IMG/VR virus record: IMGVR_UViG_3300024259_002152
Span: 1-64,000 of that record
Length of the DNA: 64,000 bases
Reading direction: 5' to 3' (one strand)
DNA from: a virus
Shown piece after piece: positions 1-64,000 of the stretch. How positions within the stretch are numbered: the stretch's first letter is position 1; each line of letters opens with the position of its first letter. The translations under genes and the position numbers were made by a program. The notes beneath the pieces are model-generated. The model was given only the letters and a program-made list of their open reading frames with translations. It searched no databases and was not told where the DNA came from.

Positions 1-1
1 T

Positions 2-388
2 GATCCGTATATTTATAGTGCATGGTTGTGGCTTCATTTGATTGCTGATGACAATGTTTATGCTTATATGAATGATGCATATCGTTTTCCTATGAAAGAT
101 TTATATGTGTTTCGTTGTCCTTTAGGATCTCCTGTGGGGGCAGCTTTTCAAAAAGGGACAGTTTGGCAAAGAGAGTATGAAAAAGGGACTATTTATTTTA
201 ATGTTTCTGATAGAAAATTAGAAGACATCCATTTTGTTGAAAAAACACGAGTGGTGGATATAAAAATGAAAGAGATAAGAGAAAGAGAGGAAGAAGCTCT
301 TAGAAATATGACCGAAGATGAACCTATGGAATTACGTATAGAAAGAGATATGAAGATAGCTTTAATAAAAGAATTAGAGGCAATATAA
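2..388 (+). CDS. C-terminal part of a possible glycosidase-like or tail protein (5' end outside window)
   Basis: The reading frame is open from the first bases of the window, so this is the 3' end of a longer gene; a TTG at 26 is only an internal codon. The visible 129 residues include a block with W-x-R-E-Y-E-x-G-T-I-Y-F-N near the middle, which resembles the C-terminal part of some glycoside hydrolases where a 'W.R.F..G.V..N' strand occurs. The last 40 residues are a charged helix. The stop overlaps the next start (TAATG), so the two genes are probably co-translated. The glycosidase link is a weak motif impression and a plain tail protein is equally possible. Confidence 0.5.
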   Translation, partial: DPYIYSAWLWLHLIADDNVYAYMNDAYRFPMKDLYVFRCPLGSPVGAAFQKGTVWQREYEKGTIYFNVSDRKLEDIHFVEKTRVVDIKMKEIREREEEALRNMTEDEPMELRIERDMKIALIKELEAI

Positions 389-1824
389 TGGCAACATTCA
401 CAGTATCAGTATCAGCTTCACTTATAGATGTTACAGCAGGAACAGGCACATTGGCTCAATTATATGCTGATGTTGAGGCTATTGATGCTACTGCGATGAC
501 AATAAGTGGTGCTGACCCATACACGTATGAGATTGAAGGTAATAGAGAACTTCAGATTGGAACTGGTGTTACTTTAAATATGCAGAATGATAGTGATGTC
601 CTCCAATGGGATTTAAGCGCTGCTAAATATCCTGTTCTTGATATACAAGAAGGCGCTACGTTTAATGTTGGTGATGGAACTACTGGCGGAGATGATCAAC
701 AGATTATAGGAGACATAAACAACGCTTCTTATTGTTATATATATGTTTATGGCTCTTTTAATTGTCAAGGCACAGTTGGACATGAAGTTATTATCAAAAA
801 TTATCGGTCAATGTATTTCTATTCTAGGACGGGGAGCCTTATTGATTGGGATTATGTGAAATTACAAGAGTGTACATATGCCTACGGGTATCATATGTCT
901 TTTGCAGCTATGGATACAACAGGAGATATAGTAGCTAATTTTAACTATGTAACAATAGAAGAAACAGGTGTTACTGAGAATGGTTACGGGATACTTGGAA
1001 CAGGAGGTTTTTTTGGCAACACAGTTTTTAATAATATGGTGATTGATAACACTTTATTATTATCAATTCGTTCATGCACTATGAAATGGGCAAACTGCAC
1101 AATACAAAATATAGCTAGTTCCTATCCAAGAATGATTGATTGTGGTAAACAAAGTGCAGGTTATTTTCAGACAAGTAAAACAGAACCATATAGTGTAGAG
1201 GTAGGACAGAAACAAGGATACTTTGTTATGGATACATGCACGTTTGATAACAATTATGATGATACTGGGAATAATTATGCTTTTTTTGAAGTCGGAGCTG
1301 GTTCAATTGTGTTATTTAAAGATTGTACTTTTCAAAATGCTTATTATGGGTGTAGAGTTAATAATGGTGGGGTAGCCATACATTACAACTCTACGTTTAC
1401 AAGTATTACTGTAGATAAAGTTTGGGCGGCAAATGGCACACATTTACATGCAAGAAAACTTACTTTAACGGTAAATGATTCAGGCGGTTCTCCATTACAG
1501 GACGCTATTGTTAATGTTAGACAAAAAGAAGGGTACGAAAATTGGACATTTATTACTGATGCGTCAGGACAAATTAAAGACATATGGGGTGATGACCCTG
1601 TATTTATTGAGAAAGAAGAAACCTCAACTGGAGTATATGATCAATGGAGTGATGGAACGGGAAATCAAATTCATGAAATAATTATTTCTCATCCAGATTA
1701 CGAAACAGCCAAAAGAGAAGTTGCATTTACGGAAAATCAAACATTAATTGTGCAATTAGCTGATAATCCAGCAGGAGTAACTAAAATTTATGATAGTACT
1801 ATATATGATAGTACTATATATTAA
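388..1824 (+). CDS. Beta-helix virion protein with C-terminal Ig-like domain
   Basis: This 478-residue protein looks like a phage appendage or decoration protein. Residues about 40-350 are rich in short hydrophobic/Asn/Gly strands (for example repeated 'FxxCTF', 'NNxVIDN' segments) typical of a right-handed parallel beta-helix. Residues about 355-460 resemble a carboxypeptidase-regulatory or Big-type beta sandwich (pattern G..L..A.V.v.....F.TD..G.i.D). There is no signal peptide. The last codons contain a perfect 15-bp tandem duplication (1789-1818) that repeats YDSTI before the stop. The gene starts inside the stop of the preceding gene. The assignment to the virion is an inference from fold type and neighbourhood. 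Confidence 0.6.
   Translation: MATFTVSVSASLIDVTAGTGTLAQLYADVEAIDATAMTISGADPYTYEIEGNRELQIGTGVTLNMQNDSDVLQWDLSAAKYPVLDIQEGATFNVGDGTTGGDDQQIIGDINNASYCYIYVYGSFNCQGTVGHEVIIKNYRSMYFYSRTGSLIDWDYVKLQECTYAYGYHMSFAAMDTTGDIVANFNYVTIEETGVTENGYGILGTGGFFGNTVFNNMVIDNTLLLSIRSCTMKWANCTIQNIASSYPRMIDCGKQSAGYFQTSKTEPYSVEVGQKQGYFVMDTCTFDNNYDDTGNNYAFFEVGAGSIVLFKDCTFQNAYYGCRVNNGGVAIHYNSTFTSITVDKVWAANGTHLHARKLTLTVNDSGGSPLQDAIVNVRQKEGYENWTFITDASGQIKDIWGDDPVFIEKEETSTGVYDQWSDGTGNQIHEIIISHPDYETAKREVAFTENQTLIVQLADNPAGVTKIYDSTIYDSTIY
1789..1818 (+). repeat. 15-bp perfect tandem duplication at gene end
   Basis: Two exact adjacent copies of TATGATAGTACTATA end the 388-1824 gene, giving the protein tail YDSTIYDSTIY. It keeps the frame and is a likely slippage product. 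Confidence 0.9.
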
Positions 1825-1840
1825 AAAATAGGAGAATAAT

Positions 1841-2143
1841 ATGGCAGATTTAAATTTAGATATCAAAATTCCTAGTTTAAAAACAAATGAATATGTAGGA
1901 GATTATGTATATGTGCATAAAAATATAGAAACAGAGGATGATCCTGCTTGGGTTGATCCAGGAGATGGAACTACTGTGCCTCAAATTGCTAAGTATACAG
2001 ATGCAGAGTGGATGCATGAGCATGTAAGGAGATATGTGGCAGGGCAAGTCGAAAGAGGCAAATCGGCTAAAAATAGAGATAGTTACGTAGCTCCTAAGGT
2101 GGATGATGTAACTTCTGTGGATTATATAGACAGAAAAGAGTAA
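1841..2143 (+). CDS. Hypothetical protein, 100 aa
   Basis: This is a small acidic soluble protein preceded by a clear TAGGAG ribosome binding site 8 bases before the ATG. I do not recognise a family. The C-terminal half is charged (HEHVRRYVAGQVERGKSAK) and could be a helix. It lies 17 bases after the beta-helix gene and so belongs to the same transcription unit. A virion accessory role is possible only by position. Confidence 0.6.
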   Translation: MADLNLDIKIPSLKTNEYVGDYVYVHKNIETEDDPAWVDPGDGTTVPQIAKYTDAEWMHEHVRRYVAGQVERGKSAKNRDSYVAPKVDDVTSVDYIDRKE

Positions 2144-2167
2144 AAAATCTTTTTAAAAAAGAAAAAA

Positions 2168-2194
2168 GGATTTTAGAATATTAAGTTATAATAT
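2168..2194 (+). promoter_or_regulatory. Candidate phage promoter GGATTT-N13-TATAATAT
   Basis: In the 104-base gap before the 2248 gene, GGATTT (2168-2173) is followed after 13 bases by TATAATAT (2187-2194). The same elements with the same 13-base spacing occur at 33710-33736 in another gap before a structural gene, so this may be a late or middle promoter class. Confidence 0.45.
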
Positions 2195-2247
2195 ATATTT
2201 AGAGCAATGTATATTTAACATAAGATTTTTTAAAAAAGGAGAGAAAA

Positions 2248-2817
2248 ATGGTTATATATATTAATCATCCTAACAACCCCAATCAGAGAATAGATCCTCC
2301 TGTAGTAGCGATTCGTGGCGATTGGATGGAAGATGCAAACGATTATTACACAGGAGCTGGGACTTATACGCTTGTAACAAGAACCTATAATACTCAGTCT
2401 GAGGCGTTAAGTGGTCTTGATACTCAAACAACAGCTAGGAATGTAACGGCAAGAGAAGTCGATGCTTTTAGAAATAGCGTGACTGTGACTCTTACTCCTG
2501 ATCAGACTAGTGGTTTTGCTACAAGACAGGGGACTTTTGGAGCTGGAGCTTTAGCTTCTGGAGCATTTGTTGGGCAACCAACAGGTGGTATTGCAGGACA
2601 AAACGAACTGGCTTATACATATTATACTCTTAACGGTAAAGATCCAAAACAAACAAAAGCTAATTTGTATCTTGCTCCATTTGTAGTTAGAAGAAATGCA
2701 TCAGGTATAGATAATTATATTTTAAAAACCAGAACATATATTAATGGTATCTCAAGCAAGGTTAGAAAAGTAGAATTTAGAATTGTTAGACGAATACAAG
2801 ATTATCAACAGGTATAA
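2248..2817 (+). CDS. Virion-type protein with chitobiase-like (CHB_HEX_C) beta domain
   Basis: The 189-residue protein starts after GGAGAG with good spacing. Residues about 125-180 contain the pattern YYTLNGKDP...LYLAPFVV...ILKTRTYINGI.S.V, which matches the small beta-sandwich seen at the C-terminus of chitobiases and in many surface proteins (YT.DG.dP....Y..Pi......ikar....G..S.v). The N-terminal part is Thr/Ala-rich with strands and no catalytic motif. The protein probably decorates or assembles the particle. The family match is from pattern recognition and has not been confirmed by search. Confidence 0.55.
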   Translation: MVIYINHPNNPNQRIDPPVVAIRGDWMEDANDYYTGAGTYTLVTRTYNTQSEALSGLDTQTTARNVTAREVDAFRNSVTVTLTPDQTSGFATRQGTFGAGALASGAFVGQPTGGIAGQNELAYTYYTLNGKDPKQTKANLYLAPFVVRRNASGIDNYILKTRTYINGISSKVRKVEFRIVRRIQDYQQV

Positions 2818-2840
2818 ATATTTTTGGAAAGGAAATGATT

Positions 2841-2975
2841 ATGGAGATTATAACTTTAATCATAGGTATAGTTATTGGTGCTGCATTCTCTCCTTTTTGG
2901 ATTAAATTGTATCAAATAGGATGGAATAAAATTTCTGCTTTAATAGAGAGGTTGAAAAGTAAATCGGAGAAGTAA
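2841..2975 (+). CDS. 44-aa single-span membrane protein
   Basis: This short gene begins METIITL-like (MEIITLIIGIVIGAAF) and forms one hydrophobic helix of about 20 residues followed by a basic amphipathic tail ending in KSKSEK. The ribosome binding site GGAAAGGA suits the ATG at 2841 better than the in-frame ATG at 2835. It could be a small holin-like or membrane-anchoring protein, but there is no lysis gene next to it. It sits between a structural gene and a small basic protein. Confidence 0.6.
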   Translation: MEIITLIIGIVIGAAFSPFWIKLYQIGWNKISALIERLKSKSEK

Positions 2976-2979
2976 TACT

Positions 2980-3183
2980 ATGAAGATTATCAAAACAGCA
3001 TTGTATCAAAAACTCTCCAAAAAGAAAAAAAAATGGGACCCAAATCCGTGGGCCGTATGTCATACAACTGTTGATAAAGATGAAGACCCAGAGAAGTATG
3101 AAAGATGCGTCATGGACGTAAAGACAAAGCAGTGTAAAGATCTTGAGAATGGTTTGAAAAAGGAATTGAAAAAGAAAAAATAA
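2980..3183 (+). CDS. Small basic Cys protein of the NPWAVC...ERCV type
   Basis: This 67-residue protein is very lysine-rich at both ends and carries the core NPWAVCHTTV followed by KYERCVMDVK, with three cysteines in total. I recall small proteins with this NPWAVC/ERCV arrangement from many environmental phage genomes, always without known function. The basic ends and paired cysteines could support nucleic-acid binding or a disulfide/metal site. It is the last gene before a terminator at 3207. Confidence 0.6.
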   Translation: MKIIKTALYQKLSKKKKKWDPNPWAVCHTTVDKDEDPEKYERCVMDVKTKQCKDLENGLKKELKKKK

Positions 3184-3206
3184 TCATATTGATATCATAA
3201 TTTCAA

Positions 3207-3240
3207 AAATCCATACTTCACAGGAGTGTGGATTTTTTTT
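3207..3240 (+). terminator. Rho-independent terminator
   Basis: An 11-bp stem (3207-3217 with 3225-3235, one G-T pair) with a 7-base loop is followed directly by a run of eight T. Confidence 0.85.
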
Positions 3241-3288
3241 ATGTAAAATCCGATAAAATAATAGTTTCTAATATATCGGAGAAATAAA

Positions 3289-3936
3289 ATGAAGATATTA
3301 TTCCTAAATGTTAATAGTCGTATGATCGAATTGTATGGGGAAGAAGGGGTAGTTAAAATTCCTTTCGAAAATGCGGGACAGTTGTATACCTATGTAGAAG
3401 ATGACAATATTTTATATATAACAAATGCTGTTCAAACTAATGCTCAGGAAGTTATTAGTATGATTAAGGGTATGGGAGTAATGATACAAGAAGATATACC
3501 TGTAGACACAGGGGTAAAATATCTACATTCTCCTGCAAAAGGGACTATCTATATTAATGAATTTTTGAAATTTGAGGGAGAATTTGATACTAAGCTTATT
3601 GATGAAAGTATGACTACAACTATTCAAACTAATGAATTATTGAGACAACTTATTAAAACGAAGAAAATAGAGATTATAGGCGAAATGAAGAGAAGAAAAT
3701 TAATGTTGAAATATAAAGATAGTCAAGCTGAGAAATTAATAAAACAAGAAGAAATAGACGCTAGTTTAGATAGCATTATTGTAAAAACAAGTGTTGAAAA
3801 TATGATAGATGGAGGTATCACTAGTAACGATCATCCTTCTGCCGAAATAATAGATCTGGAGTCTATGGGTTCTGCCGTAGAAGGAGGAAGAATTAATACT
3901 ATGAGCGAATTAATGAGCGAGATAGAGGGGCTATAA
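3289..3936 (+). CDS. Hypothetical protein, 215 aa
   Basis: The gene starts after a terminator and a GGAG site, and heads a short operon with the next three genes. The N-terminal 85 residues look like a mixed alpha/beta domain (MKILFLNVNSRMIELYG...). Residues about 110-160 form a charged helix (ELLRQLIKTKKIEIIGEMKRRK). The C-terminus is acidic and Ser/Gly-rich. I do not recognise the family. Position before a glycosyltransferase and a protease gives no firm hint of its role. Confidence 0.6.
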   Translation: MKILFLNVNSRMIELYGEEGVVKIPFENAGQLYTYVEDDNILYITNAVQTNAQEVISMIKGMGVMIQEDIPVDTGVKYLHSPAKGTIYINEFLKFEGEFDTKLIDESMTTTIQTNELLRQLIKTKKIEIIGEMKRRKLMLKYKDSQAEKLIKQEEIDASLDSIIVKTSVENMIDGGITSNDHPSAEIIDLESMGSAVEGGRINTMSELMSEIEGL

Positions 3937-3945
3937 GGGCTATAT

Positions 3946-4674
3946 ATGGAAATAGTTATAACACACCTAGGAAATGCATCACAGTTAATTCCCTCCACAA
4001 GCGTTGTAAATGGTATTAAAAAACAAAATGTTAATACTAATCTTACATGGGTGGTGGAAGATGAAAGTCTTTGCTATATAAATAAATATAATAAATCTGT
4101 TTCAAAAACTATTCCTTTGAATAAGTTTGTAGCAGATAAGAAACACTATCATCTTCTGATTAATTTATATCCTTATTTCCCAGAAAATCTTAAAACAAAT
4201 TCTGTTATAAAACATTTTACAGGTTTTTGTTTTCATCCTGATTTTGACCAATTCAAAAAAATCTTTTCAGAAAATGAAGAATCTTTTAATATGAATATTT
4301 TTCAGTTATATTTTTTGTTAAGCGGGTTAACGTGGAAAGGAGAAGGATATGACCTAGGATATTATCCAAAAACAAGAACTAAATCTAATAAAATAGGAGT
4401 ATCAGTAGCTAATGCTAATATTAGAAATTATGTTTTAGATAATTTAGAAATAGATAATAAGAGGATATGGTATATTCCTTATAAAAAGAATATTTTTCGG
4501 AAAATGGACGAAATTAATAAATGTAAAAAAATTATAACAGATGATCTAATCACATTTCATCTAGCTATGTTTCTTAGAAAATATGTCTATTATCTAGAAA
4601 CCTTTCCATTAGCTACTAAATTAGAAATGTTTGATAATGGAGAAATATATAAAGTCCCAATGAATATTATTTAG
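3946..4674 (+). CDS. Divergent GT9-like (heptosyltransferase-type) glycosyltransferase
   Basis: The 242-residue protein opens with MEIVITHLGNASQLIPSTSV and then a TNLTWVVED strand. This parallels GT9 enzymes, which begin with a 'iLi.r.galGD.l.t.p.l..lk...p...i.w.v' Rossmann half. Near the C-terminus the stretch KKIITDDLITFHLAMFLRKYV parallels the GT9 'vitnDTgp.HlA.alg.p.v' donor-site block. It is shorter than usual (about 320-350 residues), so the domain may be reduced. It could modify a virion protein or a host sugar. The assignment rests on pattern similarity, and two other glycosyltransferases occur in the window. Confidence 0.5.
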   Translation: MEIVITHLGNASQLIPSTSVVNGIKKQNVNTNLTWVVEDESLCYINKYNKSVSKTIPLNKFVADKKHYHLLINLYPYFPENLKTNSVIKHFTGFCFHPDFDQFKKIFSENEESFNMNIFQLYFLLSGLTWKGEGYDLGYYPKTRTKSNKIGVSVANANIRNYVLDNLEIDNKRIWYIPYKKNIFRKMDEINKCKKIITDDLITFHLAMFLRKYVYYLETFPLATKLEMFDNGEIYKVPMNII

Positions 4675-4683
4675 AGAGTATAT

Positions 4684-5493
4684 ATGACTACAAATACATT
4701 AGCTAATCAGTTTTTAATCGATAAGAAAAAAACAACCATCCTTGATAAAACACCATCCACTATAGTCTATTCTCCTTCTGCTTATGGAGTAGATAATAAA
4801 TGTACTGGAAAGGGAGTCAAAATAGCAATTTTAGACTCAGGATGCACAAACCATAAGGATATAAAAGTCGAAGGAGATAAAATAAGCTTCTGCGAAGATA
4901 ATGTTGTTGTTGATGATAATAATGGCCACTCAACAATGATATCAGGAATTATTAAATCAAATAGTAGAAAATCTATTATAGGACTTGCTCCACATTCTAA
5001 ATTATTATTCGGAAAAGTAGTAAGCCATAAAGGAGCATGTAGTTTTAACTCATTAGTAGCAGGAGTCTTATGGTCAATTGTCAAAGAAGTAGATATTATT
5101 GTTATCGCCATGGGAACTCAATATAACTATAGAGTTCTTTGCGATTCAATTAAAAAAGCTAAAGATCATAATATCTGTATTTTTGCTGCCTCTGGAGATG
5201 GAGATGAAATAGATTTTCCAGCAAGATATGATGAAGTGATATCAGCAGGATTCTTAACTAGATCTAAAAAAAGAAATAACTTTATTAAGGAAAATATTGA
5301 TTTTTATCTGCCTAATAAAGGACTTTATACCACCCATCTAGATAATAAATATGTGAAAGTGTCAGGGTCATCAGTTTCTACAGCATTTTTTGCAGGATTA
5401 GGAGCAGTTTTAATCGAACAATATAAGAAGGAGAATAAGAAGAATATACCGAAACTAGTTTATTCTCAGTTAGATAAAATATTTAATAAATAG
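4684..5493 (+). CDS. Subtilisin-like serine protease (peptidase S8) with Asp in the oxyanion position
   Basis: The Asp/His/Ser triad is complete: Asp51 in AILDSG, His82 in NGHSTMISG and Ser230 in SGSSVSTAFFAG. The segment FAASGDGDEIDFPARYDEVISAG aligns with the subtilase AA.GN.G..yPA.y..VI.VG block and puts Asp172 where the oxyanion-hole Asn normally sits. The proprotein convertase PC2 shows the same change. There is no signal peptide and no long propeptide, so it probably acts inside the infected cell or in the particle, for example in maturation of a phage protein. It starts 9 bases after the GT9-like gene. Confidence 0.85.
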   Translation: MTTNTLANQFLIDKKKTTILDKTPSTIVYSPSAYGVDNKCTGKGVKIAILDSGCTNHKDIKVEGDKISFCEDNVVVDDNNGHSTMISGIIKSNSRKSIIGLAPHSKLLFGKVVSHKGACSFNSLVAGVLWSIVKEVDIIVIAMGTQYNYRVLCDSIKKAKDHNICIFAASGDGDEIDFPARYDEVISAGFLTRSKKRNNFIKENIDFYLPNKGLYTTHLDNKYVKVSGSSVSTAFFAGLGAVLIEQYKKENKKNIPKLVYSQLDKIFNK

Positions 5494-5501
5494 GAGAGTA
5501 A

Positions 5502-6008
5502 ATGGCAAAAGAAGAAAATAAATTTTCTTTGGAATTGTGTAAAATAAAACATGATCATATAGATAAAGATGTAGATGAAATTAAAAGGGATACCAAAACA
5601 TTACAAGAAACTAATCAAACACATAATGAAACAATAACAAAATTAATACAGACCCTGACTGATGAAATTAGATCGAGCCATAAAAATTTGAAAGATAAAA
5701 TCATTTTATCCGAAAAAACGACAGGAGATAAAATAGATGCTTTAAATGATTTCGATCAAAGCCTAAAAGGAAATGGAGACCCTGGAATATGGGAATGCGT
5801 TAGAAATATTAAAAGAAGTCTTAAAATCATCATGGTTGTAATCTTTGTTACTCTTTTACTTGTTCTTGGAGGAAATTATAGAGGAGTTACTCTTAATAAA
5901 ATAAGAGAAGCAATAGGAATGGAGAAAAAAGAAATCCAAAAAGTAGAACCTGCCCATATCTACCCAGAAGAGAAAGATAAAATACTACTCATGCCTCCTA
6001 AAAAATAA
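5502..6008 (+). CDS. Coiled-coil membrane protein (XhlA/holin-associated type possible)
   Basis: This 168-residue protein has a long charged heptad-type helix at residues 10-85, then a GNGDPGIWECVRNIKRSLK linker, one transmembrane segment at about 108-124 (IIMVVIFVTLLLVLGG) and a lysine-rich tail. The 'GNG.PG' plus helix plus one transmembrane segment layout recurs in small phage membrane proteins of the XhlA or cell-lysis accessory kind. No endolysin is adjacent. The start is supported by TAGGAG 6 bases upstream. Confidence 0.6.
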   Translation: MAKEENKFSLELCKIKHDHIDKDVDEIKRDTKTLQETNQTHNETITKLIQTLTDEIRSSHKNLKDKIILSEKTTGDKIDALNDFDQSLKGNGDPGIWECVRNIKRSLKIIMVVIFVTLLLVLGGNYRGVTLNKIREAIGMEKKEIQKVEPAHIYPEEKDKILLMPPKK

Positions 6009-6090
6009 ACTGATGCTTAATAAAGGAATTTTATAATAAAACTCTAATATATAAGAGTATAACTACCATATATTAAAAAGAGAAAATAAA

Positions 6091-7107
6091 ATGAGCGAAA
6101 TAAGGTCAGTAGCTAGCTATAGGGGAAGCTTTAAACAAGGAAGCATTGCAGATCTCCTAATTAAAATCACAGATTTTGATGGAACTCCTATAAATCCTAG
6201 CACAATACAATGCACTATTGTAGGACCAACAGAAGCACCTAGCACCGATGATGAAACTATTGTAGATGCAAGTAATCCATTCCTAATCTCAGATGGATAT
6301 TATGTCTATTCGTGGGATATCGATAGCGATCAAGCTCTGGGAAACTATAGCGTAACGTGGGAATATATAGTAGATGCTGAAACTAAATATGAATACCAAA
6401 CCGTTACAGTAGTCGAAAGTCAAACTAATGCCGCTCCATCTTCTTCCTATACCGAAAGATTAATAGCTTTTAGAGAAGCTCTTACTCACCATATCTCTTG
6501 CGCTCAAGCTATCCCTGTCTATTTTGAACAAGCTAAACCGTCTAGAGATAATACAACATTCAAATTTTCATTCGAAAACTGGAACCAATCGTCAGGAGTT
6601 AAAATATATAGAAATGAAACAGTAATTAATGCAGATGCTGAAGTAAATTACTTTACAGGAAGCGTTACATTCGATACTCAATTGCTCCCACAAGAAACCG
6701 TTAATGCTGATTATAACTTTCAATGGTTCTCAGAAGAAGAACTCGATAGGTTCCTTGTTAATGCTCTACAAACTGTTAATACATTTCCTCCTCACTCTGG
6801 CTATACTCTCGATGATGTACCTAATCGATATATCCCTGCTGTGCTCTATGGAGCAGCTAAAGATGCTCTGAGAAATCTTATGATGTGCCTAAACTTCCAA
6901 CAACCTGCTCAGGTCTTTGGTGGTACGGAACATGCTGAAAAAGCTTTTGCTAATTTCGAAACTCTGAAAAAGAACTATGAAAGCGATTGGGAAAAATTGC
7001 TCGAACAAAAGAAATTCGGCCCGTGGCCACGTACGAGGATGGTGGTCACTCCAGAATTTACACTCCCAGGTGGGAGAAGCCGTTGGTTTCGTATGCTCTT
7101 TAAATGA
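6091..7107 (+). CDS. Neck or head-completion type structural protein
   Basis: Residues 10-110 form an Ig-like beta sandwich (G.i.dl.i.....G.p....... G.Y.Y.w). Residues about 125-338 are an alpha/beta region with a helical section around FLVNALQTVNTFPP and YIPAVLYGAAKDALRN. The C-terminus GGRSRWFRMLFK preceded by TPEFTLPG is a tail I recall in a recurrent structural protein of large environmental phages. Codon use is richer in C than in the neighbours. It is followed by a strong terminator, so it ends the left structural operon. The exact position in the particle is inferred. Confidence 0.55.
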   Translation: MSEIRSVASYRGSFKQGSIADLLIKITDFDGTPINPSTIQCTIVGPTEAPSTDDETIVDASNPFLISDGYYVYSWDIDSDQALGNYSVTWEYIVDAETKYEYQTVTVVESQTNAAPSSSYTERLIAFREALTHHISCAQAIPVYFEQAKPSRDNTTFKFSFENWNQSSGVKIYRNETVINADAEVNYFTGSVTFDTQLLPQETVNADYNFQWFSEEELDRFLVNALQTVNTFPPHSGYTLDDVPNRYIPAVLYGAAKDALRNLMMCLNFQQPAQVFGGTEHAEKAFANFETLKKNYESDWEKLLEQKKFGPWPRTRMVVTPEFTLPGGRSRWFRMLFK

Positions 7108-7151
7108 TAAATCCTTACTATGTAAGGACTTACAACGATTTTGTATTTTTA

Positions 7152-7188
7152 AAAACACCACACTTTCACTTTTGTGTGGTGTTTTTTT
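7152..7188 (+). terminator. Rho-independent terminator
   Basis: A 12-bp perfect stem (7152-7163 with 7174-7185) with a 10-base loop is followed by seven T. It closes the operon ending at 7107. Confidence 0.9.
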
Positions 7189-7290
7189 GTGTCTAAAAAT
7201 AAGGACTTACATCAATTTTCTCGTTGTTTTTCAGGAATATATAATTTTTATTAAAGTAATGCTTGCTTTTTTGTCGAATAGTATATATAA

Positions 7291-7312
7291 GTGAAAGTAA
7301 TCCATGTATAAT
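7291..7312 (+). promoter_or_regulatory. Promoter with GTGAAAG box and TATAAT
   Basis: GTGAAAG (7291-7297), a 9-base spacer and TATAAT (7307-7312) lie 29 bases before the homing endonuclease start. The same box and spacer occur upstream of the genes at 10587 and 11159, and with an 8-base spacer before 20543. Here the -35 TTGAAA seen in the others is missing. Confidence 0.6.
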
Positions 7313-7340
7313 ATGGGTTAATTATTAAGGAGTATATGTT

Positions 7341-8447
7341 ATGCCAGCAAAAGGTCAGATATTATCAGTAGAAGCAATTGAGAAGATGAAACAATCGAAA
7401 TTATCGAGGCTTTTATCTAAATATAATTGGGTATTAGCAGAGCCATATCTTGATGTAGAGATTAAGAATGGTTGTGGCAAACGGGTAAATGAGTATATTG
7501 TTTTTAGAAAGTTTAAAGAGCACATATTATCTGGACTATCTATTAACGATATGGTTTCTATGGGGATTTCTAGGAAGGTGTTGCAGTTTTTTAGTAATTT
7601 TTGTCAAGGAAAGATAGGTTTAACTAAAGAGCAATTTGAATATAATTATCATCAAGGTTTGTCTCTAGAGGAGATATGTTATGAGTATTCTGTTACAAGA
7701 GAAGATCTTACATATTTACGTCAGTTGTATGGTATTAAACGCAAAGGAGCCACTTTTATTAACAGGAAGAATACGGAGATTTCATTAACTCAAAGGCAAA
7801 AAGATATTTTATATGGTAGTATGATGGGAGACGCGAAAAGGCAAAGTAATAGGTGGAATTCGATCGCAGGTTTTGGTCAGAGTGGAAGACAAAAGGATTA
7901 TTTGCTTTGGAAGTTCGAAGAGTTCAAAAGCATTGTTAATGAAAAAACTCTGAAATTTCGTCCATCCGTTGATGATAGGGAAGAATATAAGAATAGCTCG
8001 GGGACTTGGAGTTTTTATACTAAAGCCAATAGTGATATAGAAGAATGTATGAATAAATTTTACAAAGAAGATGGGAAACAAATTGATAGGGATATATTGA
8101 ATAATCTTTCAGAGTTGTCGTTGGCAGTATGGTTTATGGATGACGGGACGACTGATTACTCTCATAATAAGATGATAAAAACAGGGCACAATATAATTCC
8201 ATCAGCTTCTTTTTGCACTGACTCATTCTCCAAACAATCTTGTGACAATATAGTGGAGTGGTTTAAAGAAAGATGGAATATTGATGCTCATTTAAGGAAA
8301 AGACAAAGAAGGAAAGACGGAGGGATGTCTTATCGAGTTATTATCGACTCTACTTCTGTCGATGATTTCCTTTCCCTCGTTCGTCCTCACATAATCCCCT
8401 CTATGCTCTACAAAGTCGATTATGATGAGTATAAGAAGAAAAAATAA
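7341..8447 (+). CDS. LAGLIDADG homing endonuclease
   Basis: The 368-residue protein has an N-terminal region with helix-turn-helix character (SINDMVSMGISRKVLQFF and LSLEEICYEYSVTREDLTYL, residues 55-130), probably DNA-recognition modules. A two-motif LAGLIDADG core follows: ILYGSMMGDAKRQ near residue 154 and LAVWFMDDGTTD near residue 261, each with the acidic residue expected to bind the catalytic metal. It is free-standing: the flanking genes are complete and no intron or intein boundary is visible. It has its own promoter and sits just after a terminator, typical of a selfish insertion between operons. Confidence 0.88.
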   Translation: MPAKGQILSVEAIEKMKQSKLSRLLSKYNWVLAEPYLDVEIKNGCGKRVNEYIVFRKFKEHILSGLSINDMVSMGISRKVLQFFSNFCQGKIGLTKEQFEYNYHQGLSLEEICYEYSVTREDLTYLRQLYGIKRKGATFINRKNTEISLTQRQKDILYGSMMGDAKRQSNRWNSIAGFGQSGRQKDYLLWKFEEFKSIVNEKTLKFRPSVDDREEYKNSSGTWSFYTKANSDIEECMNKFYKEDGKQIDRDILNNLSELSLAVWFMDDGTTDYSHNKMIKTGHNIIPSASFCTDSFSKQSCDNIVEWFKERWNIDAHLRKRQRRKDGGMSYRVIIDSTSVDDFLSLVRPHIIPSMLYKVDYDEYKKKK

Positions 8448-8521
8448 ATAATTTTCCCTTATAAATATGATAGGGAATGTGTCGATATATTAATATAACA
8501 AATTTTTAATAGGAGAAAAGT

Positions 8522-8833
8522 ATGAGCAAAGATATTAAATACAGTTTAAAAGAAGCAAAAGATGAAAATGGAGATAGTTGTTTTGAAGTATTCTTTACAC
8601 CTGATCCTGATGACAGATGGGTAGATACGTTTAAGAGTTCTGTTAAAGAGCATAACAAAAGTGATAGGATAGGTTTTGATTGGAAGCATTTGTATATAAA
8701 AGAGAAAGAGGGTAGATTTATTATTCAGGGAGAAGAGAAACAAGCTAATGAGAGCATGACTGGTAGTTTTTATCAATATCAGGAAGAGGCTATGCATCGA
8801 GTGGTTTCAAGAACAAATGTTAAAAGGGCATAA
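8522..8833 (+). CDS. Hypothetical protein, 103 aa
   Basis: This is a small charged soluble protein with a likely beta-rich core (SCFEVFFTPDPDDRWVDTF...GFDWKHLYIKEKEGRFIIQG) and an amphipathic C-terminal helix ending in RTNVKRA. The start has TAGGAG 8 bases upstream. I do not recognise a family. It begins the accessory gene cluster that follows the homing endonuclease. Confidence 0.6.
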   Translation: MSKDIKYSLKEAKDENGDSCFEVFFTPDPDDRWVDTFKSSVKEHNKSDRIGFDWKHLYIKEKEGRFIIQGEEKQANESMTGSFYQYQEEAMHRVVSRTNVKRA

Positions 8834-8887
8834 GAAATTTTATAAAATAAAGATTAACTTTTCTTTTATTTTTATTTAGGAGAAACC

Positions 8888-9049
8888 ATGTGTAAAGATA
8901 ATGAATGGACAGAATATAATGATGGTAGTGGTATACGTTTTCGTCGAGCAGCAGTGCCTAAGGATATAATACTAGCCTGTCAGGCATATATGAAAAAGTT
9001 ATCTGAGCAGCAAGAAGAAGTAAAGAAAAGAGAGAAAAATAGCAAGTAG
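8888..9049 (+). CDS. Small hypothetical protein, 53 aa
   Basis: The ORF encodes MCKDNEWTEYNDGSGIRF followed by a basic segment and a Lys/Glu-rich helix ending in KREKNSK. A TAGGAG site lies 6 bases before the ATG. No family is recognised. It is the last plus-strand gene before the minus-strand island. Confidence 0.6.
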   Translation: MCKDNEWTEYNDGSGIRFRRAAVPKDIILACQAYMKKLSEQQEEVKKREKNSK

Positions 9050-9050
9050 A

Positions 9051-9067
9051 GGAGAGGCATTCTCTCC
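9051..9067. terminator. Short GC-rich hairpin between convergent genes
   Basis: GGAGAG/CTCTCC with a 5-base loop lies directly after the stop of the 8888 gene and before the ends of the minus-strand genes. It lacks a T run, so terminator function is uncertain. Confidence 0.35.
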
Positions 9068-9070
9068 CCT

Positions 9071-9088
9071 CCTATCGATATCGACCCC
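9071..9088. repeat. 18-bp direct repeat, left copy, bounding minus-strand island
   Basis: CCTATCGATATCGACCCC is identical to 10481-10498. It contains the perfect palindrome TCGATATCGA, and similarity to the right copy continues weakly for about 25 bases (TATCTCCT...TTATTT). The minus-strand cassette lies between the two copies. Confidence 0.8.
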
Positions 9089-9137
9089 TAGTCCTTATCT
9101 CCTTATTCTTATTTGAGAAGAGAAAGATAAGTTGTAA

Positions 9138-9319
9138 TTATTTTTCTTCTAAAAAATTTGGATGGATAAATTGTTCATTATTTTCTGTAAGCACTTCAAT
9201 AAGGATTTTAGGATTAATATCTCCAATATTTTTATTTCTTTTTTCTATTGACCACTCTCTTACCTCGTCTATATCATTATATTTATATTTTTCTTTTTTA
9301 CAAATGTTCTAAATGGCAT
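9138..9319 (-). CDS. Small ORF requiring a -1 frameshift at A_AAA_AAG (or frameshifted pseudogene)
   Basis: From ATG at 9319 the zero frame reads MPFRTFVKKKNINIMI and stops at 9269. Shifting -1 at the heptamer A AAA AAG (9299-9293 on this strand, in the correct zero-frame phase) continues to a stop at 9138, giving about 60 residues with an ordinary, charged sequence (YNDIDEVREWSIEKRNKN, then ILIEVLTENNEQFIHPNFLEEK). The heptamer is the same as the dnaX slippery site. Because it is also a run of six A, a simple indel or assembly error would look the same. Function unknown. It is third in the minus-strand cassette. Confidence 0.45.
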
Positions 9320-9323
9320 TATA

Positions 9324-9752
9324 TTAACTCCTACTTAATTCTACTATTAAGGTTTCTAATGCCATCGGTCCAAATCTGCCTTTTAGCATTAAATGTTCTT
9401 TATTATTATTTTTTAATATTTTACATAGGTTTTTAATAGATAGTTTTCCCATTTCATCATTCCATATCAATACTTTAAAGTTTTTATCATCATTAAAAGT
9501 ATCTCCCGTCCACAGTATAATTTTATACTGTCGGCAGAAGTATGCTGATGCTATATAATAATCTTTTGTATCTTTTCCAAGTTCTTTTTCTATAATATCT
9601 TTGCATTTTTTTATAGATTTTTGTTCAAATAGTTTTAGATATGTATTGCTATATTTTCCCCATTTTTGTTGTTTGCAATATTCTTTACAATCTTCATAAT
9701 ATTCTTTTTTAAATTTTAAAAAATCATTTAATTTATTAAGTAATATTTTGAT
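9324..9752 (-). CDS. 142-codon ORF without ATG/GTG/TTG start
   Basis: The frame is open from the stop at 9753-9755 down to TAA at 9324-9326, with no canonical start codon in its first 280 bases. The translation looks like a real cytosolic protein: a Lys-rich helical first half with several Cys, then YYIASAYFCRQYKIILWTGD, KVLIWNDEMGKLSIKNLCKI and a final MALETLIVELSRS. It overlaps the end of the metallopeptidase gene, which has a GAGGTG site there, so a non-AUG start (ATC 9752 or ATA 9746) or a frameshift from the upstream gene is possible. It may also have lost its start. Family not recognised. Confidence 0.5.
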   Translation of the reverse strand: MKILLNKLNDFLKFKKEYYEDCKEYCKQQKWGKYSNTYLKLFEQKSIKKCKDIIEKELGKDTKDYYIASAYFCRQYKIILWTGDTFNDDKNFKVLIWNDEMGKLSIKNLCKILKNNNKEHLMLKGRFGPMALETLIVELSRS

Positions 9753-10500
9753 TTATCACCTCATTATATATTCTTTGTTTTAGCTTTTTAATATAAATCG
9801 GATTATTTTGTTTCCAGAAATTAATTATTACAAAAAGAGGAGAAGGGATATTTAGTATAGTATTTATTTCTGGGTTTGTTTCTCCAAAAGATTCCGAAAC
9901 TAGCCATTGTTTTATACTTTCTTTATTCTGAGGATTTTGGTAGGCATTTTTTACATATTCTATTAATTCTCGACTATAGGCATCGAATTCTGTGGGTTTG
10001 GACCAATCGCTCATATTCGGATACTGTTTTTGAAGGGAGATTATTTTAGGATCTATAGAATGAGATAATTCATGATATAATTGATTAGTTAAGATATTTT
10101 TTAAATAATTCTCATCTATTCTTTCTGGAAAGACATTTACTTCTTTATATATATTAAAATAGATATTTCCAGTAATTCTATCCCTTTGTGCGGGTATATT
10201 CCCTGCTTGTTCTACAAATTTATTATTAATATAGATATTAGAGGAAACATTTTGATTGGAATATTTATCAAGAAATGAAATTGTTCCTATTTGTATAGGT
10301 GAGGAGGGGAGACTCTGAAAATTTTTATAAAAAAGTAGAATATTTTTAATTATTGTTTCTATTTGTGGATAAATTTCAGGAGGAAGTTTGAGAGTATTGG
10401 AGCTTATTTTAACTTTTTTATACCAATTCATATTATATTCATTATAAGAAAAACAGAAATATCCTTTATAACCCCTCCTCCCTATCGATATCGACCCCAT
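9736..10500 (-). CDS. HExxH zinc metallopeptidase-like protein
   Basis: Residues 143-147 are HELSH in the context QLYHELSHSIDPK, followed about 24 residues later by SKPTEFDAYSRELI, where Glu171 can be the third zinc ligand of a gluzincin-like site. The family is common in mobile elements, but its substrates are unknown. The annotated ATG at 10500 has a good site (AGGAG, 8 bases away). An internal ATG at 10431 gives an MNWYKK start that looks more natural as a protein but lacks a ribosome site. The first 9 codons of the longer form are the direct repeat itself. It leads the three-gene minus-strand cassette. Confidence 0.7.
   Translation of the reverse strand: MGSISIGRRGYKGYFCFSYNEYNMNWYKKVKISSNTLKLPPEIYPQIETIIKNILLFYKNFQSLPSSPIQIGTISFLDKYSNQNVSSNIYINNKFVEQAGNIPAQRDRITGNIYFNIYKEVNVFPERIDENYLKNILTNQLYHELSHSIDPKIISLQKQYPNMSDWSKPTEFDAYSRELIEYVKNAYQNPQNKESIKQWLVSESFGETNPEINTILNIPSPLFVIINFWKQNNPIYIKKLKQRIYNEVINQNIT
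10481..10498. repeat. 18-bp direct repeat, right copy
   Basis: Identical to 9071-9088, with the palindrome TCGATATCGA at 10485-10494. It overlaps the first codons of the metallopeptidase ORF. Confidence 0.8.
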
Positions 10501-10548
10501 TTCCCCTATCTCCTAACTCTTTATTTTTCAAGCACTTATCTTTTTTAC

Positions 10549-10576
10549 TTGAAAGTGAAAGTAGATTCCTTATAAT
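10549..10576 (+). promoter_or_regulatory. Sigma70-type promoter TTGAAA-N16-TATAAT with GTGAAAG box
   Basis: TTGAAA (10549-10554) and TATAAT (10571-10576) are 16 bases apart, with GTGAAAG (10555-10561) directly after the -35. The ATG of the next gene lies 10 bases after the -10, so the transcript would be nearly leaderless. Confidence 0.7.
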
Positions 10577-10586
10577 TATTTTTATC

Positions 10587-11057
10587 ATGAGATATAGAGT
10601 AAAAAGAGAAGTAAAAGCAATAATCAAGCAATACAAATTAGATTGTTCTGTTGAGGAGTTCGGGGATAAAGTAGATTGGGAAATGGTTTCTTTGTATCAA
10701 AATTGTTCTGAAAATTTTATTGAGGAATACAAGGACAGAGTAGATTGGATATTTATTTCAGTTTATAAAAAGAATCTTTCAGAAGAGTTTATTGAAAAAT
10801 ATGAAGATAGAGTATCTTGGGATTGTATTTCTGGTTGTCAAAAGCTTTCGGAAGATTTTATAAGAAGGTTTAAAAGTAGATTACGTTTGGACCATTTGCT
10901 TTGTAATTGGAATGTAAGCATATCATATCGGTTATGGGAAGAAATGGAAGAGTTAGGACGCAAACGGTTTGATCAGGTGATTGAGTGTTCGACAGGGGGA
11001 GAGGTTCCTTTAGAGTATGACCTTATCGACAATCGTTTTGACATATTAGATTTATAA
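10587..11057 (+). CDS. DW..IS..LSE.FI repeat protein with C-terminal RFDILDL tag
   Basis: This 156-residue protein carries three to four copies of a 23-residue repeat (DRVDWIFISVY..NLSEEFIEKYE type) between residues about 27 and 105. Each repeat has Asp-Trp, a Ser-Tyr/Gln core and LSE-[DEN]-FI, probably forming a helical-repeat solenoid. Similar repeats occur in uncharacterised phage and giant-virus proteins as I recall. It ends in DNRFDILDL, the tag shared by six other proteins here. There is no ribosome binding site, and the start lies 10 bases after a -10 box. A related repeat protein lies at 11937. Confidence 0.7.
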   Translation: MRYRVKREVKAIIKQYKLDCSVEEFGDKVDWEMVSLYQNCSENFIEEYKDRVDWIFISVYKKNLSEEFIEKYEDRVSWDCISGCQKLSEDFIRRFKSRLRLDHLLCNWNVSISYRLWEEMEELGRKRFDQVIECSTGGEVPLEYDLIDNRFDILDL

Positions 11058-11107
11058 ACACATCTTTTCACTAACTCCTTATTCTATAACTACTTATCAA
11101 TTTTTGT

Positions 11108-11135
11108 TTGAAAGTGAAAGAGGAATCACTATAAT
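11108..11135 (+). promoter_or_regulatory. Sigma70-type promoter TTGAAA-N16-TATAAT with GTGAAAG box
   Basis: TTGAAA (11108-11113), GTGAAAG (11114-11120) and TATAAT (11130-11135) have the same spacings as at 10549. The gene at 11159 has a normal leader with TAGGAG. Confidence 0.7.
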
Positions 11136-11158
11136 TAGTTTTTATTTAGGAGTAAGTA

Positions 11159-11503
11159 ATGAGTAAGAATAAAGAAGAGATTTTACAAGAGTATATTGAC
11201 TATAGGCGTGTTAATGATGTTAAAGATGAGGTAATAGATAATATATTTTTAAATGAGATGGTATGGTCAGATGGAGATGGGAATGATTGTCATTTATTCA
11301 AAGACCATGGGCGTATAAAAACGTTTTTTGAGAATATTATTTTAGGAAGACATGCAGATGATAATCCTATTAGGGCATGGGGAGGAAAAGGTAATGTATG
11401 TGGGACTATGTATCGAAATGCTGTAATAGTTGATAATATTAATGAAGCAATATTTAACAGGATATATGAAGAATTAGAGAAAAGAGATTTTAGAATAAGA
11501 TAA
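11159..11503 (+). CDS. Hypothetical protein, 114 aa
   Basis: This acidic soluble protein has a strong start (TAGGAG) and its own promoter. The C-terminal half (RAWGGKGNVCGTMYRNAVIVDN then a helix) could be a small alpha/beta fold. No family is recognised. It starts an early-type operon running through the tagged genes to 13343. Confidence 0.6.
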   Translation: MSKNKEEILQEYIDYRRVNDVKDEVIDNIFLNEMVWSDGDGNDCHLFKDHGRIKTFFENIILGRHADDNPIRAWGGKGNVCGTMYRNAVIVDNINEAIFNRIYEELEKRDFRIR

Positions 11504-11529
11504 GAGGCATAAGAAATTGGGAGTTAGTT

Positions 11530-11745
11530 ATGAAGGTAAAAGAATTAATAAAAGAGTTAGAGAATAAAGATCCAGAGATGGAGGTATTTCTTTATAATCA
11601 ATCTGATGGTGCTCAAGGTCCATTATCACGAATAGAGATAAAAAAAGAGTATTGGACAGTTGAAAATATTCCCAAGGAAGTTGACCCATATGATGTAGTT
11701 GTATTTGTTTCATGGCAAAAAATATTAGGAATAAATAATGGGTGA
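11530..11745 (+). CDS. Small protein, MKVKELIKELENKDPEMEV family
   Basis: This 71-residue protein has an N-terminal helix MKVKELIKELENKDPEMEVFLY followed by strands. It resembles small phage and bacterial proteins that begin 'M.v.eLi..L...dpd.eV.l' and have no known function. Its last codons overlap the next gene by 8 bases, which suggests translational coupling. Confidence 0.6.
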   Translation: MKVKELIKELENKDPEMEVFLYNQSDGAQGPLSRIEIKKEYWTVENIPKEVDPYDVVVFVSWQKILGINNG

Positions 11746-11914
11746 AAAAAGATGGTTAGAGAGATATAAAGAATGGCTTGGGGGAGTTTTTGAAGATCCA
11801 GGAGATAATATTTTATGGCAGATCCAAAGTCTTACAATAGGGGATTTTCAAATAGATAATGATTTTGTTGAGTCGGGGCCAATTAATAGTCGTTTTGAGA
11901 TTTTAGATTTATGA
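11738..11914 (+). CDS. 58-aa protein with C-terminal RFEILDL tag
   Basis: This short ORF reads MGEKRWLERYKEWLGGVFED and ends NSRFEILDL directly before TGA. The body is a Trp-rich amphipathic helix plus a short acidic stretch, so the tag makes up a sixth of the protein. It overlaps the previous gene by 8 bases. It is the shortest of the seven tagged proteins and shows that the tag is attached to very different bodies. Confidence 0.7.
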   Translation: MGEKRWLERYKEWLGGVFEDPGDNILWQIQSLTIGDFQIDNDFVESGPINSRFEILDL

Positions 11915-11936
11915 GTTCATATAAGAGAAAGAAATC

Positions 11937-12521
11937 ATGAAAGAATCAGTCAAAAAAGAGATAGAAGAAATAATGGAAAAGTTTAAGAACAAGGACGCAT
12001 TCGTTTTTCCTATTGATAGTATTTTAGAAATGTTTGGTGCTTCTCCTATAAAATTTGAGAATAGGATAGATTGGTCATATCTTTCTCGTTATGGGAATTT
12101 GTCAGAAGATTTTATGAGAGAATTTAAAAATAGAATAGATTGGCATTGGGCATCTGGTCGTCAAAAATTATCTGAAGATTTTATTAGAGAAGTGCAAAAC
12201 AAAGTATATTGGGGAGATATTTTACAATTTCAAAAATTATCTGAATCATTTATTAGGGAGATGAGAGGTAGAATAAATAAAAATGAGGATAGGCTTAAAT
12301 TTGTTCGGGAACATCAAAATATATCGAATGAATTAAGGCAAGAAATAAATATTGGGGAGATATTATCTGCTGAAGATGCTGCTGCTGTTTTTCATTATTC
12401 TCCTCCTCCTCGTAATCCTTATGCCTCATATAAGAAGAAATCATCTTCTTCTAAAATAACAAAAGCAGTTTCTTTTGTCGATGATTTTATTAATGACCGT
12501 TTTGAGATTTTAGATTTATAG
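11937..12521 (+). CDS. DW..IS..LSE.FI repeat protein with C-terminal RFEILDL tag
   Basis: This 194-residue paralogue of the 10587 protein has three clear 23-residue repeats at about residues 41-110 (NRIDWSYLSRYGNLSEDFMREFK and two more) and a decayed fourth. The linker is Pro/Ser/Lys-rich (PPPRNPY, KKKSSSSK), and the C-terminus is INDRFEILDL. The disordered linker before the tag would let the tag reach a partner independently of the repeat body. Function unknown. Confidence 0.7.
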   Translation: MKESVKKEIEEIMEKFKNKDAFVFPIDSILEMFGASPIKFENRIDWSYLSRYGNLSEDFMREFKNRIDWHWASGRQKLSEDFIREVQNKVYWGDILQFQKLSESFIREMRGRINKNEDRLKFVREHQNISNELRQEINIGEILSAEDAAAVFHYSPPPRNPYASYKKKSSSSKITKAVSFVDDFINDRFEILDL

Positions 12522-12531
12522 GAATATAGAT

Positions 12532-12981
12532 TTGGTCAATTTCGTAGAGGACTATTTTAAGAGAAAAAATCGTATTATGGCGCATTTTATTGGACAAGAT
12601 ATAGTTCTTCCTAGTCAAATAGCGGATATATTAGACGTGCCATATACAGATATAATACATTTGGGAAGCGAATTGAAAAATATCACTATTCTTTCGCAGA
12701 TGAAACATTCAGATATTTTGAGTGATATTTATTCTTTGGGATTATCAAAATTAATTTTAGTATACAATTTCTATCCAGAGATGAATTTCTATTTTATAAT
12801 GAAGAATAGAAAAGCTCTTAAAATTAAATATTCAGAATGGAGTTCTTCTTATAATAATAGGGCTAACGGGCATATTTCTCATCGGATTTTTTGCATATTT
12901 GAAAAATTTAAAATAGAAGGGTTAAAAGGCAAGTCCATGAGTGTTTCGGTTCCGAGTCGTTTTGAGATTTTAGATTTATGA
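12532..12981 (+). CDS. 149-aa protein with C-terminal RFEILDL tag
   Basis: The ORF starts with TTG at 12532; an ATG at 12577 (MAHFIGQD) is an alternative, and neither has a strong ribosome site. The body is hydrophobic/helical (IADILDVPYTDIIHLGSEL, LILVYNFYPEMNFYFIMKN) and not similar to the other tagged proteins. It ends PSRFEILDL, with the stop overlapping the start of the next tagged gene. Family not recognised. Confidence 0.6.
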   Translation: MVNFVEDYFKRKNRIMAHFIGQDIVLPSQIADILDVPYTDIIHLGSELKNITILSQMKHSDILSDIYSLGLSKLILVYNFYPEMNFYFIMKNRKALKIKYSEWSSSYNNRANGHISHRIFCIFEKFKIEGLKGKSMSVSVPSRFEILDL

Positions 12982-13343
12982 GTAGATATTATAGATTAAA
13001 TAAGGACCACAGTGTAGAGTCAATTTCTGATGATGACATACAGGCATGGGCTCAGGATTTTAATGATCATCCTGAGAATAAAATAGTTGAGCATACAGTG
13101 GTAGGAAAAGGAGTAGGGGTATCGACTGTTTTTTTAGGCATAAATCATGCTTTTGATGATTATGCTGATCCTATTTTATTTGAAACTATGGTATTTGGTG
13201 GGGATCATAACGATCATATGGAGAGATATACGACATGGGATGAGGCAGTTAAGGGTCATGAGAAGATAGTAAAAATGTGTGGGGGAAGAATAAAAGAAGA
13301 TGATGAAGTAATCAACAACAGATTTGATATATTAGATTTATAG
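12978..13343 (+). CDS. Widespread phage protein (VSTVFLG..H..FETMVFGG type) with added RFDILDL tag
   Basis: The 121-residue protein begins with a YYRLNKDHSVESISDDDIQAW segment and contains VSTVFLGINHAF, FETMVFGGDHND and RYTTWDEAVKGHE. This is a very common small phage protein of unknown function in which, as I recall, the family normally ends soon after the 'TW.eA..GH' block. Here an extra stretch ends INNRFDILDL, so the tag looks added to a standard family. The ATG overlaps the stop of the preceding tagged gene. Its end is only 3 bases from the end of the convergent minus-strand operon. Confidence 0.75.
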   Translation: MSRYYRLNKDHSVESISDDDIQAWAQDFNDHPENKIVEHTVVGKGVGVSTVFLGINHAFDDYADPILFETMVFGGDHNDHMERYTTWDEAVKGHEKIVKMCGGRIKEDDEVINNRFDILDL

Positions 13344-13346
13344 AAA

Positions 13347-14498
13347 TTATTCTCTTTTTTCTAATTTACATGCTGCTGAAATAGTAAAGACATCTAGTCC
13401 AGATAGGTCATCAGAGATTATCCATTGTAATCTGTCTTGATTTTCTGGTTTAAGGACTAGAGGTTCTGCCACATAAGAAATTCCAGATAGCCATGATCCA
13501 CCTGCTGGGTTGGTTCCTCCATATGCTGTTAATCTTGTATCTGGAATGGCAAATATATCGGAAAATTTGCGAAAAGAATTTTGGCTTTCTATTTCGTCGC
13601 TTACAATTCTTTGATATACAATTCCATTAGATAGCTCAGCAACTCCGAAGAATGAATTATATGGTATTCCAGGCATGGTGCTATCTGCCAATATGGTTGA
13701 ATAACTATCATCTGCGAAAACAAAAGTAAATGATAAAACATGAAGCCACGTTCCTAGGTCTGGTTCTATACTAAATGTGGCAGATGAAATATCTGATGTT
13801 CCTCCTTTTTCTTGAACATCTATTTCATCGAGAAAATAATCTGGAGGGGAACCTACTCCTATATCTACAGTAGTTATTCTAAAAGCATCGATTGTTTGTG
13901 CTGTAAGAGACATGTCTTCTAGTGGTATAGTAAATTTTTGCCATGTGGTAGTAATTCCTGTATTGACATAATCTCCAATATTTACTGTAGTTCCTACTTG
14001 TGCCCCAGCTCCTGTGTCCCATCCTATTAAATTTGCAGCTTTGGTTCCTGTAGTCGTCCATGCTGAGATTGCTATCCATCCTGTTATAGTTGTGTAATTG
14101 GTTAAATCTAAATTAGAACCTTTCGCTAATTGCATAGTATCATTATTAGATGTTGTTGTTGCATCTATCATAACTGTTCCGCTATGTGGGGAGATAGCTC
14201 CAACTGCTCCGCTATTAAAAACCCATCCTCCTCCTACAATAATAGATGTTGCCCATTCTGTATCTTCATCATATACTGGTTCTGGGGTTCCTCCGAAAAC
14301 TCCAGCTTGTATATTCATATTGATTCCAAAAGTCGGATTGGAGAAATATAAGGCGCTATTTTCAAATCGACGGAGAGGATATGTGGCTACAACTACTGCA
14401 TTTTTATCACAGCAATCGATTATGTCTCCGTCATTAACAGTGACTATATGAGCATTTCTATGATCTCTTGGATCTGTTATGTAGGTATCTATTCCCAT
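13347..14498 (-). CDS. Virion-type beta-sandwich protein
   Basis: This 383-residue protein is last in the minus-strand operon. Residues about 75-235 look like a carbohydrate-binding-module-type jelly roll (DLTNYTTITGWIAISAW, TWQKFTIPLEDM, IDAFRITTVDIG..PDYFLDEI), a layout seen in phage virion proteins. The rest is beta-rich with no catalytic motif. An AGGA site lies upstream of the ATG. It probably forms part of a fibre or capsid decoration together with its upstream neighbours. Confidence 0.6.
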   Translation of the reverse strand: MGIDTYITDPRDHRNAHIVTVNDGDIIDCCDKNAVVVATYPLRRFENSALYFSNPTFGINMNIQAGVFGGTPEPVYDEDTEWATSIIVGGGWVFNSGAVGAISPHSGTVMIDATTTSNNDTMQLAKGSNLDLTNYTTITGWIAISAWTTTGTKAANLIGWDTGAGAQVGTTVNIGDYVNTGITTTWQKFTIPLEDMSLTAQTIDAFRITTVDIGVGSPPDYFLDEIDVQEKGGTSDISSATFSIEPDLGTWLHVLSFTFVFADDSYSTILADSTMPGIPYNSFFGVAELSNGIVYQRIVSDEIESQNSFRKFSDIFAIPDTRLTAYGGTNPAGGSWLSGISYVAEPLVLKPENQDRLQWIISDDLSGLDVFTISAACKLEKRE

Positions 14499-14500
14499 TT

Positions 14501-15085
14501 TTATCCTACTGTCGTAGAGTGATAATTAAATACCAAAGTTCCATCTATTTCTGTATCAAGATTTGTTGCATATAGTGTAATTAGATTATTTTTAGGGACG
14601 ATAATATCTTGTTCGAAATTGAAATGACTTGTTGTGTCAGAAGAGCTTATATATATTCTTTGTAATTCTACTCCTCCAGATAATCCTGTTATTTCATCTC
14701 CTCCTTTAAACACTCCGTCTGCTGTTTTCCCGCTTCCAAGATTTAGATTGGCAGGACTAATATCGCTTCCTCCTACTTGTGTTCCGCTATCCTTTCCTAT
14801 TACTTTTATTATTTCTGTTTGTCCTGTTCCTCCCAATCTTAGATCGATTCCTTCAAGGACCATTTCTCCTTCATGAGTATTTTGGATATATAGGAAACAA
14901 ACATCTCCAGTTGTATTTGACGGGTCGTCATATGCTGGGGTTTGTTGGAATATTAAATTAAAAGCAAGTCCTTCATCATGATTTATATGGTGTTCTGTTG
15001 ATGATGTTACTGCTATTGTTTTTAATCTATTCTCTGTGCTGACTCCAGCGGTTCTTCCTGATCCTTGTCCATCTTCTATTAGCAT
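14501..15085 (-). CDS. Virion protein paralogue 1 (EDGQGSG..A.V...NRL type)
   Basis: The N-terminus IEDGQGSGRTAGVSTENRL followed by EHHINHDEGLAF is the hallmark shared with the next two genes. The family recurs in phage structural proteins. The remainder is beta-rich and includes ISSSDTTSHFNFEQDIIVPKNN and DGTLVFNYH, also close to paralogue 2. The three genes are a tandem triplication, probably giving related subunits of one particle component. Confidence 0.65.
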   Translation of the reverse strand: MLIEDGQGSGRTAGVSTENRLKTIAVTSSTEHHINHDEGLAFNLIFQQTPAYDDPSNTTGDVCFLYIQNTHEGEMVLEGIDLRLGGTGQTEIIKVIGKDSGTQVGGSDISPANLNLGSGKTADGVFKGGDEITGLSGGVELQRIYISSSDTTSHFNFEQDIIVPKNNLITLYATNLDTEIDGTLVFNYHSTTVG

Positions 15086-15101
15086 TTCATTCCCCTTTTA
15101 A

Positions 15102-15653
15102 TTATGAGTTTGTTTGGTGGTAATGGAAAACCAGTGTTCCATCTATTTCTATTCCTCCTGTAACGGCATGGAGGCATAGAGTTTGATTAGGAGGAACTAT
15201 TAAATCTTGTTCGAAATTATAATATGAACTAGTATTGCTGCCTGTTATATAAAATCTTTCAACTGTATTTCCATGAGTAAGTCCAGTGATGCCGTCATCA
15301 ACAATAAATGTTCCATCAGCGTTATTCCCACTTCCCGCATTACAGTTGGCAGGAACGGCAGCAGTTCCAACAGCAGTCCCTGTAGTTTTTAGTTTTACTT
15401 CAATTTGTTCATCACTAGATGTTCTTAACAGTATTCCTTCTACTATTAGATTTACTCCATTACCATTTTTCATATAGACAAAACAGCAGTCGGCAGAAGA
15501 AGGAGTTTTTTGAAACAACAACTGGTATGCTGTTCCTTCGCTCACATTAGAATGGTGTTCTAAAGTTTGTGTTATTGCATGGGTTAATAGTCTATTTTCA
15601 GCATTAACCTCTGCTTTTTTTCCTGATCCTTTCCCATCTTCTATAATAGCCAT
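15102..15653 (-). CDS. Virion protein paralogue 2 (EDGKGSG..A.V...NRL type)
   Basis: This 183-residue protein is most like its downstream neighbour: both share ITGLxxGxxxERxYI, a SxYNFEQDLIVPPNQ segment and DGTLVFHYH. A GKGSGKKAEVNAENRLL start and EHHSNVSEGTAYQL mark the family. There is no signal peptide or catalytic motif. It is a structural protein by family and by context. Confidence 0.65.
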   Translation of the reverse strand: MAIIEDGKGSGKKAEVNAENRLLTHAITQTLEHHSNVSEGTAYQLLFQKTPSSADCCFVYMKNGNGVNLIVEGILLRTSSDEQIEVKLKTTGTAVGTAAVPANCNAGSGNNADGTFIVDDGITGLTHGNTVERFYITGSNTSSYYNFEQDLIVPPNQTLCLHAVTGGIEIDGTLVFHYHQTNS

Positions 15654-15674
15654 TATTATTTTCCTATAAAGTAT

Positions 15675-16262
15675 TTAATGTTTTGCCATCATCAAAAAAG
15701 ATAATCTAGTATAAATTGTTCCAGAGGTTTGGTTTCCAATATATGACAACTCTAGTGTACCATTTTGTCCAATTACAATAGAACCTTCTTTATTAAATGT
15801 ATTCATATCTCCGTTTGCTTTGGTGTGCCATCTGTCTATTTCTGATTCTGTTCCAGTCAAAGTAGGATTATCTGTGTACACGGTTACTTCTGCTGCATTT
15901 CCACTAGTTGTATTGAGATTTATGGGAATTGTTGTTGTTCCTCCAGAAGAATATGTTCTTCCCAAAGCAATGCTATAATAATTATTAATATTGGGGAAAG
16001 AGGTTCCTCCAGAAGAATCTATTATTTGATGGCGACAATATGTTATAATTAAATCTAGAGTAGAGGAGTCATTAGTAATATGCAGAGGAACTACTGTTCC
16101 GTTAGAGAGGGTTGTTGTTCCTATCACTTGATAAGCTTGTCCTTCATTATGGCTGATCGAATGTTGTATTGATTCTGAAAATGTTCTTGCTAACAAGCGA
16201 TTATCATTATCGATTCCAGCTTTTTTTCCTGAACCTTTTCCATCTTCTATAATAATACCCAT
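15675..16262 (-). CDS. Virion protein paralogue 3 (EDGKGSG..A.I...NRL type)
   Basis: The N-terminal signature IIIEDGKGSGKKAGIDNDNRLL and HSISHNEGQAYQV match paralogues 1 and 2, but the C-terminal 140 residues are more divergent and Ser/Thr/Gly-rich (YSSGGTTTIPINLNTTSGN). It is therefore the most distant copy. It ends in LSFLMMAKH. A structural role is inferred. Confidence 0.65.
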   Translation of the reverse strand: MGIIIEDGKGSGKKAGIDNDNRLLARTFSESIQHSISHNEGQAYQVIGTTTLSNGTVVPLHITNDSSTLDLIITYCRHQIIDSSGGTSFPNINNYYSIALGRTYSSGGTTTIPINLNTTSGNAAEVTVYTDNPTLTGTESEIDRWHTKANGDMNTFNKEGSIVIGQNGTLELSYIGNQTSGTIYTRLSFLMMAKH

Positions 16263-16276
16263 AACTTATTTCCTAT

Positions 16277-16504
16277 TTAGGATTTATCTCTATAGTTTCT
16301 AGCATCTTCTTCGTGTAGTTTTGTATTGGTCGTCATTTCTAATTGCAGATTAAATTTTTTCAATTCTTTTAGGATTTTTTGCAAGAGCATCATTTCTTCT
16401 ACAGATACGGTTAGTAGCTCATTATTTTCTTCTCCTGCTATGCCTATTGGTTTAGCAGTTGAGTCTATATCTTTTCCAAATCCTAATACATTCTTATTTG
16501 TCAT
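16277..16504 (-). CDS. Small protein duplicating the C-terminal domain of its upstream neighbour
   Basis: The 75-residue sequence VLGFGKDIDSTAKPIGIAGE followed by NNELLTVSVEEM matches the C-terminal domain of the 16528 gene product (LLFGKDPDDEAQPIGISGEE then TNEVLTVD). Both then form an amphipathic helix. It is thus a free copy of one domain of a two-domain protein encoded next door. It is likely structural. Confidence 0.65.
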   Translation of the reverse strand: MTNKNVLGFGKDIDSTAKPIGIAGEENNELLTVSVEEMMLLQKILKELKKFNLQLEMTTNTKLHEEDARNYRDKS

Positions 16505-16527
16505 TCTCTTTTTTGAAGAAAAAACCT

Positions 16528-17085
16528 TTAATTATCTTGTGTTGTAACATGAATTTCTTTGTTTTTAATCTCATTTCCTGTAATTATAGCCATTTGAATG
16601 TTGGCTTTTATTAATTCGACATATATTTCTTCTAGGACTGTTGCGACATCTATATCTACTGTTAGAACTTCGTTAGTTTCTTCTCCTGATATACCTATTG
16701 GCTGAGCTTCATCGTCGGGATCTTTTCCGAACAGAAGGATACCATCTGTATCATCTGTTATTTCTTCACCTTCTGATACTTGATTAATTAGTTCATTTTC
16801 CTCGGCAGAAGTGATTGCTTCATCTATTTCATCAGAAGAGATTGGTCCAGGTAGGTCGTTATCGTATATTTTTTCTTTGGAGAAAGAAACTATCCCAGAT
16901 TTAACTAGATCAGTTAGAACAATAGAATGTCCAATTTTTTCTTTTGTATAGTATTGTAGTGCATCTATTGTTTCATTTGGAGAGATAGCAGGTAGAAGGA
17001 GCAGATCTCCTATTGTTATTTTATTGTTGGAATCATTGGTTATAAACCATGATTCTCTATAATTTTCTGCTGTTCTAACATCCAT
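16528..17085 (-). CDS. Two-domain virion-type protein
   Basis: The start is best placed at ATG 17085, with GAGAAG 4 bases upstream; a TTG at 17097 would add four residues. The N-terminal domain (SWFITNDSNNKITIGDLLLLPAISP...YYTKEKI) is homologous to the 17075-17320 product. The C-terminal domain (LLFGKDPDDEAQPIGISGEE...) is homologous to the 16277-16504 product. An acidic linker joins them. The protein therefore looks like a fusion of two modules that also exist separately on either side. Confidence 0.65.
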   Translation of the reverse strand: MDVRTAENYRESWFITNDSNNKITIGDLLLLPAISPNETIDALQYYTKEKIGHSIVLTDLVKSGIVSFSKEKIYDNDLPGPISSDEIDEAITSAEENELINQVSEGEEITDDTDGILLFGKDPDDEAQPIGISGEETNEVLTVDIDVATVLEEIYVELIKANIQMAIITGNEIKNKEIHVTTQDN

Positions 17086-17320
17086 TATTCTTCTCAATTG
17101 TTTGTTCTTTTTTTTCTATTGTGATTTTTTTATTTTGGACTAAGAACGTGAGCATTTGGGAATCTACTATTTTTTCGCGGGAGTAGAACCTTAGGAGATT
17201 AACTGTTTTATCTGGTTTAATAACTGGCAGTAATGGTAGATCTCCTATGGTAATATTCGTTGGAGTGATATTTTTGGCGAACCACATTTCTTTATTAGAT
17301 TTTTCTATTTCTATTGGCAT
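17075..17320 (-). CDS. Small protein duplicating the N-terminal domain of its downstream neighbour
   Basis: This 81-residue protein contains MWFAKNITPTNITIGDLPLL and a RFYSREKIVDSQMLTFLV segment, clearly related to residues about 15-75 of the 16528 product. The final 15 residues are Lys/Glu-rich. It overlaps the start of the next gene. It is probably structural by association. Confidence 0.6.
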   Translation of the reverse strand: MPIEIEKSNKEMWFAKNITPTNITIGDLPLLPVIKPDKTVNLLRFYSREKIVDSQMLTFLVQNKKITIEKKEQTIEKNNGC

Positions 17321-17321
17321 A

Positions 17322-17840
17322 TTATACTATCGACTTATTAGTATTAATAGTCATATCGCCTCCTACATTATTTGTGATATTGACAGTAGGAGGGTTGAGA
17401 GGATGATCATATTGATGAGGCATGCGATTTCCATATATTGAGCTACGCCAATCAGTAACTCCATCGAGATACTTAGCAGCTTCGAGTGATCTGCTTGGGG
17501 TAACATTTTTTCTATCTATATCTAGATATCTAAGAGATTCTCTTGCCATACCTTGTAGTGTTGGTCCTGGTATATCGTCGTCTTCATATTCAGTTTTTAG
17601 ATCTTCTACTAGATTGACGCATCTATTGAAAGCTTTGACTGCTCTTGTTGATTCATCTTTAGGATATTTCCAAGCTTCTGAGAATAGTGGGAATGAGTGA
17701 ACTTCATTCATAAATACAGCGGTTAGAACTATTCTTTTTTTTGATTCTGTCAGTTGGACTTTACAGGTATAAGCGTCTTTGTCCATTGTGTCATTAAAGT
17801 CTGTTGTGTGTCCCTTGGTCATATATGCCAGTTTTATCAT
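17322..17840 (-). CDS. Hypothetical virion-operon protein, 172 aa
   Basis: This is a mixed alpha/beta protein (AYTCKVQLTESKKRIVLTAVF, helix around RAVKAFNRCVNLVEDLKTEYE) with an Asn/Thr-rich C-terminus (PPTVNITNNVGGDMTINTN). No clear ribosome site is visible. Instead its ATG overlaps the stop of a 26-codon ORF upstream (ATGA), so translation may be coupled. Family not recognised. Confidence 0.6.
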   Translation of the reverse strand: MIKLAYMTKGHTTDFNDTMDKDAYTCKVQLTESKKRIVLTAVFMNEVHSFPLFSEAWKYPKDESTRAVKAFNRCVNLVEDLKTEYEDDDIPGPTLQGMARESLRYLDIDRKNVTPSRSLEAAKYLDGVTDWRSSIYGNRMPHQYDHPLNPPTVNITNNVGGDMTINTNKSIV

Positions 17841-17917
17841 TTTATTTTTTTGGACAGACCAATAGTAGAAGAAGTTATAACTTTTTCTTTTAGACTTTTA
17901 GTTTTGAACCAATTCAT
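17837..17917 (-). CDS. 26-aa leader-type ORF opening the minus-strand operon
   Basis: The short ORF reads MNWFKTKSLKEKVITSSTIG and then LSKKIK, ending in an ATGA overlap with the next gene. It may be a real small basic protein or only a coupling leader. A ribosome site is not obvious. Confidence 0.35.
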   Translation of the reverse strand: MNWFKTKSLKEKVITSSTIGLSKKIK

Positions 17918-18115
17918 AGTATTACATTCTATTATTGCAGGTTTAATCCTTTTTCTCTTTCTATTATTTATTCCACATTAACAGATTTAATCCTTTTATT
18001 TGTTTATATTTTGGGAGAATAATAGAGGAATAATTATCCATTATAATAAGTTATATGCAGAACTATAACATCATTTAAGACAAGGACTTATTAAGGGTTT
18101 TTACCGAGGATAGCT
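17918..18115. promoter_or_regulatory. Divergent intergenic region
   Basis: About 200 bases separate the minus-strand operon from the 18116 gene. Read on the minus strand it has two copies of AAAAGGATTAAA[TC]CTG about 40 bases apart, similar to the GGATTT boxes elsewhere. On the plus strand there is a TTATAATAAG near 18040. Promoters in both directions are expected, but exact sites cannot be assigned. Confidence 0.4.
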
Positions 18116-19132
18116 ATGAAGATTTTATTTATATGTAAAAAAAGAATTATTGGATATGGAGTATCTACGGGGTTGTACAATTCTGCTACTTTTGTATCTA
18201 ACGCGTTAAATTATGTGGGGGTGGAATCTAAGGTTGTTTCTGCTGTAGATAATAATAGTATTGATAAAGAGGTTCATGACTATGATCCAGATTTGGTTGT
18301 AATAGAAGCTTTTTGGGTGGTTCCGTCAAAATTTGAAATATTGTGTAGTTTATATCCTGATGTTCAGTGGGTTGTTAGATCTCATAGTAAAATTCCATTT
18401 TTTGCTAATGAGGGCATAGCTATGAAATGGACATGGGGTTATAAAGAAATAGCTAATAAATATAGTAATTTTCATATATCTTTTAATGATAGAGAAACAT
18501 CTCGTTGTCTTTGCAGAATTTTTAAAGAAAAGATTATTTATTTGCCTAATATTTATTATCCTTGTGAGTATGATTTAAAGGCGTCTCCAGGGAAGAATTA
18601 CGATCATATTCATATTGGTTGTTTTGGAGCAATTCGTCCGTTAAAGAATAATTTAATTCAGGCTATAGCTGCCATTCAATTTGTTAATAACATTAAGAAG
18701 AAATTATTTTTCCATATTAATGGGACTAGATTAGAGCAAGATGGTGGAAGTGTTCTAAAGAATTTAGAACATCTTTTTAGTGATGTAGATCATGAGTTAG
18801 TGGAGCATACTTGGATGCATCATGAGGGGTTTATTGATGTTGTTAGAACTATGGATATAGGTATGCAGGTAAGTCTTAGTGAATCATTTAATATTGTTTC
18901 GGCTGATTTTATTGCTAATTGGGTGCCGATGGTGGTTTCTCCTGACATTAGTTGGGTATCTGTATTTAGTCAAGCTGATCCTAATAGGGTTAAAAGTATA
19001 GTTAAGGCATTACATAGAGTTAGGTTATTAAGGTATTTTGGGCTTAATGGGTTGAATCGTTATTATTTAGAGAAGCACAATAGAAAATCAGTTAGAAAAT
19101 GGATGAGATTTCTTATTGGTTTTGAAAAATAA
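18116..19132 (+). CDS. GT-B fold glycosyltransferase
   Basis: The 338-residue protein has an N-terminal Rossmann-like half (MKILFICKKRIIGYGVSTGL, ...DPDLVVIEAFWV) and a C-terminal donor half (HIHIGCFGAIRPLKNNLIQAIAA, then DIGMQVSLSESFNIVSADF). These parallel the 'G.....K....ai' and 'P...E.f...ae' blocks of GT4-like enzymes. The donor sugar cannot be read from sequence. The gene is preceded by a normal leader and stands apart from the structural operons. A role in modifying virion proteins or the host envelope is inferred. Confidence 0.75.
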   Translation: MKILFICKKRIIGYGVSTGLYNSATFVSNALNYVGVESKVVSAVDNNSIDKEVHDYDPDLVVIEAFWVVPSKFEILCSLYPDVQWVVRSHSKIPFFANEGIAMKWTWGYKEIANKYSNFHISFNDRETSRCLCRIFKEKIIYLPNIYYPCEYDLKASPGKNYDHIHIGCFGAIRPLKNNLIQAIAAIQFVNNIKKKLFFHINGTRLEQDGGSVLKNLEHLFSDVDHELVEHTWMHHEGFIDVVRTMDIGMQVSLSESFNIVSADFIANWVPMVVSPDISWVSVFSQADPNRVKSIVKALHRVRLLRYFGLNGLNRYYLEKHNRKSVRKWMRFLIGFEK

Positions 19133-19206
19133 AAAGGATTTTAGATAGTATTTGAGAAATATAAGACTTACAGTTAAAGTTTTATTATTTTTTATAAGGG
19201 GGAGAT

Positions 19207-19494
19207 ATGGCTACACTCACAAAAAAAGAAAGATCTCAGATGGAGACTAGTATATTATCTACTATGGAGGGTGGTATACGATCTGAAGTGAAAAAGAGTT
19301 CGAAGAAGGTTTATTGCATTTCTATTATTTTGGCAGCGATTGTATCTATTGCTGTTGCTAGTTTTTCTAATTGGGGGCCTGTCGTTAAAGATGGAGCTGT
19401 TACAATTAAAGATAAAATAGCAGATATAGTAACTTCAGATGAAGTAGTAGATATAGATACAGAAGTAGTTGAAGAGGCAATACTTAAGGAATAA
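19207..19494 (+). CDS. 95-aa single-span membrane protein
   Basis: Residues about 36-53 (YCISIILAAIVSIAVASF) form one transmembrane segment, with a basic N-terminal side and an acidic C-terminal side, so the N-terminus is probably cytoplasmic. GGGGGAG lies before the ATG. No family is recognised. A terminator follows. Confidence 0.65.
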   Translation: MATLTKKERSQMETSILSTMEGGIRSEVKKSSKKVYCISIILAAIVSIAVASFSNWGPVVKDGAVTIKDKIADIVTSDEVVDIDTEVVEEAILKE

Positions 19495-19520
19495 AAACTA
19501 TTATATCAGTTGGTTAGTAT

Positions 19521-19555
19521 AAAGCCCTGCTTATTAAATTAGTAGGGTTTTTTTA
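19521..19555 (+). terminator. Rho-independent terminator
   Basis: An 11-bp stem with two G-T pairs (19521-19531 with 19541-19551) and a 9-base loop runs into a T run. Confidence 0.8.
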
Positions 19556-19620
19556 TGTTTTCACAGTAAAAACCCGATAAGTATATAGAGGAATAATGTT
19601 TTATTTTAAGGAAATATAAT

Positions 19621-19806
19621 ATGTATGAAATAGAGTTATTTGAATCGAAAGATGGTCCAAGATTTAGGATTATGGAACCAAGGAATGGGCAAACGATTAC
19701 TTCGTCTGAAGCGTATTCTAGTAAGGGATCAAGAACAAGGACTGTTAATAAGTTGGTTAAAAACCACAATTTTAAAATAGCAGATACTGAAGAAACTAAA
19801 AAATAG
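19621..19806 (+). CDS. DUF1508/YegP-like small protein
   Basis: The 61-residue sequence (YEIELFESKDGPRFRIMEPR, then NGQTITSSEAYSSKGSRTR) matches the YegP-type fold, whose hallmark is 'fr....ngq.i..se.Y.sk......i'. The family is small and of unclear function, common in bacteria and phages. A weak AAGGAA site lies before the ATG. Confidence 0.65.
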   Translation: MYEIELFESKDGPRFRIMEPRNGQTITSSEAYSSKGSRTRTVNKLVKNHNFKIADTEETKK

Positions 19807-19835
19807 TCTTATATTTTGTTGTATAGGAGCATATC

Positions 19836-20114
19836 ATGTCTAGTAAGGATAAGGTTTGGTTTAATTGGCATTGTCCACATTGTCAGCACAGAAATAGAGT
19901 TACTTTTGCATTTCAGTTTGAAATTCCTCAATTTTACACAGCAGAGTGGGATTGTGAGCATTGCGGAGAAAAGAGTAAATTAGAATTAGATCTAAAAGTG
20001 TATGGTTGGTATAAAAAAGAGAAGAAATTTAGGTTGAAGAGGAAAAGGAAAAGTGTTAAGAAGAAAACAGAAGCGACAAAGAAGGATAGGGGATATGTGA
20101 ATCATAAAATTTAG
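19836..20114 (+). CDS. Zinc-ribbon protein, 92 aa
   Basis: Two CxxC pairs (CPHC near residue 12 and CEHC near residue 46) bracket a beta hairpin, giving a single zinc ribbon of about 45 residues. A strongly basic tail (KKEKKFRLKRKRKSVKKKT) is likely to contact nucleic acid. It starts with TAGGAG. A DNA/RNA-binding role is an inference. Confidence 0.7.
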   Translation: MSSKDKVWFNWHCPHCQHRNRVTFAFQFEIPQFYTAEWDCEHCGEKSKLELDLKVYGWYKKEKKFRLKRKRKSVKKKTEATKKDRGYVNHKI

Positions 20115-20142
20115 TTTTATATTTTAGAAGAGGAGAAAGAAA

Positions 20143-20442
20143 ATGGATTATAAATTACAGAAGATTGGTTCGGCAGTGTGGATATTGTCTTTGGTCTTAT
20201 TGTTTTTGAAGGCAATTGTTTTATGTTATTTGGCATTAGCAGCAGTGCTAGTAATAGATTTGATTTTGGTGAAAAAGAAAGAAAAAACTATTACTCAATG
20301 GTATAGGACAAAATTGCCCAGGTTGGCGGATACGATAATTACCATAGCGGTGGTGGTAGTTTTTATATGGCTTCATAATCCTATCGTGGGGTTATATCTG
20401 TTACAAGGAACTATTCATGGTCATTTGAACGGTGATTTTTAG
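20143..20442 (+). CDS. Small membrane protein, 99 aa
   Basis: There are two closely spaced hydrophobic segments (about 12-52, VWILSLVLLFLKAIVLCYLA and continuing) and a third at 65-82 (TIITIAVVVVFIWL), separated by a basic loop. An early-type membrane protein is possible. It ends just before a terminator. Confidence 0.65.
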   Translation: MDYKLQKIGSAVWILSLVLLFLKAIVLCYLALAAVLVIDLILVKKKEKTITQWYRTKLPRLADTIITIAVVVVFIWLHNPIVGLYLLQGTIHGHLNGDF

Positions 20443-20470
20443 ATTTTTTATTGGAAAGTGAAAGTGCCAT

Positions 20471-20506
20471 AAACCACTATTCTTTGTATGAGTAGTGGTT
20501 TTTTTA
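20471..20506 (+). terminator. Rho-independent terminator
   Basis: A 9-bp AAACCACTA/TAGTGGTTT stem is followed by TTTTT. A GTGAAAG box without a -10 lies immediately before it (20458-20464). Confidence 0.85.
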
Positions 20507-20534
20507 TTGAAAAGTGAAAAGAAAGTGATATAAT
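20507..20534 (+). promoter_or_regulatory. Sigma70-type promoter TTGAAA-N16-TATAAT with GTGAAAA box
   Basis: TTGAAA (20507-20512), GTGAAAA (20514-20520) and TATAAT (20529-20534) precede the macro-domain gene. Its ATG is only 8 bases after the -10, so the mRNA is predicted to be leaderless. Confidence 0.65.
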
Positions 20535-20542
20535 AGTGAGTT

Positions 20543-21133
20543 ATGTCAGAAATAGATGAAATAAGTGAAGATTTGGGTGTAAGTCTTGCTGATAGAGAGA
20601 CTAATGAAAAGACTCCTTATGTTGATATAGAGCTTATAAAAGGAGATATAACACAGTTTGAGGTCGATGCTGTCGTGAATGCGGCTCATGATGATTTGAC
20701 AGGTGGAGGGGGTGTGGATGGTGCAATTCATAAAGCCTCAGGTCAAAAGCTTTTAGGGGAATGTCTTAATTTGTATGGTTGTCTTCAAGGGGAGGCAAGG
20801 ATTACAGGGGCTTACAACATGCCTTCTAAATATATTATTCATACTGTTGGTCCCGTTTGGGCTAATACTGCTTTTTCCGAGGAAAAAAAGACAATATTGG
20901 GAGAATGTTATAAAAGTTGTTTGCTATTAGCAGATCTTCAGGGATTAAAATCAATAGCATTTCCATGTATTTCTACAGGAGCATATTGCTTTCCGAAGGA
21001 TATCGCTGCTGAAGTATCCATTAATTCTATTAAGAATTTTTTCAATAGTCATTGTATGACGTATATAGATTTGGTTCAAATAGTTTGTTTTGATGAACAA
21101 AATTTTGAAGAATATGAAAAATTGTTATCTTAA
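20543..21133 (+). CDS. Macro-domain (ADP-ribose-binding/hydrolase) protein with NAAH variant
   Basis: Residues 27-190 form a macro domain of the MacroD/YmdB class: LIKGDIT, VVNAAHDDLTGGGGVDGAIH, YIIHTVGPVW and FPCISTGAYCFP are all in place. Such proteins remove ADP-ribose from proteins or deacetylate O-acetyl-ADP-ribose. The second Asn of the usual NAAN, which contributes to catalysis in MacroD enzymes, is His49 here, while Asp59 and His63 of GVDGxIH are kept. In a phage it could counter NAD- or ADP-ribose-based defence. No ribosome binding site is present; the start follows the promoter directly. Confidence 0.88.
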   Translation: MSEIDEISEDLGVSLADRETNEKTPYVDIELIKGDITQFEVDAVVNAAHDDLTGGGGVDGAIHKASGQKLLGECLNLYGCLQGEARITGAYNMPSKYIIHTVGPVWANTAFSEEKKTILGECYKSCLLLADLQGLKSIAFPCISTGAYCFPKDIAAEVSINSIKNFFNSHCMTYIDLVQIVCFDEQNFEEYEKLLS

Positions 21134-21148
21134 ATTAAGGAGATAGTT

Positions 21149-21682
21149 ATGGCATTTTTTGGGTTATTTGGAAATGGGACACAGAAGAGAAATAAGGTTA
21201 AGATTGAACGGGCCAGGGCAGATATACAACTAATGACCAGAGAGAAGAGAGTTGCTAAGCTTAGAGAGATAAAAAAGAATGGTTATTATTCTTCTTCTCA
21301 GGTTGGAGATATTAGAGATATTTATGATTGTAATAGGGATTTGGCATCTGATTTTTTAATCTATTATCTCCTGTTTATGGACGAAGATATTAGAAGCGAA
21401 TCTGAGTCAGATATGGCAGAAGAAAGCACCATATCGGAAGTAGAAGAGATAGCATCGGTTGTAGAAGAGCCTGTAAGTGTTGTTGCGCAGGAAAGTTTTA
21501 CTAGTGAGGATAGCGTATCAGCAACCAATGCTGACAATTCTTTACATAGTATTACATCAGAAGATCATGTAGATAGTAGCTATTCTGATTCTGATTCTGA
21601 TACTAAGAGCTATAGCAGCGAGAGTGATTCAGGTGGTTATGATTCTGGAGGCAGTGATTCTGGTGGTGGGGGTTTTGATTAA
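21149..21682 (+). CDS. 177-aa protein with acidic Ser/Asp-rich tail
   Basis: The first 80 residues are basic to neutral and helical (NKVKIERARADIQLMTREKR...). Residues 80-177 are disordered, dominated by Ser, Asp, Glu and Gly, and end SDSGGSDSGGGGFD. It starts after a GGAG site 15 bases past the macro gene, so the two are co-transcribed. Forty bases beyond its stop lies a decayed copy of the RFDILDL tag in another frame. It is therefore possible that this gene once ended in the tag. Confidence 0.6.
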   Translation: MAFFGLFGNGTQKRNKVKIERARADIQLMTREKRVAKLREIKKNGYYSSSQVGDIRDIYDCNRDLASDFLIYYLLFMDEDIRSESESDMAEESTISEVEEIASVVEEPVSVVAQESFTSEDSVSATNADNSLHSITSEDHVDSSYSDSDSDTKSYSSESDSGGYDSGGSDSGGGGFD

Positions 21683-21713
21683 GAAAAGGATATAAGATGA
21701 AAAAGATAAATCT

Positions 21714-21743
21714 ATAGATAATAGGTTTATTATTATGGATTTA
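21714..21743 (+). other. Decayed copy of the C-terminal tag
   Basis: The frame reads IDNRFIIMDL, matching IDNRFDILDL at 8 of 10 positions, and DNA identity flanks a 9-base altered core. It is not at the end of any intact ORF: a TAA lies 15 bases upstream in frame, no start is present, and the tag is followed by TGG instead of a stop. Confidence 0.5.
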
Positions 21744-21747
21744 TGGC

Positions 21748-22257
21748 ATGGCAGAAACAGTAGAATTTGGTAAAGCTTTTAGTCGTCCTCAGCCTAAGGG
21801 TTTGATTCTTTACACTCCTAAAAGTGGTCAGTCAATTACTGTCCGTTTTGTGGGGAAACAACAAGTAATCTATTTTCGTTGGAACAATGAAACTAGAACT
21901 GCTTTTTATTTTGAGAACAAAATAGAAGGATCAATTCGAAGAATCGCTTCTTTTGTTATGGATAGAGATGATGAGCAAATAAAAGTATATCTTTGTCCTA
22001 CTTCGATATTTGAGCAAATGGGCAAATATGGCAAGACTCATGATTTTCATATCACCAGATTTGGTCAGGGAATACAAACTCAATATAAAGTCGAAAGTTT
22101 AGGGGAATCTTTTATTAGTGAGGTGATGGAAGATAGGGTAGAGGTTACTTCAAAAACTTATCCTTTCGCAGATATTTTGATAAAAAAAGTTCAATGGGAG
22201 CTTCTAGATGTAGAATCAGAGCCTATTACTGATAGATTTGATATTTTAGATTTATAA
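21748..22257 (+). CDS. Possible ssDNA-binding-type phage protein with C-terminal RFDILDL tag
   Basis: The 169-residue body is beta-rich: LILYTPKSGQSITVRFVGK, RRIASFVMDRDDEQIKVYLC, then a THDFHITRFGQGIQTQYKV segment. The order 'as.vidR.d..iKv....siF..i..yg..hDf.i.r.G.g..T.Y.v' resembles the OB-like ssDNA-binding proteins found in many large phages. The match is by pattern only. It ends ITDRFDILDL. If the tag binds the replication clamp, an ssDNA-binding protein would fit. Confidence 0.55.
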   Translation: MAETVEFGKAFSRPQPKGLILYTPKSGQSITVRFVGKQQVIYFRWNNETRTAFYFENKIEGSIRRIASFVMDRDDEQIKVYLCPTSIFEQMGKYGKTHDFHITRFGQGIQTQYKVESLGESFISEVMEDRVEVTSKTYPFADILIKKVQWELLDVESEPITDRFDILDL

Positions 22258-22322
22258 AGGGTTTTCTCAATTTCTTCATAATTGTTAAGTATATAGTTAT
22301 TTAATAATGCAGGAGAAATATT

Positions 22323-22739
22323 TTGGCCAAAGAGAAAAAAGAATCTACTACTATTGATAAAGTTAAATTTGTTTTTTATATTGTAGTAGCAGTTGTTACA
22401 ATTCTTGGTGCAATCTTCGCTGTTGATAAATATTTTGCTAAATCTGAGATGGTTAATACCTTATCAGACGAGTTAAAGCAAAGATATGATGCTTTAGTTA
22501 AGAAAGATGTATTGATAAACGAGAGAGTAGATATATCTATTATCGATGATCAAATATTTCAACAAGAACAAACAATTCAAAAGATTGAGGATTGGCAAAG
22601 ATTCGAACAAAGGGCTGTTGAGCCAGAGTTAACTCCGATCGAAAGGGAAACTCTTGATAAGGCTAAAACAAGGTTAGAGACATTAAGAACAAGAAAAGAA
22701 GATAAGATTAGACAATATGAGAAGGAGGATATTCCATGA
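22323..22739 (+). CDS. Membrane-anchored coiled-coil protein, 138 aa
   Basis: The gene starts at TTG 22323 after AGGAG. A transmembrane helix at about residues 14-36 (FVFYIVVAVVTILGAIFAV) is followed by about 100 charged residues with heptad character (DDQIFQQEQTIQKIEDWQRF, ...RLETLRTRKEDKIRQYEKE). This resembles inner-membrane spanin or tail-associated coiled-coil proteins, but no lysis partner is seen. The stop overlaps the next start. Confidence 0.6.
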   Translation: MAKEKKESTTIDKVKFVFYIVVAVVTILGAIFAVDKYFAKSEMVNTLSDELKQRYDALVKKDVLINERVDISIIDDQIFQQEQTIQKIEDWQRFEQRAVEPELTPIERETLDKAKTRLETLRTRKEDKIRQYEKEDIP

Positions 22740-23194
22740 AAATGATCAAGAGCAAATCATATATGAAAAAAGAGGCAATTTGGTCTATAGGAGATCCTGG
22801 GCTACCAGGGCAACTTACAGAAAGAGATATACCTAGTGGTCTTGAAGAAGATGTAGTAGATACTCAGACAGGAGAATCTGAGATAGAAGTGGATTGGCAA
22901 CAATTTAGGAACTGGTTTGCTACGGGAGGAGAGCAATTACCAGGGGTATTAGCAAATAGGCCGCAACCAAGTGGAGTTGTTCTAACTTATACATATTCTT
23001 ATGACTACAATGAGAATCGTGCTGACAATATTAAAGCAGAGCAATTGATAGATGTGAGAACCAAGGGAGTACTTAGAAATCCTTATCTGCTTAGTGCTTT
23101 TATTTCTTATTATGATGATCAAATTAGATCTGATATCGAATTATCGGAACAAGATGTTAAGACAGAGAGAGTTACAAACTCAGATCCTTTCTAA
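22736..23194 (+). CDS. Hypothetical protein, 152 aa
   Basis: This soluble protein is rich in Pro/Gly/Gln at the N-terminus and contains IEVDWQQFRNWFATGGEQLP and a TYTYSYDYNENRADNI strand region. It is coupled to the preceding membrane protein by a 4-base overlap and followed by a terminator. Family not recognised. Confidence 0.6.
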   Translation: MKMIKSKSYMKKEAIWSIGDPGLPGQLTERDIPSGLEEDVVDTQTGESEIEVDWQQFRNWFATGGEQLPGVLANRPQPSGVVLTYTYSYDYNENRADNIKAEQLIDVRTKGVLRNPYLLSAFISYYDDQIRSDIELSEQDVKTERVTNSDPF

Positions 23195-23205
23195 GAATAA
23201 AAAGT

Positions 23206-23241
23206 AGCCACTCTATCTTTTCTAAATAGGGTGGTTTTTTT
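23206..23241 (+). terminator. Rho-independent terminator
   Basis: A 9-bp stem (CCACTCTAT with ATAGGGTGG, one G-T pair) is followed by seven T. Confidence 0.85.
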
Positions 23242-23334
23242 ATGTCCTGAATTTTCATTTGTCATATCTTATTGATTTTAAATGTCAAAAATTGACGATA
23301 TTAGTACGTTATTATTTTTTTAGGAGAAAATATT

Positions 23335-23679
23335 ATGAACGGTTTGACACAAGAAGAAAAAAGTATAGCTCTTCAGTATGCTATCAATGGGGCTGATTTT
23401 ATGTTTGAACCAAGTGTAGAATTGTGCAATAAGATTGCTAAGGGGGATTTGAAAGCTCAAGGAATTAACAGGGTTATGACTAGTATTATTTTGCAGAGAA
23501 AACCTATTAGATTAGATTCTAATATGGTTATTAAATATTGTCAAGGGACATTGGATACGAAAAATACTTGGTTATTTAATAATGGGAATATTAGAGTAGT
23601 TTCACCGAGGATGAAAGAGCCAGTTAAACTGAAACCAAAAGAAGATGGTACAAAAAAAGAGGAGAATAGCGATGAATAA
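23335..23679 (+). CDS. Hypothetical protein, 114 aa
   Basis: This mostly helical soluble protein (KSIALQYAINGADFMFEPSV, ...GINRVMTSIILQRKP) has a Lys/Glu-rich tail. TAGGAG precedes the ATG. It overlaps the next gene by 8 bases and heads a unit that runs to PhoH. Family not recognised. Confidence 0.6.
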   Translation: MNGLTQEEKSIALQYAINGADFMFEPSVELCNKIAKGDLKAQGINRVMTSIILQRKPIRLDSNMVIKYCQGTLDTKNTWLFNNGNIRVVSPRMKEPVKLKPKEDGTKKEENSDE

Positions 23680-23956
23680 TGAAAATAATAAGGAAGCTAT
23701 GCAAAACACATCTAAAAAAACGACTAAGAAAACCGTTAAGAGCAAAAATATCGAAATCACTAAATTTGACGATTTGGAGGGGAAATTTCTTCATGTTAAA
23801 GTAGGTAGTTCTGAATTCCCTGCTAGTGAAGAACATATAAATAATATTCAGAATCAGATAGTGGATTTGTTGGAGAAAAACAATGTTAATTGTTTAGTGT
23901 TTGTGACTCATCATGCAGTCTCTATGGACATCATCGAAAGGCAGATTAATAATTAA
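23672..23956 (+). CDS. Hypothetical protein, 94 aa
   Basis: The start is set at 23672, where GAGGAG has proper spacing; a longer in-frame ATG at 23645 lies inside the preceding gene. A Lys/Thr-rich N-terminus leads into a small alpha/beta domain (ITKFDDLEGKFLHVKVGSSE, ...VNCLVFVTHHAVSMDII). Family not recognised. Confidence 0.6.
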   Translation: MNNENNKEAMQNTSKKTTKKTVKSKNIEITKFDDLEGKFLHVKVGSSEFPASEEHINNIQNQIVDLLEKNNVNCLVFVTHHAVSMDIIERQINN

Positions 23957-23967
23957 TGGAGAGCATA

Positions 23968-24396
23968 ATGTTAAAAAAGCCTGTTTTTAAGAATTTTACT
24001 GAGTACTGGTATTACGCTCGGTATCTGTCAAGGGAGCAGAGAAAAATCATTTTCAAGAGTCTCCCTGCTGAGCAAAAGAAATTTTTAGACAATTCATATT
24101 TAAAGGAGGGATGGAGTGATTTATTCTATCGTAATGAGATTAATGAGAAGATTGATGAATTAAAAGAATTGTGTGGTTATGATATTTTAGAAATAAGATT
24201 AAAAGCGATACAGGGCAAGAGCGTCTATGTTTCTACTAAATTTTGGCAAATAGTCCAGGAGCAATTCGATAAAATCGTGCCAGAAGCAGTTCATTTTATA
24301 ATGGGAGGATTAAAATCAATCCCTGAGGAGATGAACGATCAAGTTTGTTTGATCGTCTATGATCCGTCAGAATCTCTTAAATCGTCTGATAGTTAA
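23968..24396 (+). CDS. Hypothetical helical protein, 142 aa
   Basis: ATG 23968 is preceded by GGAGAG, so it is preferred over ATG 23956. The sequence has a YYARYLSREQRKIIFKSLP helix and a GWSDLFYRNEINEKIDELKE segment, then a beta part (GKSVYVSTKFWQIV). I believe related proteins occur next to replication or PhoH genes in other phages, but the function is unknown. Confidence 0.6.
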   Translation: MLKKPVFKNFTEYWYYARYLSREQRKIIFKSLPAEQKKFLDNSYLKEGWSDLFYRNEINEKIDELKELCGYDILEIRLKAIQGKSVYVSTKFWQIVQEQFDKIVPEAVHFIMGGLKSIPEEMNDQVCLIVYDPSESLKSSDS

Positions 24397-24433
24397 TTTT
24401 TAACTTTTAAAATTTTTATTTACTAGGAGTCCT

Positions 24434-25171
24434 ATGTCTAGAAAAAAACGTAATGGGAATGGAAATGGGAACGATAACGGAAACGGGAATAGTAATGGAA
24501 ATGTAATAGAAACAGCCGAAAAAGAAGTAAGAACGATAAAAAGAATAACAGTAACAGCTAGAGGTGAAAATCAAAAAGCACTCTTAAAATCCATTAAAGA
24601 AAATTTAATAACAATTGCAGCAGGACCTCCAGGGTCTGGCAAAACGATGCTGTCAGTTGTTAGTGGTCTTAAAGGGTTTATAGCAGAAAAATATGATAGA
24701 ATGATTTTCACAAGACCATGTGTTGAGGCAAATGGGGAGAATCTGGGATTTCTTCCAGGAGATTTGAATGAAAAAATACATCCTTATATGTATCCTATCT
24801 TTGATTTTCTATCTGATTATTTAACAATAAAACAGATAGAAACATATGTTAAAAATCAATGTTTCTTAACTTTGCCCCTTGCTTTTCAACGGGGAATGAC
24901 ATTTCGTGATGCTTTTGTATTATTAGATGAGGCACAAAATACTACTCCTGAACAGGTTAGAATGTTTTTAACAAGAATTGGGGAGAATTGTAAGGTTGTT
25001 ATTACTGGAGATCCATTGCAGACAGATATTAAAAGTAAGAATGGTTTAGTTGATGCCTGTGAGAGATTGAGAGGAATAGATAGTTTGGGTATTATACAAT
25101 TATCTCATGAGGATATCGTAAGGAACCCAATTGTGAGGCAGATAGAAGAAAGATATTCAGAGGAAAAATAA
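24434..25171 (+). CDS. phoH: PhoH-like P-loop ATPase
   Basis: The 245-residue protein carries Walker A GPPGSGKT at 64-71, the FTRP block near 92, Walker B FVLLDEAQNTT at 161-171 and the sensor-like ITGDPLQTD at 190-198. All are diagnostic of PhoH ATPases, proposed to act on RNA and common in phages. A low-complexity Gly-Asn stretch (residues 7-23) precedes the domain and is unusual. The DNA coding it is a short repetitive GGNAAY array. AGGAG precedes the ATG. Confidence 0.9.
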   Translation: MSRKKRNGNGNGNDNGNGNSNGNVIETAEKEVRTIKRITVTARGENQKALLKSIKENLITIAAGPPGSGKTMLSVVSGLKGFIAEKYDRMIFTRPCVEANGENLGFLPGDLNEKIHPYMYPIFDFLSDYLTIKQIETYVKNQCFLTLPLAFQRGMTFRDAFVLLDEAQNTTPEQVRMFLTRIGENCKVVITGDPLQTDIKSKNGLVDACERLRGIDSLGIIQLSHEDIVRNPIVRQIEERYSEEK

Positions 25172-25242
25172 AGGTTTTTAAGGGTGTAAAGTTGAATATT
25201 TATTTATATATTTAATAGGCAAGTTGCGCTCTTGGAGAAAAT

Positions 25243-28200
25243 ATGTTTAATTTAAAAAAATTAATGAGAATAGTTAAAAAGGGAATATCTTTTGGCAATG
25301 CTTTTAATATTAGCAAGCAAGCGGTGTATAGAGGCACGGGAGAAGACATCGGGCTTACGGAGCAAAAAGAGAAAAATATTTATGAAGAGTCAGATCGCTT
25401 AGAAGAAGATATGGGTACACAATGGTTAGCTCAACAGGGTGTATCTGTTGAACCTTCTGATATTCCTGTTCAAATGGCTCCTGTTCCTGAAGATGTTCCT
25501 GATGTAGTAGAAGATCGAATGAATATGTGGCTAAAAGAGAATTTTAAAGATATTAATAATGAGGAAATTTCTGCTGTAACTGCTGATCCTGGTTTGTATA
25601 GAGAATTAGTATCTCATCCTGAATATGTACAAATTTTATCTGATAAAATAAAAGTTAATCATTCTGGATTAACAGATGCTCAGTCAGATTTATTTGTAGA
25701 GACAATGATGGCTAGGACTCAAGATTTGATGGGATCAATAGAAGAACGAGAAAGGGAGATGGAGGAAGAAGATGCATTAAAAAGTCAACAAACTATAGAG
25801 TTGCCAGAAACGGGTCTGGGTCAAAAACTTTATAATAAAATAGTTAATTTAACTCCAGAGGAGAATCAGGTATTTAAAGACCAGATGATGATGGGGTACA
25901 CTTCTCAAATGCTATCTGATGCTGTTAGTAATCATTTTGATGCGCCTCCAGGAAGTAGAATAGATCAAAGAATGAATTTCTTTTTGAGTAATCCTGTTTT
26001 TTTGGAAGATATATTTCAAGCAGATCCTGATTTTGCACAAAGATATCAGCAATATGACTCAAAATTCCAGAAAATAGATTTATTAAAACAAGAAAAAGGA
26101 GATTTTTTGCTTTCTGTGTTAGATAGGTTGATAGATATTTTAGATCCGTCAGTTGTAAATTGGCTTAAGAGGGGGTTTCCTTATCAGGGGAGAGCAAAAG
26201 GGCAAAACGTAAGAGAACAATCTCAAACAGATATTATGCCAGAGACTGATGACGGAAAAACTTCAGAACTTGGTGGTCTTGATCCGATAGAACAGGCTCC
26301 TCTTGCTACAACTGGCGCCGATGAAGGGGAATCAAGTAAATTTATATCAGATGCTACAAAATACTATTTAACAGACAATATTAATGAGATGAGGGTATTG
26401 AATCAAATTTCTTCTACAGCAATGATGGAAGAAGGAAAAAATAAGTATATGTATAGTTCTGAAGGGTCTCTAGATCAAGCTCGCGCTTTAAAGCAATATG
26501 GAGCAGCAGAAAAATTAAATGCATATTTTCTAGCTGTTGCTAGTCAGTTAAAAGATTTATTCGATGTTAGAGGCAATCCTTTAACTAGAGACATAACTCA
26601 ATTGGTATATAGGAATCCAGAGGGGAAAGCGGTAATGGATGTAGATGTCATGAAAAGAATGATGAATATTGGTGAAAGATCTAGAGAAATGGCAGAGCAA
26701 GAGGGGGAGCAAGAGGGATATAAGGAGGTTTCAGATTATACGAATTATATAGATGAATATAAAAATAGAATAAAATCTGGAGATGAAAAAGAGCCGTTTT
26801 CACCCAAATGGAAAGAAATGATCAATTATAATCTTGTTATGAGATCTTTTGCTGAATTGGGGGAAATAAAAAGTAAGATTCTTGATCTGAAAAAAAGAAA
26901 ACATACAGATCCTGCTTCATTTATAGCTCCATTAACGGGAGGGGGAGGATTGGGTTTATTGGAGCATTTTTCTGGTGTTGATGCCAATGATACAGAAGAA
27001 ACAAAGAACAAAAAGATGTCTGATTTTATTTATATGACTTTAAAACAAGATCCAGCCTTAAAAAAAGATCCTAAGGGTTATTCATTAAAAGCTCCTTTAC
27101 AAGCTTATGAAGACACAAAGGTTATAGATGGGTTGCAAAGAGAAATAGAACAAGATAAAGAGAGTTTATCATTTAAATATAATCAGAATAAACAAGATAG
27201 TATCAGGAGTAAAGAGCAGGAAATTAATAGTATGAGAAGAGAGATGGGGAAAAATTTTAAATCTCTTATTGGCACTTCTTATATTCCTATTTTAGGCCCT
27301 TTAGCTGATCAAGTTGATGAGAAAGTTGTGGACCCGAAGACGGGTGTGCTAAAAAATAAGTTTTCACAAGGCGCTTTGTTCGGTTTTGTAGAATTATTTG
27401 ATCATAATCCTACTAAGATGCAAAATTTTATAGGTTTGGGGCAACAGAAAAATAGATATGATGATCCTCTATACAGAACAAATACTGAATTATATTATAA
27501 AATTAGAGGGACAGAACCTCCAGAACATGTCAAGTCAATGATAGGTGCGTATACGGAAGGGAAGGAAACGGGGGCTCTTAGTAAAGATGAGTGGTATAAA
27601 GATGTATTTGACACGTATAGACAGTTTGACGTTTATCAAAGATCTTATGCAAAACAAAAAGAAAGATTAGATAAGGTTCAAGAAGGACTTAGTTCAAGAA
27701 TTTCTAAAGCTAATGATAAAATAGTTAATAAGATTGAGTCAGGAGAGATAGATTTAGAAAATATTCGAGATCGTATTAAAGACCCTGCTAAACAAATGGA
27801 ATTTGAAGAAAAGATGAACAGTTGGGACAAGGCGTCTGCTTTGCCTTCAGATTATTATGCTGATTATTTTGGGCTAGCAAAAACAGAAAAAATGATATTG
27901 CAAGATAAGAAAAAGATTAAAACTCTTCAACAAGGAGTGCCAAAGGAAGAGAAAAAGAGAAAAACAGAAAGAGCTGGAGAAGGAGAAGGGACTAAAGATT
28001 TGCTTGTCAAATTTAAAGAAAATAAAACAAGACTAGAACAAATATTTGAAGATCGTGGTAAAAAAATTGATTTATCTGCTCTTAAAATAGCGGAGTCTAT
28101 GTACCGAATTGTTCAAAATAGATTATTAAAGTTGTCGGAGATCAAGAAATCGAGTTATAAATTTGCATTTATAAATATAGGTTCAGTTGACGATATTATA

Positions 28201-28251
28201 AAAGAGGTTAAAAGAGATTTTGATGATTTCTTTGATAATTTATTTGAGTGA
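25243..28251 (+). CDS. Large charged structural-type protein, 1002 aa
   Basis: The protein is largely helical and very rich in Glu, Lys, Gln and Met, with no transmembrane segment, signal peptide or catalytic motif that I can see. Coiled-coil stretches occur around residues 160-190, 640-680 and 790-920. The length and position before head-tail genes would fit an internal virion or scaffold-like protein. It is followed by a small zinc-ribbon gene and a conserved small protein. I do not recognise a portal or capsid fold in it. Confidence 0.6.
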   Translation: MFNLKKLMRIVKKGISFGNAFNISKQAVYRGTGEDIGLTEQKEKNIYEESDRLEEDMGTQWLAQQGVSVEPSDIPVQMAPVPEDVPDVVEDRMNMWLKENFKDINNEEISAVTADPGLYRELVSHPEYVQILSDKIKVNHSGLTDAQSDLFVETMMARTQDLMGSIEEREREMEEEDALKSQQTIELPETGLGQKLYNKIVNLTPEENQVFKDQMMMGYTSQMLSDAVSNHFDAPPGSRIDQRMNFFLSNPVFLEDIFQADPDFAQRYQQYDSKFQKIDLLKQEKGDFLLSVLDRLIDILDPSVVNWLKRGFPYQGRAKGQNVREQSQTDIMPETDDGKTSELGGLDPIEQAPLATTGADEGESSKFISDATKYYLTDNINEMRVLNQISSTAMMEEGKNKYMYSSEGSLDQARALKQYGAAEKLNAYFLAVASQLKDLFDVRGNPLTRDITQLVYRNPEGKAVMDVDVMKRMMNIGERSREMAEQEGEQEGYKEVSDYTNYIDEYKNRIKSGDEKEPFSPKWKEMINYNLVMRSFAELGEIKSKILDLKKRKHTDPASFIAPLTGGGGLGLLEHFSGVDANDTEETKNKKMSDFIYMTLKQDPALKKDPKGYSLKAPLQAYEDTKVIDGLQREIEQDKESLSFKYNQNKQDSIRSKEQEINSMRREMGKNFKSLIGTSYIPILGPLADQVDEKVVDPKTGVLKNKFSQGALFGFVELFDHNPTKMQNFIGLGQQKNRYDDPLYRTNTELYYKIRGTEPPEHVKSMIGAYTEGKETGALSKDEWYKDVFDTYRQFDVYQRSYAKQKERLDKVQEGLSSRISKANDKIVNKIESGEIDLENIRDRIKDPAKQMEFEEKMNSWDKASALPSDYYADYFGLAKTEKMILQDKKKIKTLQQGVPKEEKKRKTERAGEGEGTKDLLVKFKENKTRLEQIFEDRGKKIDLSALKIAESMYRIVQNRLLKLSEIKKSSYKFAFINIGSVDDIIKEVKRDFDDFFDNLFE

Positions 28252-28265
28252 AATAAGGTTCAAAT

Positions 28266-28436
28266 ATGGTTATAACAATAGTATGTTCTCATTGCAGGAA
28301 TCATGATAAGGATCCTCAAATAGAAATCAATTTTAAAGATGGTAAAATATATTACATTTGTCCAGACTGTGAAAAAGAGAGCGTTATTAGTTTAAAAGCA
28401 GATTCTACTCCTTTGCCCAGGATAAGGAGAATGTAG
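28266..28436 (+). CDS. Small zinc-ribbon protein, 56 aa
   Basis: The short ORF has CSHC near residue 7 and CPDC near residue 33, with a short beta hairpin (QIEINFKDGKIYYI) between, giving one zinc ribbon. The C-terminus is basic (LPRIRRM). It lies 14 bases after the 1002-residue gene, and its stop is one base before the next start. Confidence 0.65.
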   Translation: MVITIVCSHCRNHDKDPQIEINFKDGKIYYICPDCEKESVISLKADSTPLPRIRRM

Positions 28437-28437
28437 T

Positions 28438-29013
28438 TTGTTTTTTATAGTTAATAAAACAAAAAATACGATAGTCATATCTGATATCGGGGTTACATTA
28501 GGCCCCAGACAAGCAACTGATTTAGATAAAAGTATGGATAGAAGTAAGTCCGATTCATCTAAATTTTTAAAAGCAGCTATTAGAAAAGGGGAAATAAGTG
28601 TTCGTATCAAAGATGGAGTTAAGCCATCTAATGTAGAACCTGCTAAAGTTGAAAATGGTCTTGATAATTTTAAAAAAGAGATGATAGCAGAGATGAAAGA
28701 TTTGTTATCTCAACAATCTCAACCTGTTGCTCAATCAGGTTTAGACAAAAAGGATTTGGCAGACTTTGCACAACAAATAATACAGAATATACCTAAACAA
28801 GAAACAGTTGTTATTCAAGGGCAAGGTCAGGAAATAAAGACCGAGGAAGAAGTTGAGATGGATGAGGGGATTTTAGCAGATATAAGTGCCAGAGCAGTTG
28901 ATCAACTTGTTGAGGGTAGTGATGCTAAATCTCTTAATTATAAAGAAGAAAAGCAAGAAAATACGATATTAAGTAATATCAGTGAACTTGAGGACTTATT
29001 TTTAAATGATTGA
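28438..29013 (+). CDS. Conserved small virion-operon protein, 191 aa
   Basis: The gene starts at TTG 28438, with AAGGAG 9 bases upstream. The N-terminus FFIVNKTKNTIVISDIGVTL followed by GPRQATDLDK resembles a domain I recall in phages of this type ('ivNkt...i.isdlg..l.pr...dLd'), perhaps structural. Residues 75-191 are helical and Gln/Glu-rich and end in ELEDLFLND. Function unknown. Confidence 0.55.
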   Translation: MFFIVNKTKNTIVISDIGVTLGPRQATDLDKSMDRSKSDSSKFLKAAIRKGEISVRIKDGVKPSNVEPAKVENGLDNFKKEMIAEMKDLLSQQSQPVAQSGLDKKDLADFAQQIIQNIPKQETVVIQGQGQEIKTEEEVEMDEGILADISARAVDQLVEGSDAKSLNYKEEKQENTILSNISELEDLFLND

Positions 29014-29091
29014 AAAATAGAACAAGGATATTTCCAAGCATAATATAATACTATTATAAAAGGTTAATCTTATTGTATTATGGAGATAGGA

Positions 29092-29259
29092 ATGGTCGAA
29101 AAAACAGGGATAAATTTTAGGATATCGATAAGTCATATTGAGAAATTAAAAAAAATTGCTAGAGAGAAAGCATATAAAGAAGATGTTGAGGTAAGTTATA
29201 TAGATTTAATCAAAGAAGCATATGAAGAGAAATATAGTCTGGAGGTTGATAATGGGTAA
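29092..29259 (+). CDS. Small ribbon-helix-helix-like protein preceding an HNH endonuclease
   Basis: The 55-residue ORF (start 29092 with GGAGATAGG upstream) has a strand GINFRISISH followed by two helices (IEKLKKIAREKAYKE, VSYIDLIKEAYEEKYS), the outline of a MetJ/Arc or CopG domain. Its stop overlaps the start of the HNH gene. The same arrangement exists at 52691, so it probably regulates or accompanies the endonuclease. Confidence 0.6.
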   Translation: MVEKTGINFRISISHIEKLKKIAREKAYKEDVEVSYIDLIKEAYEEKYSLEVDNG

Positions 29260-30136
29260 AAAACTGACTTACCAGGAAGTAAAAAAGAGATTTGAAGATG
29301 AGGGGTGTGAGTTGCTCGATGAATATTATTGTAATAGTCAATCTAAAGTAAAATATGTTTGTAATTGCGGAAATGAGTCGATAATACGGCCGCATAGTTT
29401 TTTTAATGGGCATCGTTGTCAGAAATGTGGGTCTCAAAAAGCAGGAAAAAAAGTTAAGAATACATTTAAGTATGTTAAGCAATATTTTGAAAATTGTAGT
29501 TGTAAATTATTAGAAACAACATATATAGATAATAAAACTAGAATGAAGTTTATTTGTAGTTGTGGGAATAAGTCTAAAATTAGTTTTAATAATTTGACAA
29601 ACGGGCAAAGATGTATGAAATGTAGGGGAAGAGAAAAACACACATTCGAATATGTAGTACAGTATTTTAAAAAGGCTAGTTGCAAATTATTGGAAACAAA
29701 ATATTTAAACAATAAAACTAAAATGAAATTTGTTTGTAATTGTGGGAATAAGTCGGAAATAAACTTTCGTTCTTTTCGGCAAGGAACAAGATGTAAAAAA
29801 TGTAATAAGAAAAATAATTCTAATTATAATCCTAATTTAACAGATAAAGATAGAGAAGATAGAAGAAAATCTTTAGGATATAAACAATGGGTTAAAGATG
29901 TTTATAAAAAAGATAACTATACATGTCAAAAGTGTTTTAAGATAGGATATAAATTAAACGCTCATCATATAGAGGGTTTCGCTGAGAATAAAGAATTAAG
30001 AAAAGATATAGATAATGGAATAACTTTTTGCAAAGATTGTCATGATATATTTCATTCGATATATGGCAGGAAGAATATAACTAAAAAACAATTAGATGAT
30101 TTTAAATCTAAACAAGGTACAAAGAAGGTAGGTTAG
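29252..30136 (+). CDS. HNH homing endonuclease with three zinc-ribbon DNA-binding repeats
   Basis: ATG 29252 has GGAGG 7 bases upstream and is preferred over the longer form at 29222. Three repeats of about 60 residues, each 'F.yvk..Fe...CkLLe..Y.n...kmk..C.CGn.s.i....f..G.rC.kCg', carry two Cys pairs and are likely site-recognition modules. A linker NPNLTDKDREDRR leads into an HNH domain with CQKC, LNAHHIEGF and CKDCHDIFH near residues 235-280. It is free-standing between complete genes. Relatives lie at 35547 and 52842. Confidence 0.85.
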   Translation: MGKKLTYQEVKKRFEDEGCELLDEYYCNSQSKVKYVCNCGNESIIRPHSFFNGHRCQKCGSQKAGKKVKNTFKYVKQYFENCSCKLLETTYIDNKTRMKFICSCGNKSKISFNNLTNGQRCMKCRGREKHTFEYVVQYFKKASCKLLETKYLNNKTKMKFVCNCGNKSEINFRSFRQGTRCKKCNKKNNSNYNPNLTDKDREDRRKSLGYKQWVKDVYKKDNYTCQKCFKIGYKLNAHHIEGFAENKELRKDIDNGITFCKDCHDIFHSIYGRKNITKKQLDDFKSKQGTKKVG

Positions 30137-30145
30137 GATAAAATA

Positions 30146-30370
30146 ATGCCATTAACAGATAGTGAAAAAGAATGGATTGTAAGCGAAGCATTAAAGACTG
30201 ATGAGGGAAGAGCAGGATTGTCTGAATCTATGGTGGAGCCCATAAGAGATCATATTGGTCCTTATAGATTCTCTTTTTCTGTGCCCAAAGAAACTAAAAT
30301 ATATAAAATAGAAAAATATGAAGATATTGTTTCAGATATAAGCAATAGATTTAAGATATTGGATTTATAG
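30146..30370 (+). CDS. 74-aa protein with C-terminal RFKILDL tag
   Basis: The body contains ALKTDEGRAGLSESMVEPIR, which resembles the N-terminal arm of some phage major capsid proteins ('R..La..M.ePIr'), then a short strand region and the tag SNRFKILDL. The tag's acidic position is Lys here, the only such case among the seven. If the capsid-like resemblance is real, the protein may interact with capsid or capsid-protease components. It lies directly after the HNH gene, at some distance from the other tagged genes. Confidence 0.6.
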   Translation: MPLTDSEKEWIVSEALKTDEGRAGLSESMVEPIRDHIGPYRFSFSVPKETKIYKIEKYEDIVSDISNRFKILDL

Positions 30371-30381
30371 GACAAAATAAA

Positions 30382-30549
30382 ATGTTTGAAAAAATACCAG
30401 ATGACAAAAAGGATAAAATAATTGCTCAGGCATTAGATGATCGTAAGGAAAAAATATTTCAACGAATGTCAAAAACTATAGTAGAAATGGTAAGTGAAGT
30501 AATACAAAAAGGAAAGAATAAGAAAAAGGAGTATAAGGATGGTTTCTAG
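30382..30549 (+). CDS. Small helical protein upstream of actin-like gene, 55 aa
   Basis: The ORF reads MFEKIPDDKKDKIIAQALDD and continues as a single charged helix to a basic tail KGKNKKKEYKDGF. It overlaps the start of the actin-like gene by 11 bases, as adaptor or partner genes of filament systems sometimes do. It could be the filament's partner, but it follows no recognised adaptor family. Confidence 0.5.
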   Translation: MFEKIPDDKKDKIIAQALDDRKEKIFQRMSKTIVEMVSEVIQKGKNKKKEYKDGF

Positions 30550-31597
30550 GATATACGGACTCGATTGTGGCACGATGTTTTTTCAGGTCGCAGAAAATAA
30601 TGAGGATGGTACACTTAATCTTAAAGAGATTAGAAATGCTTTTGTGGAGTTAGAAGCTTCTGAAGATATAGAGCAAGTCCTTGCTCAGAATGACTGGCAA
30701 TATGTTAGTGATGATAAACATTATTATGTTATAGGAGAAGATTCAATGAGAGTTGCCAGAATGTTCCCAGGTAAGGTTGAATTAAGAAGACCTATGCAGG
30801 GCGGAGTTTTAAATAAGGGAGAGGATAAGAAGATGCTTGTTATGGCAAAAATGATAGAATCTTCTATAGGAAAAGCTCCTGATAATAATTCTTTAGTTTG
30901 CACTTGTGTATCTTCTGATCCTGTAGACGGAGCACAAGACAATTTGTTTCATAAAGCCAGATTAGAAGGAATGTTCAAACGTCTTGGGTGGAATGTGAAG
31001 GTGATAGAAGAAGGGCATGCTGTTATTTTGTCAGAAAAACCAGTTATGATTGAAAAAGATGGGTCCAAAACCCCTTTTAGTGGTATAGGAATATCTTTTG
31101 GAGCAGGAAAAGTTAATTGTGTTTTAGCATATAAAGCTCTTCCTGTTATAGGGATGAGTGCTGCCAGATCTGGAGATTGGATTGATAAAAAAGTTTCAGA
31201 GCATACAGATAAACCTATCTCTCAAGTTACTAACATAAAAGAAACAAAGTTAGATTTTAACAATATAGATTATGATGATGATGTTGTTTTTGCATTGGAG
31301 GCATATTATACAAATATGATAGAATATGTATTTAAGAATTTTGGTAAGAAGTTCGCTAGTGTAAAAAGTGAGTTTGAGGCACCATTGGATGTTGTTATTG
31401 CTGGTGGAACCTCTATGCCTAAAGGATTTAAGGATAAGGTTAAATCTGTTATTGATAGTTTAGATTTGCCATTTGAAATTAAAGACGTTATTCAATCTAA
31501 AGATCCTAGAAATGCCGTTGTTAAGGGTTTATTAACTCAAGCCATTATCTCTCAAAAGAAAGTGAAAGATAAGCAGATAGAGGAAATGCTTGAATAA
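30539..31597 (+). CDS. Actin-like ATPase (ParM/StbA-type filament protein)
   Basis: The 352-residue protein has the phosphate-1 loop YGLDCGT (residues 6-12), the phosphate-2 block GIGISFGAGKVN near 182 and the adenosine block VVIAGGTSMPKG near 284, in the correct order for the actin/Hsp70 fold. Its size and spacing fit ParM-like plasmid and phage segregation filaments. In a phage it could position or segregate replicated genomes or organise host DNA. AAGGAG precedes the start. A terminator follows. Confidence 0.8.
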   Translation: MVSRIYGLDCGTMFFQVAENNEDGTLNLKEIRNAFVELEASEDIEQVLAQNDWQYVSDDKHYYVIGEDSMRVARMFPGKVELRRPMQGGVLNKGEDKKMLVMAKMIESSIGKAPDNNSLVCTCVSSDPVDGAQDNLFHKARLEGMFKRLGWNVKVIEEGHAVILSEKPVMIEKDGSKTPFSGIGISFGAGKVNCVLAYKALPVIGMSAARSGDWIDKKVSEHTDKPISQVTNIKETKLDFNNIDYDDDVVFALEAYYTNMIEYVFKNFGKKFASVKSEFEAPLDVVIAGGTSMPKGFKDKVKSVIDSLDLPFEIKDVIQSKDPRNAVVKGLLTQAIISQKKVKDKQIEEMLE

Positions 31598-31623
31598 AAA
31601 ACAAGGTTTTTAATATATTTTTT

Positions 31624-31660
31624 AAGAAGTTATATGTGTAAAGCATATAGCTTCTTTTTT
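31624..31660 (+). terminator. Rho-independent terminator
   Basis: A long stem AGAAGTTATATG/CATATAGCTTCT with one G-T pair is followed by seven T. Confidence 0.85.
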
Positions 31661-31673
31661 TATGGAGAATATT

Positions 31674-32402
31674 ATGGGCTATTGTATAGAAACAGATATA
31701 ACAAGGATTATAGCTCAAGCATTAACATCAGCTACCGCTCAAACCTCTGATGATTTAGGCACTCTTTCTAATTTGTTGAATGTCGGTAATGTTCTAGATA
31801 AAAATTTGGTAACTACTGATGACGTAAGTTATTATATTCAACTGGCAGATAGTGAAATAGATAGTATTTTGAGTGAGTTGTATGCTACTCCTTTTTGTGA
31901 AAAAGTGGATTTCGAGACAGAATTATATTCTGATTTAGACCCATCCAATAATACTTATATTGTTATAGAGAAGTATTGCCCGCTAGCTGCTGGGGACATA
32001 ATTTTATTAACGGATGGGACCAATGAAGAGCGTCACGAGATAGATGAGGTTATAGGTGGAGATACTTTTTCTACAGTCACCGCCATACAGTATTCTTTTG
32101 TCGCTGGGACAAGAATTTTAAGGGTTACATATCCTCCTCCTGTTAGATTTATGTCTTCAAGACTTGCAGCAGCAAATATTTATGATAAATATTTTTCATC
32201 AGAAAGCTCGCCTAATACTTCTAATTTCGGTGAGAATTTAAGAGGGTTGGCATATGATAGATTGAATGACGTATTAAATGGTACAATTATAATGCATGGG
32301 CAGCATAGGATTGGTCGTAGGTTTTATAATCCTAATCTTGTGGATCAATATGCTTTGCCTAGTGGTGGAACTATTGAGAAAGGACGTAGGCAGATTCAAT
32401 AA
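31674..32402 (+). CDS. Head-tail connector (DUF1320/gp36-like)
   Basis: ATG 31674 has GGAGA 6 bases upstream and starts MGYCIETDITRII, the usual 'm.Yct..dl' opening of DUF1320 connector proteins. Residues about 45-75 (TDDVSYYIQLADSEIDSILS) match the helix that begins the 'I..Ai.dAs.eId.yL..rY..P' block, followed by ATPFCEKVD. An inserted beta region at 95-155 enlarges it. The C-terminal helix ends in IEKGRRQIQ. It opens the tail morphogenesis block. Confidence 0.7.
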   Translation: MGYCIETDITRIIAQALTSATAQTSDDLGTLSNLLNVGNVLDKNLVTTDDVSYYIQLADSEIDSILSELYATPFCEKVDFETELYSDLDPSNNTYIVIEKYCPLAAGDIILLTDGTNEERHEIDEVIGGDTFSTVTAIQYSFVAGTRILRVTYPPPVRFMSSRLAAANIYDKYFSSESSPNTSNFGENLRGLAYDRLNDVLNGTIIMHGQHRIGRRFYNPNLVDQYALPSGGTIEKGRRQIQ

Positions 32403-32668
32403 TGGGTATGAGAGGTGGAATAACAGAGTTTTTGAATGAAGCTTTTGATAGAGCAAGAGCTGCTGACGGAAAAATTATAGGAGAAGATAATGATATCATT
32501 AAAACAGAGCTTGCTGACACTGATAGGCAAGCATGGGTTAGTCATATGGCGGAGCAATATTTGAAACATGAGCCTATGGATGATCCTCCTCCAGAGTTTG
32601 ATATAATTGAGAAAGACATTATTAGAGAACTGGCGAAAAGAGAGATAAATAAAATTTTGGGGAAATAA
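32402..32668 (+). CDS. Hypothetical head-tail protein, 88 aa
   Basis: This small helical protein (GGITEFLNEAFDRARAADGK, ...EKDIIRELAKREINKILGK) overlaps the connector stop by one base. It sits between the connector and the tail terminator, where head-tail joining proteins are usual. Family not recognised. Confidence 0.55.
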   Translation: MGMRGGITEFLNEAFDRARAADGKIIGEDNDIIKTELADTDRQAWVSHMAEQYLKHEPMDDPPPEFDIIEKDIIRELAKREINKILGK

Positions 32669-32673
32669 TTAAT

Positions 32674-33594
32674 ATGGCAATGGCAGAAGTGCTAGATGGT
32701 GTTAGAAAGATTATTCATAAGTGGGTGAATACCTCTACCAGAATTAATATAGACGTAAGTAGGGGTGATACAATTATTTGTGTCCAAAATAGTCGTAGGT
32801 TTACCGTTGGGGACCAAATTATGTTGAAAAATAACACAGTTTATGAAACTGGGTTAGTTATTTCTGAGATAGATAAGGTGGCTAATCTTATTACTTTAAG
32901 CACTGCTGTTTTAAACGATTGGACAGTAGCTGAAAATACAGTTTTAATAAAAACAATTAATGAGCAATTTGTTCAGGGTATTTATATAGGAGATCCTGAT
33001 GTTATTTCTCATTTTCCTGCAATTGCTGTTAATGGTGTTAGTAGAAGCTCTGAGTGGCTTACGTTAGAGAGCACAAAAGAGAGATATCAAATAGAGGTTT
33101 CAGTTTATGTTAAAGACTCAACACATGAAACAGGTTATAGATTTTTATTGGCGATGGTAGATGAAATACAGAAGGGATTAAAATATAATATAACTCCTTT
33201 AATTAGTGATTATGACTTAACTTCTTTAACACAGGATATCGCAGTAGGAGATGAAACTATATGGGTAGCAGATAGGAGTTTATTTAACAACAATAGAAGA
33301 ATAATGATAGAAGACCCTTTTGAAAGTCATGAAAATTGGGCTACCACATGGTTTACTCCTGAGGAAGATCCTTCTCAAGAAGCTCTTAGATTAAAGGATT
33401 GTGTTCCTTATGCTTTTGATAAGGATGATACAACTGTTGTAGTGCCAAATAGATTTATATTTAATTCATGGCCTGATAGTATTCAATATGGAAGTATACA
33501 TAAGGGAGAATTGCTTAAGGGAGCTAAAATTAGCTGGTTTGCTGAGGAGGAAGAAATGCAATTCTTGAGAAGAGATGAGCCTAGATTGAGATAA
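32674..33594 (+). CDS. Tail terminator-like protein
   Basis: The 306-residue protein has a core with DPDVISHFPAIAVNGVS, ESTKERYQIEVSVYVKDSTH and TGYRFLLAMVDEIQKGLKY. This is the 'fPai.v......s...... .e.y.i.i.vyv.......... l..l.deI...l' arrangement of tail terminator (gpU/gp17-like) proteins. Two beta domains surround it. It lies between the connector and the tube gene, as expected. Confidence 0.6.
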   Translation: MAMAEVLDGVRKIIHKWVNTSTRINIDVSRGDTIICVQNSRRFTVGDQIMLKNNTVYETGLVISEIDKVANLITLSTAVLNDWTVAENTVLIKTINEQFVQGIYIGDPDVISHFPAIAVNGVSRSSEWLTLESTKERYQIEVSVYVKDSTHETGYRFLLAMVDEIQKGLKYNITPLISDYDLTSLTQDIAVGDETIWVADRSLFNNNRRIMIEDPFESHENWATTWFTPEEDPSQEALRLKDCVPYAFDKDDTTVVVPNRFIFNSWPDSIQYGSIHKGELLKGAKISWFAEEEEMQFLRRDEPRLR

Positions 33595-33709
33595 TTAGAA
33601 AATGTAAATAAATAGAGGAAATTTTGGATAGATGTCAAATTAAATAGAGTATATGATATTCTTATAAATAGAAAAGAGTTTATTAGCGGTATAGTAACAG
33701 AATAAAAGA

Positions 33710-33736
33710 GGATTTGATAATAATTTTGTATAATAT
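33710..33736 (+). promoter_or_regulatory. Candidate phage promoter GGATTT-N13-TATAATAT
   Basis: GGATTT (33710-33715) and TATAATAT (33729-33736) are separated by 13 bases, exactly as at 2168-2194. They lie in a 222-base gap before the 33817 gene, next to the tail tube. Confidence 0.5.
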
Positions 33737-33816
33737 AGAAATAATAAAGAATAAAAAAGGGAAATAACAATAATTTTGAGAACACTATTATATAAGAATT
33801 CAATAGGAGAATTACA

Positions 33817-34266
33817 ATGGCTCAGATAGATAGAGATCTTTATAAAACAATCGCGGATGCTTATGCAGCTATCGATGTTAGTTTGTCAGGAGTTGGTACT
33901 CAGGCAAGGACTGCTCTTGATGCGATTGTAGATGTAGATACAACTACGTATCCTGATGAAACTCCATCGGTTGCAGATGCAGATGCTGCATTAGAAATAG
34001 AATTGGCACTTTTGACGCCGTTTAATATTGCTTATATTTCAGCTACAAATATATCTGTAAGTGTCGCTTCTTTACTAGACGCAGTTCGATCTGTTAATAA
34101 TCATGTTATTAATAATACCATAAACGCGGCTACAGCAAAGGCTAAATTGGATGCATGGATTAATGTCGATATGGTTGGCACATGGACAGGAGGAGCCTGC
34201 CCTGCTGGTTGGGCTAATTTGAGCGCAGATGCTGGTTACGACACAACGGATTGGACAACTGTTTAA
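33817..34266 (+). CDS. Virion-operon protein of 149 aa, Ala/Asp/Thr-rich
   Basis: The sequence is a sequence-neutral helical protein (AQIDRDLYKTIADAYAAIDV, ...VASLLDAVRSVNNHVINN) ending in a Trp/Gly segment (GTWTGGACPAGWANLSADAG). It has its own promoter and directly precedes the tail tube, so it is probably abundant and structural. Family not recognised. Confidence 0.6.
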   Translation: MAQIDRDLYKTIADAYAAIDVSLSGVGTQARTALDAIVDVDTTTYPDETPSVADADAALEIELALLTPFNIAYISATNISVSVASLLDAVRSVNNHVINNTINAATAKAKLDAWINVDMVGTWTGGACPAGWANLSADAGYDTTDWTTV

Positions 34267-34319
34267 TTATCAGGATAAATAATGATTAATAATAAAATAA
34301 ATTGTAAAGGGAGATAAAA

Positions 34320-35411
34320 ATGGCTAGTCCTCATGGGTTTTTTAATGCGCCACCTGCTTACATGGGTTTTGTAGGTTTTGTGAGGCTTTTGGGTGGGACT
34401 ATTGTGGGTAATAACGATGGTGTTGATTCTGTATCTCATACCTCTTATCTTGTTAGGGCGACATCGGCTGATGTTAATTTAACACAAGAGATATCAAAGC
34501 CAGAAATAGTTGATAGTCGTTATGATAGGTCTGTCTATCAGTTAGGTCCAAAGTTAGTGGATGGGAGTATTTCTTTTCCTGTTGTCTATGAGGTTCCTAC
34601 TGGTCAAACTGATACTTTGTTTGAAATCCTTTACAGGTATGCTGTTACTCGTCAAAATAGCGGGGCGTTGAGTGATTTTGATTTTGAAGTAAAATATGCA
34701 GCTTCTAATAGTCTACCATTTAATGATGCTGAATTTAAATATACGGGATGTATTGTTAATACATGGCAATTTGCAGTGGCTCAATCAGATATTGTTACTT
34801 GTACGTTTGATGTTATCGGGGTTAATCGTGAACCTGCTGGGACATTGAATCCTCCTACCAGAAGCGATTCTCTTTGCACTACATCTTCGACGACTAGTAC
34901 AGACACTTTAGGAACTACAAGAATTGTTACTTGGAATGATGCCAGAGTTGAGCTTAGTGGAGGTCGATTAGTAGGCGCTATTGGAGGTCAATATATAAGG
35001 ACTTTCGAAGCCAATATTAATAATGATGCAGAACGTTTTTATTCATTGAATACTAAACTTTTCGCACAGGCGATAGCTCCTCGTAAGAGAGATGTAACAG
35101 GTAGTTTGGTTCTTATTGGTAGACATCCAGATTTGAGTTCTGTTGCTTTAACTAATGAAGATAATTGCACAGAATCAGCTAGTCTCAAATTTGGTTACGC
35201 TACTCCCGGAACGGGCGAAGGGTGTTCGACATCAACCTTTAATGTAACTCTTCCTAATGTAGTATACGAAATTGAAACTATGAGCCTTACAAATGACATC
35301 TTTGAATCTACTGTTAATTGGCATTCGTTACCCTCAGCAGGAAGTGGGGTCTGTGATCCTTTGCTCACTACTCTTGGATCTACTACTTTTGATTATGAGA
35401 GTCAAGCATAG
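34320..35411 (+). CDS. Major tail tube protein
   Basis: The 363-residue beta-rich protein includes YQLGPKLVDGSISFPVV near residue 75, TYDV-type strands and a C-terminal half with FEANINNDAERFYSLNTKLF, then AIAPRKRDVTGSLVLIGRHP. This combination resembles tail tube proteins with a two-domain beta-sandwich fold. The position after the terminator and before the chaperones and tape measure supports it. It is followed by a 9-bp hairpin and an HNH insertion. Confidence 0.7.
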   Translation: MASPHGFFNAPPAYMGFVGFVRLLGGTIVGNNDGVDSVSHTSYLVRATSADVNLTQEISKPEIVDSRYDRSVYQLGPKLVDGSISFPVVYEVPTGQTDTLFEILYRYAVTRQNSGALSDFDFEVKYAASNSLPFNDAEFKYTGCIVNTWQFAVAQSDIVTCTFDVIGVNREPAGTLNPPTRSDSLCTTSSTTSTDTLGTTRIVTWNDARVELSGGRLVGAIGGQYIRTFEANINNDAERFYSLNTKLFAQAIAPRKRDVTGSLVLIGRHPDLSSVALTNEDNCTESASLKFGYATPGTGEGCSTSTFNVTLPNVVYEIETMSLTNDIFESTVNWHSLPSAGSGVCDPLLTTLGSTTFDYESQA

Positions 35412-35426
35412 TTGTTGATAATAATT

Positions 35427-35457
35427 AAAATACTTGAACTCAACAATAAAGTATTTT
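35427..35457 (+). terminator. Hairpin after tail tube gene
   Basis: AAAATACTT (35427-35435) pairs with AAGTATTTT (35449-35457) around a 13-base loop. There is no T run, so it may be an attenuator or mRNA-stabilising hairpin instead of a terminator. An overlapping inverted repeat is listed separately. Confidence 0.4.
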
Positions 35458-35512
35458 AAAAATATATAATTGCATATTAAAGAGTGATTTCTTTTTTCTT
35501 TAGTTGAGTTCA
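35435..35512. repeat. 10-bp perfect inverted repeat upstream of HNH gene
   Basis: TGAACTCAAC (35435-35444) and GTTGAGTTCA (35503-35512) are exact reverse complements 58 bases apart, in the gap between the tail tube and the HNH endonuclease. Confidence 0.7.
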
Positions 35513-35546
35513 GAAATTAGATTTTACTCTTTTTTATTGGTGATAT

Positions 35547-36452
35547 ATGGCTAGAAAATATACGATAGAAAAAGTGAAAAATATATTTTTAGAGCAAGGT
35601 TGTAAATTATTGAGTAGAGAATATAAGAGGGTTCATGATATTTTAGATTACGAATGTAATTGCGGTATTGTTTCTAAAATAAGTTTAAGTAGTTTTTTAA
35701 ATGGTTGTAGATGTAAAGAATGTGGTAATAAGAAAAAGGGTAATAATACAAAATATTCTTATGAGCAAGTGAAAAATATATTTTTAGAGCAAAATTGCGA
35801 ATTATTAAGTGTAGAATATAAAAATGCTCGTGATATTTTACAGTATAAATGTAATTGTGGAAGAATATCTAAAACACGATTAACTCATTTTTTACGAGGT
35901 CACAGATGTAGATCATGTGGCACGAAACAAACAAAGGGCAAATTAAGTTTTTCATATAAAGAGGTAAAAAATACATTTAAGATTAATGGATGTGAATTGT
36001 TAAGTAAAAAATACAAAAGATCTCATGATATTTTAGATTATAGATGTTTTTGTGGTCGAAAATCTAAAATAACATTTGCTCATTTTTTAAGCGGAGAAAG
36101 ATGTAAAAAATGTGGAATAGAAAAATTGACAGGTAAAAATAATCCTAATTACAATCCTGATTTAACTGATGAAGATAGAATAAATAGAAGAAAAATCCCA
36201 GAAAATGAAATTTGGAGAAAAGCAATATATATTAAATACGATTATACTTGTCAAAGATGTTTTCAAAGGGGCGGTAAATTAAATGCTCATCATATTCAGA
36301 ATTATTCTACTAATAAAGAATTAAGATTTGAAGAGAATAATGGCGTCATTTTATGCGAAAAATGTCATAAGAAATTTCATAAGAAATATGGAAATAAGAA
36401 TAATACTCAACAGCAGTTAGATAAATTTGTAAATTTGATTATTTTTGTTTAA
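35547..36452 (+). CDS. HNH homing endonuclease with three zinc-ribbon repeats
   Basis: This 301-residue relative of the 29252 and 52842 proteins has three 'F.ly..C.LLs.eYk...d.l.Y.CnCG..sk...s.Fl.G.rC..Cg' repeats, then NPNYNPDLTDEDRINRR and an HNH domain (CQRC, LNAHHIQNY, CEKCHKKFHKKYG). It lacks the small RHH gene found before the other two. It splits the tail tube from the assembly chaperones, and both neighbours are intact. Confidence 0.85.
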   Translation: MARKYTIEKVKNIFLEQGCKLLSREYKRVHDILDYECNCGIVSKISLSSFLNGCRCKECGNKKKGNNTKYSYEQVKNIFLEQNCELLSVEYKNARDILQYKCNCGRISKTRLTHFLRGHRCRSCGTKQTKGKLSFSYKEVKNTFKINGCELLSKKYKRSHDILDYRCFCGRKSKITFAHFLSGERCKKCGIEKLTGKNNPNYNPDLTDEDRINRRKIPENEIWRKAIYIKYDYTCQRCFQRGGKLNAHHIQNYSTNKELRFEENNGVILCEKCHKKFHKKYGNKNNTQQQLDKFVNLIIFV

Positions 36453-36572
36453 TTTTTCGCCTATCTTTTCTCTATTTTCCTTTCTTTTCTTATTTTTTTT
36501 ATAAGATTTTTGTTTTTTTTCGATATTAATATAACAGTTAAAAAGATGTTTTTCGTTTAATAGGAGAGCAAT

Positions 36573-37019
36573 ATGTCGTTATTAGATAGTCATGATCTGA
36601 TAGAAATAAAGTTGTATTATAAATATATTACAACGTCAAATGGTAAAAAGGTAATTATTTTAGAAGATAAAAAAGCAGAGGAGTTGTTAAAAGATGAAGA
36701 AAAAGCTAAGGAAGTAGAAATATTGGAGACTCAGTGGGATATGCCGAATTGGAAGGAGCAGAATGAAATTTGGAGAGAAACTGATAGTGCTTCTTCTAAA
36801 TCTGTAGATTCTTTAACTGGAGATAAGCCAGTGCCTTTTTTTGTGTATCGAGAGATTATTATTAAGAAGTGTTTAAAATCTTGGAATCTGACAATAAATA
36901 AAGAACCTGTGCCAGTGAGTTCAGAAAATATTGACAAACTGCCAGGTCATGTTGTGATTGCTCTTTTTGATAAATTTAATGGATTTACAGAATTTAGTGA
37001 GGAAGAATTGGGAAACTAA
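36573..37019 (+). CDS. Tail assembly chaperone, upstream (G-like) frame
   Basis: The 148-residue product ends with LKSWNLTINKEPVPVSSENI followed by DKLPGHVVIALFDKFNGF, a pattern typical of tail assembly chaperones just upstream of the tape measure. The last codons TTG GGA AAC before TAA form the slippery heptamer G_GGA_AAC, so some ribosomes should shift -1 into the next ORF and make a longer G-T fusion of about 224 residues, as in lambda. TAGGAG precedes the start. Confidence 0.8.
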   Translation: MSLLDSHDLIEIKLYYKYITTSNGKKVIILEDKKAEELLKDEEKAKEVEILETQWDMPNWKEQNEIWRETDSASSKSVDSLTGDKPVPFFVYREIIIKKCLKSWNLTINKEPVPVSSENIDKLPGHVVIALFDKFNGFTEFSEEELGN

Positions 37020-37049
37020 CTATGGCTGCGAGCGAGTACGCTCGTGGCC
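37010..37049 (+). promoter_or_regulatory. Programmed -1 ribosomal frameshift signal
   Basis: The heptamer GGGAAAC (37010-37016) lies in phase G_GGA_AAC and abuts the stop TAA. Seven bases later an 11-bp stem (37024-37034 with 37039-37049, two G-T pairs, loop AGTA) forms. It is by far the most GC-rich spot in this AT-rich region. A -1 shift reads CTA ACT ATG and continues in the downstream ORF. Confidence 0.88.
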
Positions 37050-37246
37050 GCAAGATAACGGTTAGTCCAGTTCCTAAAGAATTGACATATTTTTCATTAG
37101 CAAAAGAATTTCACTGGTTGCCTGATGAAATAGATAGGCAAGAACCTAAGAAAATCAAAGGTATTATGCATATTTTGTCAGTTTATAATAGTGTTAAAAA
37201 TCAAGAAACAGAACAAGCTAATAGGAAAGCAAAAAATAGGAGATAA
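37022..37246 (+). CDS. Tail assembly chaperone, frameshift extension (T-like)
   Basis: This 74-residue basic ORF (ARGRKITVSPVPKELTYFSL, ...RQEPKKIKGIMHILSVY) is in the -1 frame of the upstream chaperone and is entered through the G_GGA_AAC signal. It has no ribosome binding site of its own before the ATG, which sits inside the frameshift hairpin. It is therefore most likely made only as the C-terminal part of the fusion that bridges tape measure and tube. Confidence 0.75.
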   Translation: MAASEYARGRKITVSPVPKELTYFSLAKEFHWLPDEIDRQEPKKIKGIMHILSVYNSVKNQETEQANRKAKNRR

Positions 37247-37248
37247 AA

Positions 37249-37653
37249 ATGCAAAATTTGTTTGTACAAGAAAATGAAGAATTTACTATTAAATTCACAG
37301 TTGCTACTGATGAGGATGGAACCATCTTTTGTGATATTAATAGAGAATCTTTAGTAGAATCTATTGAGGGAGCAAAAAGCATGGAGATTAAGGATTATAA
37401 GGTTATTTGTAAGAAACCATCATTTGGGAGTACTGCTGCGTTATATAATGCTATTTTTTCAGTGAATGATGATGGTGTTAATTTTAACCCAATATTAGCT
37501 AGATATAATAAAATAGCAGCATTAGTTAAAAGCTGGGATCTTAAAGGGCAAGAGGAGAAACCTACAGAAGAAGATATAAAATCCTTACATCCTTTAATCG
37601 CTACTGTAGTGGGAATTCAGATCGATTTGCAGGTCGGTGGTATATTTAGTTAA
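37249..37653 (+). CDS. Tail assembly protein, 134 aa
   Basis: The protein combines a beta N-terminus (FTIKFTVATDEDGTIFCDIN) with helices around NPILARYNKIAALVKSWDLK and PTEEDIKSLHPLIATVVGIQ. It lies between the chaperone pair and the tape measure, and the 'W.L..... p.t.e.l..L.p.v...v...i' end resembles tail chaperones. TAGGAG-like AGGAG precedes the ATG. A terminator follows. Confidence 0.6.
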   Translation: MQNLFVQENEEFTIKFTVATDEDGTIFCDINRESLVESIEGAKSMEIKDYKVICKKPSFGSTAALYNAIFSVNDDGVNFNPILARYNKIAALVKSWDLKGQEEKPTEEDIKSLHPLIATVVGIQIDLQVGGIFS

Positions 37654-37688
37654 TTTTTAATATTTGTCATATGTTTAATAGTAAATAG

Positions 37689-37718
37689 AGAGGTAGTAGT
37701 CAATTACTACCTCTTTTT
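37689..37718 (+). terminator. Rho-independent terminator
   Basis: A 10-bp perfect stem AGAGGTAGTA/TACTACCTCT with a 6-base loop is followed by five T. It separates the chaperones from the tape measure gene. Confidence 0.85.
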
Positions 37719-37744
37719 CTATATTTAATAAATAAAGGGATATT

Positions 37745-37807
37745 ATGCAAAAAGTAGTATTAATAATTATGCAATATTATTTTTTATATGGATTAAATCA
37801 TGCCTGA
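37745..37807 (+). CDS. 20-aa leader ORF overlapping the tape measure start
   Basis: The ORF reads MQKVVLIIMQYYFLYGLNHA, has AAAGGG upstream, and its stop TGA lies within the first codons of the tape measure gene, which itself lacks a ribosome binding site. A coupling leader is a reasonable reading. Confidence 0.45.
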   Translation: MQKVVLIIMQYYFLYGLNHA

Positions 37808-40800
37808 TAGCGGAGCAATTCGACAAAATGTAATTTTAGAATTAGAGACCCTAGGGGTTTCTAATGCTGCTGGGGTCTTTGATCAGATGGTCAAAGCTGA
37901 GAAAGCAGCAGGAAAAAATTTAGATAAGCTCACGGGTAGTCTAAAGAAATATACCACTGGTTTGCATGAAGCTGGTAAGGCGATGAAAGGGCTTGTTTTT
38001 CCTGCAAGTTTTGGGGCGGCTTTAAAGACAGTTGATGCATATAATAAAACAATTCTAAGTTTATCTGCTAGTACTAATCGTTTAGGGATAGGTTTAAGTA
38101 GTCTTGAAAAGAATCTTAGCAGATTATCACGAGAAACTTCTCTCACAAGAGTAGAAGTCAATAAATTATTTGATGAATTTCAAGCTGGAATGAGGGTTAT
38201 TTCTGTTGGTGATTTTGAAAGTGTTATGAAGAGAATTCGTAGCATTGTTGGAACTAACGTTGATGCTATGAGCAAAATGCAGGGGGCTTTAGCTGGTATA
38301 TCTGAACAATTTCCAATGCTTTCGAGATCTTTAACAGAAATTGCTAAATTATCGAAGGATGCCTCTGCCTCTGATAGAGCTGCTCTGAAATCTAGAATAA
38401 GAAATTTATATATTATTGGTCAGATGAATGATGCTACTTATAAGCAAATATCTGCTTATTTGAGTGGAAATCAGCAGATGTCTGCTGCCGATAAAAAACG
38501 CCAGAAAGAATTACAGGCTCAAACTGAAGCAATGAATGAATTTAGAAGGCATATTGAGCAAATTCATATGGCGGTGGGAACTTTTTTAATGCCGTTAATG
38601 ACCAAGGTTAGCGATGTTCTTAAAAGTTGGTCAACTGGGACAAGAAGTTGGGCGAAAGATTTAACTGTAGCTGGAGGAGTTATTGCTGGTTTGATGGCAG
38701 CTAAAGGGCTTCTTGTTGCAGGAGGTAGGGGGCTTATTGGAGGAGTATTAGGAGGAGGAAAAGTTGGTGGCAAAAAAGGTGGAATTGGAGGTAGTATATT
38801 AGGCGCAATGGGCGGAGGAACTCGTGTTTATGTTACTAATTGGCCATTATCGTTGGGAGGCAAAGATTTGCCTGGGATGGCTCGGGGAAAAGGTGGTCTT
38901 TGGGGTAAAATGAAAGGAGATGTTGGTAAGGCAGGGGGATATGGGGCATTTGCTAAAAAAGCATTACCAGGAGCATTAAAAAAATTAGGAATCGGGGCAG
39001 CTTTATATGGCGGTGGCATGGCTGCTGATTGGTATGGCGGAACATTAGAAAAGAAAGGGCATGAGAAAACTGGGGCTGGTTTTAAAGCTGGAGGAGGTCT
39101 TGCAAAAGTAGGAGGGGCAGCACTTACGGGAGCAGCTATAGGTAGTTTTGTACCAGTTATTGGAACTGCCGTTGGGGCTATTGCTGGTAGTCTCTATGGA
39201 TTAGCCACTGAATGGGGAGGAATACGTAAGAATCTAAGGACAATGTTTGGCACAACCGATAGATTTGCTCCAAAGCAAGGGCCTCGAAGAATGACTCCTG
39301 AAGAAGCTACTTCTTATAGACTTATGCAAGAAGAGAAGAAAGGTATAACATCTGAATCACAGAAACAGTTGTTGGTGTCGGGACACACTAGTAATTTAAC
39401 GAAATTAGCGGGAGGCGGAAGTATCGTCGCCATATATGAAGATTTGGCAAAACAGACTAAAGTGCAAAATAAGTTATTAGAAGAACGCAGGGCTATGAGT
39501 ATAAAAGGAGGAGAAGGAGTAGCTTCGTATGCAGCCAGAGAAAAATCTATAAAAGCTCTTAAAGGGCAATTGGTGGGTCAACAAGGCCAATATGCTATGG
39601 ATGCTGGTTTTATGTCTCCAGACGAAAAGAAAGCTGCCGAGGCAGATATAGCCGATTTTAAAAAGTTTATAGCAGCCAAAGAACAGGAGTTGGCTGTGGA
39701 TATGGAAGTAGATGAGACACTTCAGGATATCTATAGGAAACAGGCTCTTATAACTGGACAACAGGAGTTGCTTACTGGTTTAGCGAGAAGTCATCAAAAT
39801 GTATTACAGGCTATAACTGGTCTTTATGAGGCTCAAGCAGGTTCTTTTACTTCTCTTGTAGAAGAAATGTCAGAAACGGGAAATATAGATATGGGGGCCC
39901 TTACGGACGGTTTAGAAAAATCTCTTTCTTTATTGGAAGCGGAAAAAACATCTGCTGAATCTTTTTTAAAGACTCTACAAGCAAATAAAGATTTAACATG
40001 GGCTCAAGTGAAGGATAAGGAAAATTTAGCAAAAGCAGAAGAGAAATATTTTAAGGGCATGCAACTAACGGGAGAGGAATCTGTATCTGCCCTTCTTGAT
40101 TCAACAAAAATGCTTGAAATTGAAAAGCAGATAAATACAATTCTACCAAGGCGTGCCGAGATGATCAACGCATCGGCAAAAGCTATGGATAAGCTGGTTA
40201 AATCGGCTGAGTTAGCGACTACTAAGCAAGGATTAATGGTTCAGTTAGCTGATAATTTTGCGATTGGTGTTGGAGCTAGTGCAGAGATGAGGGTTAGGCA
40301 ATACGAGGCAGAAGGAAAAGTTATAGATAGATTAAAAAAAGAGTTTCAAATACAGCGAGCGATGTCGGAGACAGCATCGGGAGAAAAACTTCTTTCTGTA
40401 AGAAATAGGATGGCAGAAATAGAAAATGAAATCTTACAACATCAATTAGCTCAAGCTCAAAACATTAAAGTAATGAGAGATGGATGGGTCTCAGCAATTT
40501 CTGCCATGAATACTGGTTTTGGAGGATTTACAGAAATTATAATGGACGGAAATAAAGGTCTTGCTCAGATGCAAAGATTAACAGGTGCTGTTAGATCTAA
40601 TGTAACTGGTGCTATGGCGAGAAGAGGTACAGGGGGCGCGCCTGTTGAAAATGTAGGTTGGGGTGGTTCTCAGAGGTTTACAGCTCGTGGAGGCATAGGT
40701 GGAAGGGTTGAAGGTAGGAGCAAATTTGCCTCGGCTTGGGGAGGTAATGCTACTATGCCATATAACACTGTAGGTTTGGAAACAGAAGCGAGGGGAGCAG

Positions 40801-41177
40801 TTCAAGCCATGATGGGTATGGGGGCTAATGTTGTTGGAGGTGGTGGTGTTCCTACTGCTCTTGGAGCAGGGAATGCTATGGCAAGAGGCGTTGTTACGGA
40901 GGGAGGAGTGACGACGGATAGAAGAAAACGAAAGGGAGGAACTGTTGGAGGAGGAATTGGTTCTCCTGCTTCTCCATCTCTTGTTGCTCAGTCTGGAGGA
41001 ACCGCAACTACTTCTGGCAGTCTGCAATTGATTTTTAATATAAATGCTAAAGGCGATCTTACTAAAATTAAAAAAGATGTACTGTCTGAAGTAGACAAAC
41101 AAGTAGAGACTGCAATTAATATGGCTTTTAATGGTTACAGTGAGTTTGGTATGGAAATGCCTAGAGGCCCTAAGTAG
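37800..41177 (+). CDS. Tape measure protein
   Basis: The 1125-residue protein has a helical N-terminus, a Gly-rich hydrophobic region at about 285-335 (VAGGVIAGLMAAKGLLVAGG and onward) and a second hydrophobic pair at 440-468 (ALTGAAIGSFVPVIGTAVGA...). Long charged helices at 540-900 and a Gly-rich flexible C-terminal segment follow. This layout, the length and the position after the chaperones are typical of tape measure proteins that set tail length. The length would suggest a tail of roughly 150-170 nm at about 1.5 angstrom per residue (inference). Confidence 0.85.
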   Translation: MPDSGAIRQNVILELETLGVSNAAGVFDQMVKAEKAAGKNLDKLTGSLKKYTTGLHEAGKAMKGLVFPASFGAALKTVDAYNKTILSLSASTNRLGIGLSSLEKNLSRLSRETSLTRVEVNKLFDEFQAGMRVISVGDFESVMKRIRSIVGTNVDAMSKMQGALAGISEQFPMLSRSLTEIAKLSKDASASDRAALKSRIRNLYIIGQMNDATYKQISAYLSGNQQMSAADKKRQKELQAQTEAMNEFRRHIEQIHMAVGTFLMPLMTKVSDVLKSWSTGTRSWAKDLTVAGGVIAGLMAAKGLLVAGGRGLIGGVLGGGKVGGKKGGIGGSILGAMGGGTRVYVTNWPLSLGGKDLPGMARGKGGLWGKMKGDVGKAGGYGAFAKKALPGALKKLGIGAALYGGGMAADWYGGTLEKKGHEKTGAGFKAGGGLAKVGGAALTGAAIGSFVPVIGTAVGAIAGSLYGLATEWGGIRKNLRTMFGTTDRFAPKQGPRRMTPEEATSYRLMQEEKKGITSESQKQLLVSGHTSNLTKLAGGGSIVAIYEDLAKQTKVQNKLLEERRAMSIKGGEGVASYAAREKSIKALKGQLVGQQGQYAMDAGFMSPDEKKAAEADIADFKKFIAAKEQELAVDMEVDETLQDIYRKQALITGQQELLTGLARSHQNVLQAITGLYEAQAGSFTSLVEEMSETGNIDMGALTDGLEKSLSLLEAEKTSAESFLKTLQANKDLTWAQVKDKENLAKAEEKYFKGMQLTGEESVSALLDSTKMLEIEKQINTILPRRAEMINASAKAMDKLVKSAELATTKQGLMVQLADNFAIGVGASAEMRVRQYEAEGKVIDRLKKEFQIQRAMSETASGEKLLSVRNRMAEIENEILQHQLAQAQNIKVMRDGWVSAISAMNTGFGGFTEIIMDGNKGLAQMQRLTGAVRSNVTGAMARRGTGGAPVENVGWGGSQRFTARGGIGGRVEGRSKFASAWGGNATMPYNTVGLETEARGAVQAMMGMGANVVGGGGVPTALGAGNAMARGVVTEGGVTTDRRKRKGGTVGGGIGSPASPSLVAQSGGTATTSGSLQLIFNINAKGDLTKIKKDVLSEVDKQVETAINMAFNGYSEFGMEMPRGPK

Positions 41178-41215
41178 GTCGATCAATAAAATAATAACAA
41201 TTCTTATGGTAGTTT

Positions 41216-44200
41216 ATGATGGCATTTGACAATCGAAGAACATATCTTTGTTATAATAATCGAGATTTGATAAGAGATGGGTATATTCCTACTTTTATTG
41301 AAAAAGAATATGTACCTGTTTCTTCTTTTAATATTACAAGATTAAAAAATCCTCCTAAAGGCGTTACGTATATTGTTGGTAGAGATTCTGCCACTCAGGC
41401 AATTACTAGCGTTAGGGAAAGAAAAAAATTATTACCTGCTGAAAAACTGAAGATTGAAATTGATTTTAGTAAGGTAATGAAAAATGCTGTTACACATCCT
41501 ATTCCACCAGGCCCATTAGTCCCTGGTATTATAGGAGGCATTTTAGGCAATGTTGGTATGAGTGCGATAGGTTTTGGAGGTATTTCTACAGGTTTAACAG
41601 AAATGACATACCATGCTCTAGAAGCTAGAACAAGAATCAATCAAAAAGTAGTGATTACACAAGATATTCTGGATACTTCTATTATTGAATTTGACGGGTT
41701 TCCTTTATCTATTTTTGGCATAGTTAAAGAACATGTGGAGAATTTTGGCACTGATATAGATGCTGCCAATACCTATAAAGTAAGTCACCCTCAAGCAGAG
41801 ATATTGACTGATGTATTGGGTAATGTTTTTACTAAAATGGGCTTAGACTTTAGTGCAGAACAGGTAACTCAATTAGGTAGATTTAGTTCCGGTATGTTTA
41901 GTGGGACTGGGAGGAAGAGGATTTCAGGAGCAACAGACTCTGATGGTTTGTTCGGTGGTGCTGGAAATGCGTGGTTGAGGATAGTTGAAAATTCAGGAGA
42001 TTCTGGAGAGACTCCTGATAGAGAAGTTGTTTTATTGGGAGAACAAAGACAATTATTTGTAAAAATAGTAGATGATGATAGAACGTTAAAATTTCGAGGA
42101 GATAATAAAGAAGCCGTAGGAGGTGGTATTTATCCTTTTCAAATTAGTGGTACAACAGGTATTGATGTTACTGATAAACAAATTAGGATTGATACTACTG
42201 ATTTATTTGTAGGGAATGTTGTTTATGTAACTCTTGATGTGACTGTTGGAGATAGACATTTAAGGCAAAATGTAGAGCATAGCGGTAGTATAGCTCAGGG
42301 GAATACTGTTGGTGTAATCGGTTTTATGGGGGCTATTAGAAGTGTACAAGATATTTTTGATTATAGATTAAGGACATGGAAAGTTCCTCCGTTATCCACT
42401 GGAATAACCATATCTAATATAGATGAGGTTACTGATAATTATACTAAAGATGATGATTACAAATTAACTCTAAAAGATTTTGTTGAAATTGATGCCAAGC
42501 AAAAAGAAGATGAAAATTTTGTTTTAACGGGTGATGAAGCAAGCGAGATAGAAGGTTGGAGGTTATCAGAAGCTATTTTATGGAAAAGAATAAGTAATTT
42601 TTTTGCTGCTGATTATCGTGGTATTTTGTACATCAAAAATAGAGGTATAGAGGTTAATGTTTTATGTCCTCGTTCCTCAATAGGGGATCAAGAATGGTTT
42701 ACTACTTATTTAGAAAGTCTGGATTTTACTGCTCCAACTGGTCCTGTTGATCCTGATGATCCTGTAGATGCAAATGGTAGTCCAAAATATACTTATCTGC
42801 CATCAGATTTGGAAAAGAAAATAGAAGATAATATAGATTTTAGGGATATGGAAGGTTTTTTGTTTGATCTGTCAGAGATCGTTAATAGTTTACTTTTTGA
42901 TAGAGAGAAAACTCATTATTATCGACCTTTTGCCAATGCTTTGAAAACTGTTAGTTCATATAGGGAGGATGATAATACCACGGGTATAGGAATACCACAT
43001 CTTGATTTATTGCCGTTAATATGTCCCACAATAGGAGTAAGCAGTAAAACAGAAGTTATAGACGGAGAAACAATTACAAGAAGAGAATATTCTTATACTA
43101 ATTTTAATTATGCCACTGGCTCTTTTTTATGCAACCCTATTGATTTGAATTATTATGATTTATCATATGGTTCTTTTGATCATGTTGTAGCCACTTTTGC
43201 AAAAACTCGTAGTTGTGAAGAGCAATTCAATCTAAGATCTGGCAATTATTGGTCTGAAAATTACGATGCGTTGAATGATGGGCCAGGAGCATGGTATGAT
43301 ATTGGTTATATTGAGAATAGCGTTTTTGAATGGAGACCTGATGGGGGAACTATAGAAAGTTATTGGAAGTTAGAAACTCCGTATTTTTGTGGAGAATTTA
43401 ATAGTAATAGTAGAGTATATATTGAAAAGATGGGAGGTAATTCATTAGATAATTATAGTTGGATATATGTTGATACTGAGCCATTCGTGCCTAGTAATAT
43501 TTCAGCAGATATTAATTATGATTATTCATCATCTATGGTCGTATTTAGCGACAATCATATGCATGATTGTTTATGCTATTATGCTATGAATGATAATTTT
43601 TTTGAAGAAGAATTGTCTCTTATAAAAATTGATAAAACAAAAAATCATAATAGAGATACCTATGAACATGTTGTGGAAGGTCAGACTGTTACTGAGGCAT
43701 TTGATCATGATCAGAATCTTATAACAGGTCAAAATAGAATATTAGGGGATACTCCTAGTTATGCTTATGGAGTACCTATTACGGAAGAAGTTTTTAAAGT
43801 TTGTTCTCCATATTGTGATCCTGATAGTGATGTATCTATTTTGTTTTGGCATAATTATAATTTACTTACTGATATTTTGCCTGATGGCTCTTCTTTCGGT
43901 TTAAATCTTAACGATGTCCCTCCCAGAGTTTCTATACCATTTAATTGGTATGTTAAATATGTAGAAATAGAATTTTCTCACAATCCTCTTATTCCTATAG
44001 AAAATATTGAAAAGTATGTATCTTTTTATTTTGAGAATACAGAAAGTTCTATAAATAATTTTGTGGTTACAGATTCTTATCCTAATGGCAATAATTATGT
44101 TTTTAGATTTGTATTCAAATATTATTTTGGTGGTCCTTTTCAATTTTTAGGTAATTTCTGGAAAAAAGCAAATATAGTAAGAGTTACCGCTAGATTTGCT

Positions 44201-45574
44201 ATGGGAAATGATGAATCGCTTCATCCTATATATAATGTAGATACATATAAAATAGATTCTGGTCAAAGTGCTATATCTTACGATATGCAAGGTAGAGTAT
44301 TGGTTTTTTATTCTAATGAAGAAACTGGCAATATTGATGTTGCTATTTCATATAACAGCGGTGAGACATGGGTATATGATAGAAATTTAATAAGATTAAT
44401 TTCTGGAGAAACAGCAACATTACCATTTGTAATAAAAGATACGAACAGTAAATTCATTTATTTATTTTATGTTTTAAATGATAAATTTGTTATGTATAAA
44501 AAAATTAACTCTGATTTTATAGATAGTAATAATGCTTTGGTCACATATTCTGTTCCTACTTCATATCAGGCTGGAGATTATGATCTTTCTTTGGATGATC
44601 CTGAGAGAGCTTATTGGGGAGCATATAACGATGAAGGAGTTTTTCTAAGGAGAGAACTTAGTTATTTTGTTATTGGTTCAGCGACTGATGATTATTTTAT
44701 AGAACAACAAACTATTAATCAAAATATTAATAACTACAATAAGAGTTTAGCAGGAACTGTTAATGAAGATAAAATTCAAACGCTTCGTTTTGTGTTTGTT
44801 GGGGAAGAAGCAGAAATGAGAGATAATTTTAACGGAAGTCCTTATGCCGTGTCTATTGCTGACGATGGAGATTGGAGAATCTATTTTGTTAGTAATAATA
44901 GGCTCTCTATTAAAAGAAGCAGAAGTGGCGGTATTTCTTGGAATTATGATATTTATGAGCAATCAATTCATAAAAATTATATAAATGACGAGTTAAATAA
45001 AGGTTTTACAGAGGACATATCGAATGTACAGATAGTTAGGAATGATTTTGATGCATCTGTAGTTTCTATTCTTTATTTTCATAATGGAATGTTATTTATT
45101 CGATATTTTCATACTAATTTGTTATTGCCATGGTATGATTCAGAAGGGGTTTTACAGAATCAAGATATGATAAGTCATATCGAAATAATTGATGCAGATT
45201 CAGAAATAAATCCTCCCACGGAGAGAACCAAAAATCTTCCTATATTTTTAGTTGGAACGATTCCTGATAGTATAAAAACTACTATTAAAAATGATATAGA
45301 TGATGATATTCCATTCGCTGAATCAGATTTAGCCATTTATTTTCCATATAAAGACCCAGATGATCCTGAGGATAAGGATGCTAATAAAGCTATGGTTGAT
45401 ATATTTAATGAAAATTTTGCAATAGATACTAATACTCAAGTATATGCCTATGTTACAGCTAGAGGTCTAACCAGAGTTTTTTATAAAGATAATATAGGTA
45501 ATATTGATGGAATAATAATTGATTCTCTGGTAAAACCAAATTTGGAAGTTATGAATGTATTTAAGGGTGTTTAA
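41216..45574 (+). CDS. Giant distal-tail protein with Asp-box propeller region
   Basis: The 1452-residue protein follows the tape measure, where distal tail or hub proteins are encoded. Residues 1-230 include a Gly-rich hydrophobic hairpin (PGPLVPGIIGGILGNVGMSA), and a long beta-rich body follows. Around residues 1030-1250 there are sialidase-type Asp-box motifs (NIDVAISYNSGETW and SRSGGISWNY), suggesting a beta-propeller able to bind or cleave glycans. No full catalytic set can be assigned by eye. Confidence 0.6.
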   Translation: MMAFDNRRTYLCYNNRDLIRDGYIPTFIEKEYVPVSSFNITRLKNPPKGVTYIVGRDSATQAITSVRERKKLLPAEKLKIEIDFSKVMKNAVTHPIPPGPLVPGIIGGILGNVGMSAIGFGGISTGLTEMTYHALEARTRINQKVVITQDILDTSIIEFDGFPLSIFGIVKEHVENFGTDIDAANTYKVSHPQAEILTDVLGNVFTKMGLDFSAEQVTQLGRFSSGMFSGTGRKRISGATDSDGLFGGAGNAWLRIVENSGDSGETPDREVVLLGEQRQLFVKIVDDDRTLKFRGDNKEAVGGGIYPFQISGTTGIDVTDKQIRIDTTDLFVGNVVYVTLDVTVGDRHLRQNVEHSGSIAQGNTVGVIGFMGAIRSVQDIFDYRLRTWKVPPLSTGITISNIDEVTDNYTKDDDYKLTLKDFVEIDAKQKEDENFVLTGDEASEIEGWRLSEAILWKRISNFFAADYRGILYIKNRGIEVNVLCPRSSIGDQEWFTTYLESLDFTAPTGPVDPDDPVDANGSPKYTYLPSDLEKKIEDNIDFRDMEGFLFDLSEIVNSLLFDREKTHYYRPFANALKTVSSYREDDNTTGIGIPHLDLLPLICPTIGVSSKTEVIDGETITRREYSYTNFNYATGSFLCNPIDLNYYDLSYGSFDHVVATFAKTRSCEEQFNLRSGNYWSENYDALNDGPGAWYDIGYIENSVFEWRPDGGTIESYWKLETPYFCGEFNSNSRVYIEKMGGNSLDNYSWIYVDTEPFVPSNISADINYDYSSSMVVFSDNHMHDCLCYYAMNDNFFEEELSLIKIDKTKNHNRDTYEHVVEGQTVTEAFDHDQNLITGQNRILGDTPSYAYGVPITEEVFKVCSPYCDPDSDVSILFWHNYNLLTDILPDGSSFGLNLNDVPPRVSIPFNWYVKYVEIEFSHNPLIPIENIEKYVSFYFENTESSINNFVVTDSYPNGNNYVFRFVFKYYFGGPFQFLGNFWKKANIVRVTARFAMGNDESLHPIYNVDTYKIDSGQSAISYDMQGRVLVFYSNEETGNIDVAISYNSGETWVYDRNLIRLISGETATLPFVIKDTNSKFIYLFYVLNDKFVMYKKINSDFIDSNNALVTYSVPTSYQAGDYDLSLDDPERAYWGAYNDEGVFLRRELSYFVIGSATDDYFIEQQTINQNINNYNKSLAGTVNEDKIQTLRFVFVGEEAEMRDNFNGSPYAVSIADDGDWRIYFVSNNRLSIKRSRSGGISWNYDIYEQSIHKNYINDELNKGFTEDISNVQIVRNDFDASVVSILYFHNGMLFIRYFHTNLLLPWYDSEGVLQNQDMISHIEIIDADSEINPPTERTKNLPIFLVGTIPDSIKTTIKNDIDDDIPFAESDLAIYFPYKDPDDPEDKDANKAMVDIFNENFAIDTNTQVYAYVTARGLTRVFYKDNIGNIDGIIIDSLVKPNLEVMNVFKGV

Positions 45575-45577
45575 ATT

Positions 45578-48500
45578 TTGACAGATTTTAAAGAAAATAT
45601 TGCGGATATTATAGATGCATGGGGTTCTTATCCTCTAAAAAATCCGTGTTCTGAAGATCCAGCATTTAATGCAGGTCACGTGCAGCTTAAATGTTATATA
45701 AATAATGTATGTCCTTTTTACAAAACTCCTTATAAAGAGGATAGTTTGATTTTTAATAGGAGCACTTTTAGCGAACTTCAACAAATATTGCCAGATAATA
45801 TATCGGGTGTTTTAGCGACCACGGGTAAGCTAGATGGGTTGCATTTCAAATATAGAAAAACATTTAGACATAATTATATGTATCAATTTTATGAAGATGT
45901 TGACAATGTAAATTATCAAGAAAAGTCAGATGCTAATTACAAGTATGAGTATTTTGAAGCTTATCATCAAGAAATATCTCAAACTGGAACTGCTGGAACA
46001 ACTGATATAAAAGGAGTAGATAAAACTAGATATAAGAGAGAATATAGCTGGATTACGTCGCGAAGTGTTTATGATGATCTTGCTTGTGAGAATAGCGCAG
46101 TGGAAGAATGTAGTAATCAAACTTCTTGGGCGTATGAAGGACAATCTATTTCTGACAATATGATGACAGATGCAGATATAGAATATGATTATCAATATGA
46201 TTATTGGTTGGATTATATTGAGAGTTTGGAAACCACGTCTGGGAAAACTAAACCCAAGAGTGGAGAAACTAGGAGGATAGATAATTCTAATGTTTTAATG
46301 CCTGTTCAAAATCGAACACATAATAAAGATGGTAGTGGTGTTCATTGGAAGGTTGTAAAAAGAACTCCCATATTTAGAGGGGCTGATTTTTTTATAAGGT
46401 TTTATAGAAAAGCAACTGAAGCTATTAGATATCCTGATTCAAGCGGTCAGGTTCCATTTAATAGTAAGGTTTATGCTGAGTTAGATATTACAAACAATGA
46501 TGTTGTTTTAGTTGATCCTGTACAGAATTTTAAAGCCTACGTTAATAGTGCTGTTAGGGCCCCATCAAAAAAAGATGATACTGATGAGGAGGCAATAGAT
46601 CCTAATATATATAATTTTTATGATCAACCTTATTATATAATAGAAATTAATAGAGAATATTTTATTATTATACCATCAAGAGGATTTCCTACATTTGTTC
46701 ATTCTTTTAATGGGGAAAATTCTGAGGGTGCAGTATCTAGGAGATTAGGATCACCATTTGAGGGGATTTCTGGAAAGCAGCTAATAGAGGCTGATTATTT
46801 TGATATTGTTATTAGGAATCATTTAGGGAGGCTGGCAATTCAGTTTGAGGGAAAGGGTTTTGAGAACATACCTCCATGGATTATACAAAGAACTGATTTG
46901 GTTCCTGAAAAAGTCGGGAATGGAGAAGCTAGTTATATAGCGGAAAAAATAAGAGATTTGATCATACCGAAGGGCCCTATAGGTATTTGGGGAGGTAATA
47001 TAAAATGTGGTTTTCTTTTCGGTTATTTACAATATATAGCTACTGCTGTTTCTTTTGTATATCCTCCTAGGGATGATACGGGTATTGGGGTAGTTTCACA
47101 ACCGTATTATAAAGCTTTTGATAATCTAGAGGCAGAAGAAGCTACTTTTTCTCCAGATTATTTTCAGAGCATGCCTTTATGGCTTCCTTTGAATGGAGAG
47201 GGTGATGGAACGAATACGAGTCATAAGTTGTTGTTTCAAGCTTATGATGGATTTAAGTTGGAAACAGGGTCCATTGGAGATCAAGCGACACAATATAATG
47301 ATGTTCCTTTGTTTACTCAGGATTGTCAATATTATATAAATTATGCAGAAGGTGAAGTGGAATTATATAATTTAGGGTATTTTTATTATAATGATCCAAT
47401 AAGAGAATTTTCTCCACAGTTTGCGATTGCTGATGACGCTGATAATACTGATGCAAAAAATACGGCTCATGTAAAAACTTCTAATATAACTGTTCAAAAA
47501 TATAGATATATGAATGATTTACAAAGAAGGCATCAAGGTTTTGATGTTTATATTGGGATGATGAATGGAGATCATCTTTTTACAGAATCTTTTTCTCTGG
47601 ATTTCTGGAATAAAACTGATGGATGGAAAAATACAGTACAATATCTTCATCCGATTCAGACTATAGAGGATAATCCTTATAAATTTTCTGGAGATCTTAT
47701 TGGAGATGATGAATGGCTTTTGCCGAATTGTAAGACTCCGATTATGACTAATATAAGATTGGTTGCTGAGCCAGGTCCTGAGCCTCGATGGAAGGATGGA
47801 ACAAGTATAAGTCATGGAGTGCGTAAGCATCCAGAAAATGGACACAGTCCATATTTTATTGATGCTACTGATCATGTTATGTCGTTTTCTCATTCATGGT
47901 CGGCTTCTAGTATGACTTCTATGGAGCATAGCGGTACAATTCAATTTTATCTTAATCATGAAATGGATGTAGATAATAATGTAACTTCTGATTTAATAGC
48001 TCTTCAAGACAGAACGTTTTATATAGAAGTTTGGGCAGGTTATAGAGATTTGCCAGGATGTACTAATAGTAATTATACAAAAATACCAGGTTTTTATAAG
48101 ATGTTTACCGGAGTTTGTCAGGGGGGCAAGCTTAGTTATGAGTACGGTAAGAATGTTATGACTTGCAAGCTGGAGGATTATGGTATTGTTTTGAAGGGTA
48201 TGAGATTTTTTAATTCTCCATGGTTTGATGCTATGAAAGATACGATAGCTGTGAAAGAGATAGTAAGAATGGCTGGATTTAGGGACCAAGGAGTATATGA
48301 TCCTGCAAGATTAATATCTGAATTGGCAGCTTCTGCTGATAGTTTAAGTTCTCAAACATTCTTTAACCATTTTGATGGTAGAACATTTAAGCACGAACCA
48401 TTTGGTTTGCCTTCAGGGTATAATAGGTTGGAGCAGCCTGCTTTAAAATTTAATGATGGAGATCCTCTTATTGATGCTATTAGTAAAATTGCAGCAATGT

Positions 48501-49099
48501 CAGCAAAACTATTTTATTTTGATGAGTTTGGTATAGCTCATTACGAAGATTATCAGGACTGGGTAGAACAGGATTTTCAGGGCACTTTATCTTTAAGACC
48601 TCTTTACTTTTTTACTAAGAATCCAGAAGTGCGTAGAGGGCAATTAGTGTTTAATAAAATAGAGAGATCATTTGATGTGTCGAGTGTTGCAAATCATCTT
48701 AAAATTTTAAGTAATACTCCTGATTGGCATTTGTTGATTTTAGATCATTTTAAATGGGACTCTATAGAAAATCCTGAAACTACTGGATTTTTAGGTTTTC
48801 AAAGAACGGCGTTTCAAGCAGAGAGTATGTTTGGGTCTAAAGAAGCTGTAATTTCAGCTATGAATAAATATTCTGTAATATTTAAACCGAAGATAAAGGT
48901 TTCGTTTGAAACTTATGGGCTGCCATTAAGGGCTACTGATATTGTCTCGTTAGAAGAAGAGGTGGTAAGAGTTACAAAAGTAAATCATGCATTTGACGCT
49001 TCTAAAAATCAATGGTGGATGCAGGTTGAATGTGAAAGATTCCAGCCTATAGATGCTGGAGATATTATACCTTTGCCAGCCCCTGTAGAAGATGAGTAA
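45578..49099 (+). CDS. Giant tail hub-type protein
   Basis: The gene starts at TTG 45578, close after the preceding stop. The first 750 residues are beta-rich and unrecognised. Residues about 765-1165 have the order typical of tail hubs of the gp27/Dit-Tal group: MSFSHSWSASSMTSMEHSGT with strands, a GKNVMTCKLEDYGIVLKG segment, DGDPLIDAISKIAAMSAKLF, and a final region LRATDIVSLEEEVVRVTKVN followed by MQVECERFQPI. It is probably the platform that holds the receptor-binding fibres. Confidence 0.6.
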   Translation: MTDFKENIADIIDAWGSYPLKNPCSEDPAFNAGHVQLKCYINNVCPFYKTPYKEDSLIFNRSTFSELQQILPDNISGVLATTGKLDGLHFKYRKTFRHNYMYQFYEDVDNVNYQEKSDANYKYEYFEAYHQEISQTGTAGTTDIKGVDKTRYKREYSWITSRSVYDDLACENSAVEECSNQTSWAYEGQSISDNMMTDADIEYDYQYDYWLDYIESLETTSGKTKPKSGETRRIDNSNVLMPVQNRTHNKDGSGVHWKVVKRTPIFRGADFFIRFYRKATEAIRYPDSSGQVPFNSKVYAELDITNNDVVLVDPVQNFKAYVNSAVRAPSKKDDTDEEAIDPNIYNFYDQPYYIIEINREYFIIIPSRGFPTFVHSFNGENSEGAVSRRLGSPFEGISGKQLIEADYFDIVIRNHLGRLAIQFEGKGFENIPPWIIQRTDLVPEKVGNGEASYIAEKIRDLIIPKGPIGIWGGNIKCGFLFGYLQYIATAVSFVYPPRDDTGIGVVSQPYYKAFDNLEAEEATFSPDYFQSMPLWLPLNGEGDGTNTSHKLLFQAYDGFKLETGSIGDQATQYNDVPLFTQDCQYYINYAEGEVELYNLGYFYYNDPIREFSPQFAIADDADNTDAKNTAHVKTSNITVQKYRYMNDLQRRHQGFDVYIGMMNGDHLFTESFSLDFWNKTDGWKNTVQYLHPIQTIEDNPYKFSGDLIGDDEWLLPNCKTPIMTNIRLVAEPGPEPRWKDGTSISHGVRKHPENGHSPYFIDATDHVMSFSHSWSASSMTSMEHSGTIQFYLNHEMDVDNNVTSDLIALQDRTFYIEVWAGYRDLPGCTNSNYTKIPGFYKMFTGVCQGGKLSYEYGKNVMTCKLEDYGIVLKGMRFFNSPWFDAMKDTIAVKEIVRMAGFRDQGVYDPARLISELAASADSLSSQTFFNHFDGRTFKHEPFGLPSGYNRLEQPALKFNDGDPLIDAISKIAAMSAKLFYFDEFGIAHYEDYQDWVEQDFQGTLSLRPLYFFTKNPEVRRGQLVFNKIERSFDVSSVANHLKILSNTPDWHLLILDHFKWDSIENPETTGFLGFQRTAFQAESMFGSKEAVISAMNKYSVIFKPKIKVSFETYGLPLRATDIVSLEEEVVRVTKVNHAFDASKNQWWMQVECERFQPIDAGDIIPLPAPVEDE

Positions 49100-49122
49100 T
49101 TGCAATTAATAGGAGTATAATA

Positions 49123-49341
49123 ATGAGTAAGGATCTGTTAAAAAATAATATTGTGAAAATGTTCAATACTAATAAAGGATATGCTCATAATGAGATAGCT
49201 AGATTAGGAAGTAGAGAACAACGATCTGCCGAGTATCGTAGAAATGGTATTTTAAATTTTGGTGGTAGGCAGATGATAAATATAGCTGCAAATTTAGAGG
49301 TGTATACTGTAGGGGTGGGAGGCCCTCCTGTAGTAGGATAA
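49123..49341 (+). CDS. Small tail-region protein, 72 aa
   Basis: This small protein has a helical start (MSKDLLKNNIVKMFNTNKG) and a beta C-terminus (NFGGRQMINIAANLEVYTVG). TAGGAG precedes the ATG. It lies between the hub and a 1079-residue fibre gene. Family not recognised. Confidence 0.55.
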   Translation: MSKDLLKNNIVKMFNTNKGYAHNEIARLGSREQRSAEYRRNGILNFGGRQMINIAANLEVYTVGVGGPPVVG

Positions 49342-49362
49342 TATTTTAAGGGAGATATTAAA

Positions 49363-52300
49363 ATGGGTCAGACAAAATACTACGATCTCGCTTACTTTGA
49401 TTTTGGTGATAGATTAAATGAGTCTATTAATGTTCAAAAAGAGATAAATCGTTTTGTTGTTATTGATAAGCAATTATATGGTATGTATGTAATATTTGGC
49501 AATGGTGTTATTGAGGGATTTAATGTCTCAGACGCCGGGTTCCAGGAAAGTAAGGGTATTTCTGTTAATGTATCTGAGGGTATAGGTATTATTGAGTATT
49601 TGGCAGCCCAGACTAGAACTCCAGGATCTATCACTGGCTTGCCTCCAAATTCAGTTGTGACTATATATGCCACAGTAACTGGGTCTACCTATATAGATAG
49701 AAAAGTTAATTTTCAATATTCGACTTCTCCATTAAGTAATGGAATCAAAATAGCTATAGTATCAACAGGTAGTAACAATATATTATTTATAGATAACAAT
49801 GTGAGAGATTTAATAGGTTTTGATGAGACTATAGCTGAGGCTATAAATGAGCATAAACATAGAGGGACTCCTACTAAAATAGATTTGCCGACAGAAACAA
49901 AAAATCAGTTACCTGGCGCTAGATTAGAAGGTATTGACGCTTCTAAGGTCGTAAGTGGTAGGTTTGATGTTGATAGGATATCATTAGTTGATCATAATGA
50001 TTTAGAGAATAATGGAATGTTAACTCATGCTGCTTTAGATTCTTTTATTAGGACATTTTCTCAAAATAATAGAGAGTTATTAGGAGAAATTAATTCTGTT
50101 AATCTATTAAGAGCCATAATATTTTGGAAATATAAATATGAAGATGTAGATGAATATTTTATCAATGAGTTAGCTTTGATTCCAGGAGTATCTCCTGATT
50201 CATTTATTGATTTTAATGCTTCGACTGCTAATATTAATTTAGGAGGCACTGGTTGTATTAGCGGCATTCCGACTAAAACAGGAATTTTTACATCAGTATA
50301 TTGGAATGATACATTTTCATTTAATACTTATACATATGAAAATAATGCTATAATAGAGAATGATACAGTTTTTATCGATGCATCAGATAGTTCTACTGAA
50401 TCTATAGCTGATTTTAGTAGTGGTGTTATGCCCTTTGAAGAAGAAATGCTAATTATAGATAATAATCAGCGAGCTGTAGTTACTACTGAGGATGGTAATA
50501 GAATAGGTCAATTAGGAGGAGGAGGTACTCTAAATTATTTTTATAGAATTGATTATGCAACTGGGAAGAGTTGGGACGGAACGTATGATGAATTAGTTAT
50601 TAAAGTAAAGACAACTGAACAAATTCATGATCCTGTTTATATGTACGTGGTTAATGGTTCTAATGTTAATACTAGCGGTCACTATGGTAGTATCGAAGTT
50701 GACGATATAGACGGGGTAAAAAAACCAAGTTCATCATGGGAAATATTAGCTAGTGATGAGAATTCAGCAACTTTTGTAGAAAAGGTCTTTAATATAACTG
50801 GCTTAGGTTTGGATGATGTAACTCAGCTTACCATTTATACTGAAGATTCTTTTACTTTTGAAATAGATGATGTGGCTGTTAGAAGAACAAATATTGTTTC
50901 TGAAACAGCTACTATAAGATATCAATATAGTACTCAGGCAAGCCTCAGCTTTTATTCTCTTTTCTATGATGCTGATACTCCTTCAGGTACATCCATATCT
51001 ATAAGGTTGAAGGTGGCATCATCTTCAGATCTGTTGTCAAGAGCTTTCTATACTTTACCTGTTGATTCAGGAGATGTTGTCGCTTTAACGGGAGCAGCAG
51101 CGGAAGTAGAAGTGATTATGACTAGTGATGAAAGCAGAACAGTTACTCCCGTTTTGAATAGTATTGAATTAAGATTATTAACAGATGCTAATTTTACGGG
51201 TTTTGTGATTGATACAGAAGCCGAATGGGTAAGGGGGACTTTGGATAATTTAGATATTGATGCTGCTGTTCAGGTTGGGCAATCGGTATTAAATATTGCT
51301 ACCCCTATTAATGTTGGAGGTAGATATTTTTCTAAAGCTGGTTCTGTGAGTGAAAATAATGATCTTGATGTTGCTATATACGGGTTTAGCGGCAGTTTAA
51401 TGCCGATTGCTCCTAATCAGGCAAGAGAATGGAGCTTATCTTCTTCCAGAGGATTTAAAACTGTTGCTTCTGTAGTAAGGAGATTTGATAATTCATTTTT
51501 GATAGCTGATATGGAGAATAATAGAATATTACAAGTAGATAGAAATGGCAATTTGGTGAAAGGTTTTGGGTCTACTTATTCTGTTGACACTAATTTTTAT
51601 CCATTATCTGCTGTTTATAATTCAACAGATACTATTTTAACGATTGTGTTTACAAAAGCTGCTGTGGTAGAAGATATAACAAAGATTGCTTTTTTTGTTG
51701 GTTCTTCTAGAGTTGCCTTAACTACTGATGATACTGTTTTGAGTAATAATAAAGCTGGTAATAAGGTTTTAGAAATAGAACTAGATGATGATACCGCTGT
51801 GAGATTACTAAACGCTACGAGCGATAATCTTACTGTTGATTTTGCAGCAGGTGCTTTTACTGAGGAAATTATAGTTAATGAAGGCATGAGGGCTATAGGT
51901 AATAGTATTTTTAGTGCTGTTAAAGGTCTAATATGTTTTGTTGGAGATTTTACTTTTATAGATAATATAAGGCATCCTATTTTTATATATGAAAATAGTG
52001 AAGATAATTGGATGATAGGAAATTCTTCGATATTTTATGTGGATGTTGATTCTGCTAAGGAGGAGTCAACAACAGTCCCAGATATTATTGAGATTGATCC
52101 TGATGATATTTTGAATACGACTGGTAAATTAATCTCAAGTGATGTTAAATTTTCTGATTATACGTTGGGTGGTATTTATGAGTATGATGATAATGGGAGA
52201 TTTGTTGTGGCTGGAATAGAATCATCTAGCACTACGCTAACGGGTATTACTGGTAGTGATTTATTGAGTAGATATGATGCTGATCCTCCAGAAGATGTTA

Positions 52301-52602
52301 AGTTTAGAGCAAAGGGCATAGATGATTTGAGTGATTATGCTGGTAGAGTATTTGTATTTGATAAAATAAATAATAGGCAACAGATTATGTATTCTTCGCC
52401 AGATGGATTATTTCCTTCATTTGTGTCGGGTTATGACGATGGAGATATAGTTGTTTCAGAATCTGCTCTGGGAGATGCTTCGGGCAGGTTGGTAAGGATT
52501 GATCCTTTCGGAAATATTAACTGGTCATATGGGGCTGGAACTTTTAATCTCATTAATAGTGCTAGAGTTATTTCTGATGATAATCTTATTGTGAGTGTAT
52601 AA
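49363..52602 (+). CDS. Large tail fibre/baseplate protein with NHL-like propeller
   Basis: The N-terminal 300 residues (YDLAYFDFGDRLNESINVQK, ...IAEAINEHKHRGTPTKIDLP) look like an attachment domain with an INEHKHRG segment that also occurs in virion proteins of large phages. A jelly-roll-type middle follows. Near residue 712 (FLIADMENNRILQVDRNGN) and near residues 995-1060 (RVFVFDKINNRQQIMYSSPD, GRLVRIDPFGNINWSYG) there are NHL-type propeller blades. It is likely a fibre or fibre connector. Confidence 0.6.
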   Translation: MGQTKYYDLAYFDFGDRLNESINVQKEINRFVVIDKQLYGMYVIFGNGVIEGFNVSDAGFQESKGISVNVSEGIGIIEYLAAQTRTPGSITGLPPNSVVTIYATVTGSTYIDRKVNFQYSTSPLSNGIKIAIVSTGSNNILFIDNNVRDLIGFDETIAEAINEHKHRGTPTKIDLPTETKNQLPGARLEGIDASKVVSGRFDVDRISLVDHNDLENNGMLTHAALDSFIRTFSQNNRELLGEINSVNLLRAIIFWKYKYEDVDEYFINELALIPGVSPDSFIDFNASTANINLGGTGCISGIPTKTGIFTSVYWNDTFSFNTYTYENNAIIENDTVFIDASDSSTESIADFSSGVMPFEEEMLIIDNNQRAVVTTEDGNRIGQLGGGGTLNYFYRIDYATGKSWDGTYDELVIKVKTTEQIHDPVYMYVVNGSNVNTSGHYGSIEVDDIDGVKKPSSSWEILASDENSATFVEKVFNITGLGLDDVTQLTIYTEDSFTFEIDDVAVRRTNIVSETATIRYQYSTQASLSFYSLFYDADTPSGTSISIRLKVASSSDLLSRAFYTLPVDSGDVVALTGAAAEVEVIMTSDESRTVTPVLNSIELRLLTDANFTGFVIDTEAEWVRGTLDNLDIDAAVQVGQSVLNIATPINVGGRYFSKAGSVSENNDLDVAIYGFSGSLMPIAPNQAREWSLSSSRGFKTVASVVRRFDNSFLIADMENNRILQVDRNGNLVKGFGSTYSVDTNFYPLSAVYNSTDTILTIVFTKAAVVEDITKIAFFVGSSRVALTTDDTVLSNNKAGNKVLEIELDDDTAVRLLNATSDNLTVDFAAGAFTEEIIVNEGMRAIGNSIFSAVKGLICFVGDFTFIDNIRHPIFIYENSEDNWMIGNSSIFYVDVDSAKEESTTVPDIIEIDPDDILNTTGKLISSDVKFSDYTLGGIYEYDDNGRFVVAGIESSSTTLTGITGSDLLSRYDADPPEDVKFRAKGIDDLSDYAGRVFVFDKINNRQQIMYSSPDGLFPSFVSGYDDGDIVVSESALGDASGRLVRIDPFGNINWSYGAGTFNLINSARVISDDNLIVSV

Positions 52603-52690
52603 TTTTTCATAATTTTTTAAAATAAAAGAAGGATTTCTCCTATAGTTGTTAAATATAATGATATATGATATTATTTTATAGGAGAAATAC

Positions 52691-52849
52691 ATGAGAAAAG
52701 AAAAATATACAGAAGAAATAAGAATAGTAGTTCCTCCATCTTTATATTCCCCTTTTGTAGAAAAATGTGAAAAAGATCACAAGACTATGTCACAAGCTTT
52801 AAGAGAATTAATGTGGGAGAGTATTGAGGAAGGGGAGGAGGATGTCTAA
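52691..52849 (+). CDS. Small ribbon-helix-helix-like protein preceding an HNH endonuclease
   Basis: The 52-residue ORF has strand EIRIVVPPSLYSPF then helix VEKCEKDHKTMSQALRELMW, as in CopG/Arc domains. AGGAG lies before the ATG. Its last codons overlap the HNH start at 52842. It parallels the 29092 gene. Confidence 0.65.
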   Translation: MRKEKYTEEIRIVVPPSLYSPFVEKCEKDHKTMSQALRELMWESIEEGEEDV

Positions 52850-53543
52850 AAGGTTGTCTTTTGAATATGTTAAAAAGTTTTTTGAAGAGCAGGGATGCGA
52901 GTTAATGGAAAGTTCGTATAAAAATAATTCCATCAAAATGAAATATAAATGTGAATGCGGAAATATTTCGGCAATTAATTTTAATAATTTTAAAAATGGG
53001 AATAGATGTAGAAAGTGTAGTGGATATGAAAAATACATATATAAAGAAGTTTACAATTATTTTAAAGAGCAACATTGCGTATTGTTAGAAGTAATATATA
53101 AAAATGCTTTAGCTTCAATGAAATATAAGTGTAAATGTGGGAATATCTCAAAAATTAATTTTAATAATTTTCAAAATGGGAAAAGATGTAAAAAATGCGG
53201 TATAAAAAATAGATCAGGAGAAAATAATTGTAATTATAATCCAAATAAAACAGACGAAGAGAGAGAATTAAAAAGAGATTATTCCGAATATTATAATTGG
53301 AGGAAGGGAATATTTAAAAAAGATGTTTATACCTGCAAATGTTGTTTCCAAATTGGAGGTAGTTTAAATGCTCATCATATTAGAAATTATTCTAATAATA
53401 GAGAGTTGAGAACGGATGAAAGTAATGGTATAACTTTATGCAAAATATGTCATCTAGAATTTCATAAAAAATATGGGAAAAAAGATAATAATAGACAGCA
53501 ATTAGATGAATTTTTAAAAGTAGGTAGTTTATGTCTAAAATAA
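52842..53543 (+). CDS. HNH homing endonuclease with two zinc-ribbon repeats
   Basis: ATG 52842 is supported by GGAGGAGG and is preferred to the longer frame from 52824. Two 'Fey.k.fF..q.Cel......n..kmkYkCeCGn.s.i...nf..G.rC.kC' repeats are followed by NPNKTDEERELKR and an HNH domain (CKCCFQIGGSLNAHHIRNYS and CKICHLEFHKKYG). It has one repeat fewer than the 29252 and 35547 enzymes. Its 3' end overlaps the glycosyltransferase start by 13 bases. Confidence 0.85.
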   Translation: MSKRLSFEYVKKFFEEQGCELMESSYKNNSIKMKYKCECGNISAINFNNFKNGNRCRKCSGYEKYIYKEVYNYFKEQHCVLLEVIYKNALASMKYKCKCGNISKINFNNFQNGKRCKKCGIKNRSGENNCNYNPNKTDEERELKRDYSEYYNWRKGIFKKDVYTCKCCFQIGGSLNAHHIRNYSNNRELRTDESNGITLCKICHLEFHKKYGKKDNNRQQLDEFLKVGSLCLK

Positions 53544-54628
53544 AAATAACTTATGCGTGTTTCTTAAATTCGTCTGGTTATAGCAATGCAGCGCAGAATT
53601 ATATAGCTGCTATAGATCAGACAGGTTTATTTGATATTAAAATTAGGGTTTTTGGTGATAAGCCTAGTAGACCAGCCATTTCTGATGAAAAATATGAATA
53701 TTTTATAAAAATGATTAAAAAGGAAGAGGATCTAGATCGTATATTAATATATCATTGCATACCTACTATTCAAAAAAGGATAAAAGGATATAAGAAAAGT
53801 ATAGGATTTGCAACATATGAGACTTATTCTCCTCCAGAGAATTGGATCAATATTCTTAATAAGAATGATGCTATAATAGTTCCTTCGAATTTTGATTATA
53901 AAATATTTTCTCACATGCAAATAAAAAAACCTATTTATTATCTTCCTCATTGTTTAGATGTGGATTCTTATAATATGGACGTGCTTCCGCTATATGAATA
54001 TGATAAATATACATTTTTATTTATGGGCATTTTCCGAGAAAGAAAAGGATATAAACAACTAGTGGAAGCATTTTTGAAAGAATTTAATCAAAGTGATAAT
54101 GTTCAGTTGATTTTAAAGACAGATAAGATTAAAAAAGCAGAAAGTTATGTAGAGCAGATAAAAAAACAGATAGGAATAAACAAAGGATTTGCCTCTATTT
54201 TGTTTGAAAATAAAGTATTCGACGAAAAAGATTTGCCGAAGTATTTAAAATCGGCAAATTGTCTTGTTTCTCCCACTATGGGTGAGGGTTTTAATTTACC
54301 AGGATTACAGTGTATGTCCTTAGGTATTCCTGTGATTGTAACTAATTTTTCAGGTTGTCAGGATTATGCTAATGATAAAACTGCCACTTTGTTAGAACCA
54401 AGTGGATTTGTGTTTCTCAATAATATGGATAATATTCCACAATTTAAAAATAGAAAATGGGCATTTTTGGAAGTAAATAAAATACAAAAAGCTATGAGAT
54501 ATGTTTTTAATAATCAAAAATCTATACGAATGAAATCTAATTGGGCATTTTCTGATATGAGAAATAAATTCAATTATCAAATAGTAGGAAACATGTTTAT
54601 AAATATGATAAGAGAGATATATGGCTAA
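53531..54628 (+). CDS. GT4-family glycosyltransferase
   Basis: The 365-residue protein has the C-terminal GT4 blocks FLFMGIFRERKGYKQLVEAF near residue 158, VQLILKT, and LVSPTMGEGFNLPGLQCMSL followed by GIPVIVTNFSGCQDYA near residues 250-282. This includes the donor-binding 'P...EGF..p..Eam..G.Pvi.t' region. The N-terminal acceptor half begins KITYACFLNSSGYSNAAQNY. Its place between adhesin genes suggests it glycosylates a tail protein. It overlaps both neighbours. Confidence 0.85.
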   Translation: MSKIKITYACFLNSSGYSNAAQNYIAAIDQTGLFDIKIRVFGDKPSRPAISDEKYEYFIKMIKKEEDLDRILIYHCIPTIQKRIKGYKKSIGFATYETYSPPENWINILNKNDAIIVPSNFDYKIFSHMQIKKPIYYLPHCLDVDSYNMDVLPLYEYDKYTFLFMGIFRERKGYKQLVEAFLKEFNQSDNVQLILKTDKIKKAESYVEQIKKQIGINKGFASILFENKVFDEKDLPKYLKSANCLVSPTMGEGFNLPGLQCMSLGIPVIVTNFSGCQDYANDKTATLLEPSGFVFLNNMDNIPQFKNRKWAFLEVNKIQKAMRYVFNNQKSIRMKSNWAFSDMRNKFNYQIVGNMFINMIREIYG

Positions 54629-57600
54629 TATAAGATTATATCCACCATATGGCACGCGAGAGCAATCTTCTTCTGTTAAATTTGAAATATACGATATCTC
54701 GGATATTGATGATATAAAGATAGAAATAGAAAATGCTACGGACAATGTAAAGATTGAGGTTAAATCTTTGCAGAAGTTAGAAGATATGTATGCTGGAGTT
54801 ATGGATTTGAATATTCCAGAGCATTCTTCACAATCTTCTATTTCTATATTTGCCAATATTTACAGTGTGCAATCAGATGGGACTTATAAAATTTTACAGA
54901 TTTGTCCTGCTATTTTCGAGATACAGCCAGAAGAGGAAGTTAAAGATGGAGATATATCTATTTCTCCTAATTTTATAGGTCAAGATGATTTATGTCGTAT
55001 TTTAGTTAAAGGAGAGCCTCTTTCTGATTTTACTCTTTCTGTAAATGATAAAATTTTGAGAGTGATTGTCAATCAGACAGGATTCGGTACTATTCATTTC
55101 AAAGGTAGTGAGGTTATAGGAAAGAAAGAATTAGAGTCAATTAATAAAATACCAGTTTATGTTTATAGGGGAGAAAACAAAACTGACAAAGTGTTTAGTG
55201 GTTCATATATTAATATTTTACCTACCAATATAGCTATTCATGCAGATATAGATCCACGATGTGATATTGACAGTACTTATTATGTTACACCAGGAACATG
55301 GGTAAGACCGGAGGAATGTGAGGATACGCCTTGCGACCCTAAAGTAGAAGATTGTAATGAGTGTAATCCGTTAGAAGAAGATTGCGATTTGCCATATGTG
55401 TGTTCTCAGGTGATTGATATTCCGACTAGGGTTTGTGAGTCGGGTACTGTTCAATTAGGAGATGAGCATTGTAGGATACATAATAATTCTATGGTTTCGC
55501 TAAATAATGGGATGGTAATGTATGCTTATACTTCTCCTGATAATACATATGAAACTTCTCCAGATGATGATAGATATAATGTGAATAGAGTTTTTATTTC
55601 TGCGTGGTATACATCTCCCATAGTTGATGTGTTGGTTAATAGGGATGTCGTGGTGGCATCAAAAACAGCAGAAGAAAATTTTAGGATTTATGTGGAAGAA
55701 GATGTGTGGGATGCTGTTAATAATGTGGGCGATCTAAGAGTATCTGCTAATGCTATTTATATAGTTTTTTATAATAGTGCTTTTGGTTATCAAAAAGCTA
55801 GGATTGATAGTTTAGAAATTGACGAATATACTGGAGGTTATGTTTTGGTTGCATTGGCGGGAGGAACCAATGTTGCTCTGGACAGTTGGATATTTTGTGT
55901 TAATTCTGTTATTTACAATTATCAGGATACTCCACAGCTTTATATTAATGGTGTTGATGATCATATGCCTCTTCCTTTTGTTAGAGAAGACTTTGAAGAT
56001 GGAGCATATGCTCAACCAGTTAATGTCTCTATTGCAACTAATGATAAATATATAGGAAATGATAGAGAAACCTATGTTTATTTTGTTGTTGAAGCTATTA
56101 CTGGGAATAATGTGAGTCAGTTATATTTTAATAGTTTGGTTTTTGGTAAAGATTCTATATTCGATCAAAAGACATATGGTTGGACCAGACTTACTGACTC
56201 GACTCAGGGTAATAATAGAAATCCTGTAGCCAAGATGGACTCTTATAATAATCTTCATGTTGTATTTGAGAGTGATAGGGGAGGCATTAATCAGTTATAT
56301 TATGGGAATATAGGTTTGAATTATATACTTCCTTCGGCCACGGTATTTTCTTCTTCAATAGATAAATATTCTGAATTTTTATCTACAGGAGAAGTTCCTT
56401 TTGATTATTTCCAGCCTCTTTTGTTGAAAGCAGCTACTGATCAACCATATTTTCCTATTCCAGAATATGATACTCAAAGCGTTTTATCGGAAAAGTGGAA
56501 TACTTTGCAAAGCGGAGGAGGGAGTGTTTCTTTAACGGATATGGGCTATTATTTAGATGACTTAACTATCGTAGCTAATCCTTTATCCCAAGAAGCTATG
56601 GCGATTACTTCGTTAAAAATATTAGATGCTGATGCAGATGGGGAGGTTGATCCTAGTTTGAAGGCATTGACATTGCTTCAATATAATTATCAAATATCTT
56701 TTGATTTAGAGGCGGTTATAACTCAAAATAATAATCTTACAACTGATGCTACTGTCACTAAAATTGAGATGGACAATTTGTTTAAAAATTGGAAAAGCAC
56801 TTTTACTGTTGCTGTAGATACTATTGTTACTAGTAATCCTACATATATTGGATCGGATAATAATAAGTTTATAATAGGAAGATCTGATAATATTTATGAT
56901 AGAATCGTCCCGTTAGTAGGCTCATATGGATATACAAATACTACTAATCCATCGAATATAGATTCTCAAATAAAAATTTTAAAAACAGATAATAATTTGA
57001 AAGATTTTACTTTTGGGTTAATGTTTGAAAAAACATATTTTAAAGCCAGTAATGTTCAAACATCTTCTGATTATGTTGCTGATGGAAATCAAATATCTAC
57101 GTATATAGCAGAAGAGCTAGAAACAATTTACACTGGGAAAGCAAAGTTAGTGGCATTTATAAAGACTACTGATAATAGTGATACTAGAGCCAATTATATT
57201 ATTGTGAGAGAGTTTCCAGAAGCATTAGATGTTAACACGAGTGCGATTTATGACATTCTTGTTAACTATACACGAGTTAGTTCAGATCAAACAGAAAATG
57301 TTTTGAACACTTATGAGACAATATATGAAAACAAATTTGTGGGAACTTTAACTTTAATTATAGATGGAATTCCTAAATTTTCTCAGTCGTTTGTAACTGC
57401 AATAGATTTTGAATATAATTATTTTGATATAGGTTTCGGAATGCCAACTGGGGGATATTATGTGGCTGATAAAATGTCCCCTAGCAAACTAGGGGTATTT
57501 GATAGCGTTACTGCCAATCTTAGCATTAGTGGTATTACAATCTCATCTCCTACTTATACTTATAATGATGCAGTGGTAAGTTTGCCTCCTACTGTAAGGG

Positions 57601-58709
57601 ATATAACTAATTTTAAAGTATTTGATGAATCTTTTTCTGTTCCAAGTAATACTATTCCTTATGCTCCAAGCGATTGGAGTGATAATTTAATTACTCTCAA
57701 TTTCGTTAGTAAGGATGAAATTAAATATTATACTACTTATACGGAATCGGCAGGAGAGGATTATGAAGAATTATTTAGTGTAGAAAATGTTGAAAAAATT
57801 AGTATTGAATTTTTGCCAGGAGCTTTAACTGATAATTTAATTGTAACGTCAGAATATGGAACAATTTTATATGAAACTGGTTTTGTATCTACTTTTGATA
57901 ATATTCCTATCAAATTTGATGTAGATGTGACTTTGATTGATAATGTTTATATCTCTATCGACATTGGTCCTGATTCTAATAATCTATCTTATTCTTTTTC
58001 AGCTTATTTTAAAAAGGTTCATAACGACAATACGTTTATTCAAACTCCAATAACATTTGAGGGCATAAATCAATCAGCAGCTTTGGATATCGGTCTTTGT
58101 GATGATGTTAATATAGTTTGGCAATCTAACAGGAATAAATATTGGAATATATATTATGCTAATTCTGTGGACGAGTTGTCTCCTTTTAGATATGAAACTC
58201 AAATTACTAATACCGAAAGTAATAGTATAAGACCATCTATTTCTGTTAATAGGACAGGAAAGAGATTAATAGCATGGAATGACAACAGGAATGGAGAATT
58301 TGCTATTTATGCAGCACGTTCTTTAAATGGATATGATTGCACTCAAAAATCATGTGAGAATAAAATGTTGCAGAACTATGAAGATCAGGTAGAACAGTGT
58401 GATCTTTCATTTATTGTTACTCCATCCACTACAGGGATTTATAATTTAATTTTATATTTTTATTCTGATATTGGTTCTGGAAATTTATATAAGGCCATGT
58501 ATTTAGAAGATAATCCATCCAGATGGTTGATTAATAGTGTTAGAGCAGATGGTTTAATTGTATATGATGATAGTGGTAATTTTTTAGGAGTATCATTAAT
58601 AGAAAATACAGAATATAGTATTTCTTATGCTCCTGATAAAAATGATATGATTTTTGATATGGTCCTTTATGCCAAGCTAGATAGTGTTTTAGTAGAAGAG
58701 GGTGTATAA
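54621..58709 (+). CDS. Giant adhesin with TolB/Asp-box-like blades
   Basis: The 1362-residue protein has Ig-like strands at the N-terminus and a Cys-rich loop at about 232-285 (CEDTPCDPKVEDCNECNPLE). A long beta body follows. At about 548 (FESDRGGINQLYYGNI), 1162 (VWQSNRNKYWNIYYANS) and 1218 (AWNDNRNGEFAIYAARS) there are 'W.S.R.g...IYy' blade motifs of TolB-type propellers. The ATG overlaps the glycosyltransferase stop. Cys-rich external loops are unusual in a phage protein made in the cytoplasm. A receptor-binding role is inferred. Confidence 0.6.
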   Translation: MANIRLYPPYGTREQSSSVKFEIYDISDIDDIKIEIENATDNVKIEVKSLQKLEDMYAGVMDLNIPEHSSQSSISIFANIYSVQSDGTYKILQICPAIFEIQPEEEVKDGDISISPNFIGQDDLCRILVKGEPLSDFTLSVNDKILRVIVNQTGFGTIHFKGSEVIGKKELESINKIPVYVYRGENKTDKVFSGSYINILPTNIAIHADIDPRCDIDSTYYVTPGTWVRPEECEDTPCDPKVEDCNECNPLEEDCDLPYVCSQVIDIPTRVCESGTVQLGDEHCRIHNNSMVSLNNGMVMYAYTSPDNTYETSPDDDRYNVNRVFISAWYTSPIVDVLVNRDVVVASKTAEENFRIYVEEDVWDAVNNVGDLRVSANAIYIVFYNSAFGYQKARIDSLEIDEYTGGYVLVALAGGTNVALDSWIFCVNSVIYNYQDTPQLYINGVDDHMPLPFVREDFEDGAYAQPVNVSIATNDKYIGNDRETYVYFVVEAITGNNVSQLYFNSLVFGKDSIFDQKTYGWTRLTDSTQGNNRNPVAKMDSYNNLHVVFESDRGGINQLYYGNIGLNYILPSATVFSSSIDKYSEFLSTGEVPFDYFQPLLLKAATDQPYFPIPEYDTQSVLSEKWNTLQSGGGSVSLTDMGYYLDDLTIVANPLSQEAMAITSLKILDADADGEVDPSLKALTLLQYNYQISFDLEAVITQNNNLTTDATVTKIEMDNLFKNWKSTFTVAVDTIVTSNPTYIGSDNNKFIIGRSDNIYDRIVPLVGSYGYTNTTNPSNIDSQIKILKTDNNLKDFTFGLMFEKTYFKASNVQTSSDYVADGNQISTYIAEELETIYTGKAKLVAFIKTTDNSDTRANYIIVREFPEALDVNTSAIYDILVNYTRVSSDQTENVLNTYETIYENKFVGTLTLIIDGIPKFSQSFVTAIDFEYNYFDIGFGMPTGGYYVADKMSPSKLGVFDSVTANLSISGITISSPTYTYNDAVVSLPPTVRDITNFKVFDESFSVPSNTIPYAPSDWSDNLITLNFVSKDEIKYYTTYTESAGEDYEELFSVENVEKISIEFLPGALTDNLIVTSEYGTILYETGFVSTFDNIPIKFDVDVTLIDNVYISIDIGPDSNNLSYSFSAYFKKVHNDNTFIQTPITFEGINQSAALDIGLCDDVNIVWQSNRNKYWNIYYANSVDELSPFRYETQITNTESNSIRPSISVNRTGKRLIAWNDNRNGEFAIYAARSLNGYDCTQKSCENKMLQNYEDQVEQCDLSFIVTPSTTGIYNLILYFYSDIGSGNLYKAMYLEDNPSRWLINSVRADGLIVYDDSGNFLGVSLIENTEYSISYAPDKNDMIFDMVLYAKLDSVLVEEGV

Positions 58710-58710
58710 T

Positions 58711-61700
58711 ATGGCTATCATAAGATTAGAGGTTCAAAATAGTTACAGTGTTTCTATACCTTATTATGATATAGGAGTATGGAAGGAAGGTACATCTCTT
58801 TCTGCTTCTCCAGATCATACTGTAAATACTGGGCCGACAGGAGTGATTAATTGGAGTGCTCCCGCTTCTTATAATGCTATTTTTATCGTGCCAATATCTA
58901 ATTCAGCATGGATGGCTCCTATAAACACTTCGACTTCTTCGCCGGTTCATGCTTATTATTCTTTAACTCCTGTTGCAACAATAGATTCCATATGGAAAAG
59001 TCCAGCATCTATGTTTGCACCTAATAAGCCAGTTATAAGTGTATCTCAAGTCGCAAATGGTTTAAAAATTACACATGTTAATGATACTACGAAATATGAT
59101 CTTGATTATTATTTGTATTTTAATACATCCAACAATTATAATACATCTAGAATATTAAAAAAATCAGATCCTAGTTCTGATGCTCCTGGGGTTTCTTGGA
59201 GCGATACTTCCGAAACCAGTCCAGATGGAGTTCCATTAACAAGCATTACTCTAAGTCTAGGAGCGATTCAAGAAAATGTTACATATTGGTTCTGGTTCAG
59301 GACGAGTAATATTGCGATATTTCCTGATCCAATTCTTTCACGTTTTGGAGAGATAAGCGATTTTAGTACAGGAACTCTTTTATCTGGTACTTACACTCTT
59401 ACAATTAATGGTGCATTGGGTGGAACAGTTACAGGTCCAAATTGTGATGGAATTGCTTCAGGTTCAATTTGCGTGTCAGATCCTTCTCCATCATATGGCA
59501 GTCAAATTCCAATATCTTTTGTAGCTAGTGATGGGTATGTAGTAGGAGATGTGCTTATTGCTCCTGCGATACCTTATAATCTTAGTGTGTCTGATAATCA
59601 GCATCATAATATAACGTTCACTAATTATACTAATCTTACTATTGCTGTAACTCCTACATTTGTTTCTGCTCCTTGTCAATTAGATTTATCTATTGATACA
59701 GAGTCTTACACAAATGCTAAGGGTAAAATTAAGTTAGATTCTCCTAATTTGGGAGATGTTTATTCAACTAGTAATAGATCATTAATAATAGAAAATCCAA
59801 ATGTAAATTCTCCAGTAATTATTAGTGCTAATCCAAATTATAATTATCAAGTTAAAGAATGGGTGGTTGATGGCGTTGTTGATAGTAGTTCGACAGGAAA
59901 TACTATTAGCGTTTCGATTGCTGGGGAAGAAAATAAAACAGTATCTGTTAGATTCGAAGAATTTGTAGGGACATATTATGATTTGACTATAGAAGCATCT
60001 GGATCTGGAGGAACTTCTCCGTTATCAGGGCAATATATTTCAGGTCAAACGATAGCTATCAATCCTGTCCCTGCTCCAGGATGGGTATTTACTGGTTGGG
60101 TATATCCATTGGGAGGGCCTGATTTCAGTATTGCTGGGAATACTCTTAGTGTTACTATGTCTGGGGATAAAAGCGGTATTGTTGCTACTTTTGAGCAAGA
60201 AGTTGTGGCTAGTATCCTCAGAAATGAGACAGCAACAATATTTTATTGTTCTTCAGAAACTTATAGAGATAATATTGTTTCATTTAGTTTTATTAATAAT
60301 AGTGAAGATCCATCTGTTGAACATAACTATCATTTTAGACTGAATTTTTATACTGATATTACTAAAGATAGACTAGTTTATTCTGCTTTTTCTTTGGCCG
60401 ATAATAAAAGATGGTTTTTAAATGATGGGACTTTCAGTCAGCTATCTTCTGGAGGTTTGAATGTTGAGATTTCTGATACTGTTAATATAATCTACGACCC
60501 TGAAGCATTGCCTCAGCAAACGACAGAAACTCAGAAACCGCATCTCCTTAATAATAATTCAATTATATATGAGAAACCTTTAATTTGCGGCGTAAAATAT
60601 TATGTAGAGGTGCAAGCTTACGAGGTTTCTAGTAATACTCTTACGACTGTTGAAACTATTCCTTTAATTTTAGATTGTGATAAAGTTGATTCTTATTATT
60701 GGAATTATAATCAAGATAAAAATAACTGGTTATGTAGCGGTCAGGGTAAAGCTGATTTGCAGGTGAGCAGCGGTTATGGCACATCTATTAACCCTTCTAT
60801 AGCTTCTAATTTGTTTGGTATATTTAAAATAGTTTGGCAAGGTAGGAAGACATCCGTAGATTCTAATATTTATGCTGCTGTCTGGGATTCTGTTAAAGAT
60901 ATTTTGTATTCTTCTGGTCAAGGTCTTTATGATGTGTTAGAAATTATTAATGCTAATCATCCGATAATAACAACTGATCCAGCTCTTAATTTCTATATTT
61001 CAGGGACCGTGAAGGATAATATTATATATAAGGCATGTAGTTTTGATACATGCGGAGATAGTGCATCACCCGGTGCTTCTCCAGGAAGTAATAATTTTGA
61101 AGCTTTTTGTTATCCTGGTTCTGCTGCTAATCTTAGTGGGGTTTATGATCAAATAAAGATGAGGGTATATGAAGAAGATATCTCAGATTCTCTTGTGATT
61201 AATGATGAGAAAGTAGTGCCTGTTATTAGTCAAAAATCTATAAGATTAGATGTAGACGGTATTGTCGGGGCTTATGCTGTTAGACTTAGAAATATGGAAG
61301 ATAGGGAGTGGGGAGAGTGGATCAATATAGATAATGATTTATCTGGAGCAGGAACTGGTGATGATGCGTCTTATAGTGCTTATAGAATAGATAATTCTAG
61401 ATTTATAGTTCCATGGAATATAGAAAAACATAATGGTCTAAGAAGGATATGTTGTCAAGTTTTAACTATTTATGGAATTAGTAATACATTTTGTCTAGAA
61501 GTATTAGCTAATTTCGATGTGCCTCAGCATATATTTAAATTTTATACAGCAGATACTCGTTTGTCAGGATTGTCAACAGATAGTCCTCCAGGGAATGAAT
61601 TTCCAACTTATAATGGTCAGTATGTGTTGTCTTTGGATGCTCCAGGAGTTACAATCAATCCAGAAGGATATGTGAATGTTTATTTTGATGCTGTATTTAG

Positions 61701-62136
61701 TGAGCCCGTTTATAAGGATGAAGAGGGTTTAATTTCATATACTATCGAAGATGTAAAATATAATGTGATTCAACAGGGGGTAAATGATCTGGTAAATCAA
61801 AGTTTCACAACTGTAATACCATCGAAATTTTCAGGTCAGTTTAAACTTTATAATAATGATGGGATATTTAATAAGGATGGCGCTGCATTTATAGAAATAT
61901 TATTTCCAGATACTACTGTTGCAGAGAGTTGTGGTTCTGATGATAGAGATATTTATAATATTGTTAATGCCGATTTGGAGCAGATAGCTAATATTAATTT
62001 GCTCCCAGAAGAAGTTTATCAAAAATATCAAAGCAATAAATTATCTAAAAGTTTGGATATTGATAGATTTAAACAAAATTATGATAAAGATGATACTAAT
62101 TTTAAATTTGGGAACCCAGGATATTATAGGAAATAA
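58711..62136 (+). CDS. Giant adhesin with InlB-like B-repeats
   Basis: The start is placed at ATG 58711, the second in-frame ATG, which gives MAIIRLEVQ, similar to the starts of neighbouring fibre genes; 58702 is possible and overlaps the previous stop. Residues about 225-500 contain three 'Y.Lti...G.G.v...... y..G..v.i.a.p..g..f..W.......' units typical of divergent InlB B-repeats of bacterial surface proteins. A WQGRKTSVDSNIYAAV blade near 710 links it to the previous adhesin. The C-terminal part is beta-rich. It is likely part of the fibre tip. Confidence 0.6.
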   Translation: MAIIRLEVQNSYSVSIPYYDIGVWKEGTSLSASPDHTVNTGPTGVINWSAPASYNAIFIVPISNSAWMAPINTSTSSPVHAYYSLTPVATIDSIWKSPASMFAPNKPVISVSQVANGLKITHVNDTTKYDLDYYLYFNTSNNYNTSRILKKSDPSSDAPGVSWSDTSETSPDGVPLTSITLSLGAIQENVTYWFWFRTSNIAIFPDPILSRFGEISDFSTGTLLSGTYTLTINGALGGTVTGPNCDGIASGSICVSDPSPSYGSQIPISFVASDGYVVGDVLIAPAIPYNLSVSDNQHHNITFTNYTNLTIAVTPTFVSAPCQLDLSIDTESYTNAKGKIKLDSPNLGDVYSTSNRSLIIENPNVNSPVIISANPNYNYQVKEWVVDGVVDSSSTGNTISVSIAGEENKTVSVRFEEFVGTYYDLTIEASGSGGTSPLSGQYISGQTIAINPVPAPGWVFTGWVYPLGGPDFSIAGNTLSVTMSGDKSGIVATFEQEVVASILRNETATIFYCSSETYRDNIVSFSFINNSEDPSVEHNYHFRLNFYTDITKDRLVYSAFSLADNKRWFLNDGTFSQLSSGGLNVEISDTVNIIYDPEALPQQTTETQKPHLLNNNSIIYEKPLICGVKYYVEVQAYEVSSNTLTTVETIPLILDCDKVDSYYWNYNQDKNNWLCSGQGKADLQVSSGYGTSINPSIASNLFGIFKIVWQGRKTSVDSNIYAAVWDSVKDILYSSGQGLYDVLEIINANHPIITTDPALNFYISGTVKDNIIYKACSFDTCGDSASPGASPGSNNFEAFCYPGSAANLSGVYDQIKMRVYEEDISDSLVINDEKVVPVISQKSIRLDVDGIVGAYAVRLRNMEDREWGEWINIDNDLSGAGTGDDASYSAYRIDNSRFIVPWNIEKHNGLRRICCQVLTIYGISNTFCLEVLANFDVPQHIFKFYTADTRLSGLSTDSPPGNEFPTYNGQYVLSLDAPGVTINPEGYVNVYFDAVFSEPVYKDEEGLISYTIEDVKYNVIQQGVNDLVNQSFTTVIPSKFSGQFKLYNNDGIFNKDGAAFIEILFPDTTVAESCGSDDRDIYNIVNADLEQIANINLLPEEVYQKYQSNKLSKSLDIDRFKQNYDKDDTNFKFGNPGYYRK

Positions 62137-62138
62137 TT

Positions 62139-64000
62139 ATGGCTATAGATTTAACATCTAATACTATTGCTCAGTATAAAATGAATGATAATTCTGCGAA
62201 TACTGTTGTTATAGATTCTGCTAGAAATTATAACGGAATGTATGGCGGAGCAAATACTGACGCTAAAAGTGTTGTGGGAGTTATTAATACTGCTTTGTCT
62301 TTTAATGGGATCAATAACTATATTGATACTAATCAAACATTTCAGTCTACTTTACAAAATAGTTTTTCTATAAATTTGTGGTGCAAAGATATTGGTGAAG
62401 GTACCAATCAGCAGCATTTTGTGGCGGTAAGTTGGGGTTTATATATTTTAGAATTCTTTAAAACAGGAACGACTGTTGGAATAAATTATACTACTCAAGC
62501 TCCTGTGCCTGTTTCAGCTATTATTACCAATACACCATTAACATCTTGGAGTATGGTTACTGCTGTTGTGGAAAATTTAGATGGCTCTAATACTAGAGCT
62601 TTATTATACATCAATGGGGATTTAGTAAAAATTGGAACAACAATGGGTATACCCATGTCGGATTGGGGGACCGTTGGTACAAATCTTAATGTATATGTAG
62701 GTTGTGGCAATATCGTTGGTCATGCAATTGAAAATTTTGATGGTTATCTTGATGATGTAAGAATATTTAATAAAGTATTAACTGTAGATGAAATATCATT
62801 TCTTTATAATGATGGGACCGGAACCGAGTTATCATCTTCTGGAAATATTGATCTTATTAGCGCTCCTAGTATTATTTATCCAAATGGTGGAGAAACTTTT
62901 ACAGAAGGAGATATAAATATTCAATGGGTAGAACCAGGAAATTTATCTACCACCGAGTTGATATGGTATGAAATTTTTATAACTGATGATTATGATCCTC
63001 ATAAAAAATCAGAGTTGATTCAAATAGCAACGATTCCTTCTGGCAATACGTCTTATAGTTATACTATACAAAAAAATCTTAAAGGGACTAGGAGTCGAAT
63101 TGGCATTAGAGCAACGGACAGTACTGGGCTGAGAAGTAATATGTCTTTCTCTGCGGATTATTTTATCATTACTAATGAAAGTCTACCATCTCCTTCTATG
63201 ATAGAACCAGTTAAAGGAGATACTTATTTTTCATATGTGCCTTTTATATTTGATCATAATGCAGTTATGGGCAGATCTTCACAAAGGAGTTTTTATCAGA
63301 TATATTATAAATCTGATAATCAAGATTTGGATTGGACTTTATTAAAGAGTAATATCATGGTCGGTTCAGATCCTATTAATATCGATGTAAGTAATTTTAT
63401 AACTAATTCTGATTATGTTTTTAAAATAGAGTTGGTTGATGGGGATAATGTTTCTTCTCCTGTTTTTATTGATAATATTAATATTAATAATATTAATTTG
63501 TTTCTTATTGATACTACTCCACCTTCTGGAACTGTTCGGATAGTAGATAATGAAGAATATACTAAGGATAAGAGTTTGATACTTAGAATATCGGCAAGTG
63601 ATGAAGTAACTTTTGTGAAAGATGTTCAGATTCAGCAAACTAATACACAATCTCAGTTATCAGTTACTGGAGAATATGTCCCTCTTACTCCTTTGTTGAC
63701 ATGGGATATCAAAGAGGAGATAGCGGGTGGGGGAGTTATTGATGGGGTTAAATTAATACAGGCTAGATTTAGAGATTATGGGGGGAATACTGTAACAGCT
63801 AGTCAGGAAAAATATTTTAGGACTTATAAAAATTTGGAAAACAGGGAAGTAACCTCTTTATTCTATGATCATGCTCAAGATAATTTATATTTTTCTTTTG
63901 CTGGTGATTTAATTTCCTCTGCTTCGGCGGAATTGTATAGAAATTTAACTTTTATATCTACGCTAGATGGAGATGCTACTGCTTTAGAAGTATATAATAA
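62139..64000 (+). CDS. Adhesin with N-terminal LamG domain (3' end outside window)
   Basis: The frame is open from ATG 62139 to the window edge, at least 620 residues. Residues 8-220 form a LamG/concanavalin-type jelly roll: AQYKMNDNSANTVVIDSARN, NTALSFNGINNYIDTN and DGYLDDVRIFNKVLTVDEI are the standard landmarks. From about 245 there is a PNGGETFTEGDINIQWVEPG type fibronectin/Ig module, followed by further beta-sandwich modules (TTPPSGTVRIVDN). It is a carbohydrate-binding fibre protein by architecture. Confidence 0.7.
   Translation, partial: MAIDLTSNTIAQYKMNDNSANTVVIDSARNYNGMYGGANTDAKSVVGVINTALSFNGINNYIDTNQTFQSTLQNSFSINLWCKDIGEGTNQQHFVAVSWGLYILEFFKTGTTVGINYTTQAPVPVSAIITNTPLTSWSMVTAVVENLDGSNTRALLYINGDLVKIGTTMGIPMSDWGTVGTNLNVYVGCGNIVGHAIENFDGYLDDVRIFNKVLTVDEISFLYNDGTGTELSSSGNIDLISAPSIIYPNGGETFTEGDINIQWVEPGNLSTTELIWYEIFITDDYDPHKKSELIQIATIPSGNTSYSYTIQKNLKGTRSRIGIRATDSTGLRSNMSFSADYFIITNESLPSPSMIEPVKGDTYFSYVPFIFDHNAVMGRSSQRSFYQIYYKSDNQDLDWTLLKSNIMVGSDPINIDVSNFITNSDYVFKIELVDGDNVSSPVFIDNININNINLFLIDTTPPSGTVRIVDNEEYTKDKSLILRISASDEVTFVKDVQIQQTNTQSQLSVTGEYVPLTPLLTWDIKEEIAGGGVIDGVKLIQARFRDYGGNTVTASQEKYFRTYKNLENREVTSLFYDHAQDNLYFSFAGDLISSASAELYRNLTFISTLDGDATALEVYN

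Follow-up and report, generated by a model that had tools for sequence, protein, structure and literature searches.

The capsid targeting sequence of phage T4 is a short terminal peptide common to a handful of otherwise unrelated phage proteins; it is N-terminal, is recognised by a phage structure and is cleaved. Encapsulin cargo-loading peptides are C-terminal, with alternating hydrophobic residues, and dock diverse cargo to a shell of the HK97 fold. The clamp motif of T4 and RB69 is a hydrophobic-acidic peptide that lies at the C-terminus or close to it, after a variable linker, on three unrelated phage proteins, all of replication or late transcription. The C-terminal tip of bacterial SSB is acidic-hydrophobic as well, and there it is the hub that has the tip and the clients that have the pockets. 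Finally, import into the phage nucleus of Chimalliviridae is a selective and species-specific sorting of many phage proteins, which depends on a recognition surface and not on a terminal signal (PMC11087766).

The peptide described here, a tag of seven residues of the RFEILDL type, is likewise shared by otherwise unrelated phage proteins. However, it is C-terminal, as in encapsulins (a likeness of description) and unlike the T4 targeting sequence; it is linear and terminal, unlike the surface used in Chimalliviridae; it occurs on 30-40 mostly accessory proteins, and it is the many clients that have the tip. Literature searches returned no description of such a tag. Huge phages have small genes by the hundred whose function is unknown; a shared address peptide sorts dozens of these into one group and predicts a partner that they have in common. 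Accessory genes could plug into the phage machinery just by gaining a seven-residue end, and such tags can be searched for in any phage via enrichment of C-terminal patterns.

The tag in the window and in the whole record

A preliminary description of the window (the whole stretch of 64,000 nucleotides that was analysed) had claimed that seven proteins end in [SND]RF[DEK]ILDL immediately before the stop. On re-reading of the sequence, all seven indeed do so. They are listed below together with the volactin gene, which was used for finding relatives.

10587..11057, + strand: tagged protein of 156 aa, 'tryptophan repeat' family (phrog_3532); end DNRFDILDL, tag codons 11034-11054
11738..11914, + strand: tagged protein of 58 aa, no known family; end NSRFEILDL, tag codons 11891-11911
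11937..12521, + strand: tagged protein of 194 aa, tryptophan repeat family (phrog_3532); end NDRFEILDL, tag codons 12498-12518
12577..12981, + strand: tagged protein of 134 aa from the first ATG at 12577 (ORF from TTG 12532); end PSRFEILDL, tag codons 12958-12978
12978..13343, + strand: tagged protein of 121 aa; end NNRFDILDL, tag codons 13320-13340
21748..22257, + strand: tagged protein of 169 aa, diverged paralogue of the gp32-like SSB; end TDRFDILDL, tag codons 22234-22254
30146..30370, + strand: tagged protein of 74 aa; end SNRFKILDL, tag codons 30347-30367
30539..31597, + strand: volactin (PF25216, actin-fold) gene

The 30146 protein alone among the seven has K at tag position 3, and the stop of the gene at 12577..12981 shares bases with the ATG that starts the following gene (12978).

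The window belongs to an incomplete phage record of 350,866 bp (~351 kb; G000). A DNA pattern for RF[DE]ILDL followed by a stop has 20 exact matches on its + strand and none on its - strand, and the reversed motif has none in all 350,866 bp. The class motif stands at the exact C-terminus of 33 ORFs in the stretches of G000 that were read, while 300 permuted motifs gave a mean of 0.05 and a maximum of 3 terminal ORFs. Judged by these controls, the tag is far more frequent than chance allows. With four further ORFs that have M at tag position 4, the total is about 37 tagged proteins. An unbiased search for C-terminal patterns returned the RFEILDL-type motif as the top match in G000, G001 and G002, whereas internal control offsets in the same three genomes gave nothing. 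Searching further, as had been proposed, we found dozens of tagged proteins in each of two relatives, of 298 and 548 kb; the larger of them, G002, is the most complete record with the tag.

The general form of the tag is [SND]-R-[FLW]-[DE]-[IL]-[LM]-D-[LI], at the C-terminus or up to 12 residues from it. Hence the position immediately before the stop, correct for the window, does not hold elsewhere: 1-12 residues, often acidic, follow the tag in one G000 gene and in about a dozen genes of the 548-kb relative. These near-terminal copies disfavour a strictly carboxylate-dependent (PDZ-like) reading. We also rejected an alternative genetic code with TAG read through, since tags end at all three stops (TAA, TGA and TAG) and there are long ORFs in the standard code.

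An add-on kept at the peptide level

The preliminary description claimed that the tag is modular, and this held. Comparison of 96 tagged proteins gave 58 unrelated body families. Untagged paralogues occur in G000 itself (92506, 115671), and the tryptophan repeat family of the 10587 protein has untagged homologues in phages G, LPJP1 and BpSp. For the 12978 protein, whose homologues it had been suggested to compare, the G002 orthologue is tagged and the homologues in LR756502 and Rhizobium phage L338C are not. Among 24 reciprocal best orthologue pairs, a comparison restricted to pairs with both members tagged, 22 keep 6-7 of the 7 tag residues, with bodies down to 25-45% identity. The existence of untagged paralogues and untagged outside homologues shows the tag to be, as far as sequences tell, an add-on to protein bodies.

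The bodies themselves say little about function. For 103 tagged proteins next to no functional annotation came from Pfam, PHROGs, PADLOC and NCBIfam, and we put the weak PADLOC and NCBIfam matches (coiled-coil SMC-like, Cas11-like) down to chance or low complexity. Nor did the core tagged families find anything convincing in PDB profile searches, and the AlphaFold2 models of the 21748 protein and the 109749 orthologue, whose confidence was low (pLDDT 42 and 39), were set aside.

It had further been claimed that selection acts on the peptide and not on the DNA. Codons inside the tags do vary synonymously (CGT/AGA/AGG/CGA, GAA/GAG, ATA/ATT, TTA/TTG, GAT/GAC), but they are not fully free: Leu codons are restricted to TTR, and at position 5 CTN codons number 0 of 29 in G000 and 1 of 78 over three genomes, where about a third would be expected. 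The near-absence of CTN, taken with the variation at all other positions, fits spread by DNA copying plus peptide selection. One could then argue that gene mobility left the shared end behind as a by-product, such as a copied 3' cassette end or a recombination handle with no protein-level role. The TTR restriction would agree with this, as would the ATGA overlaps at 11 of the tag stops and the location of tags in insertion hot spots, for example the split dnaE, around and inside which tagged genes are packed, and the volactin locus, where relatives without tags, such as L077, have no tagged gene and the upstream neighbour abuts volactin. In our opinion this is nevertheless highly improbable: the peptide is kept though bodies diverge to 25-45% identity, synonymous codons vary at every position but the Leu-restricted one, and synonymous sites evolving faster than non-synonymous ones within tags are already indicated. 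Moreover, in the family of the 109749 protein, R and both D residues of the tag are invariant in five phages, down to 24% identity. At the level of sequence comparison, these patterns show that peptide-level selection keeps the tag and that it spread by copying onto accessory genes within a narrow clade of huge phages.

Candidate receptors

We consider it probable that the tag is a portable short linear docking motif for a predicted receptor, an add-on selected as a peptide and spread by copying in the clade. One candidate receptor would grip the tagged tails and gather accessory proteins at one place or machine. It would most likely be phage-encoded, because arrays of this kind do not appear in bacterial genomes (none among the matches from a scan of genome contigs). 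The ancestral clients may be two conserved proteins with genes beside dnaE: one is zinc-metallopeptidase-like (108412), the other is 119 aa long (109749). Their C-termini are tag-like even in relatives without tag arrays: ..ARFNLLDL, ..TRYDFIEIEDEEE and ..NEFSMIDFGEF in the 108412 family, ..TRWDLIDV.. and ..TRADLLDI.. in the 109749 family. From these the tag would have spread onto accessory genes in the tag-rich phages.

As for the site, our leading single candidate, put forward tentatively, would place the receptor on the replication/transcription apparatus of the phage or on the compartment of that apparatus. This site is favoured because the SSB paralogue 21748 is tagged, two ancestrally tagged genes lie beside dnaE, and a weak E-x-[VIL]-D-[LI] core is common to the tag and the Pol III end; the packing of tagged genes around and inside dnaE also links the tag to replication. 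In the 21748 protein TDRFDILDL replaces the acidic/aromatic C-terminal tail of phage SSB, so that the tag occupies the place of the SSB tail.

The preliminary description named the sliding clamp as the most likely hub. Its interpretation as a modular docking tag is supported by the comparisons above; the clamp part is not established. In that reading the tag is a T4/RB69-type clamp-binding motif, and tagged accessory proteins ride the phage or host clamp. The RB69 polymerase C-terminus had been given correctly (KKASLFDMFDF), and its ASLFDMFDF end has the same S-x-F-[DE]-h-h-D-h spacing as the tag. The T4 motif is interchangeable between gp43, gp55 and gp33 and works internally too (PMC2988020), and the tagged SSB paralogue and the core shared with Pol III would suit a clamp. 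However, the T4/RB69 motif is on the polymerase, and the search for the tag on core replication proteins, as had been proposed, went against the clamp. In G000 no tag is present on either half of Pol III, on the split primase, on DnaB or RecA, on a ResIII-type helicase or on the gp32-like SSB; only a paralogue of the SSB (21748) has it. Pol III keeps a different, conserved clamp-like end (ETIDIFG, ETVDLFA, ESVDLFG; mostly [ED]-[ST]-[VI]-D-[LIM]-F-[GA]) whether or not the relative is tagged. Neither the beta-clamp profile (PF02768) nor the gp45-type profile (PF02916) matched in G000, but this record is incomplete, and clamps that have diverged may escape such profiles; PF02768 had no match in five relatives either. 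Four tagged proteins also look membrane-anchored. Judged by the refuting conditions of the preliminary description itself, modularity stands and the clamp idea is weakened but not refuted; we regard the clamp as improbable. The untagged core replication proteins and the membrane-anchored-looking proteins were counted against the docking reading as well.

The prohead ranks behind the replication/transcription apparatus as putative receptor site, and we think it unlikely. A separate explanation is that the tag is a virion cargo-loading signal, either the C-terminal equivalent of T4's capsid targeting sequence or encapsulin-like, and that the proteins are packed and injected. Indeed, the N-terminal ~32 residues of the 30146 protein match the N-arm of the relatives' major head protein, and its G002 counterpart bears this arm too; the tagged proteins are for the most part small (median about 95-120 aa), self-recognition by the prohead would go well with lineage-specific tags, and T4 provides a precedent. 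But the capsid link concerns one family only, and neither membrane proteins nor an SSB paralogue would be likely cargo, which leaves virion loading improbable in our view.

Hydrophobic C-terminal peptides are common degrons, so the tag might instead mark early accessory proteins for a short life or timed removal. This would fit many unrelated small proteins, membrane ones included, and G000 encodes an AAA ATPase (101044). On the other hand, the conserved Arg, the acidic positions and the near-terminal copies with acidic extensions are unlike any ClpXP, Lon or FtsH degron known to us, and there is no evident reason why a virus would make ~40 proteins merely for degradation. We find the degron improbable as well.

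A sister phage with a different tag

The 548-kb relative was the sole match of viral-contig scans for W-type and RS/RA-type variants of the tag. The sister phage G009 has no RFEILDL-type array; 23 of its small proteins, all on the + strand, end in FxWxx[MI]x[ILV], where permuted motifs gave a mean of 0.13. A search with one of these proteins found only itself. We also considered a C-terminal tag of Bacillus phage BpSp's own and rejected it, since the likeness lies mostly within homologous families.

A core gene of G009 retains the RF-type end next to an array tag that looks unrelated. This was counted against docking, and it implies that tag and receptor do not have to form a single system. 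The different tag of G009 suggests that the phenomenon recurs. It is possible, if somewhat doubtful, that we are dealing with a protein-addressing system in which a lineage-specific peptide is copied onto new accessory genes and leads to one receptor or compartment, the tags (RFEILDL versus FxWxxMxI) diverging as self-recognition codes. That dozens of unrelated proteins are tagged and that a sister virus uses a different peptide suggests that these phages run a not-yet-described protein-address or docking system.

The tag in the whole record and in its relatives

Each of the seven window proteins first picked out does terminate in RF[DEK]ILDL-stop when checked in the sequence. The window spans bases 1-64,000 of a 350,866-bp virus record (G000). 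Across this whole record, the DNA pattern RF[DE]ILDL-stop has 20 matches on the + strand, none on the - strand and none with a reversed control; 33 sites are found once one mismatch is permitted. The class motif R[FLIMVAYWS][DEKGNSH][IL][LMI]D[LI] is the exact end of 33 ORFs, against a mean of 0.05 and a maximum of 3 for permuted motifs (n=300). Together with four further M-containing ends (RVEMLDL, RFEMLDL, RAEMLDL, RFNMLDL) this makes about 37 tagged proteins, from ORFs read throughout except 84-90 and 319-351 kb. The tagged genes cluster at 10.6-13.3, 21.7-22.3, 30.1, 94.6, 106-116, 131-145, 250-256 and 273-279 kb. A search for a major head gene of phrog_2522, the family seen in the relatives, found none in G000, so this record is probably incomplete.

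The tag also occurs beyond the window and in related phages. When 2.9 million viral contigs were scanned for the pattern, only a handful matched, chiefly two relatives, G001 (298 kb) and G002 (548 kb), which carry dozens of tags apiece. The one-mismatch pattern revealed no arrays in 14 relatives bearing volactin (an actin-fold gene) or in three GenBank huge-phage records, and some 85,000 genomes of bacteria and archaea yielded isolated single matches only.

By BLAST, 96 tagged proteins (G000 and sampled parts of G001/G002) fall into 58 body families. Among them are tryptophan-repeat proteins (phrog_3532), zinc-ribbon-like and membrane proteins and coiled coils, as well as one DUF4116 repeat protein, one DUF551 protein, one protein resembling a metallopeptidase and a paralogue of SSB. 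The MKYKVGDKVRIKTW... family has tagged members and untagged paralogues (92506, 115671) within one genome. No tag is present on the 12978 homologues of LR756502 and Rhizobium phage L338C, nor on the tryptophan-repeat proteins that phage G, LPJP1 and BpSp encode. The modularity proposed in the preliminary description is thus supported.

Among reciprocal best orthologue pairs from three phages, limited to pairs with both members tagged, 22 of 24 keep 6-7 of the 7 tag residues at a body identity of 25-83%; in the 132918 pair the bodies are 34% identical and the tags identical. Synonymous codon variation, previously read as selection on the peptide rather than the DNA, is indeed present, but leucine is only rarely encoded by CTN codons, a strong bias that we take to reflect common descent of the tag DNA.

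Age of the motif and the sites it occupies

Genes 108412 (an HExxH protein) and 109749 are conserved immediately upstream of dnaE, and their tag-like ends persist in relatives without RF-tag arrays.

Tag-like ends in relatives
G009 (sister phage), 108412 and 109749 genes: ..ARFNLLDL and ..TRADLLDI..
G008, the same genes: ..TRYDFIEIEDEEE and ..TRWDLIDV..
G017: ..NEFSMIDFGEF

Within the 109749 family, all five phages compared retain the tag's R, D and D, at identities down to 24%. A 42-aa G008 gene inside the dnaE gap ends in PISNSYKWTILDI; this end and the tag-like ends indicate that the motif is older than the tag arrays.

Tagged genes occupy insertion hot spots. DNA polymerase III alpha is two genes in G000, G001, G002, G008 and G009, and one, continuous, in G017. 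The gap between the halves is such a hot spot: it measures 2.9, 1.2 and 2.0 kb in G000, G001 and G002, respectively, with tagged genes inside all three, and 0.3-0.7 kb in G008/G009.

Split genes and endonuclease-like genes (L-numbers are stretches of sequence read)
L010 3190-4605 and 7542-9515 (also L064, L069, L106, L110, L130): split DNA polymerase III alpha, PHP part and finger part
L009 15148-15771 and L010 13188-13895: apparently split primase, G000
Window 7341-8447 and 29222-30136: homing-endonuclease-like genes, LAGLIDADG-type and HNH (phrog_11023, phrog_559)

The endonuclease-like genes lie close to tagged clusters in the window. The primase is apparently split in G000, its zinc-finger and Toprim parts lying about 17 kb apart. 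The end of the first G002 Pol III half, ELEDDLGGVDRY, also terminates an unrelated 110-aa protein past an endonuclease-like gene.

What the tag may do

The tag is a short hydrophobic-acidic peptide. It follows a variable linker, is attached to many bodies with no relation to one another and, in some members, is relaxed in its exact position; this anatomy points to a short linear docking motif. Weighing what speaks for and against a clamp, the replication side and virion loading, we favour, with moderate confidence, a docking motif for one receptor, probably phage-encoded.

The best-studied phage precedent for such a peptide is the sliding-clamp motif of T4 gp43, gp55 and gp33, which is common to them, interchangeable and functional internally too (PMC2988020); RB69 gp43 terminates ASLFDMFDF, as the preliminary description had it. 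Several findings speak against a clamp-binding role: the core replication proteins are untagged, and the phage Pol III keeps its own conserved end (ETIDIFG/ETVDLFA/ESVDLFG). Nor did a search for a clamp find one (PF02768 and PF02916 in G000; PF02768 in five relatives).

The replication side is, in our opinion, the single likeliest site of the putative receptor: in 21748, a paralogue of SSB, the tag stands in place of the SSB tail, and the ancestral tagged genes 108412 and 109749 adjoin dnaE. A virion or capsid loading signal is favoured by 30146 and its counterpart in G002, both of which start with the major head protein's N-arm. The apparent membrane anchoring of at least four tagged proteins speaks against both the replication side and virion loading. 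Capsid loading is an alternative candidate, as is a degron.

We found nothing similar in the open-access literature searched for a comparable tag. Phage-nucleus import uses a recognition surface and not a terminal signal (PMC11087766), whereas the G000 tag is a terminal linear peptide; we file it with terminal docking peptides, an already known class. Should a single receptor be shown, it would count as a new kind of system by virtue of its scale, its portability and tag sequences that are specific to each lineage.

A second tag and further possible terminal modules

An unbiased C-terminal pattern search, blind to the first motif, found FxWxx[MI]x[ILV] in G009 (147 kb; volactin 71% identical). 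It ends 23 ORFs, all on the + strand (permuted mean 0.13, maximum 7); in BLAST comparisons nearly all of their bodies are unrelated. The same search in sampled parts of G014, G010, G017-G020, G016 and G008 gave no array tag. In Bacillus phage BpSp (L160), C-termini such as TLFKLGEL / ILNKLGEI are common to two or three families; we do not claim another tag there, the likeness lying mostly inside homologous families.

Neighbouring features
Window 30539-31597 (L076-L090): volactin (PF25216, actin-fold), flanked by a block of upstream genes and by the tail-tube gene
Window 28438-29013 (L076-L090): gene upstream of volactin
Window 30146; L066 4422-4640; L116 5427-5789: small proteins with the head-protein N-arm

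Volactin copies in 15 viral contigs of the huge-phage clade are 57-85% identical, and the open-access literature returned no paper on phage volactin. In almost every relative the gene upstream of it ends in a conserved ..[DS]EL[ED][DG][LM][LF]G, which may be a further docking tail. A stretch of about 32 residues from the N-terminus of the major head protein (EGRxALAxAMVEPIR region) recurs at the start of small unrelated proteins, as if this arm were a portable N-terminal module.
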